In this document: piece by piece, positions 1 to 64,000 of the stretch
Position numbering within the stretch: position 1 is the first letter of the stretch
Layout: each line of letters begins with the position of its first letter
Assembly (NCBI RefSeq): GCF_900323885.1
Contig: NZ_OOHJ01000008.1
Coordinates: forward strand, 1-64,000
From: [Actinomadura] parvosata subsp. kistnae
GTDB taxonomy: Bacteria; Actinomycetota; Actinomycetes; Streptosporangiales; Streptosporangiaceae
DNA length: 64,000 nt
Direction of reading: 5' to 3'
Translations under genes and position numbers: made by a program
Notes under the pieces: generated by a model
What the model was told of the DNA's origin: nothing
Database searches by the model: none
What the model saw: only the letters and a program-made list of their open reading frames with translations

Positions 1-600
1 GTCAGTACCGGCTCGGCGTCGCATCCGGCCCTGCGTCCGAGAGCGGCGCGGGGAGCGGCGGAGGCGCTGACGGCGCGGGGAGCGGTGGGGGCGCGACCGG
101 ACGAAGCCCGTCGCTCAGCGGCTGCACCCGACCCGGCGCAGGCGTGCGACACACGATCCGCGGCAGGCTCGCCCGGCCTGGCATCGCCGGTCGGCATCCG
201 CCCCGAAGCGGCCTCTCCCCATGCGCTGCCGGCGGCCGGCGCCGGATGCCGGTGCACCTCGCCCGGCGCGGCCCAAGCGGGCAAGGACAGGCGCGCAGAC
301 GTCCCGCCCGCCGCGTCCCGAGCAGCCGGAGGCGAGCTCGCAGACGCCTCGCCCAACGCGTCCCAAGGGGGCCAGGTCGCAGACGTCTCCCCCAACGCGT
401 CCCAACCGGGCGGGGGCCAGCTCGCAGGCGTGTCCCGAGCGGGCGACGTCAGGAGGGGAGGCCCGTGGCTCGGTGTGGCGGCGGTGGGTGGGTGGCGGGA
501 GGGGGTGGCGGCGGGGGAAGGCCGCGGGTTGGGTGCCACGAAGGGGACGTTAGTGCACGAGTCGCGCCACAGGCAGGGAAGTGGCCGAGTCGCGCCCCGG
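1..600. other. Repeat-rich stretch with no supported gene
   Basis: Open frames exist on both strands but translate to Arg/Pro/Ala/Gly-rich low-complexity sequence, lack a ribosome binding site and show no domain. The stretch holds several imperfect direct repeats: GGCGCGGGGAGCGG occurs twice near 50-95, a tandem array lies at 294-448 and a 28-bp duplication at 559-614. A distant gene fragment running in from the left edge cannot be excluded. Confidence 0.6.
294..448. repeat. Imperfect tandem repeat, about 39-45 bp unit, 3.5 copies
   Basis: Each unit starts with CGCAGACG or CGCAGGCG and carries a GCGTCCC element (for example CCCAACGCGTCCCAA). Unit length varies through small indels in the G-rich linker. 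It belongs to a wider pattern of intergenic tandem arrays in this window. Confidence 0.65.
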
Positions 601-614
601 TCAGGGAAGTGACC
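559..614. repeat. 28-bp direct duplication spanning the 3' end of the 601-876 gene
   Basis: Two adjacent copies begin GAGTCGCGCC and contain CAGGGAAGTG. The inner copy holds the last codons and the TGA stop (minus strand) of the small gene ending at 601; the outer copy lies in the intergenic DNA, so the gene end itself was duplicated. Confidence 0.75.
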
Positions 615-876
615 GGCCCAGGCGTAGCCGGATGCGATCGCCGCGCTGCACGGACTCGCGTACCGTCCACACGCGTTCGTCCACGACCGTGCCCCTGGCC
701 GTCATGTAGCCGCCCATCCGGAGCACCGGCCGGCCCGCGTCGTCGCGCAGGAGCTGGGCGCGCGACTCGGATTCGTCGCCGAACAGGACGAGGAAGTCGT
801 GGGCGTCGGCGGGGGCGTCGAGGACGAGGCCGGGATACAGGTGGGAGTGGGGAACCTGGATGACATGCTCGATCAC
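601..876 (-). CDS. Small conserved-looking hypothetical protein (91 aa)
   Basis: No family recognised. The 91-residue product has no signal peptide or membrane segment and ends in an Arg/Leu-rich tail (RIRLRLGRSLP). The middle is acidic, with a short Phe-Leu-Val hydrophobic patch (HDFLVLFGDESESRAQLL) followed by a likely beta-rich half (PVLRMGGYMTARGTVVDE). GTG at 876 is chosen because the upstream in-frame extension from 963 runs through the promoter zone of the divergent esterase. The gene is divergent from the CE7 esterase and could share its control region. Its 3' end is tandemly duplicated. It is credible as a gene from codon pattern and position only. Confidence 0.5.
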   Translation of the reverse strand: MIEHVIQVPHSHLYPGLVLDAPADAHDFLVLFGDESESRAQLLRDDAGRPVLRMGGYMTARGTVVDERVWTVRESVQRGDRIRLRLGRSLP

Positions 877-989
877 GGGCGGACGTCTACCCAGATCTCG
901 CGGCTTTAGCGGAAGCCACCCCGGGATAGCGCTTTCCGGCGGTATGGGGTGAAATGTCAGCAACCTTTTCTACAGGCTGGAGTACCACT

Positions 990-1976
990 GTGCCACTGTT
1001 CGACCTGCCGCTCGACCAACTCCGCGAGTACCGCCCCGACCGAGACGAGCCCGCCGACTTCGACGCCTTCTGGTCCGCGACCCTGGCCGAGGCGAGGGAG
1101 TTCGACCTCGCGGCCGAGTACGTCCCGTACGACCTGCCGCTGAGCGGCGTGGACGTGTTCGACGTGTCGTTCGCCGGGTGGGGCGGGCACCGGATCAACG
1201 GCTGGTTCCTGCTGCCGCGCGGCGCGGACGGGCCGCTGCCGTGCGTGGTGCACTACATCGGCTACAGCGGCGGGCGCGGCTTCCCGAAGGACCATCTGCT
1301 CTGGCCGGCGGCCGGGTACGCGGTGTTCGTGATGGAGACGCGCGGCCACGGCGGCGCGAACGTCGGCAGCCCCGGCACCACCGGCGACCCGCACGGCAGC
1401 TCGGGCCCGCAGGCGCCCGGCATGATGACGAGGGGCATCCTCGACCCGGCCGACTACTACTACCGGCGCGTGTTCACCGACGCGGTGCGGGCGGTGGACG
1501 CGGCGGCGGCGCACCCGGCCGTGGACCCCGAGCGGGTGGTGGTGGCGGGCGGCAGCCAGGGCGGCGCGATCGCGCAGGCGACGGCGGCGCTGCGTCCGGG
1601 GGTGAAGGCGGCGCTGATCGACGTGCCGTTCCTGTCGCACTTCCGGCGGGCGGTGGAGATCACGGGCCGCGACCCGTACCAGGAGCTGGTGCGGTTCCTC
1701 GCGACCCGGCGGGACGCCGCCGAGCAGGTGTTCCGTACGCTGTCCTACTTCGACGGGCTGAACTTCGCGGCCCGGGCGACGGTGCCGGCGCTCTACTCGG
1801 TGGCGCTGATGGACGATGTGTGCCCGCCGTCCACGGTGTTCGCCGCCTACAACCATTGGCAGGGCCCGAAGGAGATCACCGTCTGGCCGTGGAACAACCA
1901 CGAGGGCGGCGGCGGCTACCAGTCGGAGGAGCAGGTGCGTTACCTGCACAAGCTCCTCGGCAAGGCCGAGAGCTAG
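990..1976 (+). CDS. CE7-family acetyl esterase (acetylxylan esterase / cephalosporin-C deacetylase type)
   Basis: An alpha/beta-hydrolase that removes acetyl groups from small acetylated sugars, xylo-oligosaccharides or cephalosporin C; probably cytoplasmic, as no signal peptide is seen. With the GTG start at 990 the N-terminus reads [18 protein letters not shown], the usual CE7 opening; GGAG about 7 nt upstream supports this start over ATG 954. The nucleophile elbow GGSQGG puts Ser at residue 189, the acid is Asp275 or Asp276 (MDDVCPPST) and the base is His304 (NNHEGG), nearly the spacing known for Thermotoga CE7 enzymes. The length of 328 aa is typical. The last codons and TAG stop start a 12-bp repeat, and a strong hairpin follows. 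Confidence 0.9.
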
Positions 1977-2003
1977 GGCGAGAGCTGGGGCGGGAGCTGG
2001 GGA
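1968..2003. repeat. 12-bp tandem repeat x3 covering the esterase stop codon
   Basis: Units read GAGAGCTAGGGC, GAGAGCTGGGGC and GGGAGCTGGGGA. The first unit contains the final Glu-Ser codons and the TAG stop of the CE7 esterase; the next two are degenerate copies downstream in which TAG has become TGG. Confidence 0.75.
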
Positions 2004-2007
2004 GCGG

Positions 2008-2047
2008 GCCGCCGCGCCGGAGTGCCCATATCCTCCGGCGCGGCGGC
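2008..2047. terminator. Strong bidirectional hairpin between convergent genes
   Basis: A perfect 15-bp stem (GCCGCCGCGCCGGAG at 2008-2022 pairing with 2033-2047) closes a 10-nt loop, 31 nt after the esterase stop and 5 nt before the convergent HesB-like stop. There is no U tract, as is common for GC-rich actinomycete terminators. The position suits termination from both sides. Confidence 0.8.
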
Positions 2048-2052
2048 GCGCG

Positions 2053-2340
2053 TCAAGCGGTCTGCTCGGTGACCAGGAACGACACGCTCCCCTGGTCATC
2101 GGCACCGGCGTCCAGGGACTTGTCGTCCAGCACAGTCGCAGCCACCGGGTCGAGGTAGACCCGGGCCCCTTCCGCCTCGACCACCGCGTCCGCCGGCTCG
2201 GGGGCGGTGGCCAGGGTCAGGGTGAGCGAGCTGGCACCCTCTCCCTGGGACGAGATGCGAATCCCGCTCTGGGTAGGCTCGGGCGCATTCGCGGTCAGGT
2301 CGCGGATGGCCTGGGCTGCGTTGGCTGTCAGGGTGAGCAC
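2053..2340 (-). CDS. HesB/IscA-like small protein lacking cysteines
   Basis: The N-terminus MLTLTANAAQAIRDLTANA and the beta-rich body (SSLTLTLATAPEPADAVVEA) match the HesB-like fold used by A-type Fe-S carriers. In functional carriers three cysteines bind the cluster; this 95-residue protein has none, so Fe-S transfer by that mechanism is unlikely. Such cysteine-free paralogues are common in actinomycetes and are of unknown role. The start is GTG at 2340 with a strong GAGGAGGAG ribosome binding site. It is divergent from the PCMT-like methyltransferase and convergent with the esterase across the hairpin. Confidence 0.7.
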   Translation of the reverse strand: MLTLTANAAQAIRDLTANAPEPTQSGIRISSQGEGASSLTLTLATAPEPADAVVEAEGARVYLDPVAATVLDDKSLDAGADDQGSVSFLVTEQTA

Positions 2341-2471
2341 TACGGCTCCTCCTCACGGTCGACGTACAGGAGTTGCCTGCCCTTCCCGCTCTTTTCGGTC
2401 TCAACCCTCTCCGGCGATTTCTTTACCGAGAATTCCCGGCCGCTGCCATGCCCGGCGAGGGCCCGGCGACA

Positions 2472-3620
2472 ATGAGGGTCATGGACTTCGCGGCGCAGAG
2501 GCACGCCCTGGTGGCGCGGCTCAGGCAGGCCCAGGATGTCGGCGAGCGGGTGGCGGAGGCGATGCTGGCGGTGCCGCGTCACCTGTTCGTGCCGGGGGTG
2601 GAGCCGGAGGCGGCCTACCGCGACGAGCCCATCGTGACCAAGCTCGACGACGGCGGCCGGCCGATCAGCTCGTCCTCGCAGCCGGCCATCATGGCGACCA
2701 TGCTCGGCCAGCTCGCAGTGGAGCCGGGGCACCGGGTGCTGGAGATCGGCGCGGGCACCGGCTACAACGCGGCGCTCCTGGCCCGCCTCGTGGGGCCCGG
2801 CGGGCGCGTGGTGGCCCTCGACATCGACGCCGACACCGTGGAGCAGGCCCGGGAGCATCTGGCCGCCGCCGGGGTGAGCGGGGTTGAGGTGGTGTGCCGC
2901 GACGGGGCCGAGGGGTATCCCGAGCTGGCGCCGTACGACCGGCTGATCGCCACCGTCGGCGTGTGGGACCTCGCGCCCGCCTGGCTGGCGCAGCTCGCCC
3001 CGGGCGGGCGGCTGGTGGTGCCGCTGGACCTGCGGGGCGTGCAGGTGTCGGCGGCGATGGAGCGCGACGGCGATCGGTGGGTGAGCCGGTCGGTGGCGCC
3101 GTGCGGGTTCATGCGGATGCGCGGGTCGTTCGCGGGGACGGAGTCCGTCACGGTGGTGCGCCGGGATCCGATGGTCATGCTGGTGCTGCCGGAGCCGCGC
3201 GAGACCGGCGACGTGCTCGCGGCGCTGGACACCGTACCGGCGGAGATCACGATCAGGCGGGAGGAGGCCGCGCCGGCGGCGACGGTCACCATGGGGCTGT
3301 CGTTGTGGCTGGCGCTGCACGAGCCGCGCTGGTGCGCGGTGGCCGGCGACCTCGGCCGCGGCCCCGGGATGGCGGCGGGGCTCGTCGAGCCGGGCGGCGT
3401 CGCGCTGCTCGCCGCCGACGGCGCGCTGGTCGCCCGAGGGTACGGGGGCGACGGGGCGCGGCTGGCGGCGGAGCTGGCCGCCCACGTCAGGGCATGGGAC
3501 GATGCGGGCCGCCCCGAGGCGGGCACCCTGCGCGTCGAGGCCTACCCGTCCGGCACGAACGTCCCTGACGGGATCGTCATCGAGAAGCGGCACACCACCC
3601 TGGTGCTGCGCTTCGGCTAG
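2472..3620 (+). CDS. Protein-L-isoaspartate O-methyltransferase-like enzyme with C-terminal extension (FxLD-type)
   Basis: The N-terminal half is a PCMT domain: SAM motif I VLEIGAGTGYNAALL (about residues 89-103), the acidic post-motif VVALDIDADT, and SQPAIMATML before motif I. PCMT enzymes methylate isoaspartyl residues in damaged proteins. The product is 382 aa, well above the roughly 210 aa of plain PCMT. Its C-terminal half resembles the extension of the methyltransferases annotated as FxLD system, some of which act in lanthipeptide clusters; no precursor or lanthionine enzyme is visible here. Start ATG 2472 is preferred, with GAGGG about 11 nt upstream; ATG 2481 is possible. It overlaps the convergent split-barrel gene by 4 bp. 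Confidence 0.8.
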   Translation: MRVMDFAAQRHALVARLRQAQDVGERVAEAMLAVPRHLFVPGVEPEAAYRDEPIVTKLDDGGRPISSSSQPAIMATMLGQLAVEPGHRVLEIGAGTGYNAALLARLVGPGGRVVALDIDADTVEQAREHLAAAGVSGVEVVCRDGAEGYPELAPYDRLIATVGVWDLAPAWLAQLAPGGRLVVPLDLRGVQVSAAMERDGDRWVSRSVAPCGFMRMRGSFAGTESVTVVRRDPMVMLVLPEPRETGDVLAALDTVPAEITIRREEAAPAATVTMGLSLWLALHEPRWCAVAGDLGRGPGMAAGLVEPGGVALLAADGALVARGYGGDGARLAAELAAHVRAWDDAGRPEAGTLRVEAYPSGTNVPDGIVIEKRHTTLVLRFG

Positions 3621-4075
3621 ACCGTCCAGGCGCCGTCGCGGATGAGGTCGCGCCCGGCCAGCTCGTTCGCCTCGCGCCACGCCTGCAGCCGCACGGGCGT
3701 GACGTGGAAGTAGTGGTACGCGCCGGCCTCCTTGCGCGGGTCGAAGCCCGCCTTCTCCGCGAACGCGTCGCCGAGCTCGGCGGGGATCTCGGTGGCGGGG
3801 GTGGCCCGCGCCGTGCCCTCGATGAGCACCACGTCGCGCACCAGCCCGATCGCGATCCGCGCCCGGCCGCCGGCCAGCAGGTTGCGCGCGGTGGGGCTGG
3901 CCGTGGCCGTGGACAGGATCAGCGCCGTGCCGTCCCACAGGAACGACAGCGGCACCATGTACGGCGTCCCGTCCGCCCCCGCGGTGGCCACCCAGCAGTC
4001 CACGTCGTGCTCCAGGCGGTGCAGGGTGTCCCGCTTGCGCTGCTCGGCGGTGCGCGGGGTGGGCAGGGCGGACAT
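3617..4075 (-). CDS. Pyridoxamine 5'-phosphate oxidase-fold (FMN/F420 split-barrel) protein
   Basis: A 152-residue protein with the split-barrel pattern: DVDCWVATAGADGTPYMVPLSFLWDG, then LILSTATASPTARNLLAGG and RARIAIGLVRDVVLIEGTA. These proteins bind FMN or F420 as dimers and reduce or oxidise small molecules; the substrate cannot be told. It ends HVTPVRLQAW, as F420-type members often do. Start ATG 4075 follows GAGCGAGGCACC. The 3' end overlaps the convergent methyltransferase by 4 bp, and it lies downstream of nothing else on its strand. Confidence 0.85.
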   Translation of the reverse strand: MSALPTPRTAEQRKRDTLHRLEHDVDCWVATAGADGTPYMVPLSFLWDGTALILSTATASPTARNLLAGGRARIAIGLVRDVVLIEGTARATPATEIPAELGDAFAEKAGFDPRKEAGAYHYFHVTPVRLQAWREANELAGRDLIRDGAWTV

Positions 4076-4133
4076 GGTGCCTCGCTCTCGTGGGTCACAA
4101 CGGTTCTGTCGCTTTCGCCATTATTGAGGATGA

Positions 4134-7100
4134 TCAGCGCCGGTCATCCGGGCAGGAGCCCGCGCCGGCGCCGGCCACCTTCCAGTCCGCTCCGGGGAAC
4201 GGGCTCATGAAGTGCGTCAGCAGGTCCACCGCGTAGTCGGGCACCTGGCCGCCGGGGTCCAGCAGGGAGAGCATCTGGGGTCCGTCGGCGCCGCGCAGCG
4301 TGATGGTGTCGCGCCCGGCGGCGGCGAAGCCGGGCTTGGCGTCCACCGTCACGCAGGCGAGGCTGATGCCGGCCGCCTTGACCTCCTGCCTGGCTCCGAT
4401 GCGGCGCATCCGCTGGTCGTAGCGGCGCAGGGCGAGCGCGGTCGTGGGGCCGATGCGGACGGACTCGTGGAAGGCGTCGGCGCCCACCTCGCGGCTCAGC
4501 CTGACGTCGAGCCGCACGTCGGGCCGCAGGTCCACGCCCTTGGCCGTGACTTTCACGGTGCCGTAGTCGCCTTCGAAGCCGGGCGTGACGTAGCCGAGCG
4601 CGGCGGGCGCCTTCATGCCGAACGGGATCCGGCCCGGCCGGACGCGCAACCACGACACGCGGCCGATGGTCAGGGAGAGCCGCTCGATCGAGCTCTTCCC
4701 GAGCCCGAACCGGCCGCCGACGTGGTAGGTGAGGAACCCGCCCGTGTACGGGACCTCCTTGCTCACGGCGAGCCGCTGCGGCGCCACGGCGTCCACCCGG
4801 AGCCCGGCGCGCAGGGCGATGCGGCCCGTGGGCACGGGGCGGGAGACCAGGTCGAGCGACTGGTCGGGGTTGAGCCTGACGGTGGTGTCGGCCGCGAGGT
4901 CCTTGACGGCGAACGCCACGTCCCCGAGCCGCCCCGACGGGTCCACCAGGCCGCCCTCCACGGCGAGCCGCCCATCGAGGGTGCTGGCGCCGCCGAGCGC
5001 CTTGTACGTGACGGCCGGCACGCTCAGCCCGGCGGCCGAGGCGTCGGCGTCCACGCCGAAGACGGCGGGCACGTCAGAGAAGCGCAGCTCGCCGGTGCCC
5101 TTGCCGGGCAGCGTGACCTTGGCGGTCAGGTGCTCGACGGCCGCGGAGTTGTGCACGCGGATGCGGGTCCGCGCGCCGTACGTGCCCTCGACGCTCACCG
5201 CCGCGGGCACGGGGTCGATGGCGACGTGCCCGCGCAGCCCGCCCGCCTCGGCGTGCACGTCGAGTGCGCCCAGCGTCGCGGCGGGTTCGATCTTGTACGC
5301 GGCCCGCACCGCGTTCCCCTCCCCCACGCCGAACGGCCCGACGGACATGCTGGTGATCCGGGACGGCAGCCCGGTGAGCGTGGCCCTGGCCTTGACCGGC
5401 ACGGGCGACAGGACGCTGCTGTTCAGGTACACCCCGAGACTGCGCCGCTTGGGGCGGAATCCGGAGAACGCGAACGTCCTGCCGGGCAGGTCCACCGTCA
5501 CCTGGTCGGGCAGGCCGGTCACGTCCAGGTAGCCCTGCAGCCCGTAGCAGCCGCGCGGCGGCGCGCAGAAGGGGCCGGGCGCGCAGCCGGGCGATCCGGC
5601 CGCGCAGCCGCCGTCCACGAGGGACACGCCGCCGGCGACGGCGGGCGCGGCACGCATGCGGTCCAGCGCGGCGGCCGTGCCGAGCCAGGCGCGGGCGCGC
5701 ACGTCGAGGCGGGAGCCGGAGTAGGTGAGCCGGCCGCCGTCGGAGGTGACGGCCAGCCGCCCGGGGACGGGCCCGACGGTGCCGAGGATCCCGAAGCGGG
5801 TGTCGCCCTGCCGGACGTCGGCGTCCACGGCGAGGGTCTGCGTGGCGGAGCGGAAGTCGGCGGTGAAGCCCCGCGCGGCAGGGGTGAAGGCGACGTGGGA
5901 GAGCCGGTTGACCAGGACGCTGGCGTCGAGGTCGCCGGTGGCCTGGTCGTAGTGGGCGGCCAGGTGCGGCCCGGTGGGCGCCTGGGCGCCGTCGTGGTTG
6001 GTGAAGGCCAGCGCCGCCGTCCGCACGGGCCCGGACAGGCCGCGGAAGCGGTACGCGGCGGCGTCCCAGGAGGCGTCGAACCTCGCGGGCACGCCGGTGA
6101 CCTCGGCGGCGGCCCTGGCGTACCGGTCGCCGAGCTTGGCCCTGGCCAGGGCGGACACCCGCTCGATCGGCCCGTCGGAGGTCCAGCTCAGCGTCCTGGC
6201 CTTGGTGTCGGCGACCAGCTCGGCCCGCTTCCGCACGCCCTTGACGGTGACGCGCAGGTCCTCGCCGGTCGCGCGCGTCACGGGCGCTTTATTGGCATAA
6301 ATCCGCACTTCCTGGAGCTTGGCGCTGGTGGCGACCTTGACGGCCGAGCGCTCCCCCAGCTCCCACGACGCCTTCACGTCGTCGCGCACGCCGAGCACGG
6401 TGCCGTCCACGGTCGGCCCGGACGTGAGGTCGGTGTAGGCGGCACGCAGCTTCTCGATCGTGCCGCTGGCCTGGTAGACGGCCTTCCTGGCGGCGGGGTC
6501 GAGCGTGACGTCCACGGTGGCGGGCGTGTTGGAGATCTCCATGCGGGCCAGCCGGGTGCGGTCGATGCTGGCGGCGCCCACGAACGAGCGGCCGCTCGCG
6601 GCCACGGCCAGGTGCACGTGCGGCGCGGCCCCGTACGTGACGTCGAACCCGGACAGGCCGTTCAGCAGCCCCGAGACCCCCAGGGCGGCGCCGTCCTTGA
6701 TCATGGTGACGTGGCCGCCGCGCGGCGTGGAGACGGCGCCCTGACCGCGTTGCAGCACGACGGCGAAGCGGCCGATGGGCGAGCTGGCCGTCTGCGTGAC
6801 GCGGTGCGCGGCCAGGTCGTTGACCAGGCGCAGCTCGGCGGGCAGCCCGCTGAGCTCGGCCGTCAGCACGGTGCCGGCCGCGGAGCGGTCGTAGTACCGC
6901 AACCGCGCCGCCTTCGCCCGGCCCGAACCGGTGGCGACGGCGAGGGTCTGCTTCCCATCGGCGGTGCCGTACCTCGCGGTGAAGGACGGCGGGACGTGGT
7001 CGAGCTCGGCCTCCACCACCCTGGACAGGCGGCCGTCGCGGTAGGCCAGGTCGTGCACCTGGGCGTGGGAGACGGCGGACGGGCCGGTGAAGCGCACCTC

Positions 7101-8135
7101 GCCGCCCGACAGCCGCACCTCGGCGCGGGTCGGCATGCGGTCGAGCACGGCCCTGGTGAACCGGCTGCCCGTCACGGCCACCGCCTCCACCTCGGCGGGA
7201 GCCGAGGCGGTGAGGCTCAGGGTGGGGGTGCCGAGCGCGGCGTCGACGGTGAGCCGGCCGGTGACCGGGGTCTGGCGCAGGCTCACGGCGCTGCGGCCGG
7301 TCAGCCCGGCCACGACGGCGGCGCTCTCACCTGGCTCCTTGCGCTCGACGACGGCCTTGACCCGCTTGCCCGCCAGGTCCACGGTGAACGTGCCCCGGTC
7401 GGACGCCGACAGCGACGAGCCGCGGCGCAGGCCGTCGAAGCCGACCGACACCTTGTCGTCGTACTCGGCCCAGACCTGCGCCTTGACGCTCTCACTCGCG
7501 AGCCGCCTGACGGCGAACGTGATGCCCGCCGCGCCCTCGCCAGGGACGGCGGCCGGCACCAGGTAAGCGGCCAGGTCGGGCCGGGCGTCGCCGGTCACAT
7601 CGGCGGCCACGGGCACGCCGACCGGCTGCCGGATCGAGCAGGCGACCGGCACGGCCGCGCTCTGCACGCAGAGCCGGTACGTCAGCCCCGGCACGGCCCG
7701 GCCGAGCCCCTCGAACGTCCTGGCGATCGCGGCGAGCGGCTTGCTCAGGGTGAGCGGCTCGGCCTGCGAGGTGTCCGGCAGCACGTCGCGCACGTCGGGC
7801 GCCTGCCGGCCGAACCCCTGGGCCTCCTGGACGGCGGCGGCGGCCGAGGTGATCTCGTCGGCCAGCCCCGGCCCCGCCGGGGTGGTCACCTCGGGCGCGC
7901 CCGGCCCGACCGGCTCGTCCCCGGTGGGCCGCAGCGCCAGCGAGGCGCGCCGGGGCACGGTGACGGTGGCGGGCGGCGGCTCCTGCACGGCGGGCACGGG
8001 CGCTGACGTGGTGGCTGTCTCGGTGACTGCTGCGGCGGGCGCGGGGGTCTGTGCCCCGGCGGCGGACGGTACGGCGACGAGGACCGTACCGGCGATGGTC
8101 GTCGAAGCGAGCACGCGCGTAAGGGCGTGCGGCAT
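4134..8135 (-). CDS. Very large secreted repeat protein of unknown function (1,333 aa)
   Basis: A signal peptide is clear (MPHALTRVLASTTIAGTV then an Ala-rich region ending AGA-QT, cut near residue 28), followed by a Pro/Ala/Thr linker to about residue 75. The rest is beta-strand-like, with a recurring motif of the type LxGLPAxhxh at intervals of roughly 70-110 residues (examples LSGLPAELRL, VTGVPARFDA, VTGLPDQVTV, LTGLPSRITS, FSDVPAVFGV). A short FG-GAP-like stretch DVTGDARPDL lies near residue 180, and a cysteine-rich insert (GGCAAGSPGC, PFCAPPRGCYG) near 845-865. No C-terminal anchor or sortase signal is seen, so it is probably released or held by interaction. GGGGGAG lies 8 nt before ATG 8135. 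It stands alone. Confidence 0.75.
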   Translation of the reverse strand: MPHALTRVLASTTIAGTVLVAVPSAAGAQTPAPAAAVTETATTSAPVPAVQEPPPATVTVPRRASLALRPTGDEPVGPGAPEVTTPAGPGLADEITSAAAAVQEAQGFGRQAPDVRDVLPDTSQAEPLTLSKPLAAIARTFEGLGRAVPGLTYRLCVQSAAVPVACSIRQPVGVPVAADVTGDARPDLAAYLVPAAVPGEGAAGITFAVRRLASESVKAQVWAEYDDKVSVGFDGLRRGSSLSASDRGTFTVDLAGKRVKAVVERKEPGESAAVVAGLTGRSAVSLRQTPVTGRLTVDAALGTPTLSLTASAPAEVEAVAVTGSRFTRAVLDRMPTRAEVRLSGGEVRFTGPSAVSHAQVHDLAYRDGRLSRVVEAELDHVPPSFTARYGTADGKQTLAVATGSGRAKAARLRYYDRSAAGTVLTAELSGLPAELRLVNDLAAHRVTQTASSPIGRFAVVLQRGQGAVSTPRGGHVTMIKDGAALGVSGLLNGLSGFDVTYGAAPHVHLAVAASGRSFVGAASIDRTRLARMEISNTPATVDVTLDPAARKAVYQASGTIEKLRAAYTDLTSGPTVDGTVLGVRDDVKASWELGERSAVKVATSAKLQEVRIYANKAPVTRATGEDLRVTVKGVRKRAELVADTKARTLSWTSDGPIERVSALARAKLGDRYARAAAEVTGVPARFDASWDAAAYRFRGLSGPVRTAALAFTNHDGAQAPTGPHLAAHYDQATGDLDASVLVNRLSHVAFTPAARGFTADFRSATQTLAVDADVRQGDTRFGILGTVGPVPGRLAVTSDGGRLTYSGSRLDVRARAWLGTAAALDRMRAAPAVAGGVSLVDGGCAAGSPGCAPGPFCAPPRGCYGLQGYLDVTGLPDQVTVDLPGRTFAFSGFRPKRRSLGVYLNSSVLSPVPVKARATLTGLPSRITSMSVGPFGVGEGNAVRAAYKIEPAATLGALDVHAEAGGLRGHVAIDPVPAAVSVEGTYGARTRIRVHNSAAVEHLTAKVTLPGKGTGELRFSDVPAVFGVDADASAAGLSVPAVTYKALGGASTLDGRLAVEGGLVDPSGRLGDVAFAVKDLAADTTVRLNPDQSLDLVSRPVPTGRIALRAGLRVDAVAPQRLAVSKEVPYTGGFLTYHVGGRFGLGKSSIERLSLTIGRVSWLRVRPGRIPFGMKAPAALGYVTPGFEGDYGTVKVTAKGVDLRPDVRLDVRLSREVGADAFHESVRIGPTTALALRRYDQRMRRIGARQEVKAAGISLACVTVDAKPGFAAAGRDTITLRGADGPQMLSLLDPGGQVPDYAVDLLTHFMSPFPGADWKVAGAGAGSCPDDRR

Positions 8136-8249
8136 GAAGCGTTCTCCCCCGGACCTGTCTATTTCATCCCATCAGAAACATTGGCCACGAGACGACCACA
8201 TTTCCTCACGGGGAGTCAAACAGGACTCGACATGGGGCCCCAATTTTTG

Positions 8250-8756
8250 TCAGGCGCGGTACGGGTGGAGGCGCGGCCACCACCCCGGCACGTGCGCCCG
8301 GTAGGTGTCGTAGTCGGCGCCGAACTTGCGCCTGAGGTGCGGCTCCTCGTACCAGTGGACGAAGGACCAGATCGGGATCACCAGGACGGCGGCGTAGAGC
8401 AGCAGCCAGGGATCCCCGAGGAGCATGGCCTGGCCGATGACGGCGGCGAAGATCGCGACGTACATGGGGTTGCGGACGTAGCGGTAGAACCCGCCGACCA
8501 CGAGCCGGTCGGGCGGCGCGACCGGGATCGGCGTGCCGAGCCCCTCGATCACGAACCTGACGAACGCGTGGACCAGCACGGTCAGCCCCGCGAGCACCAG
8601 GACGGCGCCGAGCGCCCTGAGCGGGATCATGACCGGGTCGGGAAAAGGGTCGCGGAGCCGCCAGCCGCTGATCCAGTAGGGCACGAGCACGGCGACGACT
8701 CCTGGGCCGGCGGCGAAGAAGGTGGCGCTGACGACGGCTGCGGGCGTTCTGCGCAT
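8250..8756 (-). CDS. Isoprenylcysteine carboxyl methyltransferase-family membrane protein
   Basis: A 168-residue integral membrane protein with about four hydrophobic segments and the ICMT/PEMT signature: GGFYRYVRNPMYVA followed by HWYEEPHLRRKFGADYDTY. This family transfers methyl from SAM to lipid or thiol acceptors; bacterial substrates are mostly unknown. Start ATG 8756 is chosen because AGGAG sits 8 nt upstream; ATG 8762 is only 2 nt from it. A consensus promoter lies upstream at 8786-8815. Confidence 0.8.
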   Translation of the reverse strand: MRRTPAAVVSATFFAAGPGVVAVLVPYWISGWRLRDPFPDPVMIPLRALGAVLVLAGLTVLVHAFVRFVIEGLGTPIPVAPPDRLVVGGFYRYVRNPMYVAIFAAVIGQAMLLGDPWLLLYAAVLVIPIWSFVHWYEEPHLRRKFGADYDTYRAHVPGWWPRLHPYRA

Positions 8757-8785
8757 GGGCATCGCTCCTAATTCATCCTGCGATG

Positions 8786-8815
8786 AGTTTAGGTGGCCCA
8801 CCCCGAGAACGTCAA
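8786..8815 (-). promoter_or_regulatory. SigA-type promoter for the ICMT-family gene
   Basis: On the minus strand TTGACG (8815-8810) and TAAACT (8791-8786) are separated by 18 bp, close to the housekeeping consensus. Transcription would start near 8779, leaving a leader of roughly 23 nt that contains AGGAG. Confidence 0.65.
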
Positions 8816-8830
8816 CGCCTGTTGGCACTT

Positions 8831-9799
8831 TCAGGCGATCCGGAGCACGATCTTGCCGCGCACGCCGCCCGCCTCCAGCGCGCGATGCGCCTCGGCCACC
8901 TCCTCCAGGGGGAACACCGTGTCCACGACCGGGCGCAGGTCGCCGCGTTCCACGTACCGGGCGAGGTCGGCGAAGAGCCGGTGGGACGGGTCGCCGCTGA
9001 ACGCCCGCACCCTGCGGCCCCCGTGCACGGCGGACGCCGCGATGTAGGCCAGCGACGCGGCGGGCCGGCCGAGGTCGAAGGCGATCGCCACCATGCGCCC
9101 GGACGGCGTCAGCAGGCGGCGGTAGGCCGGATGGTCGGTGCCGACGGTGTCCATGACGACGTCGAACCGCCCCAGGTCCGCAGGGGCCGTGGTCGCGTAG
9201 TCGTACGCCTCATCGGCGCCGAGGTCGCGGACGAGATCGAGGTTGCGCGGCCCGGCCAGGGCCGTGACGTGGGCGCCCAGCGCCTTGCCGAGCTGCACCG
9301 CCACCACGCCCACGCCGCCGCTCGCCCCGCGCACCAGCAGCCGCTCGCCCGGGCGCAGCCGCGCCTTGTCGCGCAGCGCCGTGATCGCCGTCGTGCCCAC
9401 CGGCAGCGCGGCCGCCTCGACCAGGTCGAGCCCCGCCGGGGCCAGGGACAGGCGGCGCGGGCGGACGGCCACATACTCGGCGTTGCTGCCGAACGTGCGG
9501 CCCAGCACCCCCCACACCCGGTCGCCGACCTTCGGGCCGGTCGCGCCCGCGCCCAGGGCGACGACCTCGCCGGTGAAGTCCAGCCCCATCCGCTTGGGCC
9601 AGCCGCGCTGCATCAGCTCCGTCACCGGCCGCACCCTGCCCGCCCTGCCGTGCAGCTCGCCGCCGTTGAGGCTGGCGGCATGCACGCGCACCAGCACCTC
9701 GCCGGGCGCGGGGGCCGGCTTGGGGACCGTGCCCACGTACAGGACCTCCGGGGGGCCGTACCGGTCGAACAGGGCCGCGCGCATCTCTTTCGTCTTCAT
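8831..9799 (-). CDS. NAD(P)-dependent zinc-less alcohol dehydrogenase/quinone oxidoreductase (MDR family)
   Basis: A 322-residue medium-chain reductase: GroES-like N-terminal part (VLVRVHAASLNGGELHGRAG), then the nucleotide-binding fold with RGASGGVGVVAVQLGKALGA (about residues 150-170), and the C-terminal RALEAGGVRGKIVLRI typical of quinone oxidoreductase-like members. No catalytic-zinc Cys/His set is visible. It probably reduces an enone or quinone. It is divergent from a TetR gene, and both starts lie about 7 nt from a TANNNT hexamer, so the TetR is the likely repressor. ATG 9799 would be leaderless (TAGCGT then 7 nt). Confidence 0.85.
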   Translation of the reverse strand: MKTKEMRAALFDRYGPPEVLYVGTVPKPAPAPGEVLVRVHAASLNGGELHGRAGRVRPVTELMQRGWPKRMGLDFTGEVVALGAGATGPKVGDRVWGVLGRTFGSNAEYVAVRPRRLSLAPAGLDLVEAAALPVGTTAITALRDKARLRPGERLLVRGASGGVGVVAVQLGKALGAHVTALAGPRNLDLVRDLGADEAYDYATTAPADLGRFDVVMDTVGTDHPAYRRLLTPSGRMVAIAFDLGRPAASLAYIAASAVHGGRRVRAFSGDPSHRLFADLARYVERGDLRPVVDTVFPLEEVAEAHRALEAGGVRGKIVLRIA

Positions 9800-9858
9800 G
9801 AAAGTGACGCTAGTGCGCTAAACGGATGGGGTCGTCCATTTACGCTAATGTGAGAAAC
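9800..9858. promoter_or_regulatory. Divergent leaderless promoters with candidate TetR operator
   Basis: Minus strand: TAGCGT, 7 nt, ATG 9799. Plus strand: TAATGT, 7 nt, ATG 9859. Between them an imperfect 22-bp palindrome (9820-9841, AAACGGATGG...CCATTT) and two direct copies of ACGCTARTGYG (9807-9817 and 9842-9852) are candidate operator elements. Both promoters would be blocked by a bound repressor. Confidence 0.5.
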
Positions 9859-10500
9859 ATGCCTGGTCGTACCTCTCAGATGGAGCTTCGTGCGGACGCC
9901 CGGCACAACCGGGAGCGCATCCTCGACGCCGCCCGGGAGGCGTTCGCCACGCGCGGGCTCGACGTACCCATGGCCGCCGTCGCGCGGCGCGCCGGAGTGG
10001 GGGTGGCCACGCTCTACCGGCGCTTCCCCTCGCGGGAGTCGCTGATCACTGAGGTGTTCGGGGACGAGCTGGCCACGTGCGCCTCCGTCGTGGACGAGGC
10101 GCTGGCCGACCCCGACCCGTGGCGGGGGTTCCGCGTCATGGTCGAGAAGGTGTGCGCGATGCAGGTCGCCGACCGCGGGTTCACCGAGGCGTTCCTGACG
10201 GCGTTCCCCGAGGCGGTCGACTTCGAGCGGACGCGGGCGCGCGCCGAGCGCGGCCTGGCCGAGGTGGTGGCACGGGCCAAGGCCGCCGGGCGGCTGCGCG
10301 CCGACTTCGCGCCGGCCGACCTGGTGCTGCTGCTCAAGGCCAACTGCGGCGCCGCCACCGGCAGCCCGGAGGAGGCGGCGGCCGCGTCGCGGCGGCTGGT
10401 GGCGTACCTGCTGCAGTCCTTCCGCGCCGAGCACGCCGAGCCGCTGCCGCCCGCGCCGCCCCTCACCCTCGGCCACCTGCACGCGACGGCCACGCGCTGA
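9859..10500 (+). CDS. TetR/AcrR-family transcriptional regulator
   Basis: A 213-residue regulator. The N-terminal HTH is clear: ERILDAAREAFATRGL, then MAAVARRAGVGVATLYRRFP and SRESLITEVF. The C-terminal ligand domain is helical and diverse. ATG 9859 is chosen because it sits 7 nt after TAATGT, fitting a leaderless message; no ribosome binding site is seen. The gene is divergent from the MDR oxidoreductase, the usual arrangement of a local repressor and its target. Confidence 0.9.
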   Translation: MPGRTSQMELRADARHNRERILDAAREAFATRGLDVPMAAVARRAGVGVATLYRRFPSRESLITEVFGDELATCASVVDEALADPDPWRGFRVMVEKVCAMQVADRGFTEAFLTAFPEAVDFERTRARAERGLAEVVARAKAAGRLRADFAPADLVLLLKANCGAATGSPEEAAAASRRLVAYLLQSFRAEHAEPLPPAPPLTLGHLHATATR

Positions 10501-10591
10501 CCCCTTCGGCGCGCTTTTCGGGACGGCCGCTCTGGTGCAAGGTGGGAGAGAACCTCAAGGTTGCCAGAGCCCGGCTGAGAGGAACCCCACC

Positions 10592-10783
10592 ATGCACGCG
10601 AACGTCGGTGACCTGCTGATCATCCACGGTCACGTGGTCGGCCATGGAGACAGGAAGGGCGAGATCGTCGAGGTGCGGGGCCAGGACGGCGCGCCGCCGT
10701 ACCTCGTGCGCTTCGACGACGGCCACGAGCAGCTCATGTTCCCCGGCCCCGACTCCGTGGTCGAGCCGGCCGAGCCCGAATAA
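10592..10783 (+). CDS. DUF1918 small protein (63 aa)
   Basis: The short protein opens MHANVGDLLIIHGHVVGHGD and continues GEIVEVRGQDGAPPYLVRFDDGHEQLMFPGPD, the pattern of the DUF1918 family: a small beta-barrel (SH3-like) fold of unknown role, common in actinomycetes. ATG 10592 is supported by GAGAGGAA about 8 nt upstream. It is likely a single-gene unit, with a convergent gene starting 2 nt after its stop. Confidence 0.85.
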   Translation: MHANVGDLLIIHGHVVGHGDRKGEIVEVRGQDGAPPYLVRFDDGHEQLMFPGPDSVVEPAEPE

Positions 10784-10784
10784 G

Positions 10785-11309
10785 TCAGTACGCCAGCGAC
10801 TTGAGGGCGGCGGCGGCGTCACGGCCGGAGCCGGCCGCGACCTCGTTGCCGTCCCGGTCGCGGGCGATGGCGGTGATCCCGTCCACCGGCCCCCTGGCCA
10901 GCGTGATCGTGTGGCCCCTGGCGAGCAGCTCGTCCGCGCCCGGGCCGCGCCTGGCGGCGGGCCGGTCGAGCAGCCGCACCGCCGCGACCAGCGCGGCGAC
11001 CGGGGTGCGGTGGCGGGTCAGCAGCACGGGCCCTTCGTCGTACGGGCCCGCGGTCTGGCGGACGAGATCCCCGAGCCGGCCGCGCGCCGTCGAGAGCGAG
11101 ACCACCGGCAGGCCGCTGAGCAGCCCGTACACCTCCGACAACGGGATCAGCGCGGCCCACTCGTAGCGCTCGCGGGTGATCAGCGTGGTGGTGCCGCTCC
11201 TGGCGGCGCGCACGAGCGAGCCCCACTGGGCGCGAGCCTCCTCCACGCCGACGGGGGCGCCGAAGCGGTCGCGCAAGGCCTCGTAGACGGACGGATCCGT
11301 GTTGATCAC
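10785..11309 (-). CDS. Tandem Phd/YefM-type antitoxin-like protein (two domains, no toxin)
   Basis: A 174-residue protein holding two copies of the Phd/YefM N-terminal pattern. Copy 1 (about residues 10-60) reads PVGVEEARAQWGSLVRAA then TLITRERYEWAALIPLSE; copy 2 (about 70-115) reads VSLSTARGRLGDLVRQTA then VLLTRHRTPVAALVAA. Phd proteins bind DNA as dimers and neutralise Doc/YoeB-type toxins through a C-terminal tail. No toxin gene lies on either side. The C-terminus (ITLARGPVDGITAIARDR) is not a known toxin-binding tail. The start is GTG 11309; no strong ribosome binding site is seen. It could be a fused one-chain DNA-binding protein rather than an antitoxin. Confidence 0.65.
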   Translation of the reverse strand: MINTDPSVYEALRDRFGAPVGVEEARAQWGSLVRAARSGTTTLITRERYEWAALIPLSEVYGLLSGLPVVSLSTARGRLGDLVRQTAGPYDEGPVLLTRHRTPVAALVAAVRLLDRPAARRGPGADELLARGHTITLARGPVDGITAIARDRDGNEVAAGSGRDAAAALKSLAY

Positions 11310-11413
11310 ACAAGAATCGTAAGCCGCCTTACAAAACTTCGGCAACCCGGAAGCCGGCGGGCGGCGGGCGGCGGGCGGCGGAAAACCGGTCGAAGGGGTC
11401 CCGCGCCGCCGAC

Positions 11414-11426
11414 TAACGTGCCCCGG
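11414..11426 (+). promoter_or_regulatory. Leaderless promoter (-10) of the GNAT gene
   Basis: TAACGT (11414-11419) is followed by 7 nt and the GTG start at 11427, so transcription would begin at or next to the start codon. No ribosome binding site is present. Confidence 0.55.
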
Positions 11427-11972
11427 GTGCACATCTACCTGGAGACCGAGCGGCTGATCCTGCGCCGCTTCGCCGAGTCCGACGCGGACGAGCTGTTCCG
11501 CCTGCACAACGACCCCGAGGTGATGCGGTACCTCAACGGCGGCAAGCCCACACCCCGCCAAGTGATCCTCGACCAGACCCTGCCCCGGTTCATCGAGAGC
11601 GGCTTCTTCGCCGCGCTGGAGCGGCGGTCGGGCGACTTCCTCGGCTGGTTCCACCTGCGGGCGCCCGAGGGCGGGCCGGAGGATGAGCCCGAGCTGGGCT
11701 ACCGGCTGCACAAGGCGGCCTGGGGGCAGGGGTACGCGACCGAGGGCTCGCTCGCGCTGATCGGCAAGGCGTTCGCCGAGCTGGGCGCCCGGCGGGTGTT
11801 CGCGCAGACGATGGCGGTGAATCTCGGGTCGCGGCGGGTGATGGAGAAGTGCGGGCTGCGGCACGTGCGGACCTTCCACATGGACTGGCCGGATCCCATC
11901 GAGGGCACCGAGCACGGCGAGGTCGAGTACGAGCTGCTGCGCGCCGACTGGGAGGCGGCCCGCAAGAGCTGA
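11427..11972 (+). CDS. GNAT-family N-acetyltransferase (RimJ/RimL-like)
   Basis: A 181-residue acetyltransferase. The opening YLETERLILRRFAESDADEL is the RimJ/RimL hallmark, and the acetyl-CoA loop appears as KAAWGQGYATEGSLALI, followed by NLGSRRVMEKCGLRHV, the usual motif B region. It transfers acetyl from acetyl-CoA to an amine (ribosomal protein N-terminus or small molecule); the acceptor is unknown. GTG 11427 fits the domain start exactly and is 7 nt after a -10 hexamer, so the mRNA is probably leaderless. Its TGA stop lies in the first copy of a 19-bp tandem repeat. Confidence 0.9.
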   Translation: MHIYLETERLILRRFAESDADELFRLHNDPEVMRYLNGGKPTPRQVILDQTLPRFIESGFFAALERRSGDFLGWFHLRAPEGGPEDEPELGYRLHKAAWGQGYATEGSLALIGKAFAELGARRVFAQTMAVNLGSRRVMEKCGLRHVRTFHMDWPDPIEGTEHGEVEYELLRADWEAARKS

Positions 11973-12044
11973 GCCGGCCCGCATGTGCTGAGCCGGCCCG
12001 CATGTGCTGAGCCGGCCCGCATGTGCTGAGCCGGCCCGCATGTG
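11969..12044. repeat. 19-bp perfect tandem repeat x4 beginning at the GNAT stop codon
   Basis: Four identical copies of CTGAGCCGGCCCGCATGTG. The first contains the TGA stop of the GNAT gene (11970-11972). The perfect identity suggests recent expansion. Confidence 0.9.
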
Positions 12045-12116
12045 CTGCACCGGCCCCAGCCGCCGGCCCCAGCCGCCCGAGCTAGCCTCGGGCCGTGATG
12101 CCGGTCGGGCTGGTGT

Positions 12117-12131
12117 ACTGGTCGGACCAGT
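12117..12131 (+). promoter_or_regulatory. FadR/GntR-type operator in the SDR promoter
   Basis: ACTGGTCGGACCAGT is a perfect 15-bp palindrome that ends 3 bp before TAGGGT (12135-12140), the -10 of a leaderless promoter with ATG 12148. The same half-sites recur at 22960-22976 next to the GntR gene. The core TGGTCNGACCA is that of FadR-subfamily GntR regulators. Its position between -35 and -10 implies repression. Confidence 0.75.
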
Positions 12132-12147
12132 CGTTAGGGTGCGTCGT

Positions 12148-12909
12148 ATGGGATATGACGCGCTGTTCCGCCTCGACGGGCGGCGGGCCGTGGTGGTCGG
12201 GGCGGGGAGCGGGATCGGCAGGGAGGCCGCGCTGGCGCTGGCCGCGCACGGCGCCTCGGTGGTCTGCGCCGACCGCGACCTACCCGCCGCCGAGGAGACC
12301 GCCGCCGGCTGCGGCGGCGACGCCCGGCTGCTCGACGTGCTCGACGCGGACGCCGTGCGCGCGCTGGCCGCCAGTGAGCCGGCCGACGTGCTGGTGTTCA
12401 CCGCGGCCACGAACGTGCGCAAGCGGCTGCTCGACTACTCCGGCGACGAGTTCGACCGGGTGGTCGCGCTGAACCTGCGTGCCTCCTTCGACCTGGTACG
12501 CGCGTTCGGCGCCGGCATGGTGGAGCGGGGCCGCGGCTCGATCATCGGGTTCGCCTCCATCAGGGCGTCGGTCACCGAGCCGGGCCAGGGCGTGTACTCG
12601 GCCACGAAGGCCGGGCTGGTGCAGCTCCTGCGCACGGCCGCCGCCGAGTTCGGGCCGCACGGGGTGCGGGTGAACGCCATCGCGCCCGGCGTGGTGGAGA
12701 CGCCGCTGACCCGGCAGATCAGGGACGACCCCGGCTGGTACGCGGCGTACGCGACCAAGAGCGCGCTCGGCCGGTGGGCGACGGCCGACGAGCTGGCCGG
12801 GGCGGTGGTCTACCTGGCCGGCGACGCCGCGAGCTTCGTGACCGGCTCCGTGTTGTACGTGGACGGCGGCTGGACCGCGGTGGACGGCCGTTTCGACCCG
12901 CCGAATTAA
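12148..12909 (+). CDS. Short-chain dehydrogenase/reductase (SDR)
   Basis: A 253-residue classical SDR: cofactor loop VVVGAGSGIGREAALAL (from about residue 16), the acidic CADRD after beta-2 favouring NAD, and the catalytic Ser137 / Tyr150 / Lys154 set (GFASIRAS and VYSATKAG). It oxidises a secondary alcohol or reduces a ketone; the substrate is unknown. The C-terminal GSVLYVDGGWTA is typical. The start lies 7 nt after a -10 hexamer (leaderless). The operator upstream ties it to the peptide-transport operon at 13.7-22.9 kb, so it may act on a product of that pathway. Confidence 0.92.
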   Translation: MGYDALFRLDGRRAVVVGAGSGIGREAALALAAHGASVVCADRDLPAAEETAAGCGGDARLLDVLDADAVRALAASEPADVLVFTAATNVRKRLLDYSGDEFDRVVALNLRASFDLVRAFGAGMVERGRGSIIGFASIRASVTEPGQGVYSATKAGLVQLLRTAAAEFGPHGVRVNAIAPGVVETPLTRQIRDDPGWYAAYATKSALGRWATADELAGAVVYLAGDAASFVTGSVLYVDGGWTAVDGRFDPPN

Positions 12910-12967
12910 GCCGAATACTTCCGGCCGAATCGGGCAGCGGGCACGGGTTCCACGAAAGGAGGAACCC

Positions 12968-13540
12968 ATGAGAACAGCACGGAAGTTAGCACCCGCGGGC
13001 TTCGCGGCCGTGCTGGCACTGACCATGACCCCGGCCGCGGCCCAGGCCCAGACCCAGGCAGTGGCCCCCGTCCAGGCAGGCGTCACGGCGACGCAGCAGA
13101 GCGCGACGGCGCTGCACGCGTCGCGCCAGGACGCGGCGTACCTGAGGGCGGCGCACCGCGGCAACCTCGCCGAGATCGAGGCGGGCAAGGCGGCGCTGCG
13201 CGAGTCCCATGACCGGGACGTCCGCGGCCTGGCCTGGCGGCTGATCCGCGACCACCGCAAGCTGGACGCCCGGCTGCGCGGCGTCGCCGACCGGCTCGAC
13301 GTCCGCCTCCCCGGCTCCCCCAGCGCCGAGCAGCGCCACGACCTTCGAGTGGTGCTGTCCAGGTCCGGTCACCGGTTCGACCGCGCCTGGCTGCGGCTGC
13401 AGGCCGAGTCGCACGAGCACGCGCTCTGGCTGGGGCAGCGGGAGCTGCGGCGCGGGCACTCCCAGTGGGTGAAGGACCTGGCGCGCGACAGCGCCCCGGT
13501 GATCCGCCACCATCTCCGCGCGGTCCGCGCCGAGATGTGA
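12968..13540 (+). CDS. Secreted DUF4142 protein
   Basis: A 190-residue exported protein with a signal peptide (KLAPAGFAAVLALTMTPAAA then AQAQ). The mature part matches the DUF4142 pattern: DAAYLRAAHRGNLAEIEAGK, then DVRGLAWRLIRDHRKLDARL and a last helix pair. This family forms a ferritin-like helical bundle; its function is unknown and members are often linked with envelope stress. AAAGGAGGAACCC gives a perfect ribosome binding site for ATG 12968. It is convergent with the aldehyde dehydrogenase operon end. Confidence 0.85.
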   Translation: MRTARKLAPAGFAAVLALTMTPAAAQAQTQAVAPVQAGVTATQQSATALHASRQDAAYLRAAHRGNLAEIEAGKAALRESHDRDVRGLAWRLIRDHRKLDARLRGVADRLDVRLPGSPSAEQRHDLRVVLSRSGHRFDRAWLRLQAESHEHALWLGQRELRRGHSQWVKDLARDSAPVIRHHLRAVRAEM

Positions 13541-13654
13541 CCCACGTCCCCTGATCTGACCGGCTGGTTCCGGTCAGCAGCCGTGCCCGGGCCCGGTGGC
13601 CGCCGCGCAAGGGTCTCAGAAACTCCTTGACCCCGGCGGCCCCGGGCTCCGGGC

Positions 13655-13740
13655 ACCTCGGCCCCTTCGGGGCTTCACAGGGCTCTACGGGCTTTACCGG
13701 GCTCTCCGGGGCTTTACCCGGCTCTTCGGGGCGTCACGGG
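13655..13740. repeat. Degenerate ~20-bp tandem repeat at the end of the aldehyde dehydrogenase gene
   Basis: About four imperfect units alternate GGGCTCT(A/C)CGGG and GGGCTTTACC; the array reaches into the stop codon of the aldehyde dehydrogenase (13734-13736, minus strand). The GC-rich inverted segment CCGGGCCCGG lies just before it near 13590. It probably separates the convergent transcripts. Confidence 0.6.
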
Positions 13741-15155
13741 CGGATGATCGCCATCCTCGTGACGGTCAGCTCCTCGATCGCGAAGCGCGGCCCCTCACGT
13801 CCCGCCCCCGAGTCCTTCACCCCTCCGTACGGCATGTTGTCGGCCCTGAACCCCGGCACGTCGTTGACCACCACCCCGCCCGCCTCGATCCGCTCGATCG
13901 CCGCGAACGCCGTGGCCAGCGAGCGGGTGAACACCGCCGCGTGCAGGCCGTACCGCGACTTGTTGACCGCGGCGAAGGCGGCGTCCACGTCCGGCACCCG
14001 GCGCACGCACACGACGGGCCCGAAGATCTCCTCGTCCCAGGCGGCGGCCCCGTCGGGGACGCCGGCCAGCACCGTCGGCGCGATGGCGGCGCCGTCGCGG
14101 TGCCCGCCCGCGACCACCTCGGCCCCGGACGCGGCGATCCACTCCAGCACGCGCTCGGCCGCGGCCCCGTCGATCAGCGGGGCGACGCGGGTCTCCGGCA
14201 GCCGGGGGTCGCCGACCGTGACGCTCTTGACCCGCTCGGCCAGCAGCGGCAGGAACGCGTCCGCGACCGGCTCCTCGACCAGCACCCGCTGCACGGAGAT
14301 GCACGCCTGCCCCGAGGCGTAGTAGCCGCCGCGCACGACCGCGTCGGCGGCGGCCTCCAGGTCGGCGTCGGCCGCGACCACGAGGGCCGCGTTCGAGCCG
14401 AGCTCCAGCAGCACCTTCGTGGGGGCGGCGGCGCGCGCGATGGCGTGGCCGGTGGCGGCGGAGCCGGTGAACGTCACCGCGCCGATCCGCCGGTCCTCCA
14501 CCAGCGTCCGCCCGACCTCCGCCCCGCCGGTCACGACCTGCACGGCGGCGGGCGGCAGCGCGTCCCTGAGCAGGTGCGCCAGCCACAGGGTGGCCAGCGG
14601 GGTCGCCGGGGCGGGCTTGACGATGACCGGGCAGCCCGCCGCCACCGCGGGGGCGATCTTGTGGGCGGCGAGGAGGAGCGGATAGTTGAACCCCGTGATG
14701 CCGACGACCACGCCGATCGGCCGCCGCGTCCAGAACCCCACCAGGCCCTCGCCGGACGGCAGCAGGTCGAGCGGCACCGTCTCGCCGTGCAGCCGGGCCA
14801 CCTCCTCGGCGGCGGTCGCGAGCGTCAGGAGCGTTCTCGCCACCTCCACCCGGCAGTCCACCAGCGGCTTGCCGGTCTCCAGCACGAGCAGCCGCTCGAA
14901 CTCCGCCCGCCGCTCGCGCAGCGCGTCATGGGCGCCCATGAGGGCGGCGCGGCGGGCGTGCGACGGCAGCGCGGCCGTCACCGGGGCCACGGCCAGCGCC
15001 TCCTCCAGGGCCGTGGCGGCCAGCTCCGCCGTGCCGAGCGGGGCCGCGGCCACCGTGGAGCCGTCGTACGGGAAGATCACGTCGGTGGTGCCGGGGGTCT
15101 CCACCCAGCCGTCACCGATGGGCAGGCCGGCAGGCCAGCTCTGCTTGAAGGTCAT
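13734..15155 (-). CDS. NAD(P)-dependent aldehyde dehydrogenase
   Basis: A 473-residue ALDH. The catalytic cysteine is Cys285 in ASGQACISVQRV and the general base Glu251 in LLELGSNAAL; the cofactor region GITGFNYPLLLAAHKIAPA and IVKPAPATPL is intact. The GQACISVQR wording is that of the lactaldehyde/phosphonoacetaldehyde-like ALDH branch rather than betaine-aldehyde types; the substrate remains open. It is the last gene of the transporter operon and its ATG overlaps the P1 peptidase stop (ATGA at 15155-15152), implying coupled translation. It may oxidise an aldehyde formed from the imported compound, possibly after the co-regulated SDR. Confidence 0.9.
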   Translation of the reverse strand: MTFKQSWPAGLPIGDGWVETPGTTDVIFPYDGSTVAAAPLGTAELAATALEEALAVAPVTAALPSHARRAALMGAHDALRERRAEFERLLVLETGKPLVDCRVEVARTLLTLATAAEEVARLHGETVPLDLLPSGEGLVGFWTRRPIGVVVGITGFNYPLLLAAHKIAPAVAAGCPVIVKPAPATPLATLWLAHLLRDALPPAAVQVVTGGAEVGRTLVEDRRIGAVTFTGSAATGHAIARAAAPTKVLLELGSNAALVVAADADLEAAADAVVRGGYYASGQACISVQRVLVEEPVADAFLPLLAERVKSVTVGDPRLPETRVAPLIDGAAAERVLEWIAASGAEVVAGGHRDGAAIAPTVLAGVPDGAAAWDEEIFGPVVCVRRVPDVDAAFAAVNKSRYGLHAAVFTRSLATAFAAIERIEAGGVVVNDVPGFRADNMPYGGVKDSGAGREGPRFAIEELTVTRMAIIRP

Positions 15156-16830
15156 GGTCGGCTCCGCAGTGCGCTCGGGAACACGTCGAGGTAGGCAGGG
15201 GCATCCGGGCGTCCGGTGGCGGACAGGACGGCGTCCGCCACCGCGCGGCTGAACACGTCCGCCGCGGCGGCCAGGACGTCCTGGAACGTGTCGCGGCGGG
15301 GCGCGGGGCGGGCGCAGGTGGCCAGGCCGAAGATGGTGTCGCCGTCGGTCATCGTGTGCGCCGGCCTGATCGCCCTGGCCAGGCCGTCGTGCGCGACCGC
15401 GGCCAGCTTGCCGCACTGCGCCTTCGTGAGCGTGCGGTCGGTGGCCACGATCCCGATCGTGGTGTTGAACGAGGGCGCCTTCTCCGGGTTCCAGGCCGCG
15501 GCCTCGTCCGGGGTCGGGGGCAGGAGGTGGTCGAACTCGCCCGGCAGTCCGTACCGGGCGCCCGCGAGGGTCGCGTCACGCGGATCGAGGACGGACCCGG
15601 CGGCGTTGACCACGGCCAGGGCGGCCACGGTGCTGCCGTCGGGCAGCACGGCACTGGCGGTCCCCACACCCCCGGCCAGCCCACCCGCCACCGCCCCGGT
15701 CCCCGCCCCGACCGACCCCCGCGCGGGCCCCCAGTGACACACGACGGCACCGTCCGGGGCCGGGGTCCTTTCGTGGAAAGAAGGGAAGGCTCCTGCGGTA
15801 CCCGCCACGCCGGTCGGCTGACCGCCACCCGTGGCAGCGCCACCGCCGGAGCCGCAGACGGCGCATGCGGAGGCGGCGCCAGCAGGCGCGGCACTCGCAT
15901 GCGTGGCGCTAGCAGGCGTGGCGCTGGCGGACGCCGCACTACCCGGCATGGCGCTCGCAGGCGCGGCGCTCGCGGAGGCGGCGCTGCCGGACGCCGCACT
16001 GCCAGGCGGCGCACTGCCGGGCGCGACGCTGGCGGACGCCGCGCTGCCTGGCATGGCGCTCGCAGGCGCGGCGCTCGCGGAGGCGGCGCTCCCAGGCAGC
16101 GCACTGCCGGGCGCGACGCTCGCGGGCGCGACGCTCGCGGGCGCGGCGCTGCCGGACGCCGCACTCGCGGGCGCGGCGCTCGCGGACGCGGCGCTGCCGG
16201 ACTCCGCGCTCCCAGGCAGCGCACTGCCGGGCGCGACGCTGGCGGATGCCGCGCTGCCGGACTCCGCGCTGCCAGGTGCCGCACTGCCGGGCGGCGCACT
16301 GCCGGGCACGGCGCTCGCGGGCGCGGCGCTGCCGGAGGCGGCGCTCGCGGGCGGCGCGCTGGCGGGCGCGGTGGGTGCGGGGGCGGGGCAGGTGCAGGTG
16401 GTGGCGGCGTCGTAGGCGGCGGCGCCCAGGGAGGCGTCTGGGACGGCGTGGAAGGTGCCGCCGCGGCCCAGGTCGAAGATGACCGCCGCCGGGACGATCG
16501 GCACCGCCCCGCCCGCCACCGGGAAGCCGGTGCCGGCGTCCGCGAGCCGGGACATCACCCCGCAGGCGGCGCTGAGCCCGAAGGCGCTGCCGCCCGACAG
16601 GACGACGGCGTGCACCCGTTCCACCAGGTTGCGGGGGTCCAGAAGCTCGGTCTCGCGGGTGCCGGGGCGGCGCCGCGCACGTCCACCCCGGCCACGGCCC
16701 CGGCGGTGGGGGTGAGGACGACGGTGGTGCCGGTGCGGTAGCCGCCGCCGACGCGGTGGGCGTGCCCGACCCGTAGCCCCGCCACGTCCACCAGCGAGTT
16801 CGTCGCCCCGGCCCGCCACGCGGGGAGCAT
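15152..16830 (-). pseudogene. P1-family (S58/DmpA) peptidase, frameshifted and carrying a 34-unit repeat insertion
   Basis: The N-terminus is read from ATG 16830 (ATNSLVDVAGLRVGHAHR, GGGYRTGTTVVLTP). The frame changes at 16664-16667, where one C is missing from a C run on the coding strand, and continues as ETELLDPRNLVERVHAVVLS then GGSAFGLSAACGVMSRLAD, both P1 hallmarks. P1 enzymes are Ntn-hydrolases (DmpA aminopeptidases, BapA beta-aminopeptidases) that cleave themselves before a Ser or Thr; GVGTASAVLPDGSTVAALAV near the end holds the likely site. About 170 residues of pentapeptide repeat separate the first part from the GSVGAGTGAVAGG segment. It is TGATG-coupled to the M20 gene and ATGA-coupled to the ALDH. 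As given it is broken; sequence error or programmed slippage is possible. Confidence 0.8.
15865..16375 (-). repeat. 15-bp coding minisatellite, about 34 units, inside the P1 peptidase gene
   Basis: The coding strand reads pentapeptides of consensus x-(P/S)-(A/G)-S-(A/V) (APASA, MPGSA, ASASV, ESGSA) for about 34 units without interruption of frame. Several multi-unit blocks are repeated (ASASA APASA MPGSA twice), suggesting unequal exchange or slippage of larger blocks. It lies just before the segment leading to the catalytic Ntn residue. Confidence 0.85.
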
Positions 16831-18008
16831 CAGTGGTCTCCGTGCAGGAAGCGGCGGGCGGCCTCGGCGAAGACGCGGGTGCAGCGGACGATGTCCGCCA
16901 CTTCCACGTACTCGTCGGCCTGGTGGGCGATCCACTTGCCGCCGGGCCCGTACACGACCGACGGCACCCCGCCCCAGTGGGTCAGGACGGTCCCGTCGGT
17001 GGTGCCGGGCACGCCGCCGTACACGGGCTCCTCGCCGGTGACGGCGCGGTGGGCGGCGGCGAGGGCGGCGACGACGGGGTCGGTGCGGGGGACGTCCACG
17101 GGCGGCCGGTCCACCAGCACCGTCACCTCGGCCGAGATGCCGTCGCCGGTGGCGAGGGCGGCCACGCGGTCGGCGATCTCCTTGTGGTCGGCGCCCGGCA
17201 CGGTGCGTACGTCCACGAAGACCGAGGCGGTGGCGGGGATGACGTTGACCTGCTCCTCGGAGCCGGCCCGCACGACGGTCGGCGTGACGTACACCTCGCC
17301 GAGGTGCTCGTGCGCGGGATGCCGCCGCTGCAGCTCCTCCTGGAGCGCGCGCAGCCCGACGAGCAGGGCGCCGGCGGCGGCGATGGGGTTGCGGCCGTGC
17401 TGCGGCATGGCGCCGTGGGCCATGCGGCCGGTGAGGTCGACGCGCAGCCGCAGGGCGCCCTTGGCGACGGCGCAGATCTCGCCGGCTTCGGGTTCGGCGA
17501 CGATGGCGCCGTCGACGTCGGAGGCGAGGCCCGCGTTGACGAAGTGGTGGGCGCCGATCATGAGGCCTTCCTCGTCGGCGAGCGCGCACACCTTGATCCG
17601 GCCCGGGAACGTTCCCGCGAGCTGCAGGGCGCGGGTGGCGTAGAGGACGGCGGCCAGGCCGGACTTCATGTCGGCGCTGCCGCGCCCCCACAGTTTGCCG
17701 TCGCGGATCTCCCCGCCGAACGGGTCGACGGTCCAGGACGACAGGTCGCCCTCGGTGACGACGTCGGTGTGCCCCTCGAACATGAGGGTGGGCCCGGGTC
17801 CGCCGCCGCCTTCGACGACGGCGACCACGTTGGGCCGGCCGGGCGCGGCCTCGTACACGACGGGGTCCCACCCCCATTCGCGCATCCGCGCTTCGACGAG
17901 CTCGGCGGCGGGCCGCTCGGAGCGGCCGCGCGCCGGGTCGTTGGTGCTGGGGATGCGCACCAGCGCCTGCGTGAACGCCACCACTCCGTCGGCGTCGACT
18001 TCGATCAC
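16830..18008 (-). CDS. M20-family metallopeptidase/deacylase (ArgE/DapE/CPG2-like)
   Basis: A 392-residue zinc amidohydrolase. Motif FEGHTDVV holds metal His80 and Asp82; GRGSADMKSG holds bridging Asp113; ADEEG holds the catalytic Glu146/147; AEPEAG holds Glu172. The dimerisation domain follows (about 185-295). Such enzymes hydrolyse N-acyl amino acids or small peptides. The GTG start at 18008 overlaps the ATPase stop (GTGA) and its own TGA overlaps the P1 peptidase ATG (TGATG). The context suggests it cleaves what the importer brings in. Confidence 0.92.
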   Translation of the reverse strand: MIEVDADGVVAFTQALVRIPSTNDPARGRSERPAAELVEARMREWGWDPVVYEAAPGRPNVVAVVEGGGGPGPTLMFEGHTDVVTEGDLSSWTVDPFGGEIRDGKLWGRGSADMKSGLAAVLYATRALQLAGTFPGRIKVCALADEEGLMIGAHHFVNAGLASDVDGAIVAEPEAGEICAVAKGALRLRVDLTGRMAHGAMPQHGRNPIAAAGALLVGLRALQEELQRRHPAHEHLGEVYVTPTVVRAGSEEQVNVIPATASVFVDVRTVPGADHKEIADRVAALATGDGISAEVTVLVDRPPVDVPRTDPVVAALAAAHRAVTGEEPVYGGVPGTTDGTVLTHWGGVPSVVYGPGGKWIAHQADEYVEVADIVRCTRVFAEAARRFLHGDH

Positions 18009-18805
18009 AGCAGTCCCTCCAGGGTCGGTACGGCCTGCAGCAGCGCCCGCGTGTACGGGTGGGCGGGCGCGGCCCAGACGTCGTCCACGGGCCCGGTCTC
18101 CACGATCTCGCCCTTGCTCATGACCGCGACCGTCTCGCACACGTGCCGTACGACGGACAGGTCGTGCGAGACGAACACGAGCGTGAGCCCCAGCTCGTCC
18201 ACGAGGTCGGCCAGCAGGTTGAGTATCTGCCCGCGTACGGAGACGTCCAGGGCGCTGACGGGCTCGTCGGCGACCAGCACCTTCGGGCGGGGCGCGAGCG
18301 CGCGGGCGATGGCGATGCGCTGCCGCTGCCCGCCGGAGAACTGGTGCGGGTACCGGTCGGCGGCGCCGGCGGGCAGCCCGACGGCGTCGAGCAGCTCGTT
18401 CACCCGGTCGCCGGCGGGCAGGCCGAGGGCGGCCAGGGGCTCGGCGACGAGGTCGCGCACGCGCATGCGGGGGTCGAGCGAGCTCATCGGGTCCTGGAAG
18501 ACGATCTGGAGGTTCTCGCGCAGGAAGCGCAGCCGCCGCTCGGGCCGGCCGGTGATCTCCTGGCCGTCGAAGCGGATGCTGCCGCTGGTGGGCTGGTCGA
18601 GGGCGCAGAGCAGGCGCAGCAGGGTGGACTTGCCGGAGCCGGACTCGCCGACGATGCCGTAGCGCTCGCCGCGCCCGACGGTCAGGGAGACGTCGCGCAG
18701 GGCGTGCACGGCGGCGCCCGGCCGGGTGAGTGAGGTGCGGGGGCGCCGGTAGACCCGGTTGAGGGAGACGGCCTCAATCAGCGGGGTGCCAGCATGCGTG
18801 GGCAT
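18005..18805 (-). CDS. Oligopeptide/dipeptide ABC transporter ATPase (DppF-like)
   Basis: A 266-residue ATPase with Walker A GESGSGKST, signature FSGGQRQRIAIARAL, Walker B VLVADEP and switch His in FVSHDLSVVRH. The C-terminal APAHPYTRALLQAVP is the OppF/DppF tail. It powers uptake with the partner ATPase encoded just upstream. ATG 18805 overlaps the previous gene by 32 bp. The N-terminal LIEAVSLNRVYRRPRTS is normal for this family. Confidence 0.93.
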   Translation of the reverse strand: MPTHAGTPLIEAVSLNRVYRRPRTSLTRPGAAVHALRDVSLTVGRGERYGIVGESGSGKSTLLRLLCALDQPTSGSIRFDGQEITGRPERRLRFLRENLQIVFQDPMSSLDPRMRVRDLVAEPLAALGLPAGDRVNELLDAVGLPAGAADRYPHQFSGGQRQRIAIARALAPRPKVLVADEPVSALDVSVRGQILNLLADLVDELGLTLVFVSHDLSVVRHVCETVAVMSKGEIVETGPVDDVWAAPAHPYTRALLQAVPTLEGLL

Positions 18806-19688
18806 GGCCGTCTCCTGTCAGCGCGGGAGTCGTCTCGCACGCGGGGGTGGCGTGCGGGCAGCGGTTGCGGAAGACGCAGCCGCTGGGGAAGCGGCCCGCC
18901 GGGGGGACGCTGCCGGCGATGGTGGGCAGGCGGGTGCCGCGCGGGGTGAGCCTGCTGGCGGCCAGCAGGCCCTGGGTGTAGCGGTGGCGGGGGCGGGTGA
19001 AGACGTCGCGGAGGGGGCCGGACTCGACGACGCGGCCGCCGTACATGACCAGGACCCGCTCGCACATGGACGCGATCACGGCCAGGTCGTGGGTGATGAA
19101 CAGCAGCGCGGGCGCGACCTCGGCGATCAGGTCGAGCATCTGCTTCTGCACGGTGACGTCGAGCGCGGTGGTGGGCTCGTCGCAGATGAGCAGCTCGGGG
19201 CCGTTGGCCAGGGCGATGGCGAGCATGACGCGCTGGCGCTGGCCGCCGGAGAGCTGGTGCGGGTACGCGCGGGCGATCTGTCCCGGCTCGGGCAGCCGCA
19301 CGCGCTCCAGCAGCTCGACGGCCCGCTCGCGAGCCTCGTGGCGGGGGCGGCCGTGCAGGGTCATGACCTCGGCCACCTGCGCGCCGACGCGCATGAGCGG
19401 GTTGAGCGCGGTCATGGGCTCCTGGAACACCATGGACAGGGCGCGGCCGCGCAGGTCCTTGACGCGACTCTCCGGCACGCCGACCAGGTCCCGCTCGCCG
19501 AGCCTGGCGCGGCCGGAGGCGGTGACGCCCTCGGGGAGCAGGCCCATGAGGGACAGCGCGGTGAGCGACTTGCCGGAGCCGGACTCGCCGATGAGGCCGA
19601 CCCGCTCGCCGGGCGCGATGGTGAAGGACACGTCGTGGACCAGCTCGACGGCGTCCGCGCGCACGTGCAGGCCCTCAACCGTCAGCAC
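18774..19688 (-). CDS. Oligopeptide/dipeptide ABC transporter ATPase (DppD-like)
   Basis: A 304-residue ATPase: Walker A GESGSGKSLTALSLMGLLP, signature LSGGQRQRVMLAIAL, Walker B LLICDEPTTALD. The C-terminal oligo_HPY region includes RHRYTQGLLAASR and a four-cysteine-like tail (GCVFRNRCPHATPAC) typical of DppD/OppD. The start is GTG 19688 with AGGAGG 4 nt upstream, overlapping the permease gene by 14 bp. Confidence 0.93.
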   Translation of the reverse strand: MLTVEGLHVRADAVELVHDVSFTIAPGERVGLIGESGSGKSLTALSLMGLLPEGVTASGRARLGERDLVGVPESRVKDLRGRALSMVFQEPMTALNPLMRVGAQVAEVMTLHGRPRHEARERAVELLERVRLPEPGQIARAYPHQLSGGQRQRVMLAIALANGPELLICDEPTTALDVTVQKQMLDLIAEVAPALLFITHDLAVIASMCERVLVMYGGRVVESGPLRDVFTRPRHRYTQGLLAASRLTPRGTRLPTIAGSVPPAGRFPSGCVFRNRCPHATPACETTPALTGDGHAHACWHPAD

Positions 19689-20508
19689 GGATCCTCCTGA
19701 GCTTGGGGTCGAGGTGGTCGCGCAGGCCGTCGCCGAGGAGGTTGAAGCCGAGCACGGCCAGGGCGATCGCGAGGCCGGGCCACAGCGCCAGGCGCGGGGT
19801 GGAGAACAGCAGCTCCTGCGACTCCTGCAGCATCCGGCCCCACGACGGGATGGGCGGGCGGGTGCCGAAGCCGAGGAACGACAGCGCCGCCTCGGCCAGG
19901 ATCGCGATCGCGAACGACACCGACGCCTGCACGATCAGCACGGAGCCGATGTTCGGCAGCACGTGCCGGACGGCGATGGCGGGCCGGCGCCGCCCGGCGG
20001 CCCGGGCGGCCAGGATGTAGTCGGTCACCATGACCTGGAGCGTCGCGGCGCGGGCCACGCGGGCGAACGCGGGCACGGTGGCCACCCCGATCGCGATCAT
20101 CGCGGTGAGCGTGCCGGGCCCGTACACGGCGCCGAGCATGACGGCCAGCAGCAGCGCGGGGAAGGCGAAGACGAGGTCGTTGACCCGCATGATCAGCTCG
20201 GACAGCCAGCCGCGCGGCGTCATCCCGGCGACCACGCCGAGCGGGGTGCCGACGACGGCGGCGATGCCGACCGCGACGACGCCGACGTACAGGGTGGTGC
20301 GGGCGCCGACCATGAGCTGGCTGAAGGTGTCGCGGCCGAACTTGTCGGCGCCGAGCAGGTAGCCGCCGCCGGGCTCGCGCAGCTTGCGGGCGGCGTCCAC
20401 GAGCGTGGGGTCGTGCGGGGTCCAGAAGAAGGAGACGGCGGCGGCGAGCACGACGAGCCCGACGAGCGTGCCGCCGGTCAGCAGCGCCAGGTTGGGCCGG
20501 CCTCTCAT
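19675..20508 (-). CDS. ABC transporter permease (DppC-like)
   Basis: A 277-residue permease with about six membrane helices. The N-terminal periplasmic stretch HDPTLVDAARKLREPGGGYL then LGADKFGRDTFSQLM is the DppC hallmark, and the EAA loop is seen as DYILAARAAGRRRPAIAVRH. ATG 20508 overlaps the preceding permease stop as ATGA. Confidence 0.93.
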   Translation of the reverse strand: MRGRPNLALLTGGTLVGLVVLAAAVSFFWTPHDPTLVDAARKLREPGGGYLLGADKFGRDTFSQLMVGARTTLYVGVVAVGIAAVVGTPLGVVAGMTPRGWLSELIMRVNDLVFAFPALLLAVMLGAVYGPGTLTAMIAIGVATVPAFARVARAATLQVMVTDYILAARAAGRRRPAIAVRHVLPNIGSVLIVQASVSFAIAILAEAALSFLGFGTRPPIPSWGRMLQESQELLFSTPRLALWPGLAIALAVLGFNLLGDGLRDHLDPKLRRIRADG

Positions 20509-21443
20509 CGCAGCCTCGGGTCGAGCAGGTGGTAGGTCACGTCCACCACGAAGTTGATCAGCAGGACGGCCGCCACCAGCACCATCACCACACCTTGGAC
20601 GAGCAGCAGGTCGCGCCCGGCGACGCCGTTGAGCAGCAGGTCGCCGAGCCCGGGGATGACGAAGACCCGCTCGACGACGACAGCGCCGATGAGCAGCGTG
20701 GCCAGTTGCAGGCCGAGCACGGTGACGACGGGCACGGAGGCGTTGCGCAGCCCGTGCCGCCACAGCGCGCCGGTGCGGCCGCGGCCCTTGGCGCGGGCGG
20801 TGCGCAGGTAGTCCTCGCGCATGACGTCGAGGACGGCGCTGCGCACGTAGCGGGTGAGCACGGCGCCCTGCACGAGCCCGAGCGACAGCCACGGCAGCAG
20901 CAGGCCGCGCAGCCACTCCCCCGGGTCGTCGGCGATGGGCACGTAGCCGCCGGAGGGCAGCACCTGGGCCTGCACGGCGAAGACGAACACGAGCAGGATC
21001 CCGGCCAGGAACGCGGGGACCGCGATGCCGACTTGGCTGGCCGCGCTGATCGCCGCGCCGAGGGGGTCGCGGTGGTGCACGGCGGCGAACGTGCCCAGCG
21101 GCACGGCCAGCACCAGGGCCACGGCCATGCCGCCGAGCACGAGCACGGCGGTGACGCCGAGCCGGTCGGAGATCTGCGGGCCGATGGGGGCGCTGGTCAC
21201 GTACGAGGTGCCGAAGTCGCCCTGGACGAGCCCGCCGAACCAGTCGAGGAACTGCACGGCGGGCGGCCGGTCGGTGCCGAACCGGTGGCGCAGGTCGGCC
21301 ACCGCCTCGGGGGTGGCGTTGACGCCGAGCGCGATCTCGGCCGGGTCGCCGGGCAGCAGCGCCATGAACGCGAACACCGCGACGGCGGCCACGACGGTGC
21401 TCGCGAGCAGCACCGCCAGCCGTTTGACGAGGTACAGGATCAC
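20505..21443 (-). CDS. ABC transporter permease (DppB-like)
   Basis: A 312-residue permease. It starts ILYLVKRLAVLLASTVVAAV with the family GDPAEIALG motif after the first helix, and the EAA loop is DYLRTARAKGRGRTGALWRH. It ends TYHLLDPRLR as DppB proteins do. The GTG start at 21443 overlaps the binding-protein stop (GTGA). It forms the membrane channel with the DppC-like protein. Confidence 0.93.
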   Translation of the reverse strand: MILYLVKRLAVLLASTVVAAVAVFAFMALLPGDPAEIALGVNATPEAVADLRHRFGTDRPPAVQFLDWFGGLVQGDFGTSYVTSAPIGPQISDRLGVTAVLVLGGMAVALVLAVPLGTFAAVHHRDPLGAAISAASQVGIAVPAFLAGILLVFVFAVQAQVLPSGGYVPIADDPGEWLRGLLLPWLSLGLVQGAVLTRYVRSAVLDVMREDYLRTARAKGRGRTGALWRHGLRNASVPVVTVLGLQLATLLIGAVVVERVFVIPGLGDLLLNGVAGRDLLLVQGVVMVLVAAVLLINFVVDVTYHLLDPRLR

Positions 21444-22936
21444 TGCTTGGCGAGCGCGGTGAAGTCGAAGGACTCCGCGATGGCGTTCTTCGGCAGCCCG
21501 GTGACGCCCTTCTTCGCCACGATCAGGTTGGGGAACAGGAAGAGCCAGTCGGCCGCGGCGTCGTCGGACAGCAGTTTGGCGGCCTGCTTGAGGTCGTCGG
21601 CCTGCTGCTGCTCGGTGCCCTCGTCGGCGGAGGCGAGCAGCTTGCCGAACTCGGGGTTGTCGTAATGGAAGTAGTACGACTTGTCGGCGAATATGCCCAT
21701 GTCGCGGGGCTCGACGTGGTTGATGATGGACAGGTCGTAGTCGCCCTTGCTGAACACCTGGTCCAGCCATCGCGCGGGGAACTCCAGCGGCTCGATCTCG
21801 GCGTTGATGCCCACCTGGGCGAGCTGCGACTTGACGACCTGCGCGCTGCTGACCGCGTACGGCAGGTTGGGGATGCGCATCTTGACGGCGTACGTCTTGC
21901 CGCCCAGCAGTTCCTTGGCCTTGGCCGGATCGTACGGGTAGTCGCCGGTGCGGTCCTCGTACCAGGGGTCGGTGGGCGGCACCATCGAGCCGATGAGCTG
22001 CCCGCGCCCGGCCCAGGCGGTGTCGAGCAGCGCCTTGTGGTCGATGGCGTGCCGCACGGCCTGCCTGACCTTCTTGTCGTCGAACGGCGGGCGGCCGTTG
22101 TTCATCGACAGCACGACCTCGCCGTTGGTGGTGCCCTCGACGGTCTGGAACCGGTTCGGGTCGGCGAACTGCTGCAGCGACTCGGGCGCCTGGACGCTGG
22201 AGATGACGTCGATGCCGCCGGTCAGCAGCGCGTTGTTCATCGCGGTGGCGTCCTTGAAGTACTTCATGGTGACCGACGACAGCGCCGGCTTGGTGCCCCA
22301 GTAGGAGGGGTTGGCGTCGAGCCGGATGGAGTCGCCGCGCCGCCAGGCGCCCAGCACGTACGGGCCGGTGCCGACGGGCTTGTTGGCCAGGTCGGCGACG
22401 CCGGTGCGGCTGAACATGGCGCCGAGCCTGCTGGTCATCGCGTAGAGGAAGCCGTTGCTGGGGCGTTTGAGCGTGACGACGGCGGTGCTGTCGTCCTTCT
22501 TCTCGACCTTGTCGACGACGTCGAGCTGGGTCTTGATCTTGAGTTTCCAGTCGGTCTTGACCCGGCCGAGCGAGAAGACGACGTCGTCGGCGGTGAACGG
22601 GGCGCCGCTGCTGAACTTCACGTTCTTGCGCAGGGTGAAGGTGTAGGTCTTCCGGTCGCCGGAGACGTCCCACTTCTCGGCCAGCAGGGGGACGATCTCG
22701 CCGTTCTGGTCGAGCTTGACCAGGCCCTCGTAGACGTTGACGAGCAGGATCTGCGGGATCGCGGCGCCCTCGGTGGAGGTGAAGTCGAGGTTGGCGGGCT
22801 CGGCCACCGCGCCGACCGACAGCGACTGGGTCTTCGCCCCGCCGCCGCTCCCGCTTCCGTTTCCGGGGCTGCCTCCGCAGGCTGCCGTGGCCAGCAGGAG
22901 ACCGCCGGCGGCGATCCAGATGCCGATGCGCCTCAT
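21440..22936 (-). CDS. Extracellular solute-binding lipoprotein, family 5 (DppA/OppA-like)
   Basis: A 498-residue lipoprotein: signal peptide with lipobox LATAAC (cysteine near residue 20), then a Gly/Ser linker and the family 5 pattern (PQILLVNVYEGLVKLDQNGE, YTFTLRKNVKFSSGAPFTAD, NKPVGTGPYVLGAWRRGDSI). It captures peptide-like or other amide ligands outside the cell. AGGAGG lies 9 nt before ATG 22936. It is the first gene of an eight-gene operon whose promoter overlaps the FadR-type palindrome. Confidence 0.93.
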   Translation of the reverse strand: MRRIGIWIAAGGLLLATAACGGSPGNGSGSGGGAKTQSLSVGAVAEPANLDFTSTEGAAIPQILLVNVYEGLVKLDQNGEIVPLLAEKWDVSGDRKTYTFTLRKNVKFSSGAPFTADDVVFSLGRVKTDWKLKIKTQLDVVDKVEKKDDSTAVVTLKRPSNGFLYAMTSRLGAMFSRTGVADLANKPVGTGPYVLGAWRRGDSIRLDANPSYWGTKPALSSVTMKYFKDATAMNNALLTGGIDVISSVQAPESLQQFADPNRFQTVEGTTNGEVVLSMNNGRPPFDDKKVRQAVRHAIDHKALLDTAWAGRGQLIGSMVPPTDPWYEDRTGDYPYDPAKAKELLGGKTYAVKMRIPNLPYAVSSAQVVKSQLAQVGINAEIEPLEFPARWLDQVFSKGDYDLSIINHVEPRDMGIFADKSYYFHYDNPEFGKLLASADEGTEQQQADDLKQAAKLLSDDAAADWLFLFPNLIVAKKGVTGLPKNAIAESFDFTALAKQ

Positions 22937-22959
22937 GTCCTACAGCCTCCTGGCTAGTG

Positions 22960-22976
22960 TACTGGTCTGACCAGTA
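22960..22976. promoter_or_regulatory. 17-bp FadR/GntR-type operator between operon and regulator
   Basis: TACTGGTCTGACCAGTA is a perfect palindrome around a single central base. On the minus strand it abuts TACACT, a candidate -10 of the transporter operon; on the plus strand it abuts TAGGCT (22975-22980), a candidate -10 for the regulator. One bound dimer could control both, giving autoregulation. Confidence 0.8.
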
Positions 22977-23023
22977 GGCTACGCACATTGCCAGTCGGCG
23001 ACGGCTCGGGTCAAGGGGGCTTG

Positions 23024-23776
23024 ATGGGTGGTCCGCGCTTCGAGCCGGTGCGTACCGTGCGGGCTTACGAGCGGGTCGTGGAGCAGGTCGAGGAGGCCAT
23101 CGAGAGCGGCGCGCTCTCGCCCGGCGAGCGGCTGCCCAGCGAGCGGGAGCTGATGGTGCAGTTCTCGGTCAGCCGGTCCACCGTGCGGGAGGCGCTGCGG
23201 GTGCTGCAGGCGCGCGGCCTGGTGCGCTCGCGGCCGGGCGATCCGAACGGGGCGGAGGTGCTGCCGTTCTCGCCCGCCGCATTACACAAGTCGATGACCA
23301 CGCTGGCCCGGGTGGCGGAGCTGTCGCTCGGGGAGCTGGTGCAGTTCAGGATGGTGCTCGACGGGGCGGCCGTGCTGCTGGCCGCGCGGCTGCGCACCGA
23401 GGAGCAGCTGGCCGAGATGGGCGCGGCGGTCGCAGCGATGCGGGCCGCCGCCGGCACCGACGAGGAGGCGTTCGGGGCGGCCGACGTGGCCTTCCACGAC
23501 GCGGTGGCGCGGGCCGGCGGCAACAAGCTGATCCAGATCTGCACCGACGTGGTGCGCTCGATCGTGGTCAAGCTCATCGCGGACCGGATCGCCGCCGCAC
23601 CCGACCGGGAGGAGCTGATGCGGCGCAGCATCCGCCACCACGAGGAGGTCATCGCCGCCATCCGGGCCGGCGACGGCCCGCTGGCCGCTCGTTTGTCGAG
23701 GAAGGCGATGTATGACTATTACGCCGGGTATGTAGGTGAAGGTGAGCGGAGTGCCCTGAGGGCGCTCTTGGAGTGA
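23024..23776 (+). CDS. FadR-subfamily GntR transcriptional regulator (FCD domain)
   Basis: A 250-residue regulator. The winged HTH is clear: VVEQVEEAIESGALSPGERL, PSERELMVQFSVSRSTVREA, LRVLQARGLVRSRPG. The all-helical FCD ligand domain follows, with FRMVLDGAAVLLAARLR, the metal-type residues in DVAFHDAVARAGGNKLI and RRSIRHHEEVIAAIRAGD. It should bind the adjacent palindrome and respond to a carboxylate-like metabolite. ATG 23024 has AAGGGGG upstream; a TTG at 22988, 7 nt after TAGGCT, is an alternative leaderless start. Confidence 0.92.
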   Translation: MGGPRFEPVRTVRAYERVVEQVEEAIESGALSPGERLPSERELMVQFSVSRSTVREALRVLQARGLVRSRPGDPNGAEVLPFSPAALHKSMTTLARVAELSLGELVQFRMVLDGAAVLLAARLRTEEQLAEMGAAVAAMRAAAGTDEEAFGAADVAFHDAVARAGGNKLIQICTDVVRSIVVKLIADRIAAAPDREELMRRSIRHHEEVIAAIRAGDGPLAARLSRKAMYDYYAGYVGEGERSALRALLE

Positions 23777-23805
23777 TCTGGCCCACAGGGTGTTATGTTG
23801 CCGGG

Positions 23806-24807
23806 GTGGCGCACGTGGACGGGGACCGGGTCGGAGACACGGTCGGGGACGCAGTGGCGGGCGGGCTGACGGAAGCCTTCCTGCGCGAGCCGCGCCGATA
23901 CACCAGTCACCAGGTCGCCGAGATGGCGGGGGTGCCGGTCTATCGGGCGCGGCGCTTCTGGCGTGCCCTCGGGTTCGCCAACGTGCCCGACGACGCCGTC
24001 GAGTTCACCGACTCCGACGTCGAGGCGCTCAAGACGCTGCTCGGCATGGTCACCTCGGGCGTCTACGACGAGGAGCACGTGCTGCTCATCGCCCGCTCGC
24101 TCGGCCGGGCCACCACCCGGCTCGCCGAGTCGCAGGCCGAGCTGGGCGCGGAGGCGCTCGACGCCGCGGGCGTGCCGCTGGCCGAGCGGCCGCGCGCCTG
24201 GCGCAGGCGGGCCGAGCGGGTGGTGCCCGACCTGGCGCGGCTGCTGGTCTACGCCTGGCAGCGCCAGCTCGCCGCCGCGGCCGGGCGCATCGCCGAGCAG
24301 GACATGAGCTCCGTACGGCTCGCCGTCGGGTTCGCCGACCTCGTCGCCTTCACCCGGCTGAGCAGGCAGATCACCGGCAGCGAGCTGGCCCGGCTGATCG
24401 ACAGGTTCGAGGGGCGCTCGGCCGACATCGTGACGTCCTCCGGCGGGCGGGTGGTCAAGACGCTGGGCGACTCGGTGCTGTTCGTCAGCGACAAGGCGCA
24501 CGTGGCGGCGGAGATCGCGCTGCGGCTGGTGGAGACGCACGCGCGCGGCCGGGACATGCCGGAGCTGCGCGTGGGGCTCGCCTCCGGGCCGGTGGTGTGG
24601 CGCATGGGCGACGTCTTCGGCACGACGGTGAACCTGGCGAGCCGGCTGACCGCGCTGTCCCTGCCGGGAACGATCCTGGCCGACCCGCAGCTCGCCGAGG
24701 AGCTGGAGGGCGATCGCGCCTTCCGGCTGCGGGAGGTCAACCGGCTGTCGGTGCGCGGGCTGGGCGAGCTGGCGCCGTACACGGTGATGCGGGCAGGCAG
24801 CGCCTGA
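23806..24807 (+). CDS. Class III adenylate cyclase with N-terminal regulatory domain (Rv1264-like)
   Basis: A 333-residue soluble cyclase making cAMP from ATP. Residues about 20-145 form the helical regulatory domain (YTSHQVAEMAGVPVYRARRF, VEFTDSDVEALKTLLGMV) known from pH-sensing Rv1264. The catalytic domain has the metal Asp in GFADLVAFTRLS, Lys and Asp in GGRVVKTLGDSVLF, and the ASGPVV / GDVFGTTVNLASRL segment with substrate Asp and transition-state Asn/Arg, so it looks active. The start GTG 23806 is 6 nt after TATGTT, a leaderless arrangement. It stands alone between the GntR and sigma genes. Confidence 0.9.
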   Translation: MAHVDGDRVGDTVGDAVAGGLTEAFLREPRRYTSHQVAEMAGVPVYRARRFWRALGFANVPDDAVEFTDSDVEALKTLLGMVTSGVYDEEHVLLIARSLGRATTRLAESQAELGAEALDAAGVPLAERPRAWRRRAERVVPDLARLLVYAWQRQLAAAAGRIAEQDMSSVRLAVGFADLVAFTRLSRQITGSELARLIDRFEGRSADIVTSSGGRVVKTLGDSVLFVSDKAHVAAEIALRLVETHARGRDMPELRVGLASGPVVWRMGDVFGTTVNLASRLTALSLPGTILADPQLAEELEGDRAFRLREVNRLSVRGLGELAPYTVMRAGSA

Positions 24808-24843
24808 CCGCTGACTCGTTGTCAGCGGCTCTTCTCATCGGGC

Positions 24844-24871
24844 GGCAACCTGGGCGGGACGACGATGCGTC
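24844..24871 (+). promoter_or_regulatory. Candidate ECF-type promoter before the sigma gene
   Basis: GGCAACC (24844-24850), 17 bp, then CGTC (24868-24871) resembles the AAC / CGTC elements of ECF promoters. It lies 42 nt before the TTG start, so the sigma factor may drive its own gene. Confidence 0.4.
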
Positions 24872-24912
24872 ACTAGCGTCAGCTAGCCGCTCTCACAGGA
24901 GGAGCGCCGAAG

Positions 24913-25392
24913 TTGGCGGATAGGGCAATTTTTCAGGACTTCGTGGTGACGAGGTCGGACCGGCTGTTACGGACGGCGTACCTGCTGGCCCGCGACTGGG
25001 GTGTGGCGGAGGACCTGCTGCAGGAGTCGCTGACCAAGGCGTGGTTCGCGTGGCCGGGCATCGACGAGCCCGAGGCGTACGTGCGCAGGGTGCTGGTCAC
25101 CACGTACGTCTCCTGGTGGCGGCGGCGCTGGCGCAGGGAGCTGCCCAGCGACGACCTGCCGGACCGGCCCGCCCTCGACGTGGCTCGTGACGGCGAGGAG
25201 CTGTGGCGGGCCGTGGGGCGGCTGCCGGCCAGGCAGCGCGCCGTGATCGTGCTGCGCTTCTACGAGGACCTGCCGGTCGGCGAGGTGGCCAGGCTGCTGG
25301 GCTGCCAGGAGGGCACGGTCAAGAGCCAGACGGCCAAGGCCCTGGCGAAGCTGCGAGTGGACGAGTCGATCGTGAAGGAGACGCGCCGATGA
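24913..25392 (+). CDS. ECF RNA polymerase sigma factor (SigE-family, actinobacterial)
   Basis: A 159-residue sigma-70 factor with region 2 (LLRTAYLLARDWGVAEDLLQ, AWPGIDEPEAYVRRVL) and region 4 (LWRAVGRLPARQRAVIVLRF, LLGCQEGTVKSQTAKALAKL). The wording VTTYVSWWRRRW is typical of the so-called SigE family found in many copies in actinomycetes. The start is TTG 24913 after an extended GGAGGAG. The stop overlaps the next gene as ATGA, so sigma factor and membrane partner are co-translated. Confidence 0.92.
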   Translation: MADRAIFQDFVVTRSDRLLRTAYLLARDWGVAEDLLQESLTKAWFAWPGIDEPEAYVRRVLVTTYVSWWRRRWRRELPSDDLPDRPALDVARDGEELWRAVGRLPARQRAVIVLRFYEDLPVGEVARLLGCQEGTVKSQTAKALAKLRVDESIVKETRR

Positions 25393-26401
25393 GCGTCCAG
25401 GATCTGCGTGACGTCCTGCGGGAGCGGGCCGAGGGCCCGGCGCCCGCGAACCCGCACCGCCACGACCAGGTGCACGCGCGCGTCCGCCGGGTCCGGCGGC
25501 GCCGCAGGGCGGCGGCGGGCGCGGCGGCGCTGGCGGCCGCCGTGGTGGCCTCCGTGGTGGCCGCCCTGCTGGTCCCCGGCCAGGACGAGCCGCTGCCGGT
25601 GCCGGGGTTGCTGCCCGGCCGGGACGGGCTCGTGCCGGGCGAGGCTCCGACGGCGGCGCAGCCGGCCGCCGGGCTGCCCGAGCGGTTCGTCACGCGGGAC
25701 GGGACGGAGTACCGCCGGATCGGCCTGGCCACCCTCACCGAGGGGCGGGCATCGGTCACGGTCCCGGCCTCCGGCAACCCGCTGGAGGTGGCCACGCCGT
25801 GCGAGGGCGTCTTCAGCTCCATGCCGGAGGTCTTCGTCGACTCCCGCCGCGTCAACGGCCGCGAGGACTCCTGCGGCGACAGCGGCCTGCACCTGCTGCC
25901 GGTGGACGTGCCGCAGGGCGCCGCCGACGTCACGCTCACCTTCGCCAAGCGGGGGTGCGACACGCCGCAAGGGGCGTGCGGGCCGGAGCGCGGCGCGCGC
26001 GAGGTGGCCGTCTACGAGTGGACGCCGCCGGCCATGACGATCGAGCCCCCGCGCGTCAAGGCGCTGCCCGCCGGCTCGACGGCGGGCGGCTGGCGGACAG
26101 CGCGTCGGGCAGGTGGCCGGGCGCCGCCACCGTCACCCTGTCGGGCCGGGGCGCCATGACCCTCGACGTGGTCTGCTCGGGCGACCTGGCCCCGCGGATG
26201 TGGTTCGAGGTGCGGGTGAACGGCAGGCTGAGCCGGACGCGGCAGGGCTGCCCCGTCTGGACGGGCGGCCCGTTCCCGAAGGCCGGCCTCGACCTCGGCA
26301 CGAAGCAGGGCGAGCGCGTCACAGTCACCGTGCGGACGGGGATGTGGGGCGCGGGGACGAACCGCCCGGTTCGCTGGTCGATCGGCCTGTACGTAAAGTA
26401 G
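25389..26401 (+). pseudogene. Membrane-anchored partner of the sigma factor, frameshifted
   Basis: ATG 25389 overlaps the sigma stop. The N-terminal about 40 residues are cytoplasmic (VQDLRDVLRERAEGPAPAN), then a helix AAALAAAVVASVVAALLVPG near 45-65, then an external part with repeated Cys (ATPCEGVF, EDSCGDSG, KRGCDTPQGACG). Around 26081-26095 the frame is lost, probably by one missing G; the downstream frame continues as good coding sequence (AATVTLSGRGAMTLDVVCSG, RPVRWSIGLYVK) to 26401. The position suggests a regulator or envelope effector of the sigma factor, but no zinc-binding anti-sigma motif is present. As given, the first frame stops at 26159. Confidence 0.65.
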
Positions 26402-26407
26402 GTCGCC

Positions 26408-27166
26408 GTGACGGGACGCACTGCCGTGGACGGCGAGCCGGTCGGCGCCGAGGCGCGCCTCATGCTGGATGCCCGCTACGGGCACTTCACCGCCATGCAG
26501 GTGCGGGATCGCCGGGTCAAGGGGCTCGGCCGGCACCTCGCCCGGCTGGAGGCGGCCAACCGCGAGCTGTTCGGCACCGGCCTCGACGACGCGGCGGTGC
26601 TGGCCTCGATCAAGACCGTGCTCGACGGCGGCGTGCGCGACGCCGGGGTGCGCGTGTACGTCGTGGAGCACGGCGGCCGGCCCAGGATCGTGGCCGCCGC
26701 GTACCCGCCGCACGCCCCGCTGGCCGGGCCGCTGCACGTCAAACCGGTCGTCTACCAGCGTTACCTGCCGCACATCAAGCAGGCGTCCGGCTTCCAGCAG
26801 GCCCACATCCTGCGCGTGGCCGGCGCGGAGGGCTTCGACGAGGCGCTGCTCACCACCGCCGGCGGCCTCATCAGCGAGGGCGCGATCACGAACCTGGGCG
26901 GGTTCGCCGGCGGCCGGCTGGTGTGGCCGGACGCGCCGATGTTGCGCGGCGTCACGATGAGCCTGCTGCAGGACCTCGACGTGCCGCAGGAGCGGCGCCC
27001 GGTCAGGGTGTCCGACCTGCCCGGTTTCGAGCTGGTGTTCCTCTGCAACTCGTGGGGGATCATGCCGGTCGGCAGGGTCGGCGGCGTGCCGCTGCGCCAC
27101 GACGCCGGGCTGCTGGCGCGGCTGGTCGGGCACTACGAGGGCGTTCCCGGCGAGCCGGTGGATTGA
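26408..27166 (+). CDS. Class IV aminotransferase (PLP, fold type IV)
   Basis: A 252-residue PLP enzyme of the branched-chain aminotransferase / aminodeoxychorismate lyase class. The PLP lysine is Lys124 in YLPHIKQASG, and the cofactor-binding Glu157 lies in GGLISEGAITNLGGF. The N-terminal DARYGHFTAMQVRDRRVKGL is the usual class IV opening. Whether it transaminates or eliminates cannot be told. GTG 26408 lies 6 nt after the previous stop; a luciferase-like monooxygenase gene follows after 14 bp, so the two may be co-transcribed. Confidence 0.87.
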   Translation: MTGRTAVDGEPVGAEARLMLDARYGHFTAMQVRDRRVKGLGRHLARLEAANRELFGTGLDDAAVLASIKTVLDGGVRDAGVRVYVVEHGGRPRIVAAAYPPHAPLAGPLHVKPVVYQRYLPHIKQASGFQQAHILRVAGAEGFDEALLTTAGGLISEGAITNLGGFAGGRLVWPDAPMLRGVTMSLLQDLDVPQERRPVRVSDLPGFELVFLCNSWGIMPVGRVGGVPLRHDAGLLARLVGHYEGVPGEPVD

Positions 27167-27180
27167 TCCGGGGGGCGGGC

Positions 27181-28173
27181 GTGTTGCACCCGTACATGAC
27201 CGCCTACTCGATTCTCGACCGCTCACTCGTCCGCCGTGGCTCGACCCCGGCCGCCGCGCTGCGCGAGACCGTGGAGTTCGCGCGGCGGGCGGAGGAGCTG
27301 GGCTACCACCGGTTCTGGGTGTCGGAGCACCACAGCGTGCCCGGCGTCGCGGGGTCGGCCCCGACCGTGCTGGCGGCGGCCGTCGCCGCGGCGACGTCGC
27401 GGATCAGGGTGGGCACCGGCGGCGTGATGCTGCCCAACCATCGGCCGCTGGTCGTGGCCGAGCAGTTCGGCGTGCTGGAGTCGCTGTATCCGGGCCGCGT
27501 GGACATGGGGCTGGGGCGTTCGGTGGGTTTCACCGGGGGCATCCGCAGGGCGCTCGGCCACGGCAAGGACGACGCGGACCGGTTCGGCGACCAGCTCGCC
27601 GAGCTGCTCGGGTACTTCGACGGCACGCAGGACGCGCACCCCGGTGTGCACGCGCTGCCCGCCGAGGGGCTGCGGCCCCAGGTGTTCGCGCTGGCCATGG
27701 GGGCGGGGGCGGACCTGGCGGCCGAGCACGGGCTGCCGATGGTGATCGGCGGCGGGCCGCGCATGCACGACGCCGTGACGCGCTACCGGGCGGCGTTCCG
27801 GCCGTCGGCGTGGGCGGCACGGCCGTACGTGATCGTCGCGGTGGACGTCGCGGTCGGCGCGAGCGCGGAGGAGGCGGCGCTGCTGCAGCTCCCCGAGGCG
27901 TGGGCCACGGTGCGCTCGCGCACGGGCGGCTCCTTCCCGCCGCTGGAGCCCGCCGAGGAGATCGCGGGCAAGGAGCTGACCGCGCGGGAGCGGGCGTACC
28001 TGGACGAGGCGCTCAAGGGCAAGATCAGCGGTACGGAGCGCGAGGTCGCGGTGGCGCTCGGCTCCCTGGTCGCGACGAGCGGCGCCGACGAGGTGCTGGT
28101 CACCATGAACACCTACGACCTCGACCGGCGGCTCGACTCCTACCGGCGCCTCGCGGCGGTGTTCACGGGTTAG
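27181..28173 (+). CDS. Luciferase-like flavin monooxygenase (LLM class)
   Basis: A 330-residue protein of the bacterial luciferase superfamily, FMN- or F420-dependent. Features: AYSILDRSLVRRG opening, AEELGYHRFWVSEHHSVPG, IRVGTGGVMLPNHRPLVVAE and GRVDMGLGRSVG, the last typical of the MsnO8/alkanal monooxygenase-like branch. It oxidises an unknown small substrate with O2. The GTG at 27181 has GGGGGGCGGGC upstream; ATG 27196 is an alternative start. Confidence 0.88.
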   Translation: MLHPYMTAYSILDRSLVRRGSTPAAALRETVEFARRAEELGYHRFWVSEHHSVPGVAGSAPTVLAAAVAAATSRIRVGTGGVMLPNHRPLVVAEQFGVLESLYPGRVDMGLGRSVGFTGGIRRALGHGKDDADRFGDQLAELLGYFDGTQDAHPGVHALPAEGLRPQVFALAMGAGADLAAEHGLPMVIGGGPRMHDAVTRYRAAFRPSAWAARPYVIVAVDVAVGASAEEAALLQLPEAWATVRSRTGGSFPPLEPAEEIAGKELTARERAYLDEALKGKISGTEREVAVALGSLVATSGADEVLVTMNTYDLDRRLDSYRRLAAVFTG

Positions 28174-28206
28174 GATCACCCGAACATCGTTCTGAAGGGT
28201 GTTCGC

Positions 28207-29727
28207 ATGATCCGTCAGCACGCCATCGGTGACCTTCTGCGGCGCACCGCCGCCCGGCACCCCTCCAAGACCGCCGTCGTCTTCGGCGACCTGCGGCAGA
28301 GCTACGCCGACCTCGACCTCGCGGTGAACAGGACGGCCAACGCGCTGGCCGCCAGGGGCGTCACCAAGGGCGACCGGTTCGCCGTCTTCAGCCACAACAA
28401 CCACGCGTTCGTGGTGGCGTACTTCGCGCTGGCCCGGCTGGGGGCGATCTCCGTGCCGGTCAACTTCATGCTGGGGGCCGAGGAGGTCGCGTACATCCTG
28501 GGGCACTCGGGCGCGAGCGGGGTCCTGGCCGAGGAGGCGCTGCTGCCGGTCGCGCGGGCGGCGGTCACCGACGACGTGCGGGTGCGCGGCGTGATCGGCG
28601 CCGGGCGCGACGGGTGGGAGCCGTTCACCGCGTGGTCGGCCTTCGAGGACGCCTCCGAGCCGCAGGTGGAGATCGCCGACGACGACCCGATCCAGCTCAT
28701 GTACACCAGCGGCACCGAGGCGCGCCCCAAGGGCGCGACGCTGTCGAGCCGCAGCCTCATCGCCCAGTACGTGACGTGCGTCGTGGACGGCGAGATGAGC
28801 GCCGGCGACGTCGAGGTGCACGCCCTGCCCCTCTACCACTGCGCGCAGCTGCACTGCTTCCTGACGCCGGGGATCTTCCTGGGCGCCACCAACATCATCC
28901 TGCCCGGCCCGAGCCCGGCGGCGATCCTGGCCACGATCGAGGGCGAGCGGGCCACCAAGCTGTTCTGCCCGCCGACGGTCTGGATCTCGCTGCTGCGCCA
29001 CCCCGACTTCGACCGCCGCGACCTGTCGTCGCTGCGCAAGGGCTACTACGGCGCCTCGATCATGCCGGTGGAGGTGCTCAAGGAGATCGCCACGCGGCTG
29101 CCGGACGTGCGCCTGTTCAACTTCTACGGCCAGACCGAGATGGCGCCGGTCGCGACCATCCTCGGCCCGGAGGAGCAGCTGACCCGGCTGGGCTCGGCCG
29201 GGCGGCCCGCGCTGAACGTCGAGACCAGGATCGTGGACGACGCGGGCGAGCCGGTGCCGCCAGGCGTGGTCGGCGAGATCGTGCACCGCAGCCCGCACGC
29301 CATGCTCGGTTACTGGAACGACCCGGACAAGACCGCCGAGGCGTTCCGTGGCGGCTGGTTCCACAGCGGCGACCTGGGCGTCATGGACGAGGACGGCTAC
29401 CTGTCGGTGGTCGACAGGAAGAAGGACATGATCAAGACCGGGGGTGAGAACGTCGCCAGCCGGGAGGTGGAGGAGGCCGTCTACCAGCATCCGGCGGTGG
29501 CGGAGGCGGCGGTGTTCGGGGTGCCGGACGAGAAGTGGATCGAGGCGGTGACCGCCGCCGTCGTGCTGCGCGACGGGAGCGGGGTGACGGAGCAGGAGCT
29601 GATCGCATTCCTGCGGGAACGGCTGGCGCCCTTCAAAACGCCCAAACGCGTGGTTTTCCTGGAATCACTTCCTAAAAATGCCTCGGGGAAAGTGCTGAAG
29701 CGCGAACTGAGAAGCAGCATTTCCTAA
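28207..29727 (+). CDS. Acyl-CoA synthetase (AMP-forming, FadD-type)
   Basis: A 506-residue ANL-superfamily ligase that activates a carboxylic acid with ATP and CoA. Core motifs: LMYTSGTEARPKGATLSSR (P-loop), FNFYGQTEMAPVATI, GGWFHSGDLGVMDEDGY, DRKKDMIKTGGENV and the catalytic Lys in LPKNASGKVLKREL. Substrate length is not predictable. GAAGGGTG lies upstream of ATG 28207. It stands 33 bp after the monooxygenase gene and may extend that unit. Confidence 0.92.
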   Translation: MIRQHAIGDLLRRTAARHPSKTAVVFGDLRQSYADLDLAVNRTANALAARGVTKGDRFAVFSHNNHAFVVAYFALARLGAISVPVNFMLGAEEVAYILGHSGASGVLAEEALLPVARAAVTDDVRVRGVIGAGRDGWEPFTAWSAFEDASEPQVEIADDDPIQLMYTSGTEARPKGATLSSRSLIAQYVTCVVDGEMSAGDVEVHALPLYHCAQLHCFLTPGIFLGATNIILPGPSPAAILATIEGERATKLFCPPTVWISLLRHPDFDRRDLSSLRKGYYGASIMPVEVLKEIATRLPDVRLFNFYGQTEMAPVATILGPEEQLTRLGSAGRPALNVETRIVDDAGEPVPPGVVGEIVHRSPHAMLGYWNDPDKTAEAFRGGWFHSGDLGVMDEDGYLSVVDRKKDMIKTGGENVASREVEEAVYQHPAVAEAAVFGVPDEKWIEAVTAAVVLRDGSGVTEQELIAFLRERLAPFKTPKRVVFLESLPKNASGKVLKRELRSSIS

Positions 29728-29849
29728 TTCCGGTCCTGTTTTCGGGCACGATTGGGCATTGTCCATTCGTTCAACGGGCATTTCCCCTTGACGACGACCG
29801 CACCTCACGTCATGGACGACCCCCTGTCCCCGACCCGGAGAGGCCGCCT

Positions 29850-30494
29850 GTGCCCAGTCTGCCCGAGCTTGCCCATCGCACCTTGTTCCGGACGTTGTCG
29901 CTGCTGTCACCGAAGAAACAGGGCGTGCTCCTGCAGCGCTATTTCGACTGGTGGCACCGTACCCCCGACCCTTGGAAACTGGCTTCCGACAGCTACGAGC
30001 AGGACAAATATCGCTCCACCCTTGAGCATGTCCCGGCCCGGCCGTATCGGCGGATCGTCGAGGTGGGCTGCGCCGAGGGCGTCTTCACCCGGACGCTCGC
30101 GGCCGCCTACCCCGACGCCGAGATCACCGGCATGGACGTCTCCGGGCGGGCCCTCGCGCGGGCCCGCGCCCGGGTGCCGGAGGAGGGCGGCCGGGTCCGG
30201 TTCGTCCAGGCCGACATCCTGACCCATCCCGCGGAGCCGCACTTCGACCTGGCGTTCTGCTCCGAGACGCTCTACTACCTCGGGCGGCACGAGCGGCTGC
30301 AACGGGCCTCCGAGCAGCTCGGCGCGCTGCTCGCGCCCGGCGGGGTGCTGGTGGCGGTGCATCCGTGGCCCGAGGCCGACCGGCTGCACGGGTACCTGGA
30401 CGCGCACCACGGGCTGAACCGGATCGGGGAGGAGGTCTACAAGGCCTCACCCCGGCCGTTCGCCGTCACCGTCTACGGCGCCTCCTCCGTCTGA
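29850..30494 (+). CDS. SAM-dependent methyltransferase, NodS-like
   Basis: A 214-residue class I methyltransferase. Motif I is IVEVGCAEGVFTRTLA (about residues 69-84), followed by GMDVSGRALARARAR and the acidic DLAFCSETLYYL. The DPWKLASDSYEQDKYRSTL opening resembles NodS-type N-methyltransferases. The acceptor is unknown. GTG 29850 follows GAGAGG. It is convergent with the benzoate-CoA ligase gene and separated from the upstream synthetase by 122 bp. Confidence 0.85.
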   Translation: MPSLPELAHRTLFRTLSLLSPKKQGVLLQRYFDWWHRTPDPWKLASDSYEQDKYRSTLEHVPARPYRRIVEVGCAEGVFTRTLAAAYPDAEITGMDVSGRALARARARVPEEGGRVRFVQADILTHPAEPHFDLAFCSETLYYLGRHERLQRASEQLGALLAPGGVLVAVHPWPEADRLHGYLDAHHGLNRIGEEVYKASPRPFAVTVYGASSV

Positions 30495-30522
30495 TCCTTC
30501 TCGCGAGGCGGGTGGTGCGGGG

Positions 30523-32064
30523 TCAGTCCTTGCCCAGACGGTCGGCGGCCAGGCGGCGGGCCACCCCGCGCTGGATCTTCCCCGTGGCCGTCTTCGGCAG
30601 CTCCTCCAGCACCACCACCTCCCGGGGCCGCTTGAACGCGGCCAGCCCGTCCCGGCAGAACGCGATCAGCTCCCGCGCGTCCACCACCCGCCCCGCCGCC
30701 GGCACCACGCACGCCACCGGCTTCTCCAGCCCGTCACCGTCGATGTACGCCACCACCGCGCACTCCCCCACCGACTCGTGCTGGAGCAGCCGCGCCTCCA
30801 CCTCCATCGGCGACACCCAGATGCCGCCCGCCTTGATCATGTCGTGGGAGCGGCCCAGGCACCGGTAGGAGCCGTCCTCCTCCCGCACGTACATGTCACC
30901 CGTCCGCAGCCACTCCCCCTGGAACACCTGCCGCGTGGCCGCCGTCCGGCACCAGTAGCCGGTGGCGACGGAGTCGCCGCGCACATACAGGTGCCCCGGC
31001 TCCCCCACCCCGGCGGGCGCGCCGCGATCGTCGAGGATCTTCGCCTCGTAGCCCGGGACGACGGTGCCGGACGTGCCGGGGCGCACCGCGCCGGGCCGGT
31101 TGGAGATGAAGATGTGCAGCGCCTCGGTCGAGCCGAGCCCGTCGATGACCTCCACCCCGAACCGGGCCGTGAAGCGGCGGTGGATCTCGGCCGGTAAGGC
31201 CTCGCCCGCCGAGACGGCCAGCCGCACCGAGGCGAAGGCGTCGTCCGGCGCGTCCGTGGCGAGCAGGGCGGCGAAGAACGTCGGGCCCGCGAAGAAGAGC
31301 GTGGGCCGCTCCCGCCCGACCCGTTCCAGCACGCCCGCCGGGGTGGGGCGGGCCGGGTCGAGGATCGTCGTGGCGCCCTCGGCCAGGGGGAAGAACAGCG
31401 AGTTGCCGATGCCGTACGCGAAGAACAGCCGCGCCACCGACAGGCAGCGGTCGTCGGGGCGGATGCCGAGCACCTGCCGCCCGTACGTCTCGTAGACGTC
31501 CCTGATGGCGCCGTGGCGGTGCATGGCGGCCTTGGGGGCGCCGGTGGTGCCGGAGGTGTAGAGCCACAGGGCGGGCGAGTCCCGCCAGGTCTCGTACGGC
31601 GCCCCGTCCGCCTGCCCTCCCCCCTCCGCGATCTCGGCCCAGTCGCGGTCGGCGGGGTCGGCGAGCAGGAGCCGGGTCACCTCGGGGGCGCCGGTCAGTG
31701 CCGCGCGGGTGACCGGGCCGAACTCGGGGGTGGCGATGACCAGTCGGGCCCGCGAGTCCCTGATGAGGTCGCCCAGCTCGGCACCGCCGTACATCGTGGA
31801 GACCGGCACCGCGACGGCGCCCATCCGCATGACGGCGAGAATGGTGACCACGGTCTCGGGCCGGTCGGACATGACGAGCACGACCCGCTCCTCCGGCCGC
31901 ACGCCCAGCCCGCGCAGCCCGGCGGCCAGCGCCGCGACACGCTCGGCGAGCCGGCCGTAGGTGAGCTCGCCGGCGGGCCCGGTGATCGCGACGTGCTCGC
32001 CCCGGCCGGCCGCGACCTGGCGGTCGGTGAGAAAGACGCTGGCGTTGAACGACTCGGACGTCAT
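30523..32064 (-). CDS. bclA: Benzoate-CoA ligase
   Basis: A 513-residue AMP-forming ligase that makes benzoyl-CoA from benzoate, ATP and CoA. It matches the benzoate-CoA ligase branch: NASVFLTDRQVAAGRGEHVA opening, LYTSGTTGAPKAAMHRHGAI, FFAYGIGNSLFFPLAEG, GYWCRTAATRQVFQGEWLRT and the terminal Lys motif PKTATGKIQRGV. ATG 32064 is preferred over ATG 32091 because it fits the family start and has GGGGA upstream. It follows boxB by 77 bp in the same direction, which supports the function. It could also accept substituted benzoates. Confidence 0.92.
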   Translation of the reverse strand: MTSESFNASVFLTDRQVAAGRGEHVAITGPAGELTYGRLAERVAALAAGLRGLGVRPEERVVLVMSDRPETVVTILAVMRMGAVAVPVSTMYGGAELGDLIRDSRARLVIATPEFGPVTRAALTGAPEVTRLLLADPADRDWAEIAEGGGQADGAPYETWRDSPALWLYTSGTTGAPKAAMHRHGAIRDVYETYGRQVLGIRPDDRCLSVARLFFAYGIGNSLFFPLAEGATTILDPARPTPAGVLERVGRERPTLFFAGPTFFAALLATDAPDDAFASVRLAVSAGEALPAEIHRRFTARFGVEVIDGLGSTEALHIFISNRPGAVRPGTSGTVVPGYEAKILDDRGAPAGVGEPGHLYVRGDSVATGYWCRTAATRQVFQGEWLRTGDMYVREEDGSYRCLGRSHDMIKAGGIWVSPMEVEARLLQHESVGECAVVAYIDGDGLEKPVACVVPAAGRVVDARELIAFCRDGLAAFKRPREVVVLEELPKTATGKIQRGVARRLAADRLGKD

Positions 32065-32141
32065 GGGCCGTCCCCATCCGCAGGCGGGCAACCGTCGCCA
32101 AATCCTCTACACAGAATCGGCAGCCCGTCAATGACGTGTAG

Positions 32142-33551
32142 TCAGAGGTGGACGTACTCGTAGTCGAAGGGCCGGCCGTTGATCCCGTTGCGGGGCGGCG
32201 CCACCCAGGCGGCGATCTTCCCCGGCTCGTGGACGGGCCGCATCAGCGCCCGGACGTGCGCCTTGTCCGCCGGCGTGGGCAGCCAGCGGTCGCGGGCCGC
32301 CGCCCACTCCGCCTCGGCGAGCACCCGGCCGTCCGGGGAGACGTGGTGGCCGGCGAACGCGCCGACCTTGCGGTTGAAGCCGACGTGCGGCAGGTACAGG
32401 CTCGGGTCGAGGCCGTGGCCGGCGAGGATGCGGTTCCAGCGGTTGAGGCCGGTGGCGCAGTCGGCGGCGTACTCGCCGCGCAGGTCGGCGTTGAGCGCCG
32501 TCAGCGCGGGCAGCCGGACGTCCACCACCCGGCCGCCCTCGACGCGCGGCACGACGGCGACCGCCTCCGTGAGCAGGTGGTCGTCCTGGCGCCGCTCCTC
32601 CTGCCAGCGCCCCTTGAGCCCGGCGGTGTAGTAGTTGGCGACATTCGTGGAGGTCTCGCCGCCGAACAGGTCGAGGCTCACGCTGTAGTGGAAGTTGATG
32701 TACTTCTGGACGACGTCCAGCGGGATGCCCCCGTAACGTGCGATGTCGTCCGTGTCGTGCTCGCGCATGAGCTGCGCCGTCCGCTCCACCACCCGGTCCA
32801 CGCCCGTGGTGCCCACGAACATGTGGTGCGCCTCCTCGCGCAGCATGAACTCGCAGGTCCGGCTGAGCGGGTCGAACGCCGACTCCTTCAACGTCCCGAG
32901 CTGGTACTTGCCGTCGCGGTCGGTGAAGTACGTGAACATGAAGAACGACAGCCAGTCCGGCGTCTCCTCGTTGAACGCGCCCAGGATGCGCGGCGCGTCC
33001 TCGCTGCCCGAGTTGCGCAGCAGCAGCGCCTCCGCCTCGTCCCGGCCGGCCCGGCCGAAGTAGGCGTGCAGCAGGTAGACCATGGCCCACAGGTGGCGGC
33101 CCTCCTCCACGTTGACCTGGAAGAGGTTGCGCAGGTCGTACAAGGAGGGGGCGGTCAGCCCGAGACGGCGCTGCTGCTCCACGCTGGCCGGCTCCGTGTC
33201 GCCCTGGACCACGATGAGGCGCTGCAGCTCGGACCGGTACTCGCCGGGCACCTGCTGCCACACCGGCCGCCCCTTGTTCTGCCCGAACGCGATGCGGCGG
33301 CCCGGGTCGCGCTCGGCCAGGAAGATGCCCCAGCGGTAGTCCGGGAGCGCCACATGGTCGAAGTGCGCCCAGCCCTCGCGGCCTACGGCTATGGCGGTGC
33401 GCAGGTAGACGTCCTGGGTGGGCAGTGCCGGGCCCATCTCCGACCACCATTGCAGGAAACGCGGCTGCCACGACTCCAGCGCCCGGCGCAGCCTGCGGTC
33501 CTCGGCGAGATCGACGTTGTTGGGGATGCGCTCGGAGTAGTCGATCGTCAT
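32142..33551 (-). CDS. boxB: Benzoyl-CoA 2,3-epoxidase, oxygenase subunit BoxB
   Basis: A 469-residue diiron oxygenase that forms 2,3-epoxybenzoyl-CoA from benzoyl-CoA and O2. The iron ligands can be seen: Glu120 (GDTE), Glu150 and His153 (EEGRHLW), Asp211 (FTDRDG), Glu240 and His243 (REEAHHMF), the spacing I recall for BoxB of Azoarcus. It needs electrons from a reductase (BoxA), which is not in this window. The start ATG 33551 lies in a copy of the 30-bp triplication that joins it to boxC. Confidence 0.95.
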   Translation of the reverse strand: MTIDYSERIPNNVDLAEDRRLRRALESWQPRFLQWWSEMGPALPTQDVYLRTAIAVGREGWAHFDHVALPDYRWGIFLAERDPGRRIAFGQNKGRPVWQQVPGEYRSELQRLIVVQGDTEPASVEQQRRLGLTAPSLYDLRNLFQVNVEEGRHLWAMVYLLHAYFGRAGRDEAEALLLRNSGSEDAPRILGAFNEETPDWLSFFMFTYFTDRDGKYQLGTLKESAFDPLSRTCEFMLREEAHHMFVGTTGVDRVVERTAQLMREHDTDDIARYGGIPLDVVQKYINFHYSVSLDLFGGETSTNVANYYTAGLKGRWQEERRQDDHLLTEAVAVVPRVEGGRVVDVRLPALTALNADLRGEYAADCATGLNRWNRILAGHGLDPSLYLPHVGFNRKVGAFAGHHVSPDGRVLAEAEWAAARDRWLPTPADKAHVRALMRPVHEPGKIAAWVAPPRNGINGRPFDYEYVHL

Positions 33552-33636
33552 GAGTCAGGCTCGCTTCCTGTCGCACCTCATGCCTCGGGTCGGCGTCCTG
33601 CCGCTGCTCATGGCTCAGGCTCGCTTCCTGTCGTAG
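33547..33636. repeat. 30-bp tandem triplication of the boxC stop / boxB start junction
   Basis: Three consecutive 30-bp units (33547-33576, 33577-33606, 33607-33636). Outer copies share TCAGGCTCGCTTCCTGTCG; the middle one is diverged. On the minus strand the outer copies hold a TGA a few nt before an ATG, so the stop-spacer-start junction itself was multiplied. The boxB start is in one outer copy, the boxC stop in the other. Confidence 0.85.
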
Positions 33637-35202
33637 ACCGGGCGCCGGCCGGTGCCGTAGCGTCGCAGCGCGCCCTCCGGGCCGGCCGCGCCCGGCCGGG
33701 TGAAGATCCAGTTCTGCCAGGCGGCGAGGCGGGCGAAGATCTTCGTCTCCATGGTCTCCGGGCCGGCGAACCGCAGGTTGGCCTCCAGCCCGGTGAGCGC
33801 GTCGGGACTGAGCGCGGCGCGTTCCTCCAGCGCCAGGCGTACCTCGTCGTCCCAGTCGAGATCGTCGGGCGCGAACGTCACCAGCCCCAGCTCCAGCGCC
33901 TCCCCCGCCCCGATCCGCCGCCCCGCCTCCTGCTCCAGCTTCGCCACCCGGCCCGGCTCGGCGTGGAACCGGGCCGCCAGCCGCGACAGGCCGTTGCCCA
34001 TCGGGTGGTCACCGAAGTTCGCGCGGGAGAGCTGGATCGCGACGGGCCGGCCGGGATCGTCCAGCATGTACTGCCGGTCGCAGGCCAGCGCCAGCTCCAG
34101 CAGCGGCCCGCGAAGCAACTGCCCGGCTCGATGAGCGCGATCAGGCTGCGGCTGGTGACGTCCAGGCGCTTGAGCGTGCGCTTGTAGAAGTGCCGCACCT
34201 CCTCATCCGGCCACACCCCGGCCCGGGGCTCGTGCGCGAGGACCGCGTCGATGTCACCGGCCGTCCTGATCACCCAGGTGCCGAGCTCGGGCTCGTTCGT
34301 ACGCAGCCGCAGGATCAGGTCGTCGAGCTCCCTCGTCATCCGCAGGAACCAGCCCTCGTCCCCGCCTCCGGCCCGCGCACCGTGATCGCGACCGCGTGCT
34401 CGCCCGGCTCCGCCGCGACCGTCCCGTACACGTAACCCTCGCTCCGCACCGGCGGCAGGGGAACCGGCTCCGCTCCGGCGGGCCTGGCCGGCCGCGACCG
34501 CGCGGCCGCCTCCCGGGCCCGCACCCGCACCACCTCCTCGAACCGGCTGCGCGGCACCACCTCATCCACCAGCCCCCACTCCACCGCCACCCGCCCCCGC
34601 ACCCCCTCACTGCGCGTGGCGAACACGTCGGCGAGGTCCTTGCGCACCCCGCGCTTGTCCGTCAGCCGGGTCAGCCCACCCGTCCCCGGCAGCACACCCA
34701 GCAGCGGCACCTCCGGCAGCGACACGGTGGTGGAGCCGTCATCGACGAGGATGATCCGCTCACAGGCCAGCGCCAGCTCGTAACCGCCACCGGCCGCCGT
34801 CCCGTTGATCGCCGCCAGGTACGTCTGACCGGAATGGGCGGTGGCGTCCTCGATGGCGTTGCGCGTCTCGTTCGTGAACTTGCAGAAGTTCACCTTCCAG
34901 GAGTGGTCGGACCGGGCGAGCATCCGAATGTTCGCCCCCGCGCAGAACACCCCGCCCGGGGCACCCGTGACGACGACCGCACCCACCTCCGGATGCTCGA
35001 ACCGCAGCCGCTGCACGGCGTCGTGCAGCTCGATGTCGACGCCGAGGTCGTAGGAGTTGAGCTTGAGGTCGTACCCGGGGACGATGCCGGCGCCCTCGTC
35101 CACCTCCAGCACGATCCAGGCGATCTCCCCGTCGATCTCCAGGCGGAGGTGACGGTACCTGCCGGGATCGGTGTCGAAGGACACCTCAGGCTGTCCGGTC
35201 AT
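33615..35202 (-). pseudogene. boxC: Benzoyl-CoA-dihydrodiol lyase BoxC, broken by two frameshifts
   Basis: BoxC opens the ring of the dihydrodiol/epoxide to 3,4-didehydroadipyl-CoA semialdehyde and formate. The protein is clear in three consecutive frames: residues from MTGQPEVSFDTD with GGVFCAGANIRML and GTAAGGGYELALAC (crotonase-like core), then LRLRTNEPELGTWVIRTAGD and RLDVTSRSLIALIEPGSCFAG, then LLELALACDRQYMLDDPGRP to the end DRKRA. Frame breaks lie near 34361-34364 (a run of four C on the plus strand, one base short) and 34105-34110 (GGCCCG, one base short). Repaired length is 529 aa, normal for BoxC. Error in the assembly is a real possibility. Confidence 0.85.
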
Positions 35203-35545
35203 CCCTCAAGTTCAACAACCACCGCATACCGCGTCAAGCTTCTGTAGAACGTGGGAGGACAGCGGAAACGGACCGGCACCGCACCCCTCCCCTGACCTCA
35301 GCCCCCCGGCCCGACCTGACTCCGTACCCCAACCCCGCCCTTGCCCCCAGCCCGAACCTGACCCCGGACCTCAAACCCCGCCCCTGCCCCCAATCCTTAC
35401 CTGGCCCCGCACCCAGACCTCGATCTCGACCTGGACCTCGATCCGGACCTGGACCTGGACCTTGACCTTGACCCGGACGCAGACCTTGACCCGGACCCGC
35501 ACCTCGACCTGGACCTCGACCTGGACCCGGACCTCGACATCAGGG
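35203..35545. repeat. Non-coding C/T-rich stretch ending in a 6-bp-period tract
   Basis: Between boxC and the small gene at 35634. From about 35400 to 35545 the plus strand is a 6-bp-period tract built of GACCTG, GACCTC, GACCTT and GACCCG units; before it (35280-35400) related CCC(C)TGACC words are looser. Open frames here give simple repeats (Asp-Leu or Thr-Trp) and are not believed. No promoter is obvious besides the space just before boxC. Confidence 0.75.
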
Positions 35546-35638
35546 GGCGCTGGACTTCAGGGAGGCGTTGGACATCAGGGAGGCGCCGGACTTCGGGGAG
35601 GCGCCGGACTTCGGGGAGGCGCTGGACTTCACTTCAGG
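35546..35638. repeat. 18-bp tandem repeat x5 at the end of the MazG-like gene
   Basis: Units of type GGACTTCGGGGAGGCGC, with ACTTCAGG or ACATCAGG variants, run up to and into the stop codon of the minus-strand gene ending at 35634. Two neighbouring units are identical, showing recent copying. Confidence 0.75.
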
Positions 35639-35972
35639 ACTGGGGCGGGCGGCGGTCGAGGGCCTGGGTCCATTTGACGGCCACGGCCGCGACCTGGATG
35701 AGCTCCGCCCGCAGCCGGTGCGGATCCGATTCGGCGAACGCCTCCATGACCTCCTCGGCCAGAATGTGCCGCCAGGTCAGCGCCCCTCCCCTGGCCGCCG
35801 CATCCGTCGCATCCCTGGCCAGGTCGGAAGCATGGACCGTCCCCTCACCGCCGGTGCCGTCGGGCAGCAACTGCATCCCGAACCGCGCGTCCTGCGCCGC
35901 CCGCTCAGCCGCCACCTCCGCCAGGACCCGCGCCAGGGACCCCGGCACTCCCGCATCGCCGTCATGTGTCAT
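35634..35972 (-). CDS. Small all-alpha NTP-pyrophosphohydrolase-like (MazG-like) protein
   Basis: A 112-residue helical protein. The second half, RHILAEEVMEAFAESDPHRL then AELIQVAAVAVKWTQALDRR, has the acidic helix pair (EExxE and E...V) of all-alpha NTP-PPases, a family that removes non-standard nucleotides and is also common in phages. The first half LARVLAEVAAERAAQDARFG is a helical cap. The ATG at 35972 is used; no strong ribosome binding site is seen. Its neighbours do not point to a role. Confidence 0.65.
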   Translation of the reverse strand: MTHDGDAGVPGSLARVLAEVAAERAAQDARFGMQLLPDGTGGEGTVHASDLARDATDAAARGGALTWRHILAEEVMEAFAESDPHRLRAELIQVAAVAVKWTQALDRRPPQS

Positions 35973-36001
35973 GCGCCCAGTCTGGCGCAGCATCACCCCT
36001 G

Positions 36002-36973
36002 CTAGCGCGACTTCCCGCCGCCCCGGGCGGCAGGGTGGCGGGGCGGGCGGAAGGCGGGGCCGAGGTCGGTGGAGTGGGAGCAGACGTGGTCGCGGAAGGC
36101 GCGGGCGGCGGGCGTCAGCCGTTCCCCTGCCGGCCAGCTCACCCCCACCGTCCTGAACAGCGGCGGCGACAGCGGGATCTCCACCACGCCGCCCGTCACC
36201 GGCTGATCCGACCGCGGCAGGACGGCCACGCCGAGCCCGGCCGCCACCAGCCCCCGGACCGTCTCCGACTCCTGCCCCTCGAACGCGATCCGCGGCTCGA
36301 ACCCCGCCGCCGCGCACAGGTCGTCGGTGATCTGCCGCAGCCCGTACCCGTGCTCCAGCGTCACCAGCTCCTCCCCTTCCAGGTCGGCGGCCCGCACGCG
36401 AGCCCGGCGGGCGAGGCGGTGGGACGGCGGCGCGCACAGCACGAGCTCCTGGTCGGCGAGCGGGCGGCTGACGAGGTCCGGGTCGTCGAGCGGCATGGGC
36501 GCCACGAACACCAGGTCGATCTCGCCGTCGCGGAGCGCGTCGAGCATGTCCTGGCGCGACCCCTGCGCCAGGCTGAAGCGGACGCCCGGGTTGCGCTCGC
36601 GGAACCCGCCGATGAGGGACGGCACCAGCGTCCGCCCGAGCAGGTGCAGGAACCCGAGGACGATGCGCCCGCTGCCCGGATCGATCTCCTCCCGCACCTC
36701 GCGGGCGGCCGCGGTCATGCCGGCCAGCGCACGGGTGGAGGCCGCGGCAAGGGTACGCCCTGCCCTGGTCAGCCGGATCCCCCGTCCGGCCGGGAGAACG
36801 AGCGGCGCACCCACGATCTCGGCCAGCGCGGCGAGGCGCCGGCTTGCGGTGGGCTGCGGGATGCCGAGCAACTCGGCCGCCCGCGTCACGTGCCCGGTCT
36901 CACCCACGGCGGCCAGCAACGCGAGCGCCGGCGCAAGCCGCGCGGCCAGCCGGTCATCGGATTCATCCATCAC
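36002..36973 (-). CDS. LysR-family transcriptional regulator
   Basis: A 323-residue regulator: N-terminal HTH GHVTRAAELLGIPQPTASRR then LAALAEIVGAPLVLPAGRGI, and a substrate-binding-protein-like effector domain (RIVLGFLHLLGRTLVPSLIG, ELVTLEHGYGLRQITDDLCA). The start is GTG 36973 or the adjoining ATG 36970. It is divergent from an MFS exporter gene over 63 bp, the typical arrangement of a LysR activator and its target. The C-terminus (HPAARGGGKSR) is basic and probably disordered. Confidence 0.92.
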   Translation of the reverse strand: MMDESDDRLAARLAPALALLAAVGETGHVTRAAELLGIPQPTASRRLAALAEIVGAPLVLPAGRGIRLTRAGRTLAAASTRALAGMTAAAREVREEIDPGSGRIVLGFLHLLGRTLVPSLIGGFRERNPGVRFSLAQGSRQDMLDALRDGEIDLVFVAPMPLDDPDLVSRPLADQELVLCAPPSHRLARRARVRAADLEGEELVTLEHGYGLRQITDDLCAAAGFEPRIAFEGQESETVRGLVAAGLGVAVLPRSDQPVTGGVVEIPLSPPLFRTVGVSWPAGERLTPAARAFRDHVCSHSTDLGPAFRPPRHPAARGGGKSR

Positions 36974-37036
36974 GGTATGAATTATCGCCCATCAACGTAT
37001 TAGACGTATTTATTAGCCTTGCTTAGCGTTTGTGAG
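36974..37036. promoter_or_regulatory. LysR / MFS divergent control region
   Basis: This region is AT-rich relative to its surroundings. It carries ACGTATTAGACGTATT and two ATTAG words that fit a LysR-type site, and TAGCGT (37024-37029) followed by 7 nt and GTG 37037, a leaderless promoter for the transporter. Confidence 0.5.
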
Positions 37037-38662
37037 GTGGTGGTTCTCCAGCCTTCCGACCCGACCGTCGACACCCGGCGCGTCAGCGCGGCCGTTGCAG
37101 CGGCCGGGCTGTCGTCCTTCGCCCTCCTGTACGCCCCGCAGCCGGTGCTGCCCCAACTCGCGACCGCGTACGGACTCGACCCGGGCACCGCCTCACTCGC
37201 GATCGGCGTAGCGACCGCCAGCCTGGCCGTCGCAGTCCTGCCCTTGGCCTGGCTGGCCGGCGTGGTGGGCCGACGCCGGATGATCCTCTGGTCGGTAGTG
37301 GTCTCGGCAGTGCTCGGTCTGCTGCTGCCCCTGGCACCGTCCTTCCCTGTGTTCCTGGCGATGCGAGGGGTGCAGGGCGTGGCCATCGCCGGCTTCGCGG
37401 GGGTGGCGGCGGCGTACCTGGCCGACCAACTCGGCACATCCCGCCTGGCCGCGGCGGTGGGAGCGATGATCGCCGGCAACTCGGTCGGCGGCATGCTCGG
37501 CCGCCTCGGCGCAGGCTTCACCGCCGAGCCGCTGGGATGGCACGGCGCGCTGGTAGCGGTGGCGGCAGTGGCCCTGGCATGCGCCCTCTTCACGACCGCA
37601 ACCCTCCCCCGCCCAGCAACCCCTAGCACCGCTAGCGCACAGAGCACCGCTAGCGTGGGGAGCGTCGCTAGCACAAGGAGCACCGCTCGCGGAGGAAGCA
37701 CGGCTCGCGCAGGAAGCATGACTCACGCAGGAAGCACGACTCACGCAGGAAGCACGACTCACGCAGAGAGCACGACTCACGCAGAGAGCACGACTCACGC
37801 AGAGAGCACGACTCACGCAGGGAGCACCGCTGGCACAGAGAGCACGACTTACACAGGGAGCACCGCTCGCACAGAGAGCACCGCTAGCACGAGGAGCGTC
37901 GCTAGCGCCGAGAGCACCGCTAGCGCACGGAGCGTCACTAGCGCACAGAGCACCGCTAGCACGAGCAGCGTCATCAGCACAGGGAACACCGCTCACGCAG
38001 GGAGCGTCACTAGCACACAGAGCACCGCTAGCAAGCTGGGGATGGTGGCGCCGTTCGCCGTCGGGGCGCTGGCCATGGGGGCGTTCGTGGCCTTGTACAA
38101 CGCGGCCGGGTTCCGGCTTGCCGCGCCGCCCATCTCGCTGAGCCCGGCCGCCGCCTCGCTGGTGTTCCTCTCGTACGCCATGGGGACCGCGTCCTCGGCC
38201 GCCGCCGGTCGGCTGGCCGCGCGCCTGGGGCGGACGGCGGCGCTCGTCACGGCGCTGGTCGTGACGGTGGTGGGGGCCGTGCTGACCGTGCACCCGTCGC
38301 TGCCTGTGATCGCGCTCGGGTTCGGGGTGCTGACCGCCGGGTTCTTCGCCGCGCACGCCATCGCCAACGCCTGGGTGACCGCCGACGCACCCCCGGCCGC
38401 CAGGGGACGGGCCGCGGGGACGTACACGCTCTGCTACTACCTGGGCAGCGGCGCGGGCGGCACTGCGGGCGCGCTCGTGTACGGCCGTGCGGGCTGGACG
38501 TGGCTGGTCGTCATGACGTCGGCCTGGCTGCTGCTGGCCGCCCTGGCAGTGCTCCTGCACCGAGGGAGGCGTTCGATGGCCGAAGGCGATCCGCACCGCC
38601 GACGGCACCCGCTGTCCGAAGGCGATCCCTCAGCACCCACTGCGCCCGCAGGCCGAGGGTGA
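37037..38662 (+). CDS. MFS transporter (YnfM-like) with a long repeat-expanded central loop
   Basis: A 541-residue transporter, normally about 400. The first six helices (SSFALLYAPQPVLPQLATAY, VLPLAWLAGVVGRRRMILWS, AVGAMIAGNSVGGMLGRLGA) match YnfM-type drug/sugar exporters. Residues about 196-332 are then a Ser/Thr-rich hexapeptide array, after which the second half begins (MVAPFAVGALAMGAFVALYN) and ends at HRGRRS. The frame is open throughout. The start is taken as GTG 37037, leaderless. The regulator is the divergent LysR. The last about 30 residues and the stop belong to a 37-bp tandem array running downstream. Confidence 0.88.
   Translation: MVVLQPSDPTVDTRRVSAAVAAAGLSSFALLYAPQPVLPQLATAYGLDPGTASLAIGVATASLAVAVLPLAWLAGVVGRRRMILWSVVVSAVLGLLLPLAPSFPVFLAMRGVQGVAIAGFAGVAAAYLADQLGTSRLAAAVGAMIAGNSVGGMLGRLGAGFTAEPLGWHGALVAVAAVALACALFTTATLPRPATPSTASAQSTASVGSVASTRSTARGGSTARAGSMTHAGSTTHAGSTTHAESTTHAESTTHAESTTHAGSTAGTESTTYTGSTARTESTASTRSVASAESTASARSVTSAQSTASTSSVISTGNTAHAGSVTSTQSTASKLGMVAPFAVGALAMGAFVALYNAAGFRLAAPPISLSPAAASLVFLSYAMGTASSAAAGRLAARLGRTAALVTALVVTVVGAVLTVHPSLPVIALGFGVLTAGFFAAHAIANAWVTADAPPAARGRAAGTYTLCYYLGSGAGGTAGALVYGRAGWTWLVVMTSAWLLLAALAVLLHRGRRSMAEGDPHRRRHPLSEGDPSAPTAPAGRG
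37621..38033 (+). repeat. 18-bp coding minisatellite, 23 units, in the MFS central loop
   Basis: Hexapeptides of consensus S-T-(A/T)-(S/R/H)-x-x (STASAQ, STTHAG, STTHAE, STARTE, SVTSAQ) repeat 23 times. Units of GCACAGAGCACCGCTAGC type and a block of near-identical STTHAE units show local expansion. It lies exactly at the loop between the two six-helix halves, expected to be cytoplasmic. Confidence 0.88.
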
Positions 38663-39090
38663 TCCCGCACCGCCTACGGCACCCACTGCCCGAAGGCGAT
38701 CCCGCACCGCCCACCGCGCCCGCGGCCCAAGTGTGACGCCACACCACCCACCGCGCCCGCAGGCCGAGGGCGATCCCACGCCACCCACGGCGCCAGCAGG
38801 CCAAGCGTGATCCCACGCCACCCATGGCGCCCCCTGCCTCAAGGCGATCCCGCACTACCCACCGCACCCGCAGGCCGAGAGTGATCCCGCACCCCCGACG
38901 GCAACCCACCTGCCCCGCAGGCGATCACGCACCGCCCACCGCGCCCGCAGCCCAAGCGTGACGCCACACCGCCCATCGCGCCCGCAGGCCGGGAGTGATC
39001 CTGCACCCCCGACGGCGCCCTCTGCCCGAAGGCGATCAGGCACCGACCACCGCGCCCGCTGGCCAAGCGTGATCCCGCACCGCGTCGGGC
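38577..39090. repeat. 37-bp degenerate tandem array, about 14 copies, starting inside the MFS 3' end
   Basis: Units read like GATCCCGCACCGCCCACCGC then GCCCGCAGGCCGAGGGT or ..CAAGCGT. Some units alternate between two subtypes (ending AAGCGT or GAGGGC). The MFS stop codon (38660-38662) lies in the early units, and the rest is intergenic up to near the DUF5937-like gene. No spacer sequence exists between units, so it is not CRISPR. Confidence 0.85.
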
Positions 39091-39172
39091 CGGTCGGGCG
39101 CCGTCGCTGCACACGCGTGGTCTTGAGGCCGGGTACCGGGCACAGGGTGGGGGAAGCAGGGCCAGAGGGGGG

Positions 39173-40135
39173 TCAGCCGGTGTGCTCGGCCATGAGGAGG
39201 TCCGCCAGTTCCGTGCGGGCGTACAGCACCAGGCGGCCGGCCCGGGTGCGGGAGACCAGGCCGGCCCGTCGGAGTACGGCGAGGTGCTGGGAGATCGCGC
39301 CGGGGGTGACCCCGTGGCGGTGGGCCAGTTCCGTGGTCGACGTGGGGCCGTCCAGGGTGGTCAGGAGGGTGGCGCGAGCGGAGCCGATCAGGTCGGCGAG
39401 GGCGTGCGGCGGGCGGGCGGTGGGTGACTCCCACAGGGTGCCGATGCCGCGGCACTGGTAGATCACGGTGGGTGGCTCGTCGGGGCCGACCGGCGCGATG
39501 GTCTGGGGCACGAATAGGGCGGGCACCAGCCACAGGCCGCGTCCCGCCACGGTCGCGTCGTAGCTGAGCGCGTGGCCGGCGTAGACCCGTAGCTCGCCGT
39601 TGGCGAAGCGGACGCGTGGGTCGAGTTCGTGCAGCATGGCGGCGGCGCCGTCCCTGGTCAGGAGGCGGGCCCGGTACAGCAGGTCGGCCTCCAGGACCGC
39701 CCGCATTCGCGGCCAGTGGGGGGCGATGGCCAGCCGCCAGTACCGTTCCAGGACGGCGGCGATGATCTCGGGGTTCGTGGTGGCGGGCAGGGGGTGCGGG
39801 CCGTAGACGGCGCGGAAGTCGGCGAGGGCGGTGTCCGGTGGGGTGGCGCGCAGGCGGTCGAGCTCGTCGGCGAGGTCGGGCAGCGGTGTGCTGGGGCGCG
39901 GGGTGAGGAAGTCGGGCAGCCAGTCGCGTTCCGGGCCGAGGAGGCTGTCGAGCACGGCGAGGTCGGCCGGCGGGAGGGCGGTCAGGGCGGCGCGGGTCCG
40001 CCTGATCCACGGCAGGTGGACGGTGTGGCGTTCCGGCCGGCGCAGCGCCCAGAGGCTGGTGACCGTTTCGAGCAGCGGTGAGCAGGCGAAACGGACGCCG
40101 GCGAGGTCGTCCACGGACAGCCGGTAGGTGATCAT
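39173..40135 (-). CDS. ArsR-type winged-helix regulator with DUF5937-like N-terminal domain
   Basis: A 320-residue protein. The C-terminal HTH (about 260-310) reads STTELAHRHGVTPGAISQHL then RRAGLVSRTRAGRLVLYART, an ArsR/HTH_20 wing. The N-terminal about 240 residues (VRFACSPLLETVTSLWALRR, TNPEIIAAVLERYWRLAIAP, FANGELRVYAGHALSYDATV) resemble DUF5937 regulators. Start ATG 40135 has no ribosome binding site and overlaps the stop of a 16-codon leader ORF copied from its own 5' end. It is divergent from an enone-reductase gene, a possible target. Confidence 0.8.
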   Translation of the reverse strand: MITYRLSVDDLAGVRFACSPLLETVTSLWALRRPERHTVHLPWIRRTRAALTALPPADLAVLDSLLGPERDWLPDFLTPRPSTPLPDLADELDRLRATPPDTALADFRAVYGPHPLPATTNPEIIAAVLERYWRLAIAPHWPRMRAVLEADLLYRARLLTRDGAAAMLHELDPRVRFANGELRVYAGHALSYDATVAGRGLWLVPALFVPQTIAPVGPDEPPTVIYQCRGIGTLWESPTARPPHALADLIGSARATLLTTLDGPTSTTELAHRHGVTPGAISQHLAVLRRAGLVSRTRAGRLVLYARTELADLLMAEHTG

Positions 40136-40182
40136 CGGCGGACGCTCGCGAGATCGTGCACGGACAGCCGGTAGGTAATCAT
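40132..40182 (-). CDS. 16-aa leader ORF made by duplication of the regulator's 5' end
   Basis: Reads MITYRLSVHDLASVRR and stops at TGA overlapping the regulator ATG (ATGA). It copies the first about 46 nt of the regulator gene with five to six differences, three of them synonymous; copies are 47 bp apart. Upstream, TAGCGT lies 8 nt before its ATG (40182), so it may be translated from a leaderless message and couple to the regulator. Translation itself is inferred. Confidence 0.5.
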   Translation of the reverse strand: MITYRLSVHDLASVRR

Positions 40183-40239
40183 TGAGGCATACGCTAAATC
40201 ACTGGTGCCGGTGCGGGCGCCCGGGTTGACTCTCCCGCC

Positions 40240-41217
40240 ATGGCTGTCGTTGTGCATCAAGTGGCCCGGCCCCAGGGGTGGCCGAGTGCCGACCAGTTCG
40301 TCTACGTCGAGGTGCCGACGCCGGTGCCCGGTCCGGGTGAGGCGCTGGTGGAGAACCTCTACCTGTCGGTGGACCCGTACATGCGGGAGCTGATGGACTT
40401 CGCCGGCCTCGGCGTGCCCATGGAGGGGCGGTCGCTGGGCCGGGTGGTCGATTCGCGGGCCCCCGGGCTGGCGGTGGGGGACGTGGTGCTGCACCGGCAG
40501 GGGTGGCGCAGTCATGCGGTGGTCAGGCCGCAGGATGCGCGGGTCGTGCCCGAGGAGCCGGGTGTGCCGTTGACGGCGTACCTGAGCGTGCTGGGCGGGA
40601 CGGGTCTGTCGGCCTACGTGGGGCTCAAGCATGTCGCCCGGCTGGCTCCGGGGGAGACGGTGTTCGTCTCGGCGGCGGCCGGAGGGGTGGGCAGCGCCGC
40701 GGGTCAGCTCGCCCGGCTGCTCGGGGCGGGCCGCGTCATCGGCAGCACGGGCTCGGCCGCCAAGGCGGCGCACCTGACGGACCGCCTGGGTTACGACGTG
40801 GCGATCGACTACACGGCGGGCGACCTGCCCGGGCGGCTGGCCGCCGCGGCCCCGGACGGGATCGACGTCTATCTCGACAACGTGGGCGGCGATCACCTGG
40901 AGGCCGCGATCGGCGTGCTGCGCGAGCGCGGGCGCATCGCCTGGTGCGGCGCGGTCGGCCAGTACAACTCGGCGGCCCCGCCGCCCGCGCCGCGCAACCT
41001 GTACGACATCGTCGGCAAGCAGGCGCGCCTGGAGGGCTTCCTCGTCCGCGAGCACAGGCATCTTCAGCCCGAGCTGGAGGAGTTCCTGCTCCCGCACCTG
41101 CGCAGCGGCCGGGTCGTCGCGGACGTGACGATCGCGGAGGGACTGGACGGCATGGTGGAGGCGTTCCTGACCATGCTGCGGGGCGGCAACACGGGCAAGA
41201 TGATCGTCAAGGTGTGA
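40240..41217 (+). CDS. NADP-dependent oxidoreductase (LTB4 12-hydroxydehydrogenase / enone reductase type)
   Basis: A 325-residue MDR protein of the zinc-less PTGR/CurA branch. YLSVDPYMRELMDFAGLG and VFVSAAAGGVGSAAGQLARL (NADP loop) with DVYLDNVGGDHLEAAIGVL are hallmarks. It reduces alpha,beta-unsaturated ketones. ATG 40240 is preceded by GACTCT 6 nt upstream, perhaps a weak leaderless promoter. It overlaps the convergent MerR gene by 11 bp. Confidence 0.9.
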   Translation: MAVVVHQVARPQGWPSADQFVYVEVPTPVPGPGEALVENLYLSVDPYMRELMDFAGLGVPMEGRSLGRVVDSRAPGLAVGDVVLHRQGWRSHAVVRPQDARVVPEEPGVPLTAYLSVLGGTGLSAYVGLKHVARLAPGETVFVSAAAGGVGSAAGQLARLLGAGRVIGSTGSAAKAAHLTDRLGYDVAIDYTAGDLPGRLAAAAPDGIDVYLDNVGGDHLEAAIGVLRERGRIAWCGAVGQYNSAAPPPAPRNLYDIVGKQARLEGFLVREHRHLQPELEEFLLPHLRSGRVVADVTIAEGLDGMVEAFLTMLRGGNTGKMIVKV

Positions 41218-42121
41218 CGGAGCGTTCGAGGGAGTCGGTCAGCCAGGCGAGCATGGTGCCGATCGTGGCGCGCTCGCCGCTCACCTCCCCCACCAGCCGC
41301 CAGTAGCGTCGTACGCGCGGGTCGCGGTCGGCGGCGACGCGGCCGAGGAGCTCGCGGCGGAAGGCGGGGGTGTCGATGCTGCGGCGGACCGTGGCGTGGG
41401 CGGCGACGAAGCGGTCGAGCTCGGGCCCCTCGCGCGGGGGGTCGCCGGCGAGCACGCAGGGGGCGGCCAGGGTGACGGCCTCGCCGACGCCGTGCATCAG
41501 GGTGTCCTCGTCGCCGATGGTGCGGGCGTTGGCCAGGGCTCTGGCGCGCAGGCCGGAGGTGAGCGAGCGGTCGCCGGCCAGGTGGACGAGCTCGGCGTAC
41601 GCGACGACCTGGAGCGGGGTGGGGTCGGCGGGCGGCTGGGGGACGGCCATGGACAGGAACGCGGCGTAGACCCCGTCGGAGACGGGCGAGACCATCTGCT
41701 GCCGCCAGAACCGCAGCAGCCGCTCGCGTGCGGCGCCGGCGTCCTCGACGGCGGCCAGCAGCTCCAGCCTGCCGGTACGCTCGCCCGGCCCGGCCTCCTC
41801 GACGGCCCGCAGCGAGGCGCGCCGCCAGGCCAGCTCGGCCAGCCGCTCGTCGAGCGCGGCCCGTTCGGCGGAGACGGCGTCGGCGATGGAGCGTTCGCCG
41901 GTGAGCACCTGCGCGATCGAGGCGAGGCCGAGCCCGAGGCCGCGCAGCCGCCTGATGAGGGCGAGCCGCTCCACGGCCGCCCCGTCGAACCTGCGGTGGT
42001 TTCCCGTGCTGCGCACCGACGCGATGATGCCCTCGTCGCAGTAGAAGCGGATGGTGCGCACGGGGACGCCGGTCAGCCGGGCCAGCTCGCCGATCCCGAG
42101 CGTTTCTTCGCGCAGCGGCAC
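41207..42121 (-). CDS. MerR-family transcriptional regulator
   Basis: A 304-residue regulator. The HTH and dimerisation helix are clear: LGIGELARLTGVPVRTIRFY, GNHRRFDGAAVERLALIRRL, GLGLASIAQVLTGERS. The large C-terminal part is helical and probably binds a ligand, as in TipA-like MerR proteins. GTG 42121 is chosen because GGAGG lies 5 nt upstream. It is divergent from the MDMPI-type gene, whose promoter carries a MerR-style elongated spacer; it should twist that promoter into an active form when induced. Confidence 0.9.
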   Translation of the reverse strand: MPLREETLGIGELARLTGVPVRTIRFYCDEGIIASVRSTGNHRRFDGAAVERLALIRRLRGLGLGLASIAQVLTGERSIADAVSAERAALDERLAELAWRRASLRAVEEAGPGERTGRLELLAAVEDAGAARERLLRFWRQQMVSPVSDGVYAAFLSMAVPQPPADPTPLQVVAYAELVHLAGDRSLTSGLRARALANARTIGDEDTLMHGVGEAVTLAAPCVLAGDPPREGPELDRFVAAHATVRRSIDTPAFRRELLGRVAADRDPRVRRYWRLVGEVSGERATIGTMLAWLTDSLERSVTP

Positions 42122-42153
42122 TTGAACCTCCACTGGACTGGAGTTCCTACGGT
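42122..42153 (+). promoter_or_regulatory. MerR-type promoter with 20-bp spacer and palindrome
   Basis: TTGAAC (42122-42127) and TACGGT (42148-42153) are 20 bp apart, longer than the standard 17. The inverted repeat CTCCA-N6-TGGAG (42128-42143) sits in the spacer, the hallmark of MerR-controlled promoters. The MerR start codon is at the left edge, so it also controls its own gene. Confidence 0.75.
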
Positions 42154-42187
42154 AGCGGCGTGATCCGACAGGAAAGGGGTGACGTCG

Positions 42188-42991
42188 ATGCCGGGGCTGG
42201 ATCTCGGGCGGCTCGTGGAGGGGCTGCGGGAGCAGACGGAGGGGTTCGCGCAGGCGGTGGCCGGGGGCGATCCTGAGGCGGTCGTGCCCACGTGTCCCGA
42301 GTGGCGGCTGCGGACGCTGGTCGCGCACATCGGGCTGGCCGATCGGTGGGCGGCGGAGCTGGTGCGCACGGGGCGACCGGTGCCGGCGCCGGATCCGGCC
42401 GCCGCGAATCCGGGTGTTCCGGGCGTTCCTGGCGAGTGGGGCGCGTGGCTGCGGGCGGGCGCCGATGAGCTGGTCGGGGCGGTGCGCGAGGCGGGCGAGG
42501 GAAGTCAGGCGTGGTCGTTCTTCGGGACGGTGCCGGCCGCGTTCTGGGTGCGCAGGATGCTGTCCGAGACGGCGATCCATCACTGCGACGCGGCGCTGAC
42601 GACCGGCGCCGCGTTCCGGATCGCGGGCGACCTGGCGGCCGAGGTGATCACCGAGGGCATGGAGCTGATGGCCGATCCGCGCGCCGAGACGGCGGTGCCG
42701 AAGCTGGCCCTGCTGAGGGGGGCGGGTGAGCGGCTGGCGTTCCGGCCGTACGGGATGGAGGGGTGGGTGATCACGCGGCTGCCCGAGGGGCTGCGGTGGG
42801 AACGCGGGAACGGGCCGGCGGACGTGGTGGTGTCGGGGACGCTGACCGAGGTCATGCTGGTGCTCGCACGGCGCAGACCGCCCGGCGAGGTGACGGGCGA
42901 GGTGACGGGCGAGGTGACGGGCGAGGTGACGGTGGAGGTGACGGGCGATCGGGCGCTGCTGGAGCACTGGCTGGAGCACACCCTCATGTGA
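42188..42991 (+). CDS. Maleylpyruvate isomerase / mycothiol-dependent (MDMPI, DinB-fold) protein
   Basis: A 267-residue DinB-fold protein. The N-terminal VPTCPEWRLRTLVAHIGLAD and the second metal motif SETAIHHCDAAL place His residues for a metal site. The family includes mycothiol-dependent maleylpyruvate isomerase and other mycothiol S-transferases. ATG 42188 has AAGGGG 8 nt upstream. Near the C-terminus (42889-42952) a 12-bp unit GGCGAGGTGACG is repeated in frame (GEVT x4-5). Its stop codon is in a 19-bp tandem repeat. Control by the divergent MerR is likely. Confidence 0.87.
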   Translation: MPGLDLGRLVEGLREQTEGFAQAVAGGDPEAVVPTCPEWRLRTLVAHIGLADRWAAELVRTGRPVPAPDPAAANPGVPGVPGEWGAWLRAGADELVGAVREAGEGSQAWSFFGTVPAAFWVRRMLSETAIHHCDAALTTGAAFRIAGDLAAEVITEGMELMADPRAETAVPKLALLRGAGERLAFRPYGMEGWVITRLPEGLRWERGNGPADVVVSGTLTEVMLVLARRRPPGEVTGEVTGEVTGEVTVEVTGDRALLEHWLEHTLM

Positions 42992-43037
42992 GCAGCCCAT
43001 CCTCATGTGAGCAGCCCATCCTCATGTGAGCAGCGCC
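42983..43037. repeat. 19-bp tandem repeat x3 spanning the MDMPI-type stop codon
   Basis: CTCATGTGAGCAGCCCATC at 42983-43001 and 43002-43020 (identical) and a third partial copy from 43021. The first contains the final Leu-Met codons and TGA stop (42989-42991). Confidence 0.9.
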
Positions 43038-43060
43038 CTCATGTCAGTACGGGCGCGGGT

Positions 43061-44188
43061 TCAGCGGAAGGCGGGCACCGTGGGCGGGCGGCCCATGAGG
43101 ACGGCCCCGGCGGCGTCGTACATGGCGGGGCTGAGGAAGGCGTGCTCCTGCACCACCATGACGTCGCCTAACAGGGCCGGGAGGGGGTGGGCGCGGTGGA
43201 TGGCGGCGGTGCCGGACAGGGAGACGACCTTGGCGACCACCTCCGCCCCGACCCGCGCGAGGTGCGCGGCGGACAGCCGCAGGTGGGCGTTCTGCTCGTC
43301 GCTGACCGCCCCGCCGTCGGTGACGGCCTGCCACGCCTCGCCGGTGGCCTCGTAGAAGTAGGCGCGGGCGGAGCGGAGCGCGGCCTCGGCCTCGGCGATG
43401 CCGGCGCGGTAGTAGGCGCGGTCGGCGAGCTTGGGGGCGCCGGTGATGCCGGCCCGGCCGGCGCCGGTGCCTTCGGCGAGGTCGAGCGCGGCGCGGGCGA
43501 CGCCGGCGGAGACGACGGCGAGCGCCTGCGCGGAGTAGGTGATGGCGGGGTAGCGGTAAAGGGGTTCGTCGATCACGGGGGCGCCGCCGCGGATGAAGGT
43601 CCATTCGCGGGCGACCTCGACGTCCTCGGCGACCAGGTCGAAGGAGCCGGTGGCCTGCATGCCGACGACGTCCCAGTCGCGGACGACGCGCAGCCGCTCG
43701 GGCGGCACCAGCGCGCCGCGTGGCTTGCCGGAGGTGGAGTCGTCGCCGGGGATGCCGACGACGAGGATGTCGGCGGCCACGCAGCCGCTGGCGAACTTCC
43801 ACCGGCCGTTGAGCAGGAAGCCGTGCCGGGTGGGGGTGGCCTCCTGGACGGGGAACAGGCCGCCGGCGAGGACGACGTCGGGCCCGTCGGCGTACAGGCG
43901 GGCCTGGGTGTCGAGCGGCAGCGAGCCGAGGTAGACGAGCGCGCAGCCGAAGCTCGCGACCCAGCCGGTGGAGCCGTCGACGGCCGAGATGCGCTCGATG
44001 CGCCGCAGGAAGTCGGCGGGCGGCATCGGCTCGCCGCCGAACCGCTGGGGCGCGGAGGAGCGGTAGAGGCCGAGCCGCTTCAGCCGGTCGACGAAGTCCT
44101 TGGGAACGTGGCGCAGGTCGCGGAACTCCTCGCGGCGCCGGGCCAGCTCGGTGAGCATCTCCTCGAACGGGTCGTCGTGCGCGGTCAT
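43061..44188 (-). CDS. Acyl-CoA dehydrogenase-fold flavin hydroxylase (group D monooxygenase-like)
   Basis: A 375-residue protein with the acyl-CoA dehydrogenase fold but the pattern of HsaA-type flavin monooxygenases: LYRSSAPQRFGGEPMPPADF, DGSTGWVASFGCALVYLGSL, LNGRWKFASGCVAADILVVG, GMQATGSFDLVAEDVEV. Such enzymes use reduced FMN/FAD from a separate reductase to hydroxylate aromatic or sulfur compounds. ATG 44188 has GAGGGGGCGGCG upstream. No reductase gene is adjacent. It is convergent with the MDMPI-type gene. Confidence 0.85.
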   Translation of the reverse strand: MTAHDDPFEEMLTELARRREEFRDLRHVPKDFVDRLKRLGLYRSSAPQRFGGEPMPPADFLRRIERISAVDGSTGWVASFGCALVYLGSLPLDTQARLYADGPDVVLAGGLFPVQEATPTRHGFLLNGRWKFASGCVAADILVVGIPGDDSTSGKPRGALVPPERLRVVRDWDVVGMQATGSFDLVAEDVEVAREWTFIRGGAPVIDEPLYRYPAITYSAQALAVVSAGVARAALDLAEGTGAGRAGITGAPKLADRAYYRAGIAEAEAALRSARAYFYEATGEAWQAVTDGGAVSDEQNAHLRLSAAHLARVGAEVVAKVVSLSGTAAIHRAHPLPALLGDVMVVQEHAFLSPAMYDAAGAVLMGRPPTVPAFR

Positions 44189-44281
44189 CGCCGCCCCCTC
44201 GTCGGCCCGCCGCCAGGAGGGCCCGCCGTCAGGAAGGGAGGTCACTCCGGCGCGTGCCGGCGCTCCCACACGTGATCCTAC

Positions 44282-45103
44282 TCACAGCTCGACGTGGGTG
44301 TCAGGGTCGCCGCCGAGGCGGCCTCCGGTGGCGAGCGGTTCGAGGCGGGCCAGGTCCTCGGAGGACAGGCTGAAGTCGAACACCTCGAGGTTCTGGCGCA
44401 TGCGCTCGGGGTCGGCCGACTTGGGGATGGGCACGGCGCCCATCTGGACGTGCCAGCGCAGCACCACCTGGGCCGGGGTACGGCCGTGGGCGGCGGCCAG
44501 GTCGGTGACGGCGGGCTCGTCGAGCAGCTTGGAGCCGCGCCCGAGCGGGCTCCACGACTCGGTGACGATGTCGTGCCCGGCGTGCCAGGCGCGCAGCTCG
44601 TCCTGGGGGAAGCCGGGGTGCATCTCGACCTGGTTGACGACGGGCGCGACGCCGGTCTCGGCGATGATCCGCTCGATCTGCTCGGGGGTGAAGTTGGAGA
44701 CGCCGATCGAGCGTACGAGGCCCTGCTCGCGCAGGTGGACGAAGGCGCGCCAGGTGTCGATGTAGAGGCCGCGGCCGGGCAGCGGCCAGTGGATGAGGTA
44801 GAGGTCGACGTAGTCGAGGCCGAGGCGGGCGCGGCTCTCCTCGAAGCCGCGCAGGGCGGCGTCGTAGCCGTGGTGGGAGCCGCGCAGCTTGGTGGTGACG
44901 AACAGCTCCTCGCGGGCCACGGACGCCTGGGCGACGGCGGCGCCGACGCCGGCCTCGTTGCCGTAGCCGGCGGCCGTGTCGATGAGCCGGTAGCCGAGCG
45001 AGATGGCGTGGGTGACGGCCTGGCGGGCCTCTTCGTCGTTCATGGGCCAGGTGCCGAGGCCGAGGCGTGGCATCGGGCGGCCGTCGGCGAGCATGACGGT
45101 CAT
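44282..45103 (-). CDS. Aldo/keto reductase (2,5-diketo-D-gluconate reductase-like)
   Basis: A 273-residue TIM-barrel reductase. The catalytic set is present: Asp in LIDTAAGYGNEAGVG, Tyr in the same segment, Lys in FVTTKLRGSHHG and His in YLIHWPLPG. The C-terminal IPKSADPERMRQNLEVFDF binds NADPH. It reduces carbonyl compounds. ATG 45103 has AAGGGGA 8 nt upstream. It is divergent from the sulfotransferase gene. Confidence 0.93.
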   Translation of the reverse strand: MTVMLADGRPMPRLGLGTWPMNDEEARQAVTHAISLGYRLIDTAAGYGNEAGVGAAVAQASVAREELFVTTKLRGSHHGYDAALRGFEESRARLGLDYVDLYLIHWPLPGRGLYIDTWRAFVHLREQGLVRSIGVSNFTPEQIERIIAETGVAPVVNQVEMHPGFPQDELRAWHAGHDIVTESWSPLGRGSKLLDEPAVTDLAAAHGRTPAQVVLRWHVQMGAVPIPKSADPERMRQNLEVFDFSLSSEDLARLEPLATGGRLGGDPDTHVEL

Positions 45104-45204
45104 GAGCAGTTCCCCTTCGTGCGGCTGAGTGTGCTCCTTACCCCACGGCCACATCCACCAACCTGCGGCGGCTTGTCACACTTTCCCGCACTATTTCGAC
45201 CTAT

Positions 45205-45219
45205 GTGGTAGAGAACCAC
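45205..45219 (+). promoter_or_regulatory. Short inverted repeat just before the sulfotransferase gene
   Basis: GTGGTAGAGAACCAC has perfect 5-bp arms around 5 nt, lying 12 nt before GTG 45232 and partly beside the GGAGG ribosome binding site. It could be an operator or an mRNA hairpin. Confidence 0.35.
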
Positions 45220-45231
45220 TGGAGGTGCGAT

Positions 45232-45948
45232 GTGCTGACCGTGATAGGCGCGGGTTTTCCGCGCACCGGAACCAGCTCCATGAAAGCCGCACTGGAGCGG
45301 CTCGGGTTCGGACCCTGCTTCCACATGTACACCATCCTGACCGAGCCGGCCCGCTCCCACGACTGGGCTCGGCTGGCCGACAGCGACGAGGCGGATTGGG
45401 GGAAACTGTTCGACGGGTTCCGCTCGACGCAGGACTGGCCGGCCTCCTTCTTCTGGCGGGAGCTGGCGCAGGCGTACCCGGAGGCGAAGGTCCTGCTCAC
45501 CGTACGCGACCCGCGCGCCTGGTACGCGAGCATGATGACGCTGATCGACAACGGGCCCAGGAGCATGATGGGCGAGGGCGGGGCGCCCGACCTGCCCCCG
45601 GCGTCCCGGGCCGTCTTCGAGGGCATGGGACGCATGCGGCCGGTGCTCGACCGCATCGCCGCCGCCACGTTCGGGCCCGGCAGGACCATGGCCGACGGGC
45701 CGGTGGACGAGGACGCCGCCGTGGCGGCGTTCGAGCGGCACACGGCCACCGTGAAGGAGAGCCTGCCGCCGGAGCGCCTGCTGGTCTTCGACGTGCGGGA
45801 GGGGTGGGAGCCGCTGTGCCGGTTCCTGGAGGTGGACGTGCCCGACGAGCCGTTCCCGCATCTCAACGACGGCAAGTCGATGCGGGAGTTCCTCGGCCGG
45901 CTGATGCGGGGCGACGTCTCGCACCCGTCGTTCACCATGAACGCGTAG
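45232..45948 (+). CDS. Sulfotransferase-family protein
   Basis: A 238-residue protein with the 5'-phosphosulfate loop GFPRTGTSSMKAALERLGFG near the N-terminus and the second site VLLTVRDPRAWYASMM (3'-phosphate type). LPPERLLVFDVREGWEPLCR is the usual late motif. It transfers sulfate from PAPS to a hydroxyl or amine; the acceptor is unknown. GTG 45232 is chosen because GGAGG lies 7 nt upstream. It is convergent with the response regulator gene by 4 bp of spacing. Confidence 0.85.
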   Translation: MLTVIGAGFPRTGTSSMKAALERLGFGPCFHMYTILTEPARSHDWARLADSDEADWGKLFDGFRSTQDWPASFFWRELAQAYPEAKVLLTVRDPRAWYASMMTLIDNGPRSMMGEGGAPDLPPASRAVFEGMGRMRPVLDRIAAATFGPGRTMADGPVDEDAAVAAFERHTATVKESLPPERLLVFDVREGWEPLCRFLEVDVPDEPFPHLNDGKSMREFLGRLMRGDVSHPSFTMNA

Positions 45949-45952
45949 GCGC

Positions 45953-46597
45953 TCAGCTCTCCAGGTACCGCAGGATCGCCAGCACGCGCCGGCTGTAGCC
46001 GGGGTCGCGGGGCAGGTCGAGCTTGTCCATGATGGCGTTGACGTGCTTCTCCACCGTACTGAGCGACACGTGCAGCCGCTCGGCGATGGCGGCGTTCACG
46101 AACCCCTGGGCGAGGTGCCGCAGCACCTCGCCCTCGCGGGGGCTGAGCCTGCTCAGCGGGTCGGTACGGGTGGTGCGGGCCATGAGCTGCCGCACCACCT
46201 CCGGGTCAAACGCCGTGCCGCCCGCCCGGACCCGCTCCAGCGAGCCGAGGAACTCGGCCACCTCGGAGACCCGGTCCTTCAGCAGGTAGCCGAGCCCTTC
46301 CGGGGACCCGGCCAGCAGCCTGGCGGCGTAGTGCGGCTCGACGTACTGCGACAGGACGAGCACGCCGACGCCCGGCAGCCGCTCGCGGATCTCCAGCGCG
46401 GCCCGCAGCCCGTCGTCCTTGTGCTCGGGCGGCATGCGCACGTCGATGACGGCCACGTCGGGGCGGTGCCGCTCGGCCGCGTCGAGCAGCGCGGGCGCGT
46501 CGCCGACGGCGGCCACCACCTCGTGGCCCGCGTCGGCGAGCAGCCGGGTCAGGCCCTCGCGCAGCAGCACGGAGTCGTCGGCGAGGATCAGCCGCAC
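45953..46597 (-). CDS. NarL/FixJ-family response regulator
   Basis: A 214-residue regulator with receiver domain (acidic pair near residues 7-8, phospho-acceptor Asp52 in VAVIDVRMP, Lys in YLLKDRVSE) and LuxR-type HTH (SRLSPREGEVLRHLAQGFVN, LHVSLSTVEKHVNAIMDKLD). The GTG start at 46597 overlaps the kinase gene by 10 bp. It is the output of the kinase next to it and probably drives the ABC operon. Confidence 0.95.
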   Translation of the reverse strand: MRLILADDSVLLREGLTRLLADAGHEVVAAVGDAPALLDAAERHRPDVAVIDVRMPPEHKDDGLRAALEIRERLPGVGVLVLSQYVEPHYAARLLAGSPEGLGYLLKDRVSEVAEFLGSLERVRAGGTAFDPEVVRQLMARTTRTDPLSRLSPREGEVLRHLAQGFVNAAIAERLHVSLSTVEKHVNAIMDKLDLPRDPGYSRRVLAILRYLES

Positions 46598-47820
46598 GGC
46601 GGCGCCTTCGGCAGCGTCGCGGTGACCCTGGTGGGGCCGCCGGGCGGGCTGTCGACGGTGAACGTGCCGTCGAGTGCCAGCACCCGCCGCGCCAGCCCCG
46701 ACAGGCCGCCGCCGGACGGGTCGGCGCCGCCCCCGCCGTCGTCTGAGATCGCCACGCTCACCGTCCGCTCGTCCTCGGTCAGGACCACCAGGATGTCATG
46801 GGCGCCGGCGTGCTTGACCGCGTTGGTGATGGCCTCGCGGGCCACGAAGTACAGGGCGGTCTCGATCTCGGAGGCGGGGCGGGCGGTCAGGCCGTCGTGC
46901 ACGGTGACGGGCAGGCCCGCCCGCTCGGCCACGCCGGCGAGGGCCGCGCGCAGGCCGAGCTCGTCGAGCGCGGTCGGGTAGATGCGCCAGGCGACGCTGC
47001 GCAGCTCGTCGAGGAGCTGGCGCGACTCCGTGTACGCCTGCGCCACCAGCTCGGCGACCCCGTCCTGACGCGCTGCGGGCGCGGTCCCGATCGCGTGGCG
47101 GGCGCGGCCGAGCAGCATGGCCAGGGCGACGCCGCGCTGCTGCACGCCGTCGTGCAGGTCGCGCTCGATCCTGCGCCGCTCGTCGTCCACCGCCCTGACG
47201 ATGCCGGAACGGGTCTCGGTCAGCTCGGCGATGCGCCGGCGCATCAGCTCCTCGCCGGTGGGCCCGAGGAAGTGCGCGGCCAGGCGGCGATCGAGCGCGG
47301 CGGCGGCCGCGACCATGAGGATGAGCACGCCGAGCAGGGCCAGCCCGGCCGTGATGCCGAGCGCGCCGCCGCTGGTGACGAGCTTCACTCCCGGCAGCTC
47401 CAGGGGGACCGGCTCGGACTCGCCCCACACCAGGTCCCACGTGCCGCCGCCCAGCAGCAGCACGATGAGGAACAGGGTGCTGGCCCAGAGGTAGCCGCCG
47501 AGGACCCCCAGGGCGGCGCGGGCGGCGAGGAAGGCGTACCCGCCGTCGGCCCGCGCCGGCTCGTGCCCGAGCCAGCGGGACAGGCGGGCCCGCTCCAGCG
47601 CCGTCAGCCGGGCGCGCCCGCGCGCGGCGGCGGGCCGCAGAGCGGGGATCAGCGCGGCGGGCGCCGCCACGGCCAGGAAGATCAGCTCGGCCGCGCCGAG
47701 AGCCGTTCCGAGAACGACTCCGGCCAGGAGGCGGGCGATGCGGGTGCCTGACACGGGCGTGAAGTCTAGGCGCCCGCCACGACGTGCGGTCACCAGCCGC
47801 CCCGCAGGACGCGCGGTCAT
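46588..47820 (-). CDS. Sensor histidine kinase (NarX/DesK-like)
   Basis: A 410-residue kinase. The N-terminal half has about four membrane helices (LLAGVVLGTALGAAELIFLA, LGVLGGYLWASTLFLIVLLL, ALGITAGLALLGVLILMVAA). HisKA_3 motif ERRRIERDLHDGVQQRGVAL places the phospho-His at residue 223; the ATPase domain shows REAITNAVKHAGA. The ATG at 47820 overlaps the permease stop (TGATG). Confidence 0.93.
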   Translation of the reverse strand: MTARPAGRLVTARRGGRLDFTPVSGTRIARLLAGVVLGTALGAAELIFLAVAAPAALIPALRPAAARGRARLTALERARLSRWLGHEPARADGGYAFLAARAALGVLGGYLWASTLFLIVLLLGGGTWDLVWGESEPVPLELPGVKLVTSGGALGITAGLALLGVLILMVAAAAALDRRLAAHFLGPTGEELMRRRIAELTETRSGIVRAVDDERRRIERDLHDGVQQRGVALAMLLGRARHAIGTAPAARQDGVAELVAQAYTESRQLLDELRSVAWRIYPTALDELGLRAALAGVAERAGLPVTVHDGLTARPASEIETALYFVAREAITNAVKHAGAHDILVVLTEDERTVSVAISDDGGGGADPSGGGLSGLARRVLALDGTFTVDSPPGGPTRVTATLPKAPPCG

Positions 47821-48638
47821 CAGGCGTCGCGGCGGCGCAGGACTGCCAGGCCCGCCGCCAGGCCCGCCGCCGCCCAGATCAGCAGCCACAGCAGCCCCTC
47901 CCCCGCCGGGTACGGCATGGGCCCGCCGGTGAGGTTGTCCGTGCTGCCCATGAACGCCAGCCCGGCGAACGTCGGCATCCGCAGCGAGGCGTCCAGCAGC
48001 GCCGGCACCCCGGTCATGAGGATCACCAGCGGCAGCCCCAACAGCAGCATGAACATCACCGTCAGCGTGCCCGCCGCGCTGCGCATCGCGGCCCCGACGC
48101 CCAGCGTCGTCACGGACACCAGCGCGTAGAACACCCCGGTGCCCAGCAGATCGGCCACGGCGTCGCCGGCGGGCAGCACCACGAGCCCGCCGAACACGTC
48201 GGCCGACAGCACCGCGTACACGACCCCCGTCGCCACCGCCCCCGACAGCACGCCCGCCGCGAGCATCACCGGCCCCACCACCAGCGCCTTGGCCGCCAGC
48301 ACCACCCCGCGCACGGGCGTGGCCTGCAAGGTGACGCGGATGGCGCCGGAGGCGTACTCGGAGGTGATCGCCAGCATGGCCAGGGCGACCAGCGCGAACT
48401 GCACGAACGACGTGGCCGAGACCACGGCCTCGCTGGCGACGACGCGCACCCCGGCCGCCCGCGCCGCGCCGGCGTCGCCGTCGTACTCGCGCAGGGCGTC
48501 GGTCGCGGACGCGCCGCCGAGGGTGACGGCGATCAGCACGGTGAGCGCGAACGCGCAGGCCAGGCACCACCACGTGGCCCTGACCGACCACAGCTTCGCC
48601 CACTCGGCCCCGACGGCCTGCCGCAGGGTCGCCGTCAC
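47820..48638 (-). CDS. ABC-2-type exporter permease
   Basis: A 272-residue membrane protein with about six helices, including FVQFALVALAMLAITSEYAS and LVVGPVMLAAGVLSGAVATG. The EYASGAIRVTLQATPVRG segment is typical of ABC-2 permeases. GTG 48638 overlaps the ATPase stop (GTGA). It works with the ATPase below in drug, peptide or lipid export. Confidence 0.92.
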   Translation of the reverse strand: MTATLRQAVGAEWAKLWSVRATWWCLACAFALTVLIAVTLGGASATDALREYDGDAGAARAAGVRVVASEAVVSATSFVQFALVALAMLAITSEYASGAIRVTLQATPVRGVVLAAKALVVGPVMLAAGVLSGAVATGVVYAVLSADVFGGLVVLPAGDAVADLLGTGVFYALVSVTTLGVGAAMRSAAGTLTVMFMLLLGLPLVILMTGVPALLDASLRMPTFAGLAFMGSTDNLTGGPMPYPAGEGLLWLLIWAAAGLAAGLAVLRRRDA

Positions 48639-49540
48639 GCGCCCACCCCGTACTCGACGCTGCCGGACGTCAGCTCCTGGTACGCCTGCTCCAGCGACGC
48701 CTCCTTGGCGCGCAGCTCGTGCAGCCGGATCCCGGCCTCGTGCGCCAGGTCGCCGACCCGCTCGATCGCGGCCCCGGTGACCTCCAGCTCGTTCTCGCCG
48801 CACCGCTCGACCGCCATCCCGGCCCGGCGCAGCAGCGCCGCGAGGTCGCCGGCGTGCGGGGTGCGGACGAGCACGGCCGTCAGCGAGCTGCCCGCGAGGA
48901 CGTCGGCGAGCGGCGCGTCCGTGATGAGCCGCCCCTTGCCGATCACGACGAGGTGGTCGGCGGTGAGCTGCATCTCGCTCATGAGGTGGCTGGAGACGAA
49001 CACGGTGCGCCCCTCGGCCGCCAGCGACCGCATGAACCCGCGCACCCAGCGCACCCCGTCCGGGTCCAGCCCGTTGACGGGCTCGTCGAACATCAGCACC
49101 TCGGGGTCGCCCAGCAGCGCCGCGGCGATCCCGAGCCGCTGGCTCATGCCGAGCGACAGCGTCCCGGCGCGCTTGCGGGCCGCGCCCGCCATGCCCACCG
49201 TCTCCAGCACCTCCTCCACGCGCCGCCGCGGGATGCCGTTGCTGCGGGCCAGCGCCACCAGGTGGGCCCGGCCGCTGCGGCCGGGGTGGACGGCGCGGGC
49301 GTCGAGGAGCGCGCCGACGGTACGCAGCGGGTTCCTGATCTTCCGGTACGGGACGCCGCCGACGAGCGCGGTGCCGGCGGTGGGACGGTCGAGGCCGAGG
49401 ACGAGGCGCATCGTGGTCGACTTCCCGGCGCCGTTGGGGCCGAGGAAACCGGTGACGGCGCCCGGTCTCAGCTCCAGTGTGAGGTCGTCGACCGCGAGCC
49501 GGTCGCCGTACCTCTTGGTCAAACCCTTGAGACTGATCAC
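48635..49540 (-). CDS. ABC exporter ATPase
   Basis: A 301-residue ATPase: Walker A FLGPNGAGKSTTMRLVLGLD, signature TLSLGMSQRLGIAAAL, Walker B EVLMFDEPVNGLD and switch His in FVSSHLMSEM. It is typical of antibiotic/bacitracin exporters. The start is GTG 49540 with GAGGGAGC upstream; TAGCGT sits 8 nt before it, possibly a near-leaderless promoter. It is the first gene of a four-gene operon (ATPase, permease, kinase, regulator), the usual layout of a self-controlled detoxification module. Confidence 0.93.
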   Translation of the reverse strand: MISLKGLTKRYGDRLAVDDLTLELRPGAVTGFLGPNGAGKSTTMRLVLGLDRPTAGTALVGGVPYRKIRNPLRTVGALLDARAVHPGRSGRAHLVALARSNGIPRRRVEEVLETVGMAGAARKRAGTLSLGMSQRLGIAAALLGDPEVLMFDEPVNGLDPDGVRWVRGFMRSLAAEGRTVFVSSHLMSEMQLTADHLVVIGKGRLITDAPLADVLAGSSLTAVLVRTPHAGDLAALLRRAGMAVERCGENELEVTGAAIERVGDLAHEAGIRLHELRAKEASLEQAYQELTSGSVEYGVGA

Positions 49541-49631
49541 GCTCCCTCACGCTAGGAGGGGGCGGGGCGGGCGGCCATGGGGGCGGCCCGCCGACCTCGA
49601 TGGCGGAAAACCGTAAAGCGGCGCGGGGCCG

Positions 49632-49946
49632 TCAGGGGTCGAAGGCGGTTCTGGCGAGGTCGTGGGAGCGGCGCGCGACGTCCTCCTCCGCCCGCCTGAA
49701 CGCCTCCGTGATGGCCTCCTCCAGGCCGTGGGAGCCCAGCCGCAGGGCGCGGGGGTCGAGGTGCAGCGCGGCCAGGGAGCCGGTGGCCGACAGCTCGACG
49801 GCCACCTGCCCGCCGGCGCTCTCCCCGCGCCCGGTCGTCTCGCTCAGCAGGCGGCTCACCTCCTCCAGGCGGGTGGTGCGGGCGGCCAGCTCGGCGAGGG
49901 CGTGGTCGAGCTCGGGGTCGCCGGTGCGCGGCGGTGTCGTCGTCAT
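49632..49946 (-). CDS. YbaB/EbfC-family small protein
   Basis: A 104-residue protein with the YbaB pattern: DHALAELAARTTRLEEVSRL, GQVAVELSATGSLAALHLDP, GLEEAITEAFRRAEEDVARR. EbfC members bind DNA or nucleoid; actinobacterial forms are commonly next to WXG100-type genes, as here. ATG 49946 with TAGGAGCCGCC overlaps the previous stop region (8 nt gap). Confidence 0.8.
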   Translation of the reverse strand: MTTTPPRTGDPELDHALAELAARTTRLEEVSRLLSETTGRGESAGGQVAVELSATGSLAALHLDPRALRLGSHGLEEAITEAFRRAEEDVARRSHDLARTAFDP

Positions 49947-49954
49947 GGCGGCTC

Positions 49955-50833
49955 CTAGCGTTTGAGGAGGAACGCCCTGGGCGCGTGGGCCAGTGCCGAG
50001 CGCAGGGCGCCCTCGTCGGACAGGCTCCCGCTCGCGACCAGGGGGTAGACGGTGGCGGCCGACAGGGTGCGGCGGAAGAACTTGCCGGCCGGGCCGGTGC
50101 CGAGCGCGGTCTCGGTGACGCGGTTCGGCGGGAAGAACGTCCTGACGTCGCTGAGCGCCTTGATGCCGCCGTTGTAGGCGAGCTCGGCGACGAAGTGCTT
50201 GCCCGCGTACTCCCACAGGTTGCCCATGGGCTGCCCGGTGGCGGCGGAGCTGGCCGCGTGCACGCCGGTCTTGAGCCCGGCCCACACGACGGAGTCGGCC
50301 AGCGCGTCGAGGCCCTCGCGCACGAGGTAGGTGCCGACGCGGCGGTTGCGGACGCGCTGCTCCAGGATCATCTTGGTGATCTTCTGGAAGATCGTGCGCT
50401 CCAGCCTGGCCCTGGCCACGAGCCACTTGAACGCCTGCTCGGCCGCGATCCTGGCGGCCGGGTAGACGTAGCCGAACAGCATGGTGAAGGCCATGGCGGC
50501 GAGCTGGGTGCCGATGACGAGCAGCTGCTCGCGGTGCCGCTCGACGGCCTCGGCGTACTCCTCGCAGCCGGCCGCCAGGTCCTCGATCTCCTCCTGGAGT
50601 GCGGCGTAGCGGGGGCCCAGCTCGTACGGCCAGACGTCGGCGAAGCGCGACACCGTGCGGCTGTCGTTGGCCAGGCGGGCCTGGCCGACGGCGGTGCCGG
50701 TGTCGCGGGCGAGCGTGCCGATGGCGGCGGCCAGCTCGCGCAGCGCCGTGGCCCTGGCCCGCAGGTTGGTGACGTCGGCCGCCGGCACGTGCACGCCGGC
50801 GAACCAGGCCAGCGCCTGGAAGGGGTCGAACAT
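49955..50833 (-). CDS. WXG100-like-domain protein of unknown function (ESX-type substrate candidate)
   Basis: A 292-residue protein. The N-terminal about 200 residues are helical with the WXG-like ALAWFAGVHVPAADVTNLRA and later segments (QEEIEDLAAGCEEYAEAVER, MAFTMLFGYVYPAARIAAEQ), as in large WXG100/CpnT-type proteins secreted by type VII systems. The C-terminal about 90 residues (KHFVAELAYNGGIKALSDVR, TLSAATVYPLVASGSLSDEG) match no toxin I know. ATG 50833 shares a base with the stop of the upstream gene (TGATG). No immunity gene is apparent. Confidence 0.65.
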   Translation of the reverse strand: MFDPFQALAWFAGVHVPAADVTNLRARATALRELAAAIGTLARDTGTAVGQARLANDSRTVSRFADVWPYELGPRYAALQEEIEDLAAGCEEYAEAVERHREQLLVIGTQLAAMAFTMLFGYVYPAARIAAEQAFKWLVARARLERTIFQKITKMILEQRVRNRRVGTYLVREGLDALADSVVWAGLKTGVHAASSAATGQPMGNLWEYAGKHFVAELAYNGGIKALSDVRTFFPPNRVTETALGTGPAGKFFRRTLSAATVYPLVASGSLSDEGALRSALAHAPRAFLLKR

Positions 50834-51219
50834 CAGGCGCCCTCCTTCCGTGGCGGGGCCTGCGGGATCGGCGGCGCGGGGAGGTCGGGGATCTCCGGCA
50901 GGGTACGGATGATCTGCAGCTCCAGGTAGTCCCAGAGGGCGTCGAAGTCGCGCAGCCCGGCGGCGGAGGTGAAGCTCTTGTCGGCGATGCGGCGCAGGGC
51001 GTCGGCGAGGGAGTCGTAGCCGTCGGCGTACCACTCGGCGAACGCGCGGCCCTCGTCGTCGCCGCCGACCAGGTCGGAGGTGGTGGCGAGGGGCGAGGAG
51101 GTGCGCAGCAGGGCCGTCACGTCGTCGCCGGTCCGGTCGAAGAGCCGGGCGAGCCTGCGGATGGACGTCCAGTCGATGAGGACCCCGTCATTGCCCGATT
51201 CGCCGGACAAATCCGCCAT
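50833..51219 (-). CDS. WXG100-like small protein
   Basis: A 128-residue helical protein (SIRRLARLFDRTGDDVTALL, RAFAEWYADGYDSLADALRR, FTSAAGLRDFDALWDYLELQ) with a proline-rich tail (PEIPDLPAPPIPQAPPRKEG). It resembles WXG100-partner proteins, though the WXG motif is not exact (EWYADGYDS). ATG 51219 has GGAGGG upstream. It is translationally coupled to the next gene, suggesting that the two products form a pair. Confidence 0.7.
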   Translation of the reverse strand: MADLSGESGNDGVLIDWTSIRRLARLFDRTGDDVTALLRTSSPLATTSDLVGGDDEGRAFAEWYADGYDSLADALRRIADKSFTSAAGLRDFDALWDYLELQIIRTLPEIPDLPAPPIPQAPPRKEGA

Positions 51220-51296
51220 TAACCCTCCAAACGGGAAAACAACTGTTCACGCACCCTAACGGCGGTGAATTTCTGCGGTGTTAAGGGCGCGTTCAG

Positions 51297-54212
51297 TCAC
51301 GAATACGCGGCGTTCATCCACGCGGGCACCTCGTTGAGCAGCCCGCCCAGCTCCTCCAGGAGGTCGCCGTCGGCCGCCGTCCCCGCCCGGGCCGCGTCCT
51401 CGATGAGCTCGCACAGCTCGGCCTCGCGGGTCGCGCCGACCGTCGCGCAGGCGCCCTTGAGGCGGTGCGCCAGCCCGGCCGCCGCCTCCTGGTCGCCGTC
51501 CCGCACAGCCTGCCGCAGCTCCTCGAACGTGCGGGTCGCGGTCGCCAGGTACGCCCGCGCCACGTCGGCCAGCGCCTCCTGCGACAGCCCGGCCAGCTCC
51601 GGCGGCAGCCCGGCCGAGGCCGTCCACTCCGGGATCCTGGCCAGCACGCGCGGCCAGTCGACCGGCTTGGCCAGGTGGTCGTCCATGCCCGCCTCCAGGC
51701 ACCGGATCCGGTCGTCCGGCATGGCGGCGGCGGTCATCGCGATGATCGGGGTGTGGCTCTCCTCGCGCTCCCTGATCTCCTGCGTGGCGGCCAGGCCGTC
51801 GAGCAGCGGGAGCTGGCAGTCCATGAACACCAGGTCGTAGTGGCCGGCCAGCACGGCGCGCACGGCCTGCCTGCCGTCGTCCACGACGTCCACCTCGTGC
51901 CCGGCCTGGCCCAGCACGAGCATCGCCACCTGGCGGCTGACCTCGTCGTCCTCGGCCACCAGGATGCGGGCGCCCTCCGTCAGGCCGGCGGGCGGCACGC
52001 CCTCGCGCGGCTCGCCGTCGCACTCCGCGAGGCCGAGCGCGTTCTCGACGGCGGCGAGCAGGCGGCGGCGGCTGAGCGGCCGGGTGATCGACTGCACGGC
52101 CCGCTCCCCCGCCGCGCCCGGCCAGGCGAACCCGGAGCGGCCCGGCGTGATGACCACGATGACGCTGGTGGCCTGGAGCGAGGGGTCGCTGAGGATGACG
52201 TCGGCGAGCGAGCGCGGCCCGCCGCCCGGCTCCGCATGCCCCGGGGCCACGGCGCCCGCGCCCCCGTAGCCCGCGTTCCCGAAGCCCGCGTTCAAGGAGC
52301 CCGCGCCCAGGTCGAGGGCGACCACGGCCAGCTCGTACGGCCGCCCGTCCGCGGCGGCGGCACGCAGGCGGGCCAGCGCCGACGCCTCGTCCCTGGCCTC
52401 CTCCACCTCGGCCCCGGCCTGCTCCAGGCAGCGCGCGGCCAGCGTGCGGTCCTCCGGGCGCGGGTCGGCGACCAGCGCGCGCCGCCCCTCCAGCACCCCG
52501 GCGCCCGGCTCGGACCAGGTCAGGACGTCCATCGGCAGCGTGGCCCAGAACCGGCTGCCGACGCCTTCGACGCTGTCGAGCCCGATGTGCCCGCCCATGA
52601 GCTCGACGAGCTGCCTGCTGATGGCCAGGCCGAGCCCGCTGCCGCCGGTCCTGCGCGTGATGGGCGAGTCCACCTGGCGGAAGACGCCGAAGACGCGCTC
52701 CCTGTCCTGCGGCCCGACCCCGATGCCGGTGTCGGCCACCGCGAAGCGCAGCACCACCCGCTCGTCGCCGGGCGCGCCCTCGTCGAGCGCGACGTGCAGG
52801 TCCACGCCGCCCTGGAAGGTGAACTTCAGCGCGTTGCCGACGAGGTTCGTCAGCACCTGGCGCAGGCGCGCCGGGTCGCCGGACACCTGGCGCGGCACGT
52901 TCTCGTCGAGCCGCAGCGTGAGCCAGAGCCCCTGCTCGTAGGCGTGCGGCGCGAACGGCGCCACGACCTCGTCGCACAGGCGCGGCAGGTCGAACGGCGC
53001 GTCGTCGACCTGGAGGTGGCCGGCCTCGATCCTGGACAGGTCGAGGAAGTCGTCGAGCAGGCGCAGCACGTTGTGGGCCGACTCCTGGGCGGTGGTGGCG
53101 TAGTAACGCTGCTCCTCGTCCAGCCGGGTGCCCATGAGCAGGGAGTTCATCCCGAGCACGCCGTTGATGGGGGTGCGGATCTCGTGGCTGATCTTGGCCA
53201 CGAACTCCGACTTGGCGCTGGAGGCGCTGATCGCCTCGTCCCTGGCCACGGCCAGCTCGGCGGCGGTCCTGGACAGGCTGGCCTGGGCGCGGCGGCGGCC
53301 CCGCGTGCTGTGGATCTGCAGGCCGAGCCCGATGAGGATGAGCAGGGCGAGCAGGAGCGCGACGGTGAGCACGTTGGCCCGCAGCTTGTCGGCGGAGGCC
53401 AGCGCCTCGCTCGCGGAGACCTCGGCGGTGACGGTCCAGCCGATGCCGGGGATGGGCTCGGAGGCCGACAGGACGGTGCCGTCCACGCCGTGGTACTCGC
53501 CGCTCCAGCGCCGCCCGGCCAGCGCGGCGTCCACGCGGGGGTCCTCGCGCAGCGACGTCAGCGCGAACAGCTTCCTGCCCGGGTCGGCGACGAGCACGCC
53601 GGCGTCGTCGGTGATGAGCAGCGAGATGTCCTGCGCCTCGGCGGCCTCCTCGGCGAACTCCTGGATGGCGTCGAGGCTGTAGACGACGGTGAACATGCCG
53701 AGCATGCGGGTGCCGTCGGCGCTCGGGATGGGCGCGGCCACCGCGACGGCCCTCGACACCCCTACCATGGTGGGCGTGTACGCCTGCGAGACGTGGGCCT
53801 GGCGCCGGTCGCGCACCGCGCGGTACCAGTCGGTGGTCGTGATGTCCTGCGGGAGCACGCTGGGCGGCTCCGCGCCTCTGATCTTGCCTTCGGGCGAGTT
53901 GACGATCAGGCCGCTGACACCGTCGCGCAGCCGCTCCAGCTCGCCGAGCCAGTCGCGCATCGTGGCGCTGGTGACCTCGTCCACCGCCTCGCGCACCTCG
54001 CGCCGCTGCGCGAAGCCCGTGACGAGCTGCTTGAGCGAGGCCATCTGCTGGTCCACCACGACCCTGCTGACCGACGCGGTGGTCCTGACGCGGTCGCCGA
54101 CCTCGTCGAACATCGCGTTCTCCGACAGGGAGATGCTGGAGGAGGTGAGCAGCGCCAGGGGCAGCAGGCCGAGCAGCGTCCACAGGGCCGTCACCGCGAG
54201 CAACCATCGCAC
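51297..54212 (-). CDS. Hybrid sensor histidine kinase with two receivers and HPt (BarA-like)
   Basis: A 971-residue kinase. N-terminal helix [20 protein letters not shown], then an extracellular dCache-like sensor (about 45-270, [20 protein letters not shown]), a second helix [20 protein letters not shown], HisKA with His343 ([15 protein letters not shown]), HATPase ([33 protein letters not shown]), a degenerate receiver with a Gly/Ala-rich 15-bp repeat ([12 protein letters not shown]), a good receiver (Asp798 in LVFMDCQLP) and a C-terminal HPt with His916 ([13 protein letters not shown]). GTG 54212 is used, after GGGAGGG; an ATG lies at 54299. It is divergent from a response regulator heading an amino-acid importer operon, its likely partner. 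Confidence 0.9.
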
Positions 54213-54367
54213 GGGCGTCCGTCCCTCCCCCCACTCGCTCGGGTACAGATTAGGAGGAAACCGGCGCGCGCGCCGGTTCTCCGTGAGCAGAACGAGCAAA
54301 AGACGATCTTTTTTAATAAAACCCGCCTAAGCTGCAGTGATCGACCAGAATGACGAGGAGCGTGGCG

Positions 54368-55051
54368 ATGCCTGAGCTCAGGGACATCACCGTTCTCATC
54401 GTGGACGACGACCCGGTCGTCACGGCGGCCCTGCACGCGCAGGTCAACCGGGTGCTCGGGTTCAGAGTCGTGGGCATCGCCCACACCGGCCACGCGGCGC
54501 TGGCCGCGGCCGGCCGGTTCGCGCCCCGCCTCGTGCTGCTCGATCTGCACCTCCCTGATATGCCCGGTCTGGAGGTCGCGCACCGGCTGCGCCGCCCCGA
54601 CCAGCCACCCGCCGACGTCATCGTGATCTCCGGCCGCAAGGAGTCGGCCACGGTCCGCGCCGCCATCCAGCGCGGCGCACTCAACTACCTGGTCAAACCG
54701 ACCAGGGCGGGCACCCTGGAGCAGGCCCTGCTGCGTTACGCCGCCACCGTCAAACAGCTCGAGTCCGAGTCCCGGTTCACCGACCAGCAGGAGATCGACA
54801 ACCTCTTCCGCTCGCTCCACCTCGACGTCGGCACCCGCCCCAAGAGCATCTCGGCCTCCACCGAGCAGACGGTCCTCGACGCGCTGTCGGAGGTCGAGGA
54901 CGCCTCGGCCGACGAGCTGGCCGCCAAGGTCGGCGTCAGCCGCGCCACCGCCCGCCGCTACCTTGAGCACCTGGCCGAGCGGGGGCTGGTCGAGGGCCGG
55001 CCCAAGTACGGCACGACGGGGCGCCCCCAGCACCGGTACCGCATCCGATGA
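54368..55051 (+). CDS. Response regulator (CitB/DcuR-type)
   Basis: A 227-residue regulator: receiver with Asp59 in LVLLDLHLPDM, Lys in NYLVKPTRAG, and a winged helix at the C-terminus (ASADELAAKVGVSRATARRY, HLAERGLVEGRPKYGTTGRP) of the CitB-type family that controls carboxylate or amino-acid uptake. ATG 54368 has GAGGAG 8 nt upstream. Its stop overlaps the start of the binding-protein gene (ATGA), so it is co-expressed with the importer. Confidence 0.92.
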   Translation: MPELRDITVLIVDDDPVVTAALHAQVNRVLGFRVVGIAHTGHAALAAAGRFAPRLVLLDLHLPDMPGLEVAHRLRRPDQPPADVIVISGRKESATVRAAIQRGALNYLVKPTRAGTLEQALLRYAATVKQLESESRFTDQQEIDNLFRSLHLDVGTRPKSISASTEQTVLDALSEVEDASADELAAKVGVSRATARRYLEHLAERGLVEGRPKYGTTGRPQHRYRIR

Positions 55052-55974
55052 GGGCGTTGCGGGCGTTGCTGGCGGCCGTACTGGTCGGCCTGCTGCCCAC
55101 CGCCTGCGGCGAGGCGAACGCCTTCCCCGAGGACACCACGATGGCCCGCATCAAGGCGCGCGGCATCCTGACCGTGGGCATCAAGTTCGACCAGCCGATC
55201 TTCGGTTACAAGGATCCCGCCAGCGGGCGGATCACCGGGTTCGACGCGGAGATGGCCCGCCTGGTCGCCAAGGACCTGACCGGCAGCGAGCGCAACATCC
55301 GCTTCGTCGAGACGGTCTCCAGCAAGCGCGAGGACTTCATCGAGCAGGGCGTGGTGGACCTCGTCATCGCCACCTACTCGATCACGCCGACCCGGGCCAA
55401 GCGGGTCACCTTCACCGAGCCGTACTACTACGCCGGCCAGGACCTGCTGGTCCGGGTCGGCGACTCCACCATCAACCAGGTCGCCGACCTCAAGGGCAAG
55501 ACCGTGTGCACGGCGCGCGGCTCCACCTCGGTCGACCGGCTGGAGACGACGGTGCCCGGCATCCACCTCACAGTCGTGGACGCGTACAGCATCTGCGTGC
55601 CCGCGCTGATCGCCGGGCGGGTCGACGCGGTCAGCACCGACGACACCATCCTGCTCGGCCTGTACGCCCAGCACCCCGACACGCTGCGGCTGGTCGGCAA
55701 GCCGTTCGCGCGCGAGCCGTACGGGATGGGCATGCGCAAGCAGGACACCGCCTTCCGCGACTACCTCAACGGGCTGATCGCGCGCTGGCTGTGCAACGGC
55801 GAGTGGGACCGCGCCTACATGGCCACCGTCGGGTCTCCGGCGCCACCTCCGAATCCGCCAAACCGGCACCTCCCCGGGCCAATTGCTGAGCAGAACGATC
55901 ACAAGCCTTTTCGCGGAACATGCGGCTCCTACGGTTACGCCAACGCTGACCGACACGAGGAGCGTGAGGCATGA
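55048..55974 (+). CDS. Amino-acid ABC transporter binding lipoprotein (family 3, GluB-like)
   Basis: A 308-residue lipoprotein with lipobox LLPTAC. The family 3 body is intact: [71 protein letters not shown]. It binds an acidic amino acid or similar outside the cell. The final about 35 residues (from [14 protein letters not shown]) look unlike protein and lie over AT-richer promoter-like DNA, so the original stop may have been lost. The stop overlaps the ATPase ATG (ATGA). Confidence 0.87.
55907..55935 (+). promoter_or_regulatory. Candidate internal promoter before the ATPase gene
   Basis: An AT-rich patch (55880-55920) precedes TACGGT (55930-55935), with a weak CTTTTC 17 bp upstream. It lies inside the 3' end of the binding-protein gene and could drive the gluABCD-like genes separately. 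Confidence 0.35.
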
Positions 55975-56714
55975 CCCAGGCGGACCTGATCGTCCTGGAC
56001 CAGGTCAACAAGCGATTCGGCGACCACCATGTGCTCAGGGACGTGAACCTGACCGTACGGCAGGGCGAGGTCGTGGTGATCATCGGCCCGTCCGGGGCGG
56101 GCAAGTCCACCCTGTGCCGCGCGATCAACCGGCTGGAGACGATCGACTCCGGCACGATCACCCTCGACGGGACGCCGCTGCCCGCTGAGGGCAAGGAGCT
56201 GGCGCGGCTGCGGGCCGAGGTCGGCATGGTCTTCCAGTCCTTCAACCTGTTCGCGCACAAGACCGTCCTGGACAACGTCGTCCTCGGGCAGGTCCACGTG
56301 CTCAAGCGATCGAAGGACGCGGCCGTGCGCAAGGCCCGCGAGCTGCTCGACCGGGTCGGCATCGGCGGGCAGGCCGACAAGTTCCCCGCCCAGTTGTCCG
56401 GCGGGCAGCAGCAGCGGGTGGCCATCGCCCGGGCGCTGGCCATGGACCCGAAGGCGATCCTGTTCGACGAGCCCACCTCGGCGCTGGACCCGGAGATGGT
56501 CAACGAGGTGCTGGACGTCATGACGGGGCTGGCCCGCGAGGGCATGACCATGGTCGTCGTCACGCACGAGATGGGCTTCGCCCGCCGCGCGGCCGACCGG
56601 GTCGTCTTCATGGCGGACGGCGAGATCGTCGAGCAGAACACCCCCGACACGTTCTTCGGCGCGCCCGCCAGCGACCGCGCCCAGTCCTTCCTCGCCAAGA
56701 TCCTGACCCACTGA
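55971..56714 (+). CDS. Amino-acid ABC transporter ATPase (GluA-like)
   Basis: A 247-residue ATPase: Walker [21 protein letters not shown], the Q-loop [16 protein letters not shown], signature [16 protein letters not shown], Walker [16 protein letters not shown], and His switch [15 protein letters not shown]. This is the polar amino-acid family (GlnQ/GluA). It is followed by a second binding protein and two permeases. Confidence 0.95.
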
Positions 56715-56747
56715 CTCGCCGAGATCGTTCATTACTGAGGAGTTGTC

Positions 56748-57575
56748 ATGTTCGGCAGATCCCTTTTCGCCGTGTTCGCCGTCGTGGCCGTCGCCTCCGG
56801 GTGCGGCGGCGGCTCCGAGAGCTACGCCTCCATAGTGGACAAGGCCAAGAACGACAAGAAGCTGGTGATCGGCGTCAAGGCCGACCAGCCCGGCCTCGGC
56901 CTGCGCACGCCGGACGGCAGCTTCACCGGCTTCGACGTGGAGGTCGCCAAGTACGTGGCCAAGCAGCTCGGGGTCGAGCCGAGCGGCATCACGTTCAAGG
57001 AGACCGTGTCGGCCAACCGGGAGGCGTTCATCGAGCAGGGCCAGGTCGACATGGTGGTGGCCACGTACTCGATCACCGACGCCCGCAAGCAGAAGGTGTC
57101 CTTCGCCGGGCCGTACTTCGTGGCCGGGCAGGACCTGCTCGTCCGCGCCGACGACACGGCGCTGACCGGGCCCGAGGCGCTCAACGGCAAGAAGCTGTGC
57201 TCGGTGGCCGGCTCGACGCCCGCGCAGAAGGTGAAGGCGGAGTACGCCAAGGAGGTGCAGCTCCAGGAGGAGCGGACGTACTCGGCGTGCGTGGACCGCG
57301 TGCTCGGCGGCCAGCTCGACGCCATCACCACCGACAACGTCATCCTCGCCGGGTACGCCGCCCAGCACACCGGCAAGCTCAAGGTGGTCGGCAAGACGTT
57401 CAGCACCGAGAAGTACGGCATCGGGCTGAAGAAGGACGACACGGCCGGCCGCAAGGCGATCAACGACGCCCTGGAGAAGATGTTCTCCGACGGGAGCTGG
57501 ACCAAGGCGCTGCAGGCCAGCGTGGGCGCCTCCGGCTTCGCCCTGCCGCAGGCCCCGCAGCTCGAGCGGTACTGA
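56748..57575 (+). CDS. Second amino-acid ABC transporter binding lipoprotein (GluB)
   Basis: A 275-residue lipoprotein with lipobox VASGC. Family 3 motifs: GVKADQPGLGLRTPDGSFTG, TVSANREAFIEQGQVDMVVA, TYSITDARKQKVSFAGPYFV, YGIGLKKDDTAGRKAINDAL. GAGGAG lies upstream of ATG 56748. It is a paralogue of the protein at 55048; two binding proteins for one channel may widen substrate range. The stop overlaps the permease start (TGATG at 57573-57577). Confidence 0.94.
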   Translation: MFGRSLFAVFAVVAVASGCGGGSESYASIVDKAKNDKKLVIGVKADQPGLGLRTPDGSFTGFDVEVAKYVAKQLGVEPSGITFKETVSANREAFIEQGQVDMVVATYSITDARKQKVSFAGPYFVAGQDLLVRADDTALTGPEALNGKKLCSVAGSTPAQKVKAEYAKEVQLQEERTYSACVDRVLGGQLDAITTDNVILAGYAAQHTGKLKVVGKTFSTEKYGIGLKKDDTAGRKAINDALEKMFSDGSWTKALQASVGASGFALPQAPQLERY

Positions 57576-58243
57576 TGGAAGCGCTGCTGAACGAGGGCGG
57601 CACCATCCTGGCCGCCTTCTGGATGACGGTGCGGCTGACGGCGGTCAGCGCGCTCGGCTCGCTGGTGCTGGGCACGCTGCTGACCGCCATGCGGGTGGCC
57701 CCCCTGGCCTCGCTGCGGGCCACCGCGACCGTGTACGTGACCGTGGCCCGCAACACGCCGCTGACGCTGGTGCTGCTGTTCACCGGCCTCGGCATCGGCG
57801 CGAACCTGGGCCTGGAGCTGTCGGACGACATCGCGACCAACAACTTCTGGCTCGCCGTGATCGGGCTGACCGCCTACACCTCGGCGTTCGTGTGCGAGGC
57901 GCTGCGCTCGGGCCTCAACACGGTGCCCGTGGGGCAGGCGGAGGCGGCCCGCTCGCTCGGGCTCGGGTTCGTCAAGACGCTGGCGCTGATCACGCTGCCG
58001 CAGGCGTTCCGCGCGGTGGTGGCGCCGCTGGGCAGCATCCTCATCGCGCTGACCAAGAACACCACGATCGCCCTGGTGGTGGGCGTCGCGGAGGCGTCGG
58101 TGCGGATGCGCGAGCTGATCGAGACGTACGGCGACCAGGTCATCGAGATCTTCCTCGGCTTCGCCGCCGGGTTCGTGCTGCTGTGCCTGCCGATGGGGTT
58201 GTTGTTCGGCTGGCTGTCGAAACGGCTGGCGGTGGCACGGTGA
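57575..58243 (+). CDS. Amino-acid ABC transporter permease (GluC-like)
   Basis: A 222-residue permease with about five helices. The His/Glu/Gln family pattern is clear: VTVARNTPLTLVLLFTGLGI, AYTSAFVCEALRSGLNTVPV, GQAEAARSLGLGFVKTLALI (EAA loop), LPQAFRAVVAPLGSILIALT. It pairs with the next permease. Confidence 0.95.
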   Translation: MEALLNEGGTILAAFWMTVRLTAVSALGSLVLGTLLTAMRVAPLASLRATATVYVTVARNTPLTLVLLFTGLGIGANLGLELSDDIATNNFWLAVIGLTAYTSAFVCEALRSGLNTVPVGQAEAARSLGLGFVKTLALITLPQAFRAVVAPLGSILIALTKNTTIALVVGVAEASVRMRELIETYGDQVIEIFLGFAAGFVLLCLPMGLLFGWLSKRLAVAR

Positions 58244-58262
58244 TTCCCTTGGAGGTGGGCGC

Positions 58263-59093
58263 GTGACTTACGCGAACCTGTACGAAAGGCCCGGCCCGCG
58301 CGGGGTGCGCCGCAACCGGGTGCTGACCGCCCTGGTCGCGCTGGCACTGCTGGCCGTGGCGTACGTCGTCTACGTCCGCTTCGACGAGAAGGACCAGTGG
58401 GCGGCGGAGAAGTGGACGCCGCTGCTGCGGGCCGACGTGTGGGCCACGTTCATCCTGCCCGGCCTGGCCGGCACGCTGGCGGCGGCCGTGGCCGGGGTGG
58501 TGCTGGCGGCGCTGTTCGGGCTCGTGTTCGCCGTCGCCCGGCTGTCGGAGCACCGGTGGATCCGGGTGCCGGCGGCCATGGTGGTGGAGTTCTTCCGGTC
58601 CGTGCCGCTGCTGCTGCTGATCTTCTTCGCCTTCTTCGGGTCGTTCGTGCTCATCGGCGTGAACATCTCGGCGTTCGCCGCCGTCGTGTTCGGGCTGACC
58701 CTCTACAACGGGTCGGTGATCGCGGAGATCATCCGGGCCGGGGTGCTGAGCCTGCCCAAGGGGCAGCGGGAGGCGGCGTACGCGGTGGGCATGCGCAAGG
58801 GGCAGGTCATGCGGCTGGTCCTGCTGCCGCAGGCGGTCAAGGCCATGCTGCCGGCGCTGATCAGCCAGTTCGTGGTGCTGCTCAAGGACTCGGCGCTGGG
58901 CCTGATCGTGGGCTACGACGAGCTGGTGGACAGGGGGCTGAATGGGATCGCGGCCAACTTCTCCAACGTCATCCCGGCGGCCATCCTCATCGCGGCCATC
59001 TTCATCGTGATCAACATGGCGCTGGACCGGCTGGCGCACCGCCTCGGCGCCTCCTCCACGCGGCGCTCCGCCTCCTCGGCACGGCGCTCCTGA
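58263..59093 (+). CDS. Amino-acid ABC transporter permease (GluD-like)
   Basis: A 276-residue permease with an N-terminal helix (LTALVALALLAVAYVVYVRF) and the family loop GQREAAYAVGMRKGQVMRLV, LPQAVKAMLPALISQFVVLL. GTG 58263 follows GGAGGTGGGCGC. The C-terminus (SSTRRSASSARRS) is a short repeat that continues beyond the stop codon as a 20-bp DNA repeat. Confidence 0.95.
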   Translation: MTYANLYERPGPRGVRRNRVLTALVALALLAVAYVVYVRFDEKDQWAAEKWTPLLRADVWATFILPGLAGTLAAAVAGVVLAALFGLVFAVARLSEHRWIRVPAAMVVEFFRSVPLLLLIFFAFFGSFVLIGVNISAFAAVVFGLTLYNGSVIAEIIRAGVLSLPKGQREAAYAVGMRKGQVMRLVLLPQAVKAMLPALISQFVVLLKDSALGLIVGYDELVDRGLNGIAANFSNVIPAAILIAAIFIVINMALDRLAHRLGASSTRRSASSARRS

Positions 59094-59141
59094 TGACGGC
59101 GCGGCGCTCCCGATGACGGCGGGACGCTCCCGATGACGGCG
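59082..59141. repeat. 20-bp tandem repeat x3 spanning the GluD-like stop codon
   Basis: Units CGGCGCTCCTGATGACGGCG, CGGCGCTCCCGATGACGGCG and GGACGCTCCCGATGACGGCG. The first carries the TGA stop (59091-59093); in later units TGA has become CGA. Confidence 0.9.
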
Positions 59142-59169
59142 GGGCCCTTTTGTCCCGCATGATGACCTC

Positions 59170-60492
59170 ATGCCGATTTCCCCTGGTTTCTTCGCCGGCC
59201 GTGACCTCACCGGCCTCGCCCGTGACCTGCGCGACGGGCGCGTCACCGCCACCGCGCTGACCGAGCGGGCGCTCGCCGCCGCCGAGGCGCTCGGCCCGGA
59301 GCTGAACGCCTTCGTCACCGTGGACGCCGCCGGGGCGCTGAAGGCGGCGCGCCAGGCCGACGAGGAGCTGGCGGCGGGCACCGACCGGGGCCCGCTGCAC
59401 GGCCTGCCGGTCGCGGTCAAGGACCTGATCATGGTGGCCGGGCTGCCCGCGACAATGGGGTCGCGGCACTTCGCCCGGTACGTCCCCGACACCGACGCCG
59501 CCTGCGTGACGCGGCTGCGCGCGGCCGGGGCGGTCATCGTGGGCAAGACGACGACGCACGAGTTCGCGTACGGGCCGACCGGCGACCGCTCCGCCAACGG
59601 CCCCTCGCGCAACCCCGTGGACCCGGCGCGCATGTCGGGCGGCTCCAGCGGCGGCAGCGCGGCGGCCGTGGCGGCGGGCATCGTCCCGCTCGCGATCGGC
59701 ACCGACACGGGCGGGTCCGTGCGTATCCCGGCGGCTCTGTGCGGGATCGCCGGGTTCAAGCCCGCGTACGGGGCGATCCCGGCGGACGGGGTGTTCCCCC
59801 TGTCGGCCAGCTACGACCACGTGGGCGTGCTGGCGGGCGGCGCGGAGGACTGCCTGATCGCCTACCGCTGCCTGGGCGGGGAGGTGTCCGGCGACGGGAG
59901 CCCGGCGGTCGGCTGGGTCGATCCGGCCGGGCTGTTCGACGGTGACGCCCGGGTGACGGCGGCCGTGCGAGCTCTCCTCGGCGACGCGGCGGAGGTGCGG
60001 CTGCCGGAGGGGTTCGCCGGGGAGGTGTGGGAGACGTACACGGTCGTGCAGAGCTGCGAGACCGCCGCCGTGCACGCCGGGCGGCTGGAGCGGGCGCCCG
60101 AGCTGTTCGACGCCGAGGTGCTGGAGCGGCTGCGCGCCGCCTCCGAGGTGCCGGGCTGGCGGTACGTGCGGGCGCTGGAGAGCCGGCGGCGGCTGGCCGG
60201 GATGGTGGAGACGCTGTTCGGGCGGCATGACGTGCTCGCGATGCCGACCGTGCCGATCACCGCGCCGCTCATCGACCAGCGCGAGGTCGAGCTGGACGGG
60301 CGGAGCGTCGCGGTGCGTCCGGCGCTGCTCGCCCTGACCAGCCCGTGGAACGTGCTCGGCCTGCCCGCGCTGACCGTGCCCGCCGGGACGGTGGCCGGGC
60401 TGCCGGTCGGGCTGCAGCTCGTGTGCCGGCCGGGCGACGAGGCCCGCCTCTTCACGGCGGCGGCCCGCCTGGCACCCGCCGCACTCGGCTGA
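59170..60492 (+). CDS. Amidase (amidase-signature family)
   Basis: A 440-residue amidase with the Ser-cisSer-Lys triad: Lys84 (LPVAVKDLI), cis-Ser159/160 (MSGGSSGGSAAAV) and nucleophile Ser183 (TDTGGSVRIPAAL). It hydrolyses an amide to an acid and ammonia; the substrate is unknown. It follows the amino-acid importer by 77 bp in the same direction and may serve it. It is predicted cytoplasmic. The stop lies in a 25-bp tandem repeat. Confidence 0.9.
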   Translation: MPISPGFFAGRDLTGLARDLRDGRVTATALTERALAAAEALGPELNAFVTVDAAGALKAARQADEELAAGTDRGPLHGLPVAVKDLIMVAGLPATMGSRHFARYVPDTDAACVTRLRAAGAVIVGKTTTHEFAYGPTGDRSANGPSRNPVDPARMSGGSSGGSAAAVAAGIVPLAIGTDTGGSVRIPAALCGIAGFKPAYGAIPADGVFPLSASYDHVGVLAGGAEDCLIAYRCLGGEVSGDGSPAVGWVDPAGLFDGDARVTAAVRALLGDAAEVRLPEGFAGEVWETYTVVQSCETAAVHAGRLERAPELFDAEVLERLRAASEVPGWRYVRALESRRRLAGMVETLFGRHDVLAMPTVPITAPLIDQREVELDGRSVAVRPALLALTSPWNVLGLPALTVPAGTVAGLPVGLQLVCRPGDEARLFTAAARLAPAALG

Positions 60493-60551
60493 CGGCCCTC
60501 CCGCCGCACTCCGCTGACGGCGCTCCCGCCGCGCTCCGGTGGCGATCCCCC
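60477..60551. repeat. 25-bp tandem repeat x3 spanning the amidase stop codon
   Basis: Units begin CGCCGCACTC(G/C)GCTGACGG and follow each other at 60477, 60502 and 60527. The TGA stop (60490-60492) is in the first; in the third copy TGA is lost. Confidence 0.85.
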
Positions 60552-60564
60552 GCCTGGCGCCCCG

Positions 60565-62667
60565 CTAGTGCTCCGGTGCCGGGTGGGTGGGGTGCAGGGC
60601 GTGCAGGATGCCGGTGTCGAGCATCGTGTCGTAGCCGGCCCGGAAGGCCACCTGGTACGCCTCGTCGCCGAGCATCGCGCGCGCCTGCCGTTCGCACGTC
60701 TCCCGCGCGCTGACCCACTCGTGGATGCCGATCTGCGCGCGCCCGATCGTGTCCCACACCTGCTGGGCCAGCCCGAGCCGGCGGGCGGCCGGCTCGGGCT
60801 GCCCCGAGGCGGAGGCGGCGCAGGCCAGCACGTCGAGGGCCAGGGCGATGCCGATGCTGTCGTGCAGCCGGTGCTTGACCTCCAGCGCCGAGCGGGCGTA
60901 GGTCTGGGCGGCGTCGTTGCGGCCGAGCGACAGCTCCGCCTGGGCGCGGAACAGGTCGGCGTACGCGCGCATCCAGCGCTCGCCGTGCTTGTCGCACTCG
61001 GCGCACATCTCCTCCAGCGCCTTGACCGCGTCCTCGACCCGCCCGTACGCGGTGTGCACGTGGCTCTGGCCCAGCCGGGCCAGCATCGTGGGCAGGGTGA
61101 GGCCGCGTTCGGGCCGGTGCACGGCGAGCAGGCTGTCGGCCAGCGCCAGCGCGAGCGCGAGGTCGCCCCTGATGGTGGCCGCGGCCATCACCATGGCCTG
61201 CGCGGCCTGCGCGGCGGCGGTGTCGCCGAGCTGCTCGGCGATGCCGGCGCACTCGGCGGCCCAGGCCATGCCGGCGTCGGGGTCGCCCTGCACCATGAGG
61301 GTCAGGCTGCACACCCACAGCGCGCGGTTGCGCACGACGCTGGGCTCGACGTCGAGGTTGAGTGCGCGCTCCAGATAGTGCTGGCCCTCGCGCAGGAAGC
61401 CGCACGGGTACCAGAAGAACCACAGCGCGGCGGCCATCTCCAGGGCGGTGTGGTCGCGGGAGTTGGCCAGGCAGAAGTCGAGCGCGGTGCGCAGGTTGTC
61501 GTGCTCGGCGTTGATGCGGTCGTTCCAGGAGACCTGGTCGGGGCCGAGCCAGGCGGCGTCGCCGCGGCGGGCGAGCTTGAGGTAGAAGTCGCGGTGCCGG
61601 CGCCGCAGCCCGTCCTGCTCGCCGAGCGCGCGCAGCCAGATGGCGCCGTACTCGCGGATGGTGTCGAGCATGCGGTAGCGCTCGCCGCCGCCGGTGGGCG
61701 ACCAGATCAGGATCGACTTGTCGACCAGCTCGGCCAGCAGGTCGGGGATGGCGGCGGCGGGCAGCAGCGCGTCGGAGCAGACCTCGGCCACGGCGGCGTC
61801 GTCGAAGCTGCCGGCGAAGACGGACGTGCGGGCCCACAGCAGCCGCTCCTCCGGGGTGCAGAGCTGGTGGCTCCATCCGATGGCGGTGCGCAGCGCCTGG
61901 TGCCAGGGCGGGTCGGCCTGGCTGACCTCGGCCTCGTTGTCGCCGAGCAGCTCGAAGCGGTCGTCGAGCCGCTCGCACAGCTCGGCGGCGGGCAGGTCGC
62001 GCAGCCGGGCCGCGGCCAGCTCGATGGCCAGGGGCAGCCCTTCCAGGCGGCGGCACAGGCGGGCCAGGTCGGCGCGGTTGCCGTCGGTGACGGCGAAGCC
62101 GGGCACGCTCTGCGCGGTGCGGTCGGCGAGCAGCGTCACGGCGTCCTGCCGCCCGCCGCCCCCGGAGTCGGGCACGGGCAGCGGGTCGATGATCAGCACC
62201 TGCTCGTCGGGCACGCCCAGGGGGCGGCGGCTGGTGGCCAGGATCGACAGCCGGGGCGCGGCGACGAGCAGGTCGCGCGCCGTGACGGCCACCTCCTCGA
62301 CCAGGTGCTCGCAGGTGTCGAGGACGAGCAGGAGGTGCCGGTCCATGAGGTATTCGGTCAGCACCTCCATCATGGGCCGGGTCGTGCGGTCGGCCAGCGG
62401 CAGCGCCTCGGCGATCGTGTACGGCAGCAGCGCCCCCTGGTCCAGCGCCGAGAGCGGGACGAGCCAGGCGCCGTCGCCGTAGCCGGGCTGCATGAGGGCG
62501 GCGGCCCGCAAGGCGAGCCGGGTCTTGCCGACCCCGCCCACCCCGGTCAGCGTCACCATGCGAAATTCCCTGCACAACCGGCGGATCCGGGCGAGTTCTT
62601 CGCGGCGGCCCACCAGACTGGTCATCTCCGGCGGCAGATTCCCGGCATGCCGCCCACCCATGTTCAT
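60565..62667 (-). CDS. STAND-type ATPase with TPR-like C-terminus, no LuxR HTH
   Basis: A 700-residue protein. N-terminal NB-ARC-like ATPase: NLPPEMTSLVGRREELARIR, Walker A GVGGVGKTRLAL, Walker B HLLLVLDTCEHLVEEV, later LEGLPLAIELAAARLRDLPA. Then a winged-helix-like part and TPR-like helices (about 380-680). Relatives in actinomycetes often end in a LuxR HTH; here the end HALHPTHPAPEH holds none, so DNA binding, if any, needs a partner. ATG 62667 lies after GTGAGG; ATG 62661 is also possible. It is divergent from the oxidoreductase gene. Confidence 0.87.
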   Translation of the reverse strand: MNMGGRHAGNLPPEMTSLVGRREELARIRRLCREFRMVTLTGVGGVGKTRLALRAAALMQPGYGDGAWLVPLSALDQGALLPYTIAEALPLADRTTRPMMEVLTEYLMDRHLLLVLDTCEHLVEEVAVTARDLLVAAPRLSILATSRRPLGVPDEQVLIIDPLPVPDSGGGGRQDAVTLLADRTAQSVPGFAVTDGNRADLARLCRRLEGLPLAIELAAARLRDLPAAELCERLDDRFELLGDNEAEVSQADPPWHQALRTAIGWSHQLCTPEERLLWARTSVFAGSFDDAAVAEVCSDALLPAAAIPDLLAELVDKSILIWSPTGGGERYRMLDTIREYGAIWLRALGEQDGLRRRHRDFYLKLARRGDAAWLGPDQVSWNDRINAEHDNLRTALDFCLANSRDHTALEMAAALWFFWYPCGFLREGQHYLERALNLDVEPSVVRNRALWVCSLTLMVQGDPDAGMAWAAECAGIAEQLGDTAAAQAAQAMVMAAATIRGDLALALALADSLLAVHRPERGLTLPTMLARLGQSHVHTAYGRVEDAVKALEEMCAECDKHGERWMRAYADLFRAQAELSLGRNDAAQTYARSALEVKHRLHDSIGIALALDVLACAASASGQPEPAARRLGLAQQVWDTIGRAQIGIHEWVSARETCERQARAMLGDEAYQVAFRAGYDTMLDTGILHALHPTHPAPEH

Positions 62668-62883
62668 GATCCTCACCTGTCCGGCTCGGTCCACCGCGTT
62701 CGGTGACAGCAGCTTGCCGGAAGCGGCCAGGATCCGCCACGAAAAGTGAGAAAGTGACTACGCAACCGGCGGGGTTGCGGGCGTTTCTTAATACCGTCCG
62801 GCCTTCGGGGGGTTCGCCGGGTTCGTCCGGCGGGCCGCGGCTCGACCATGGAAAACGCCGGGTCGGCGGGCCCTTCACACGCA

Positions 62884-62902
62884 ACCAAGCGCTTGCTACG
62901 CT
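62884..62902 (+). promoter_or_regulatory. Leaderless promoter overlapped by a KstR2-like palindrome
   Basis: ACCAAGCGCTTGCT (62884-62897) fits AnCAAGnnCTTGnT, the site described for KstR2-type TetR regulators. It runs into TACGCT (62897-62902), which lies 6 nt before ATG 62909. A bound protein would block the promoter. Confidence 0.5.
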
Positions 62903-62908
62903 CCGCCC

Positions 62909-63997
62909 ATGGTGTCCACGATCGTCTGGGGTACCGGCAACGTCGGCCGCGCCGCCATCCGCGCCGTCGCCGCCCATCCCGGGCTCGACCTGACCGCCGT
63001 CCTCGTCCACGACCCCGCCAAGATCGGCCGTGACGCCGGCGAGCTGGCCGGGCTCGGCCACCGCCTCGACGTCCCCGCGAGCGCCGACGTCGAAGCCGCG
63101 CTCGCCGCCGGTCCTGGGGCGGTCGTGTACGCGGCCTCCGGCGACATGCGGCCGTCCGAGGCGCTGGACGACGTGGTCCGCGCGCTGCGCGCCGGCGCCG
63201 TGGTCGTCACCCCGTCCCTGTACGCCCTCTACGACCACCGCGGCGCCCCGCCCGAGATCCGCGGGCCCGTGCTGGCCGCGATCGAGGAGGGCGGCGGCTC
63301 CCTGTTCGTCTCCGGCGTCGACCCCGGCTGGGCCAACGACGTGCTGCCGCTGCTGGTCAGCGGGCTGGCCTCGACCGTGGACGCCGTACGCTGCCAGGAG
63401 ATCTTCGACTACTCCACCTACGACCAGCCCGACGCGGTCCGCTACCTGGTCGGCATGGGCCAGCCGATGGACTACGAGCCGCCGATGCTCGCGCCGTCCG
63501 TGCCCTCCATGGTGTGGGGCGGCCAGGTGCGGCTCATCGCCAGGGCGCTCGGCGCCGACCTCGACGACGTGCGCGAGCACGTGGAGCGCCGGCCGCTGGA
63601 GTCCGCCGTCAAGACCGCGTCGATGGGCGCGTTCGAGGCGGGCACGCAGGGCGCGGTGCGGTTCGAGGTGCGCGGGATCGTCGGCGGGGCGCCCAGGATC
63701 GTGCTGGAGCACGTCACCCGCATCCACCCGTCGTGCGCGCCCGACTGGCCCGCCCCGCCGGGTGGCGCCGGGGCGCACCGCGTGATCATCGAGGGCCGGC
63801 CGCGCATCGAGGTCACCGTGCAGGCCACCGACGAGGACGGCAACCACTCCGCCGGCGGCAACGCGACGGCCGCCGGCCGCCTGGTGGGCGCCGTCGAATG
63901 GCTCGTGGAGGCGGGGCCGGGCCTCTACGACGCGCTCGACGTACCGCTGCGGCCCGCCATCGGCAAGCTCGGCAACGCCGGAAGGAGGAACGGGTGA
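62909..63997 (+). CDS. DapB-like NAD(P)-dependent oxidoreductase
   Basis: A 362-residue protein with an N-terminal Rossmann fold (TIVWGTGNVGRAAIRAVAAH, LTAVLVHDPAKIGRDAGELA) of the dihydrodipicolinate reductase-like family that includes 2,4-diaminopentanoate dehydrogenase. Later segments IFDYSTYDQPDAVRYLVGMG and HVTRIHPSCAPDW are typical of actinobacterial members. The substrate is unknown. The start is leaderless. The 3' end overlaps the next gene (GTGA). Confidence 0.85.
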   Translation: MVSTIVWGTGNVGRAAIRAVAAHPGLDLTAVLVHDPAKIGRDAGELAGLGHRLDVPASADVEAALAAGPGAVVYAASGDMRPSEALDDVVRALRAGAVVVTPSLYALYDHRGAPPEIRGPVLAAIEEGGGSLFVSGVDPGWANDVLPLLVSGLASTVDAVRCQEIFDYSTYDQPDAVRYLVGMGQPMDYEPPMLAPSVPSMVWGGQVRLIARALGADLDDVREHVERRPLESAVKTASMGAFEAGTQGAVRFEVRGIVGGAPRIVLEHVTRIHPSCAPDWPAPPGGAGAHRVIIEGRPRIEVTVQATDEDGNHSAGGNATAAGRLVGAVEWLVEAGPGLYDALDVPLRPAIGKLGNAGRRNG

Positions 63998-64000
63998 AGA
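63994..64000 (+). CDS. Start of a further gene, cut by the window edge
   Basis: AGGAGG (63984-63989) lies 4 nt before GTG 63994, which overlaps the TGA of the oxidoreductase. Only GTG AAG and one base are visible; the product cannot be named. It should be co-translated with the oxidoreductase. Confidence 0.5.

Follow-up and report, generated by a model that had tools for sequence, protein, structure and literature searches.

MIRUs constitute one dispersed repeat family. In the Mycobacterium tuberculosis complex, the gap between rnc and fpg1 is described as 358 bp long in H37Rv and as 1-54 bp long in mycobacteria outside the complex (PMC2734929). Slippage has been considered as one origin of the tandem repeats in Borg extrachromosomal elements (PMC9879509), and in lake bacterioplankton non-coding deletions are reported to be associated with intergenic tandem repeats and are attributed to polymerase slippage (PMC9426551). 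No title on a stop-codon rule for tandem repeats was found among the literature matches listed.

The arrays described here come from [Actinomadura] parvosata subsp. kistnae, whose genus is Nonomuraea and whose genome comprises 13.56 Mb in 36 contigs (the source genome). The window is the whole 64-kb stretch of this genome that was analysed. N. gerenzanensis (G033), which has a complete record, served as the main comparison species. We conclude, with a probability of about 0.72, that the arrays are ordinary short tandem duplications of gene ends, gathered at stop codons where they do the least harm, and that they reflect no new gene-end mechanism.

Tandem arrays in the 64-kb window

The preliminary description listed ten tandem arrays, and all of them are also reported by Tandem Repeats Finder, which confirms the observation. 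Genes were called by our own script, and an array in the window was regarded as stop-containing when at least 6 nt of it lay on both sides of the stop. The placement of the arrays at gene ends holds for eight of the ten, which span a called stop, whereas the arrays at 13.7 kb and 35.5 kb lie just past one.

The array at 558..615 (28 bp x 2.1) spans the stop (601-603) of the minus-strand gene 601-876, whose N. gerenzanensis ortholog has identical last 8 residues. At 1963..2002, a 12 bp x 3.3 array spans the stop of an acetyl xylan esterase-like gene on the plus strand, which ends at 1976 with its start called at 954 or 990; N. gerenzanensis has no array at the end of the ortholog. The GNAT acetyltransferase gene 11427-11972 (+) has its stop inside a 19 bp x 5.5 array (11952..12056), the unit of which was not seen by eye in the tails of the orthologs. 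The N. gerenzanensis GNAT locus has an unrelated 12 bp x 5.5 array further downstream. The aldehyde dehydrogenase gene 13734-15155 (-) is followed, 1 nt beyond its stop, by a 20 bp x 3.3 array (13668..13732) that leaves the stop outside and is missing from N. gerenzanensis.

The 30 bp x 2.9 array at 33548..33633 spans the stop of gene 33615-34067 (-) and reaches the start of gene 32142-33551 (-). Since the stretch 32153-35643 is missing from N. gerenzanensis, the end of gene 33615-34067 is unvalidated. The 18 bp x 5.4 array at 35536..35631 is located 2 bases downstream of a weakly called stop at 35634, belonging to a minus-strand gene whose body aligns with N. gerenzanensis at 87% identity. 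A 37 bp x 13.6 array (38578..39083) lies between genes 38042-38662 (+) and 39173-40135 (-), with the called stop of the former inside the array and outside its first unit; this stop lacks a validated ortholog end because the N. gerenzanensis alignment ends at 38571. The matching gap in N. gerenzanensis carries a 36 bp x 2.7 array.

A perfect 19 bp x 2.8 array (42982..43034) spans the stop of the MDMPI-domain gene 42179-42991 (+) at a convergent junction. The stop of this gene is also touched by arrays of other units in G048 (16 bp x 3.0), G004 (26 bp x 2.8) and G033 (8 bp x 8.1), and the recurrence at this locus is striking. Additional to the listed ten, a 27 bp x 2.0 array at 47771..47823 covers the stop of gene 47820-48638 (-), taking in 4 nt of the gene. 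The corresponding gap is 54 bp shorter in N. gerenzanensis; G010 has other sequence at this place, and therefore loss in N. gerenzanensis is possible.

Near the end of the window, the ABC-transport permease gene 58263-59093 (+) has its stop within a 20 bp x 3.5 array (59077..59145); N. gerenzanensis has no array at this locus, and its protein has 7 fewer residues at the end. The stop of the convergent amidase gene 59170-60492 (+) is spanned by a 25 bp x 2.6 array (60475..60538) that is missing from N. gerenzanensis. Among the amidase tails of 18 relatives, two (G032 and G021) have arrays of other units at the stop. By strand, stop arrays occur at 6/29 plus-strand and 2/33 minus-strand genes of the window, and no clear strand effect is seen in larger genome pieces.

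By eye, no relationship is seen between the units of different loci, in agreement with the earlier view that the arrays are not one dispersed family. When one array, that at 11.95 kb, was used as a whole-genome query, it matched itself alone. A dispersed repeat family of the MIRU or REP/BIME type was thus rejected, since no unit is repeated by eye at many loci and the 11.95 kb array is unique.

Gene-end excess and local constraint

The excess at gene ends extends beyond the window. In a 912-kb sample of the source genome, 52 of 767 called gene ends (about 7 in 100) lie inside arrays, vs 47 of 1,939 in pieces of 12 Nonomuraea congeners. In the source genome, 45 arrays were classed as stop-spanning, where an even spread over non-coding DNA predicts 12.7, a 3.5-fold excess; without the window the figures are 37 and 11.1. 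Arrays spanning starts are scarcer than expected (6 vs 14). Three shuffled replicates, composed of codon-shuffled coding sequence and dinucleotide-shuffled intergenic DNA, averaged 0 stop-spanning arrays and 6 intergenic ones per 864 kb, as compared with the 45 real stop-spanning arrays.

Array density peaks between -20 and +20 around the stop. Convergent junctions are richer in array gene ends than co-directional ones (18/133 vs 9/237, p 0.001), and array density in the source genome is 4.7-6.3 per kb in convergent gaps vs 1.8-3.0 in co-directional gaps. The stop lies inside the first unit at 45 of the 52 stop-spanned gene ends, and units are uniformly positioned with respect to the stop (KS p 0.58, 44 of 52 ends usable). 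A site-directed duplication mechanism was rejected, as unit boundaries are not fixed at the stop and the rate does not exceed the prediction from local neutrality.

The 3.5-fold excess arises from a uniform null, and therefore our conclusion rests on a null weighted by local constraint. For this, we used orthology-validated ends with a conserved neighbour and combined the source species and N. gerenzanensis (86 arrays in total; 310 and 308 ends). The weights came from array-free regions of these two species, for which 141 of 393 gene ends could be used; co-directional ends make up 121 of the 141, whereas arrays favour convergent ends. In these regions, substitutions amount to 0.158 at 0-20 bp past the stop and to about 0.07 beyond 100 bp, and gaps number 41 and 14 per kb at the same distances.

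In the pooled set, array density as a function of distance from the stop agrees with the local rate of substitutions (chi-square 1.9, p 0.93) and of gaps (chi-square 1.0, p 0.98), and only here is a uniform rate rejected (chi-square 16.5, p 0.01). The ratio of observed to expected arrays within 20 bp of the stop is 1.07 with substitution weights, 1.00 with gap weights and 1.46 under uniformity. Relaxed constraint accounts for the array profile around stops, and no gene-end process is needed because array density tracks ordinary substitutions and gaps. The test tells the nulls apart with modest power, since uniformity is not rejected in either species of the validated set alone (p 0.07 and 0.39). 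Weights taken from gaps of at least 8 bp fit poorly and predict too many arrays in the stop zone (p 0.01). The arrays and the gap rates could have a common cause, a concern that applies less to the substitution weights.

Turnover between species

Among 395 conserved gene pairs, a stop array occurs in at least one species in 39 and in both in 2. Even these close relatives seldom have an array in common, in keeping with rapid gain and loss between species. Co-directional ends have arrays in both species at 3 of 246, above the 0.7 expected from the product of the rates, and convergent ends at 3, where 2.9 are expected, which is chance-like. Genes with arrays are less conserved than the others (88.8 vs 92.4% identity), and the last 8 residues are at most 50% identical in 12/38 of them vs 54/462 of the others. 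Because the protein tails of array genes are more diverged, the duplications are not completely silent.

It has been proposed that the arrays arise from slippage at transcription-termination zones. While a slippage-type origin is plausible, a special rate at termination zones is unneeded, as the profile matches that of substitutions and gaps. A hotspot of this kind would operate through stalling of RNA polymerase or convergent transcription, leading to fork stalling and template switching past the stop. The density peak at the stop, the higher density in convergent than in co-directional gaps, the unrelated units at one MDMPI gene end in several congeners and the co-directional ends with arrays in both species are in line with it. 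However, the gradient equals that of ordinary substitutions and gaps, the sharing at convergent ends is that of the product of rates, and array-free convergent gaps are also gap-richer than co-directional ones (72 vs 36 per kb, from 20 ends only). The lower conservation of array genes also speaks against a hotspot, and for the same reason high transcription is not favoured as the cause.

We also evaluated predictors in the N. gerenzanensis sequence at loci where the source genome alone has an array. In convergent pairs, neither fold energy nor stem length nor direct-repeat length of the array-free counterpart predicts arrays; the first two bear against the termination-zone hotspot as well. With regard to arrays as repeat-type intrinsic terminators, too, convergent pairs show no difference in the hairpin energy of this counterpart. 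In co-directional pairs (9 loci), direct repeats are longer (p 0.003), and fold energy and GC are borderline (p 0.04 each). Hairpin-driven slippage was rejected, with no hairpin predictor in convergent pairs and fold energy weak in co-directional ones. Taken together, we judge a termination-zone hotspot unlikely.

Convergent gaps with an array in the source genome alone have a median of 94 bp vs 29 bp in N. gerenzanensis, as would be anticipated if spacer or insulator DNA, or back-up stop codons, were selected at gene ends. The array-free N. gerenzanensis counterparts of affected convergent gaps are, however, not significantly shorter than gaps at unaffected loci (median 18.5 vs 24 bp, p 0.73), so the earlier suggestion of insulating spacers is unsupported. 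Arrays are moreover seldom common to both species, and the periods show no preference for in-frame copies, their distribution modulo 3 (0:1:2) at genes with orthologs being 15:10:10 in the source genome and 4:4:8 in N. gerenzanensis. Selection of this kind therefore appears very improbable.

In the unvalidated set, periods divisible by 3 account for 24/46 stop arrays and 45/88 intergenic arrays. Back-up stops or another frame effect were rejected as the cause, as the excess is not significant at genes with orthologs, and part of it is probably miscalled coding sequence. Some miscalls stem from N-terminal expansions that follow overlapping stop-start pairs. This excess, the 36 contigs of the source genome and the gene calls by our own script raise the matter of an assembly or gene-calling artefact. 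Similar arrays nevertheless occur in G021 (one contig), G048 (two contigs) and the complete N. gerenzanensis record, and 38 array gene ends belong to genes with reciprocal-best orthologs; an artefact is hardly credible.

At matched gene ends, the source genome has 59 arrays vs 27 in N. gerenzanensis. This difference, together with that from the sampled congeners (52/767 vs 47/1,939 array ends), could reflect a rise in the tandem duplication rate everywhere in the source lineage, visible where duplications are tolerated. Intergenic arrays away from stops differ less, numbering 22 vs 14 in conserved pairs and, at high identity, 31.2 per Mb in the source genome vs a similar 26.7 in the congeners. 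We regard such a rise as possible, though only tentatively; it adds to the main explanation and does not replace it.

At high identity, the source genome (C22 pieces) has about 4 times as many stop arrays per Mb as the congeners (21.2 vs 5.4). Because other intergenic arrays do not share this difference and the protein ends are more diverged, one might suppose a duplication activity of this lineage, specific to gene ends and coupled to termination or convergent transcription, which rewrites gene tails and C-termini; we hold this to be quite doubtful. An acceleration specific to gene ends in the source species, suggested by the high-identity arrays, was rejected as unsupported in matched pairs, where stop arrays number 27 vs 14 beside the intergenic 22 vs 14 (contrast p 0.81). 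Detection bias through slower decay of the coding copy is likewise not favoured in the case of the source genome, whose stop-to-intergenic ratio is higher at high identity (17:25 vs 21:54); the ratio of the congeners is not higher (13:64 among high-identity arrays vs 31:123).

With regard to an RNA-templated origin, reverse transcriptase content shows no tracking with arrays among the few genomes compared, in which RVT_1 matches number 1 in the source genome, 0 in G048 (4/88 array ends) and 4 in G010 (3/311).

Origin of the arrays and relation to known repeats

We therefore favour ordinary duplication under relaxed constraint. An array would start when replication or repair produces a duplication through strand slippage or template switching, and additional slippage would then lengthen it. 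Within a gene, a duplication would frequently destroy the reading frame, and across a start or promoter it would interfere with expression. Across a stop, in contrast, the first copy would close the frame, making the duplication mostly neutral; it would persist for a while and then be lost. Convergent ends would tolerate the most duplications because neither side has a start or promoter. Since the first stop survives duplication and constraint is weakest in the DNA immediately beyond it, no gene-end process needs to be invoked.

The rule for Nonomuraea would be that the bases directly past the stop are the freest DNA, and thus the place where tandem duplications first become visible. Gene ends with arrays might be used as fast markers for typing, and they could also provide a natural record of the rates of duplication. 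The tail divergence hints that arrays may seed new C-termini; in that case they would contribute to protein novelty on a small scale. Our results also advise caution, in that a 3.5-fold stop enrichment against a uniform intergenic null can vanish under a constraint-weighted one.

The repeats of lake bacterioplankton are intergenic like the Nonomuraea arrays, and the available text of that report proceeds without a gene-end analysis (PMC9426551). Borg repeats are described as perfect, A-biased and about half inside ORFs, whereas the Nonomuraea arrays match at 69-100% in Tandem Repeats Finder and lie in GC-rich DNA (PMC9879509). In contrast to our analysis, the Borg work, as far as its available text extends, contains no test of stop-codon enrichment and no comparison with local constraint (PMC9879509). 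VNTR/MIRU loci resemble the Nonomuraea arrays in that tandem arrays occupy a gap which spans only a few bases in relatives (PMC2734929). The rnc-fpg1 array differs in that it begins 40 bp downstream of the stop, and a link between its length and expression of the next gene is reported (PMC2734929). Unlike MIRUs, the Nonomuraea arrays have their own unit at each locus.

Tandem arrays at gene ends

All ten tandem arrays that a preliminary description had placed at gene ends in the window are present in the sequence. Its further claim that they contain the gene stops holds for eight of the ten, in which the called stop lies inside the array; the other two lie just beyond the stop. The studied genome comprises 13,558,401 bases in 36 contigs, and the window covers bases 1-64000 of contig C14. 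We sampled 912,450 bases of the genome (6.7%) with 767 genes, called in a 912 kb run by our own script with a phase-specific Markov model. Tandem repeats with a score of at least 50 and a period of 10-200 were taken as arrays. The sample holds 334 of them: 195 within genes, 87 intergenic, 45 spanning a stop, 6 spanning a start and 1 spanning both. Gene ends inside an array number 52 of 767 (8/62 in the window, 16/325 and 28/351 in two pieces of contig C22, and 0/29 in contig C1), and the first unit holds the stop at 45 of these 52.

When units were spread evenly over everything outside gene interiors, which was our first null, 12.7 stop-spanning arrays are expected against 45 seen; the enrichment extends beyond the window, with 37 seen and 11.1 expected when the latter is excluded. 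Start-spanning arrays fall below expectation (6 seen, 14.0 expected). Under the same null, seven other congeners together show 11 stop-spanning arrays against 4.0, and the excess is absent in the relative G010 (3 against 2.9). In shuffled sequence, the mean per 864 kb is 0 arrays across a stop and 6 between genes.

A long array of 15/105-bp periodicity at 15873-16371 of the window overlaps a weakly called ORF at 15948-16415 (+), and may encode a repetitive protein. An 18-bp array of about 22 copies occupies 37625-38032; a few short, similarly worded units stand at the same position in N. gerenzanensis.

Occurrence and turnover among relatives

The relative G033, placed in the window's genus, is the same sequence as the N. 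gerenzanensis record NZ_LT559118.1 over 3,747 and 441 bases, and because of this match the genus of the studied genome is Nonomuraea. The record, an 11.85-Mb chromosome, is filed in a plasmid collection as 'plasmid I', with 10 annotated features in all.

Gene ends inside an array were found at 14/566 in seven congener genomes, 3/311 in G010, 10/339 in four further congeners and 20/723 in N. gerenzanensis. Pooled over 12 species, with G033 and N. gerenzanensis counted as one species and no overlap between their sampled stretches, the congeners give 47/1,939 versus 52/767 in the studied genome. A genome of the same class has 0/71, and 28 mostly actinobacterial loci have 1/103.

Turnover was followed against one close relative, N. 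gerenzanensis (900 kb taken), which shares 500 reciprocal-best gene pairs with the studied genome at a median protein identity of 92.2%; window bases 1-20000, for example, are 92% aligned to its chromosome at 88.9% identity. The window arrays starting at 1963, 13668, 47771, 59077 and 60475 are missing there, and at or near the loci 11952, 38578 and 42982 it carries arrays built of other units. Window stretches of about 1.6-3.5 kb (24815-26383, 32153-35643 and 38571-41215) are missing or unaligned in N. gerenzanensis, and arrays 33548, 35536 and 38578 sit inside such stretches.

Of 392 conserved gene ends, 46 have an array within 20 bp of the stop in the studied genome only, 16 in N. gerenzanensis only and 6 in both species. 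In this tally a single convergent array may count for two ends, and presence on one side may mean gain there or loss in the other. Convergent gaps with an array only in the studied genome have a median of 94 bp, versus 29 bp in N. gerenzanensis. At 47771 the G010 gap holds other sequence, so N. gerenzanensis, with its short gap, may have lost DNA there. Of 395 conserved pairs, 39 carry a stop array, in both species in 2 of the 39; arrays elsewhere in the gap are found in both in 6 of 23. A clean case is the compact junction of C22b_201 and C22b_202 (C22 2000001-2400000), where a 21 bp x 5.7 array separates two convergent stops that are only 1 bp apart in N. gerenzanensis.

Constraint past the stop codon

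Array density in the studied genome reaches 3.7 per kb between -20 and +20, then declines to about 2 (20-70) and 1 (past 150), and is higher in convergent than in co-directional gaps. It drops from 1.8 to 0.4-1.0 with distance from the stop in N. gerenzanensis, and more weakly, from 1.7 to 0.5-0.9, in twelve other samples (G010 and eleven more, G033 included). Weights for comparison came from array-free conserved gaps. Of 393 gene ends, 77 were left out for arrays and 175 for gap length; of the 141 used, 121 are co-directional. Substitutions amount to 0.158 directly past the stop and about 0.07 beyond 100 bp (bootstrap ratio 2.4, interval 1.7-3.2), and alignment gaps to 41 and 14 per kb (2.9, 1.7-5.6); the DNA directly past the stop is thus under the lowest constraint measured in these genomes.

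The test covered gene ends next to a conserved neighbour: 310 here, with 59 arrays, and 308 in N. gerenzanensis, with 27 arrays, a roughly two-fold difference at matched ends. The pooled array profile fits the substitution weights (chi-square 1.9, p 0.93) and the gap weights (1.0, p 0.98), and a uniform rate is rejected (16.5, p 0.01); within the single species it is not rejected (p 0.07 and 0.39). The ratio of observed to expected arrays within 20 bp of the stop is 1.07 with substitution, 1.00 with gap and 1.46 with uniform weights. Weights from gaps of at least 8 bp fit poorly (p 0.01), because they predict still more arrays at the stop.

The preliminary description had proposed a process or constraint acting at gene ends. 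On this fit low constraint past the stop accounts for the profile, and a special process is unneeded. Arrays would presumably be born by slippage or template switching, and a duplication across a stop leaves a first stop in place; with that stop retained and constraint low past it, arrays can gather at stops unaided. We consider it probable (about 0.72) that they build up in this manner. Three findings count against this explanation: stop arrays of high identity occur here at four times the congener frequency, which does not hold for intergenic ones; in several congeners the end of the convergent MDMPI-domain gene (42179-42991, +) bears arrays whose units are unrelated; and co-directional ends have arrays in both species at 3 of 246, more than the 0.7 given by the product of the rates. 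The contrast between species in stop versus other arrays is gone in matched conserved pairs (p 0.81). Owing to sampling limits and the mainly co-directional weights, we lowered the probability of accumulation under low constraint from 0.75 to the present value and slightly raised that of a duplication hotspot at transcription-termination zones, which still seems unlikely.

Signatures of the units and known parallels

No fixed unit position relative to the stop was found (uniform, KS p 0.58; 44 of 52 usable). Among genes with orthologs, preference for periods that are multiples of three is not significant (mod 3 = 0:1:2 as 15:10:10 here, 4:4:8 in N. gerenzanensis); the excess in the unvalidated set (24/46 divisible by three), not seen at genes with orthologs, suggests gene-calling error in that set. 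Genes C22a_139 and C22a_140 (C22 1-400000) carry in-frame-looking tandem expansions at the N-terminus that were mistaken for tail arrays; in N. gerenzanensis the start lies across the stop of the gene before, and the gene caller seems to have shifted it.

Conservation is lower in array genes (88.8% identity) than in the rest (92.4%). Arrays are imperfectly silent, because the last eight residues are at most 50% identical in 12 of 38 array genes versus 54 of 462 others: either some tails are rewritten with the array or fast-evolving genes are favoured by arrays. At convergent pairs, neither the hairpin energy nor the stems in the N. gerenzanensis sequence predict an array; nine co-directional cases have longer direct repeats (p 0.003), with fold energy borderline (p 0.04). 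In the small number of genomes compared, arrays do not follow reverse transcriptase content.

A stop-codon rule for tandem arrays is stated in no title among the listings searched. PMC9426551 describes slippage indels at intergenic repeats in lake bacterioplankton, and PMC2734929 a repeat-filled rnc-fpg1 gap in the tuberculosis complex that measures only a few bases in most of the listed mycobacteria outside it.
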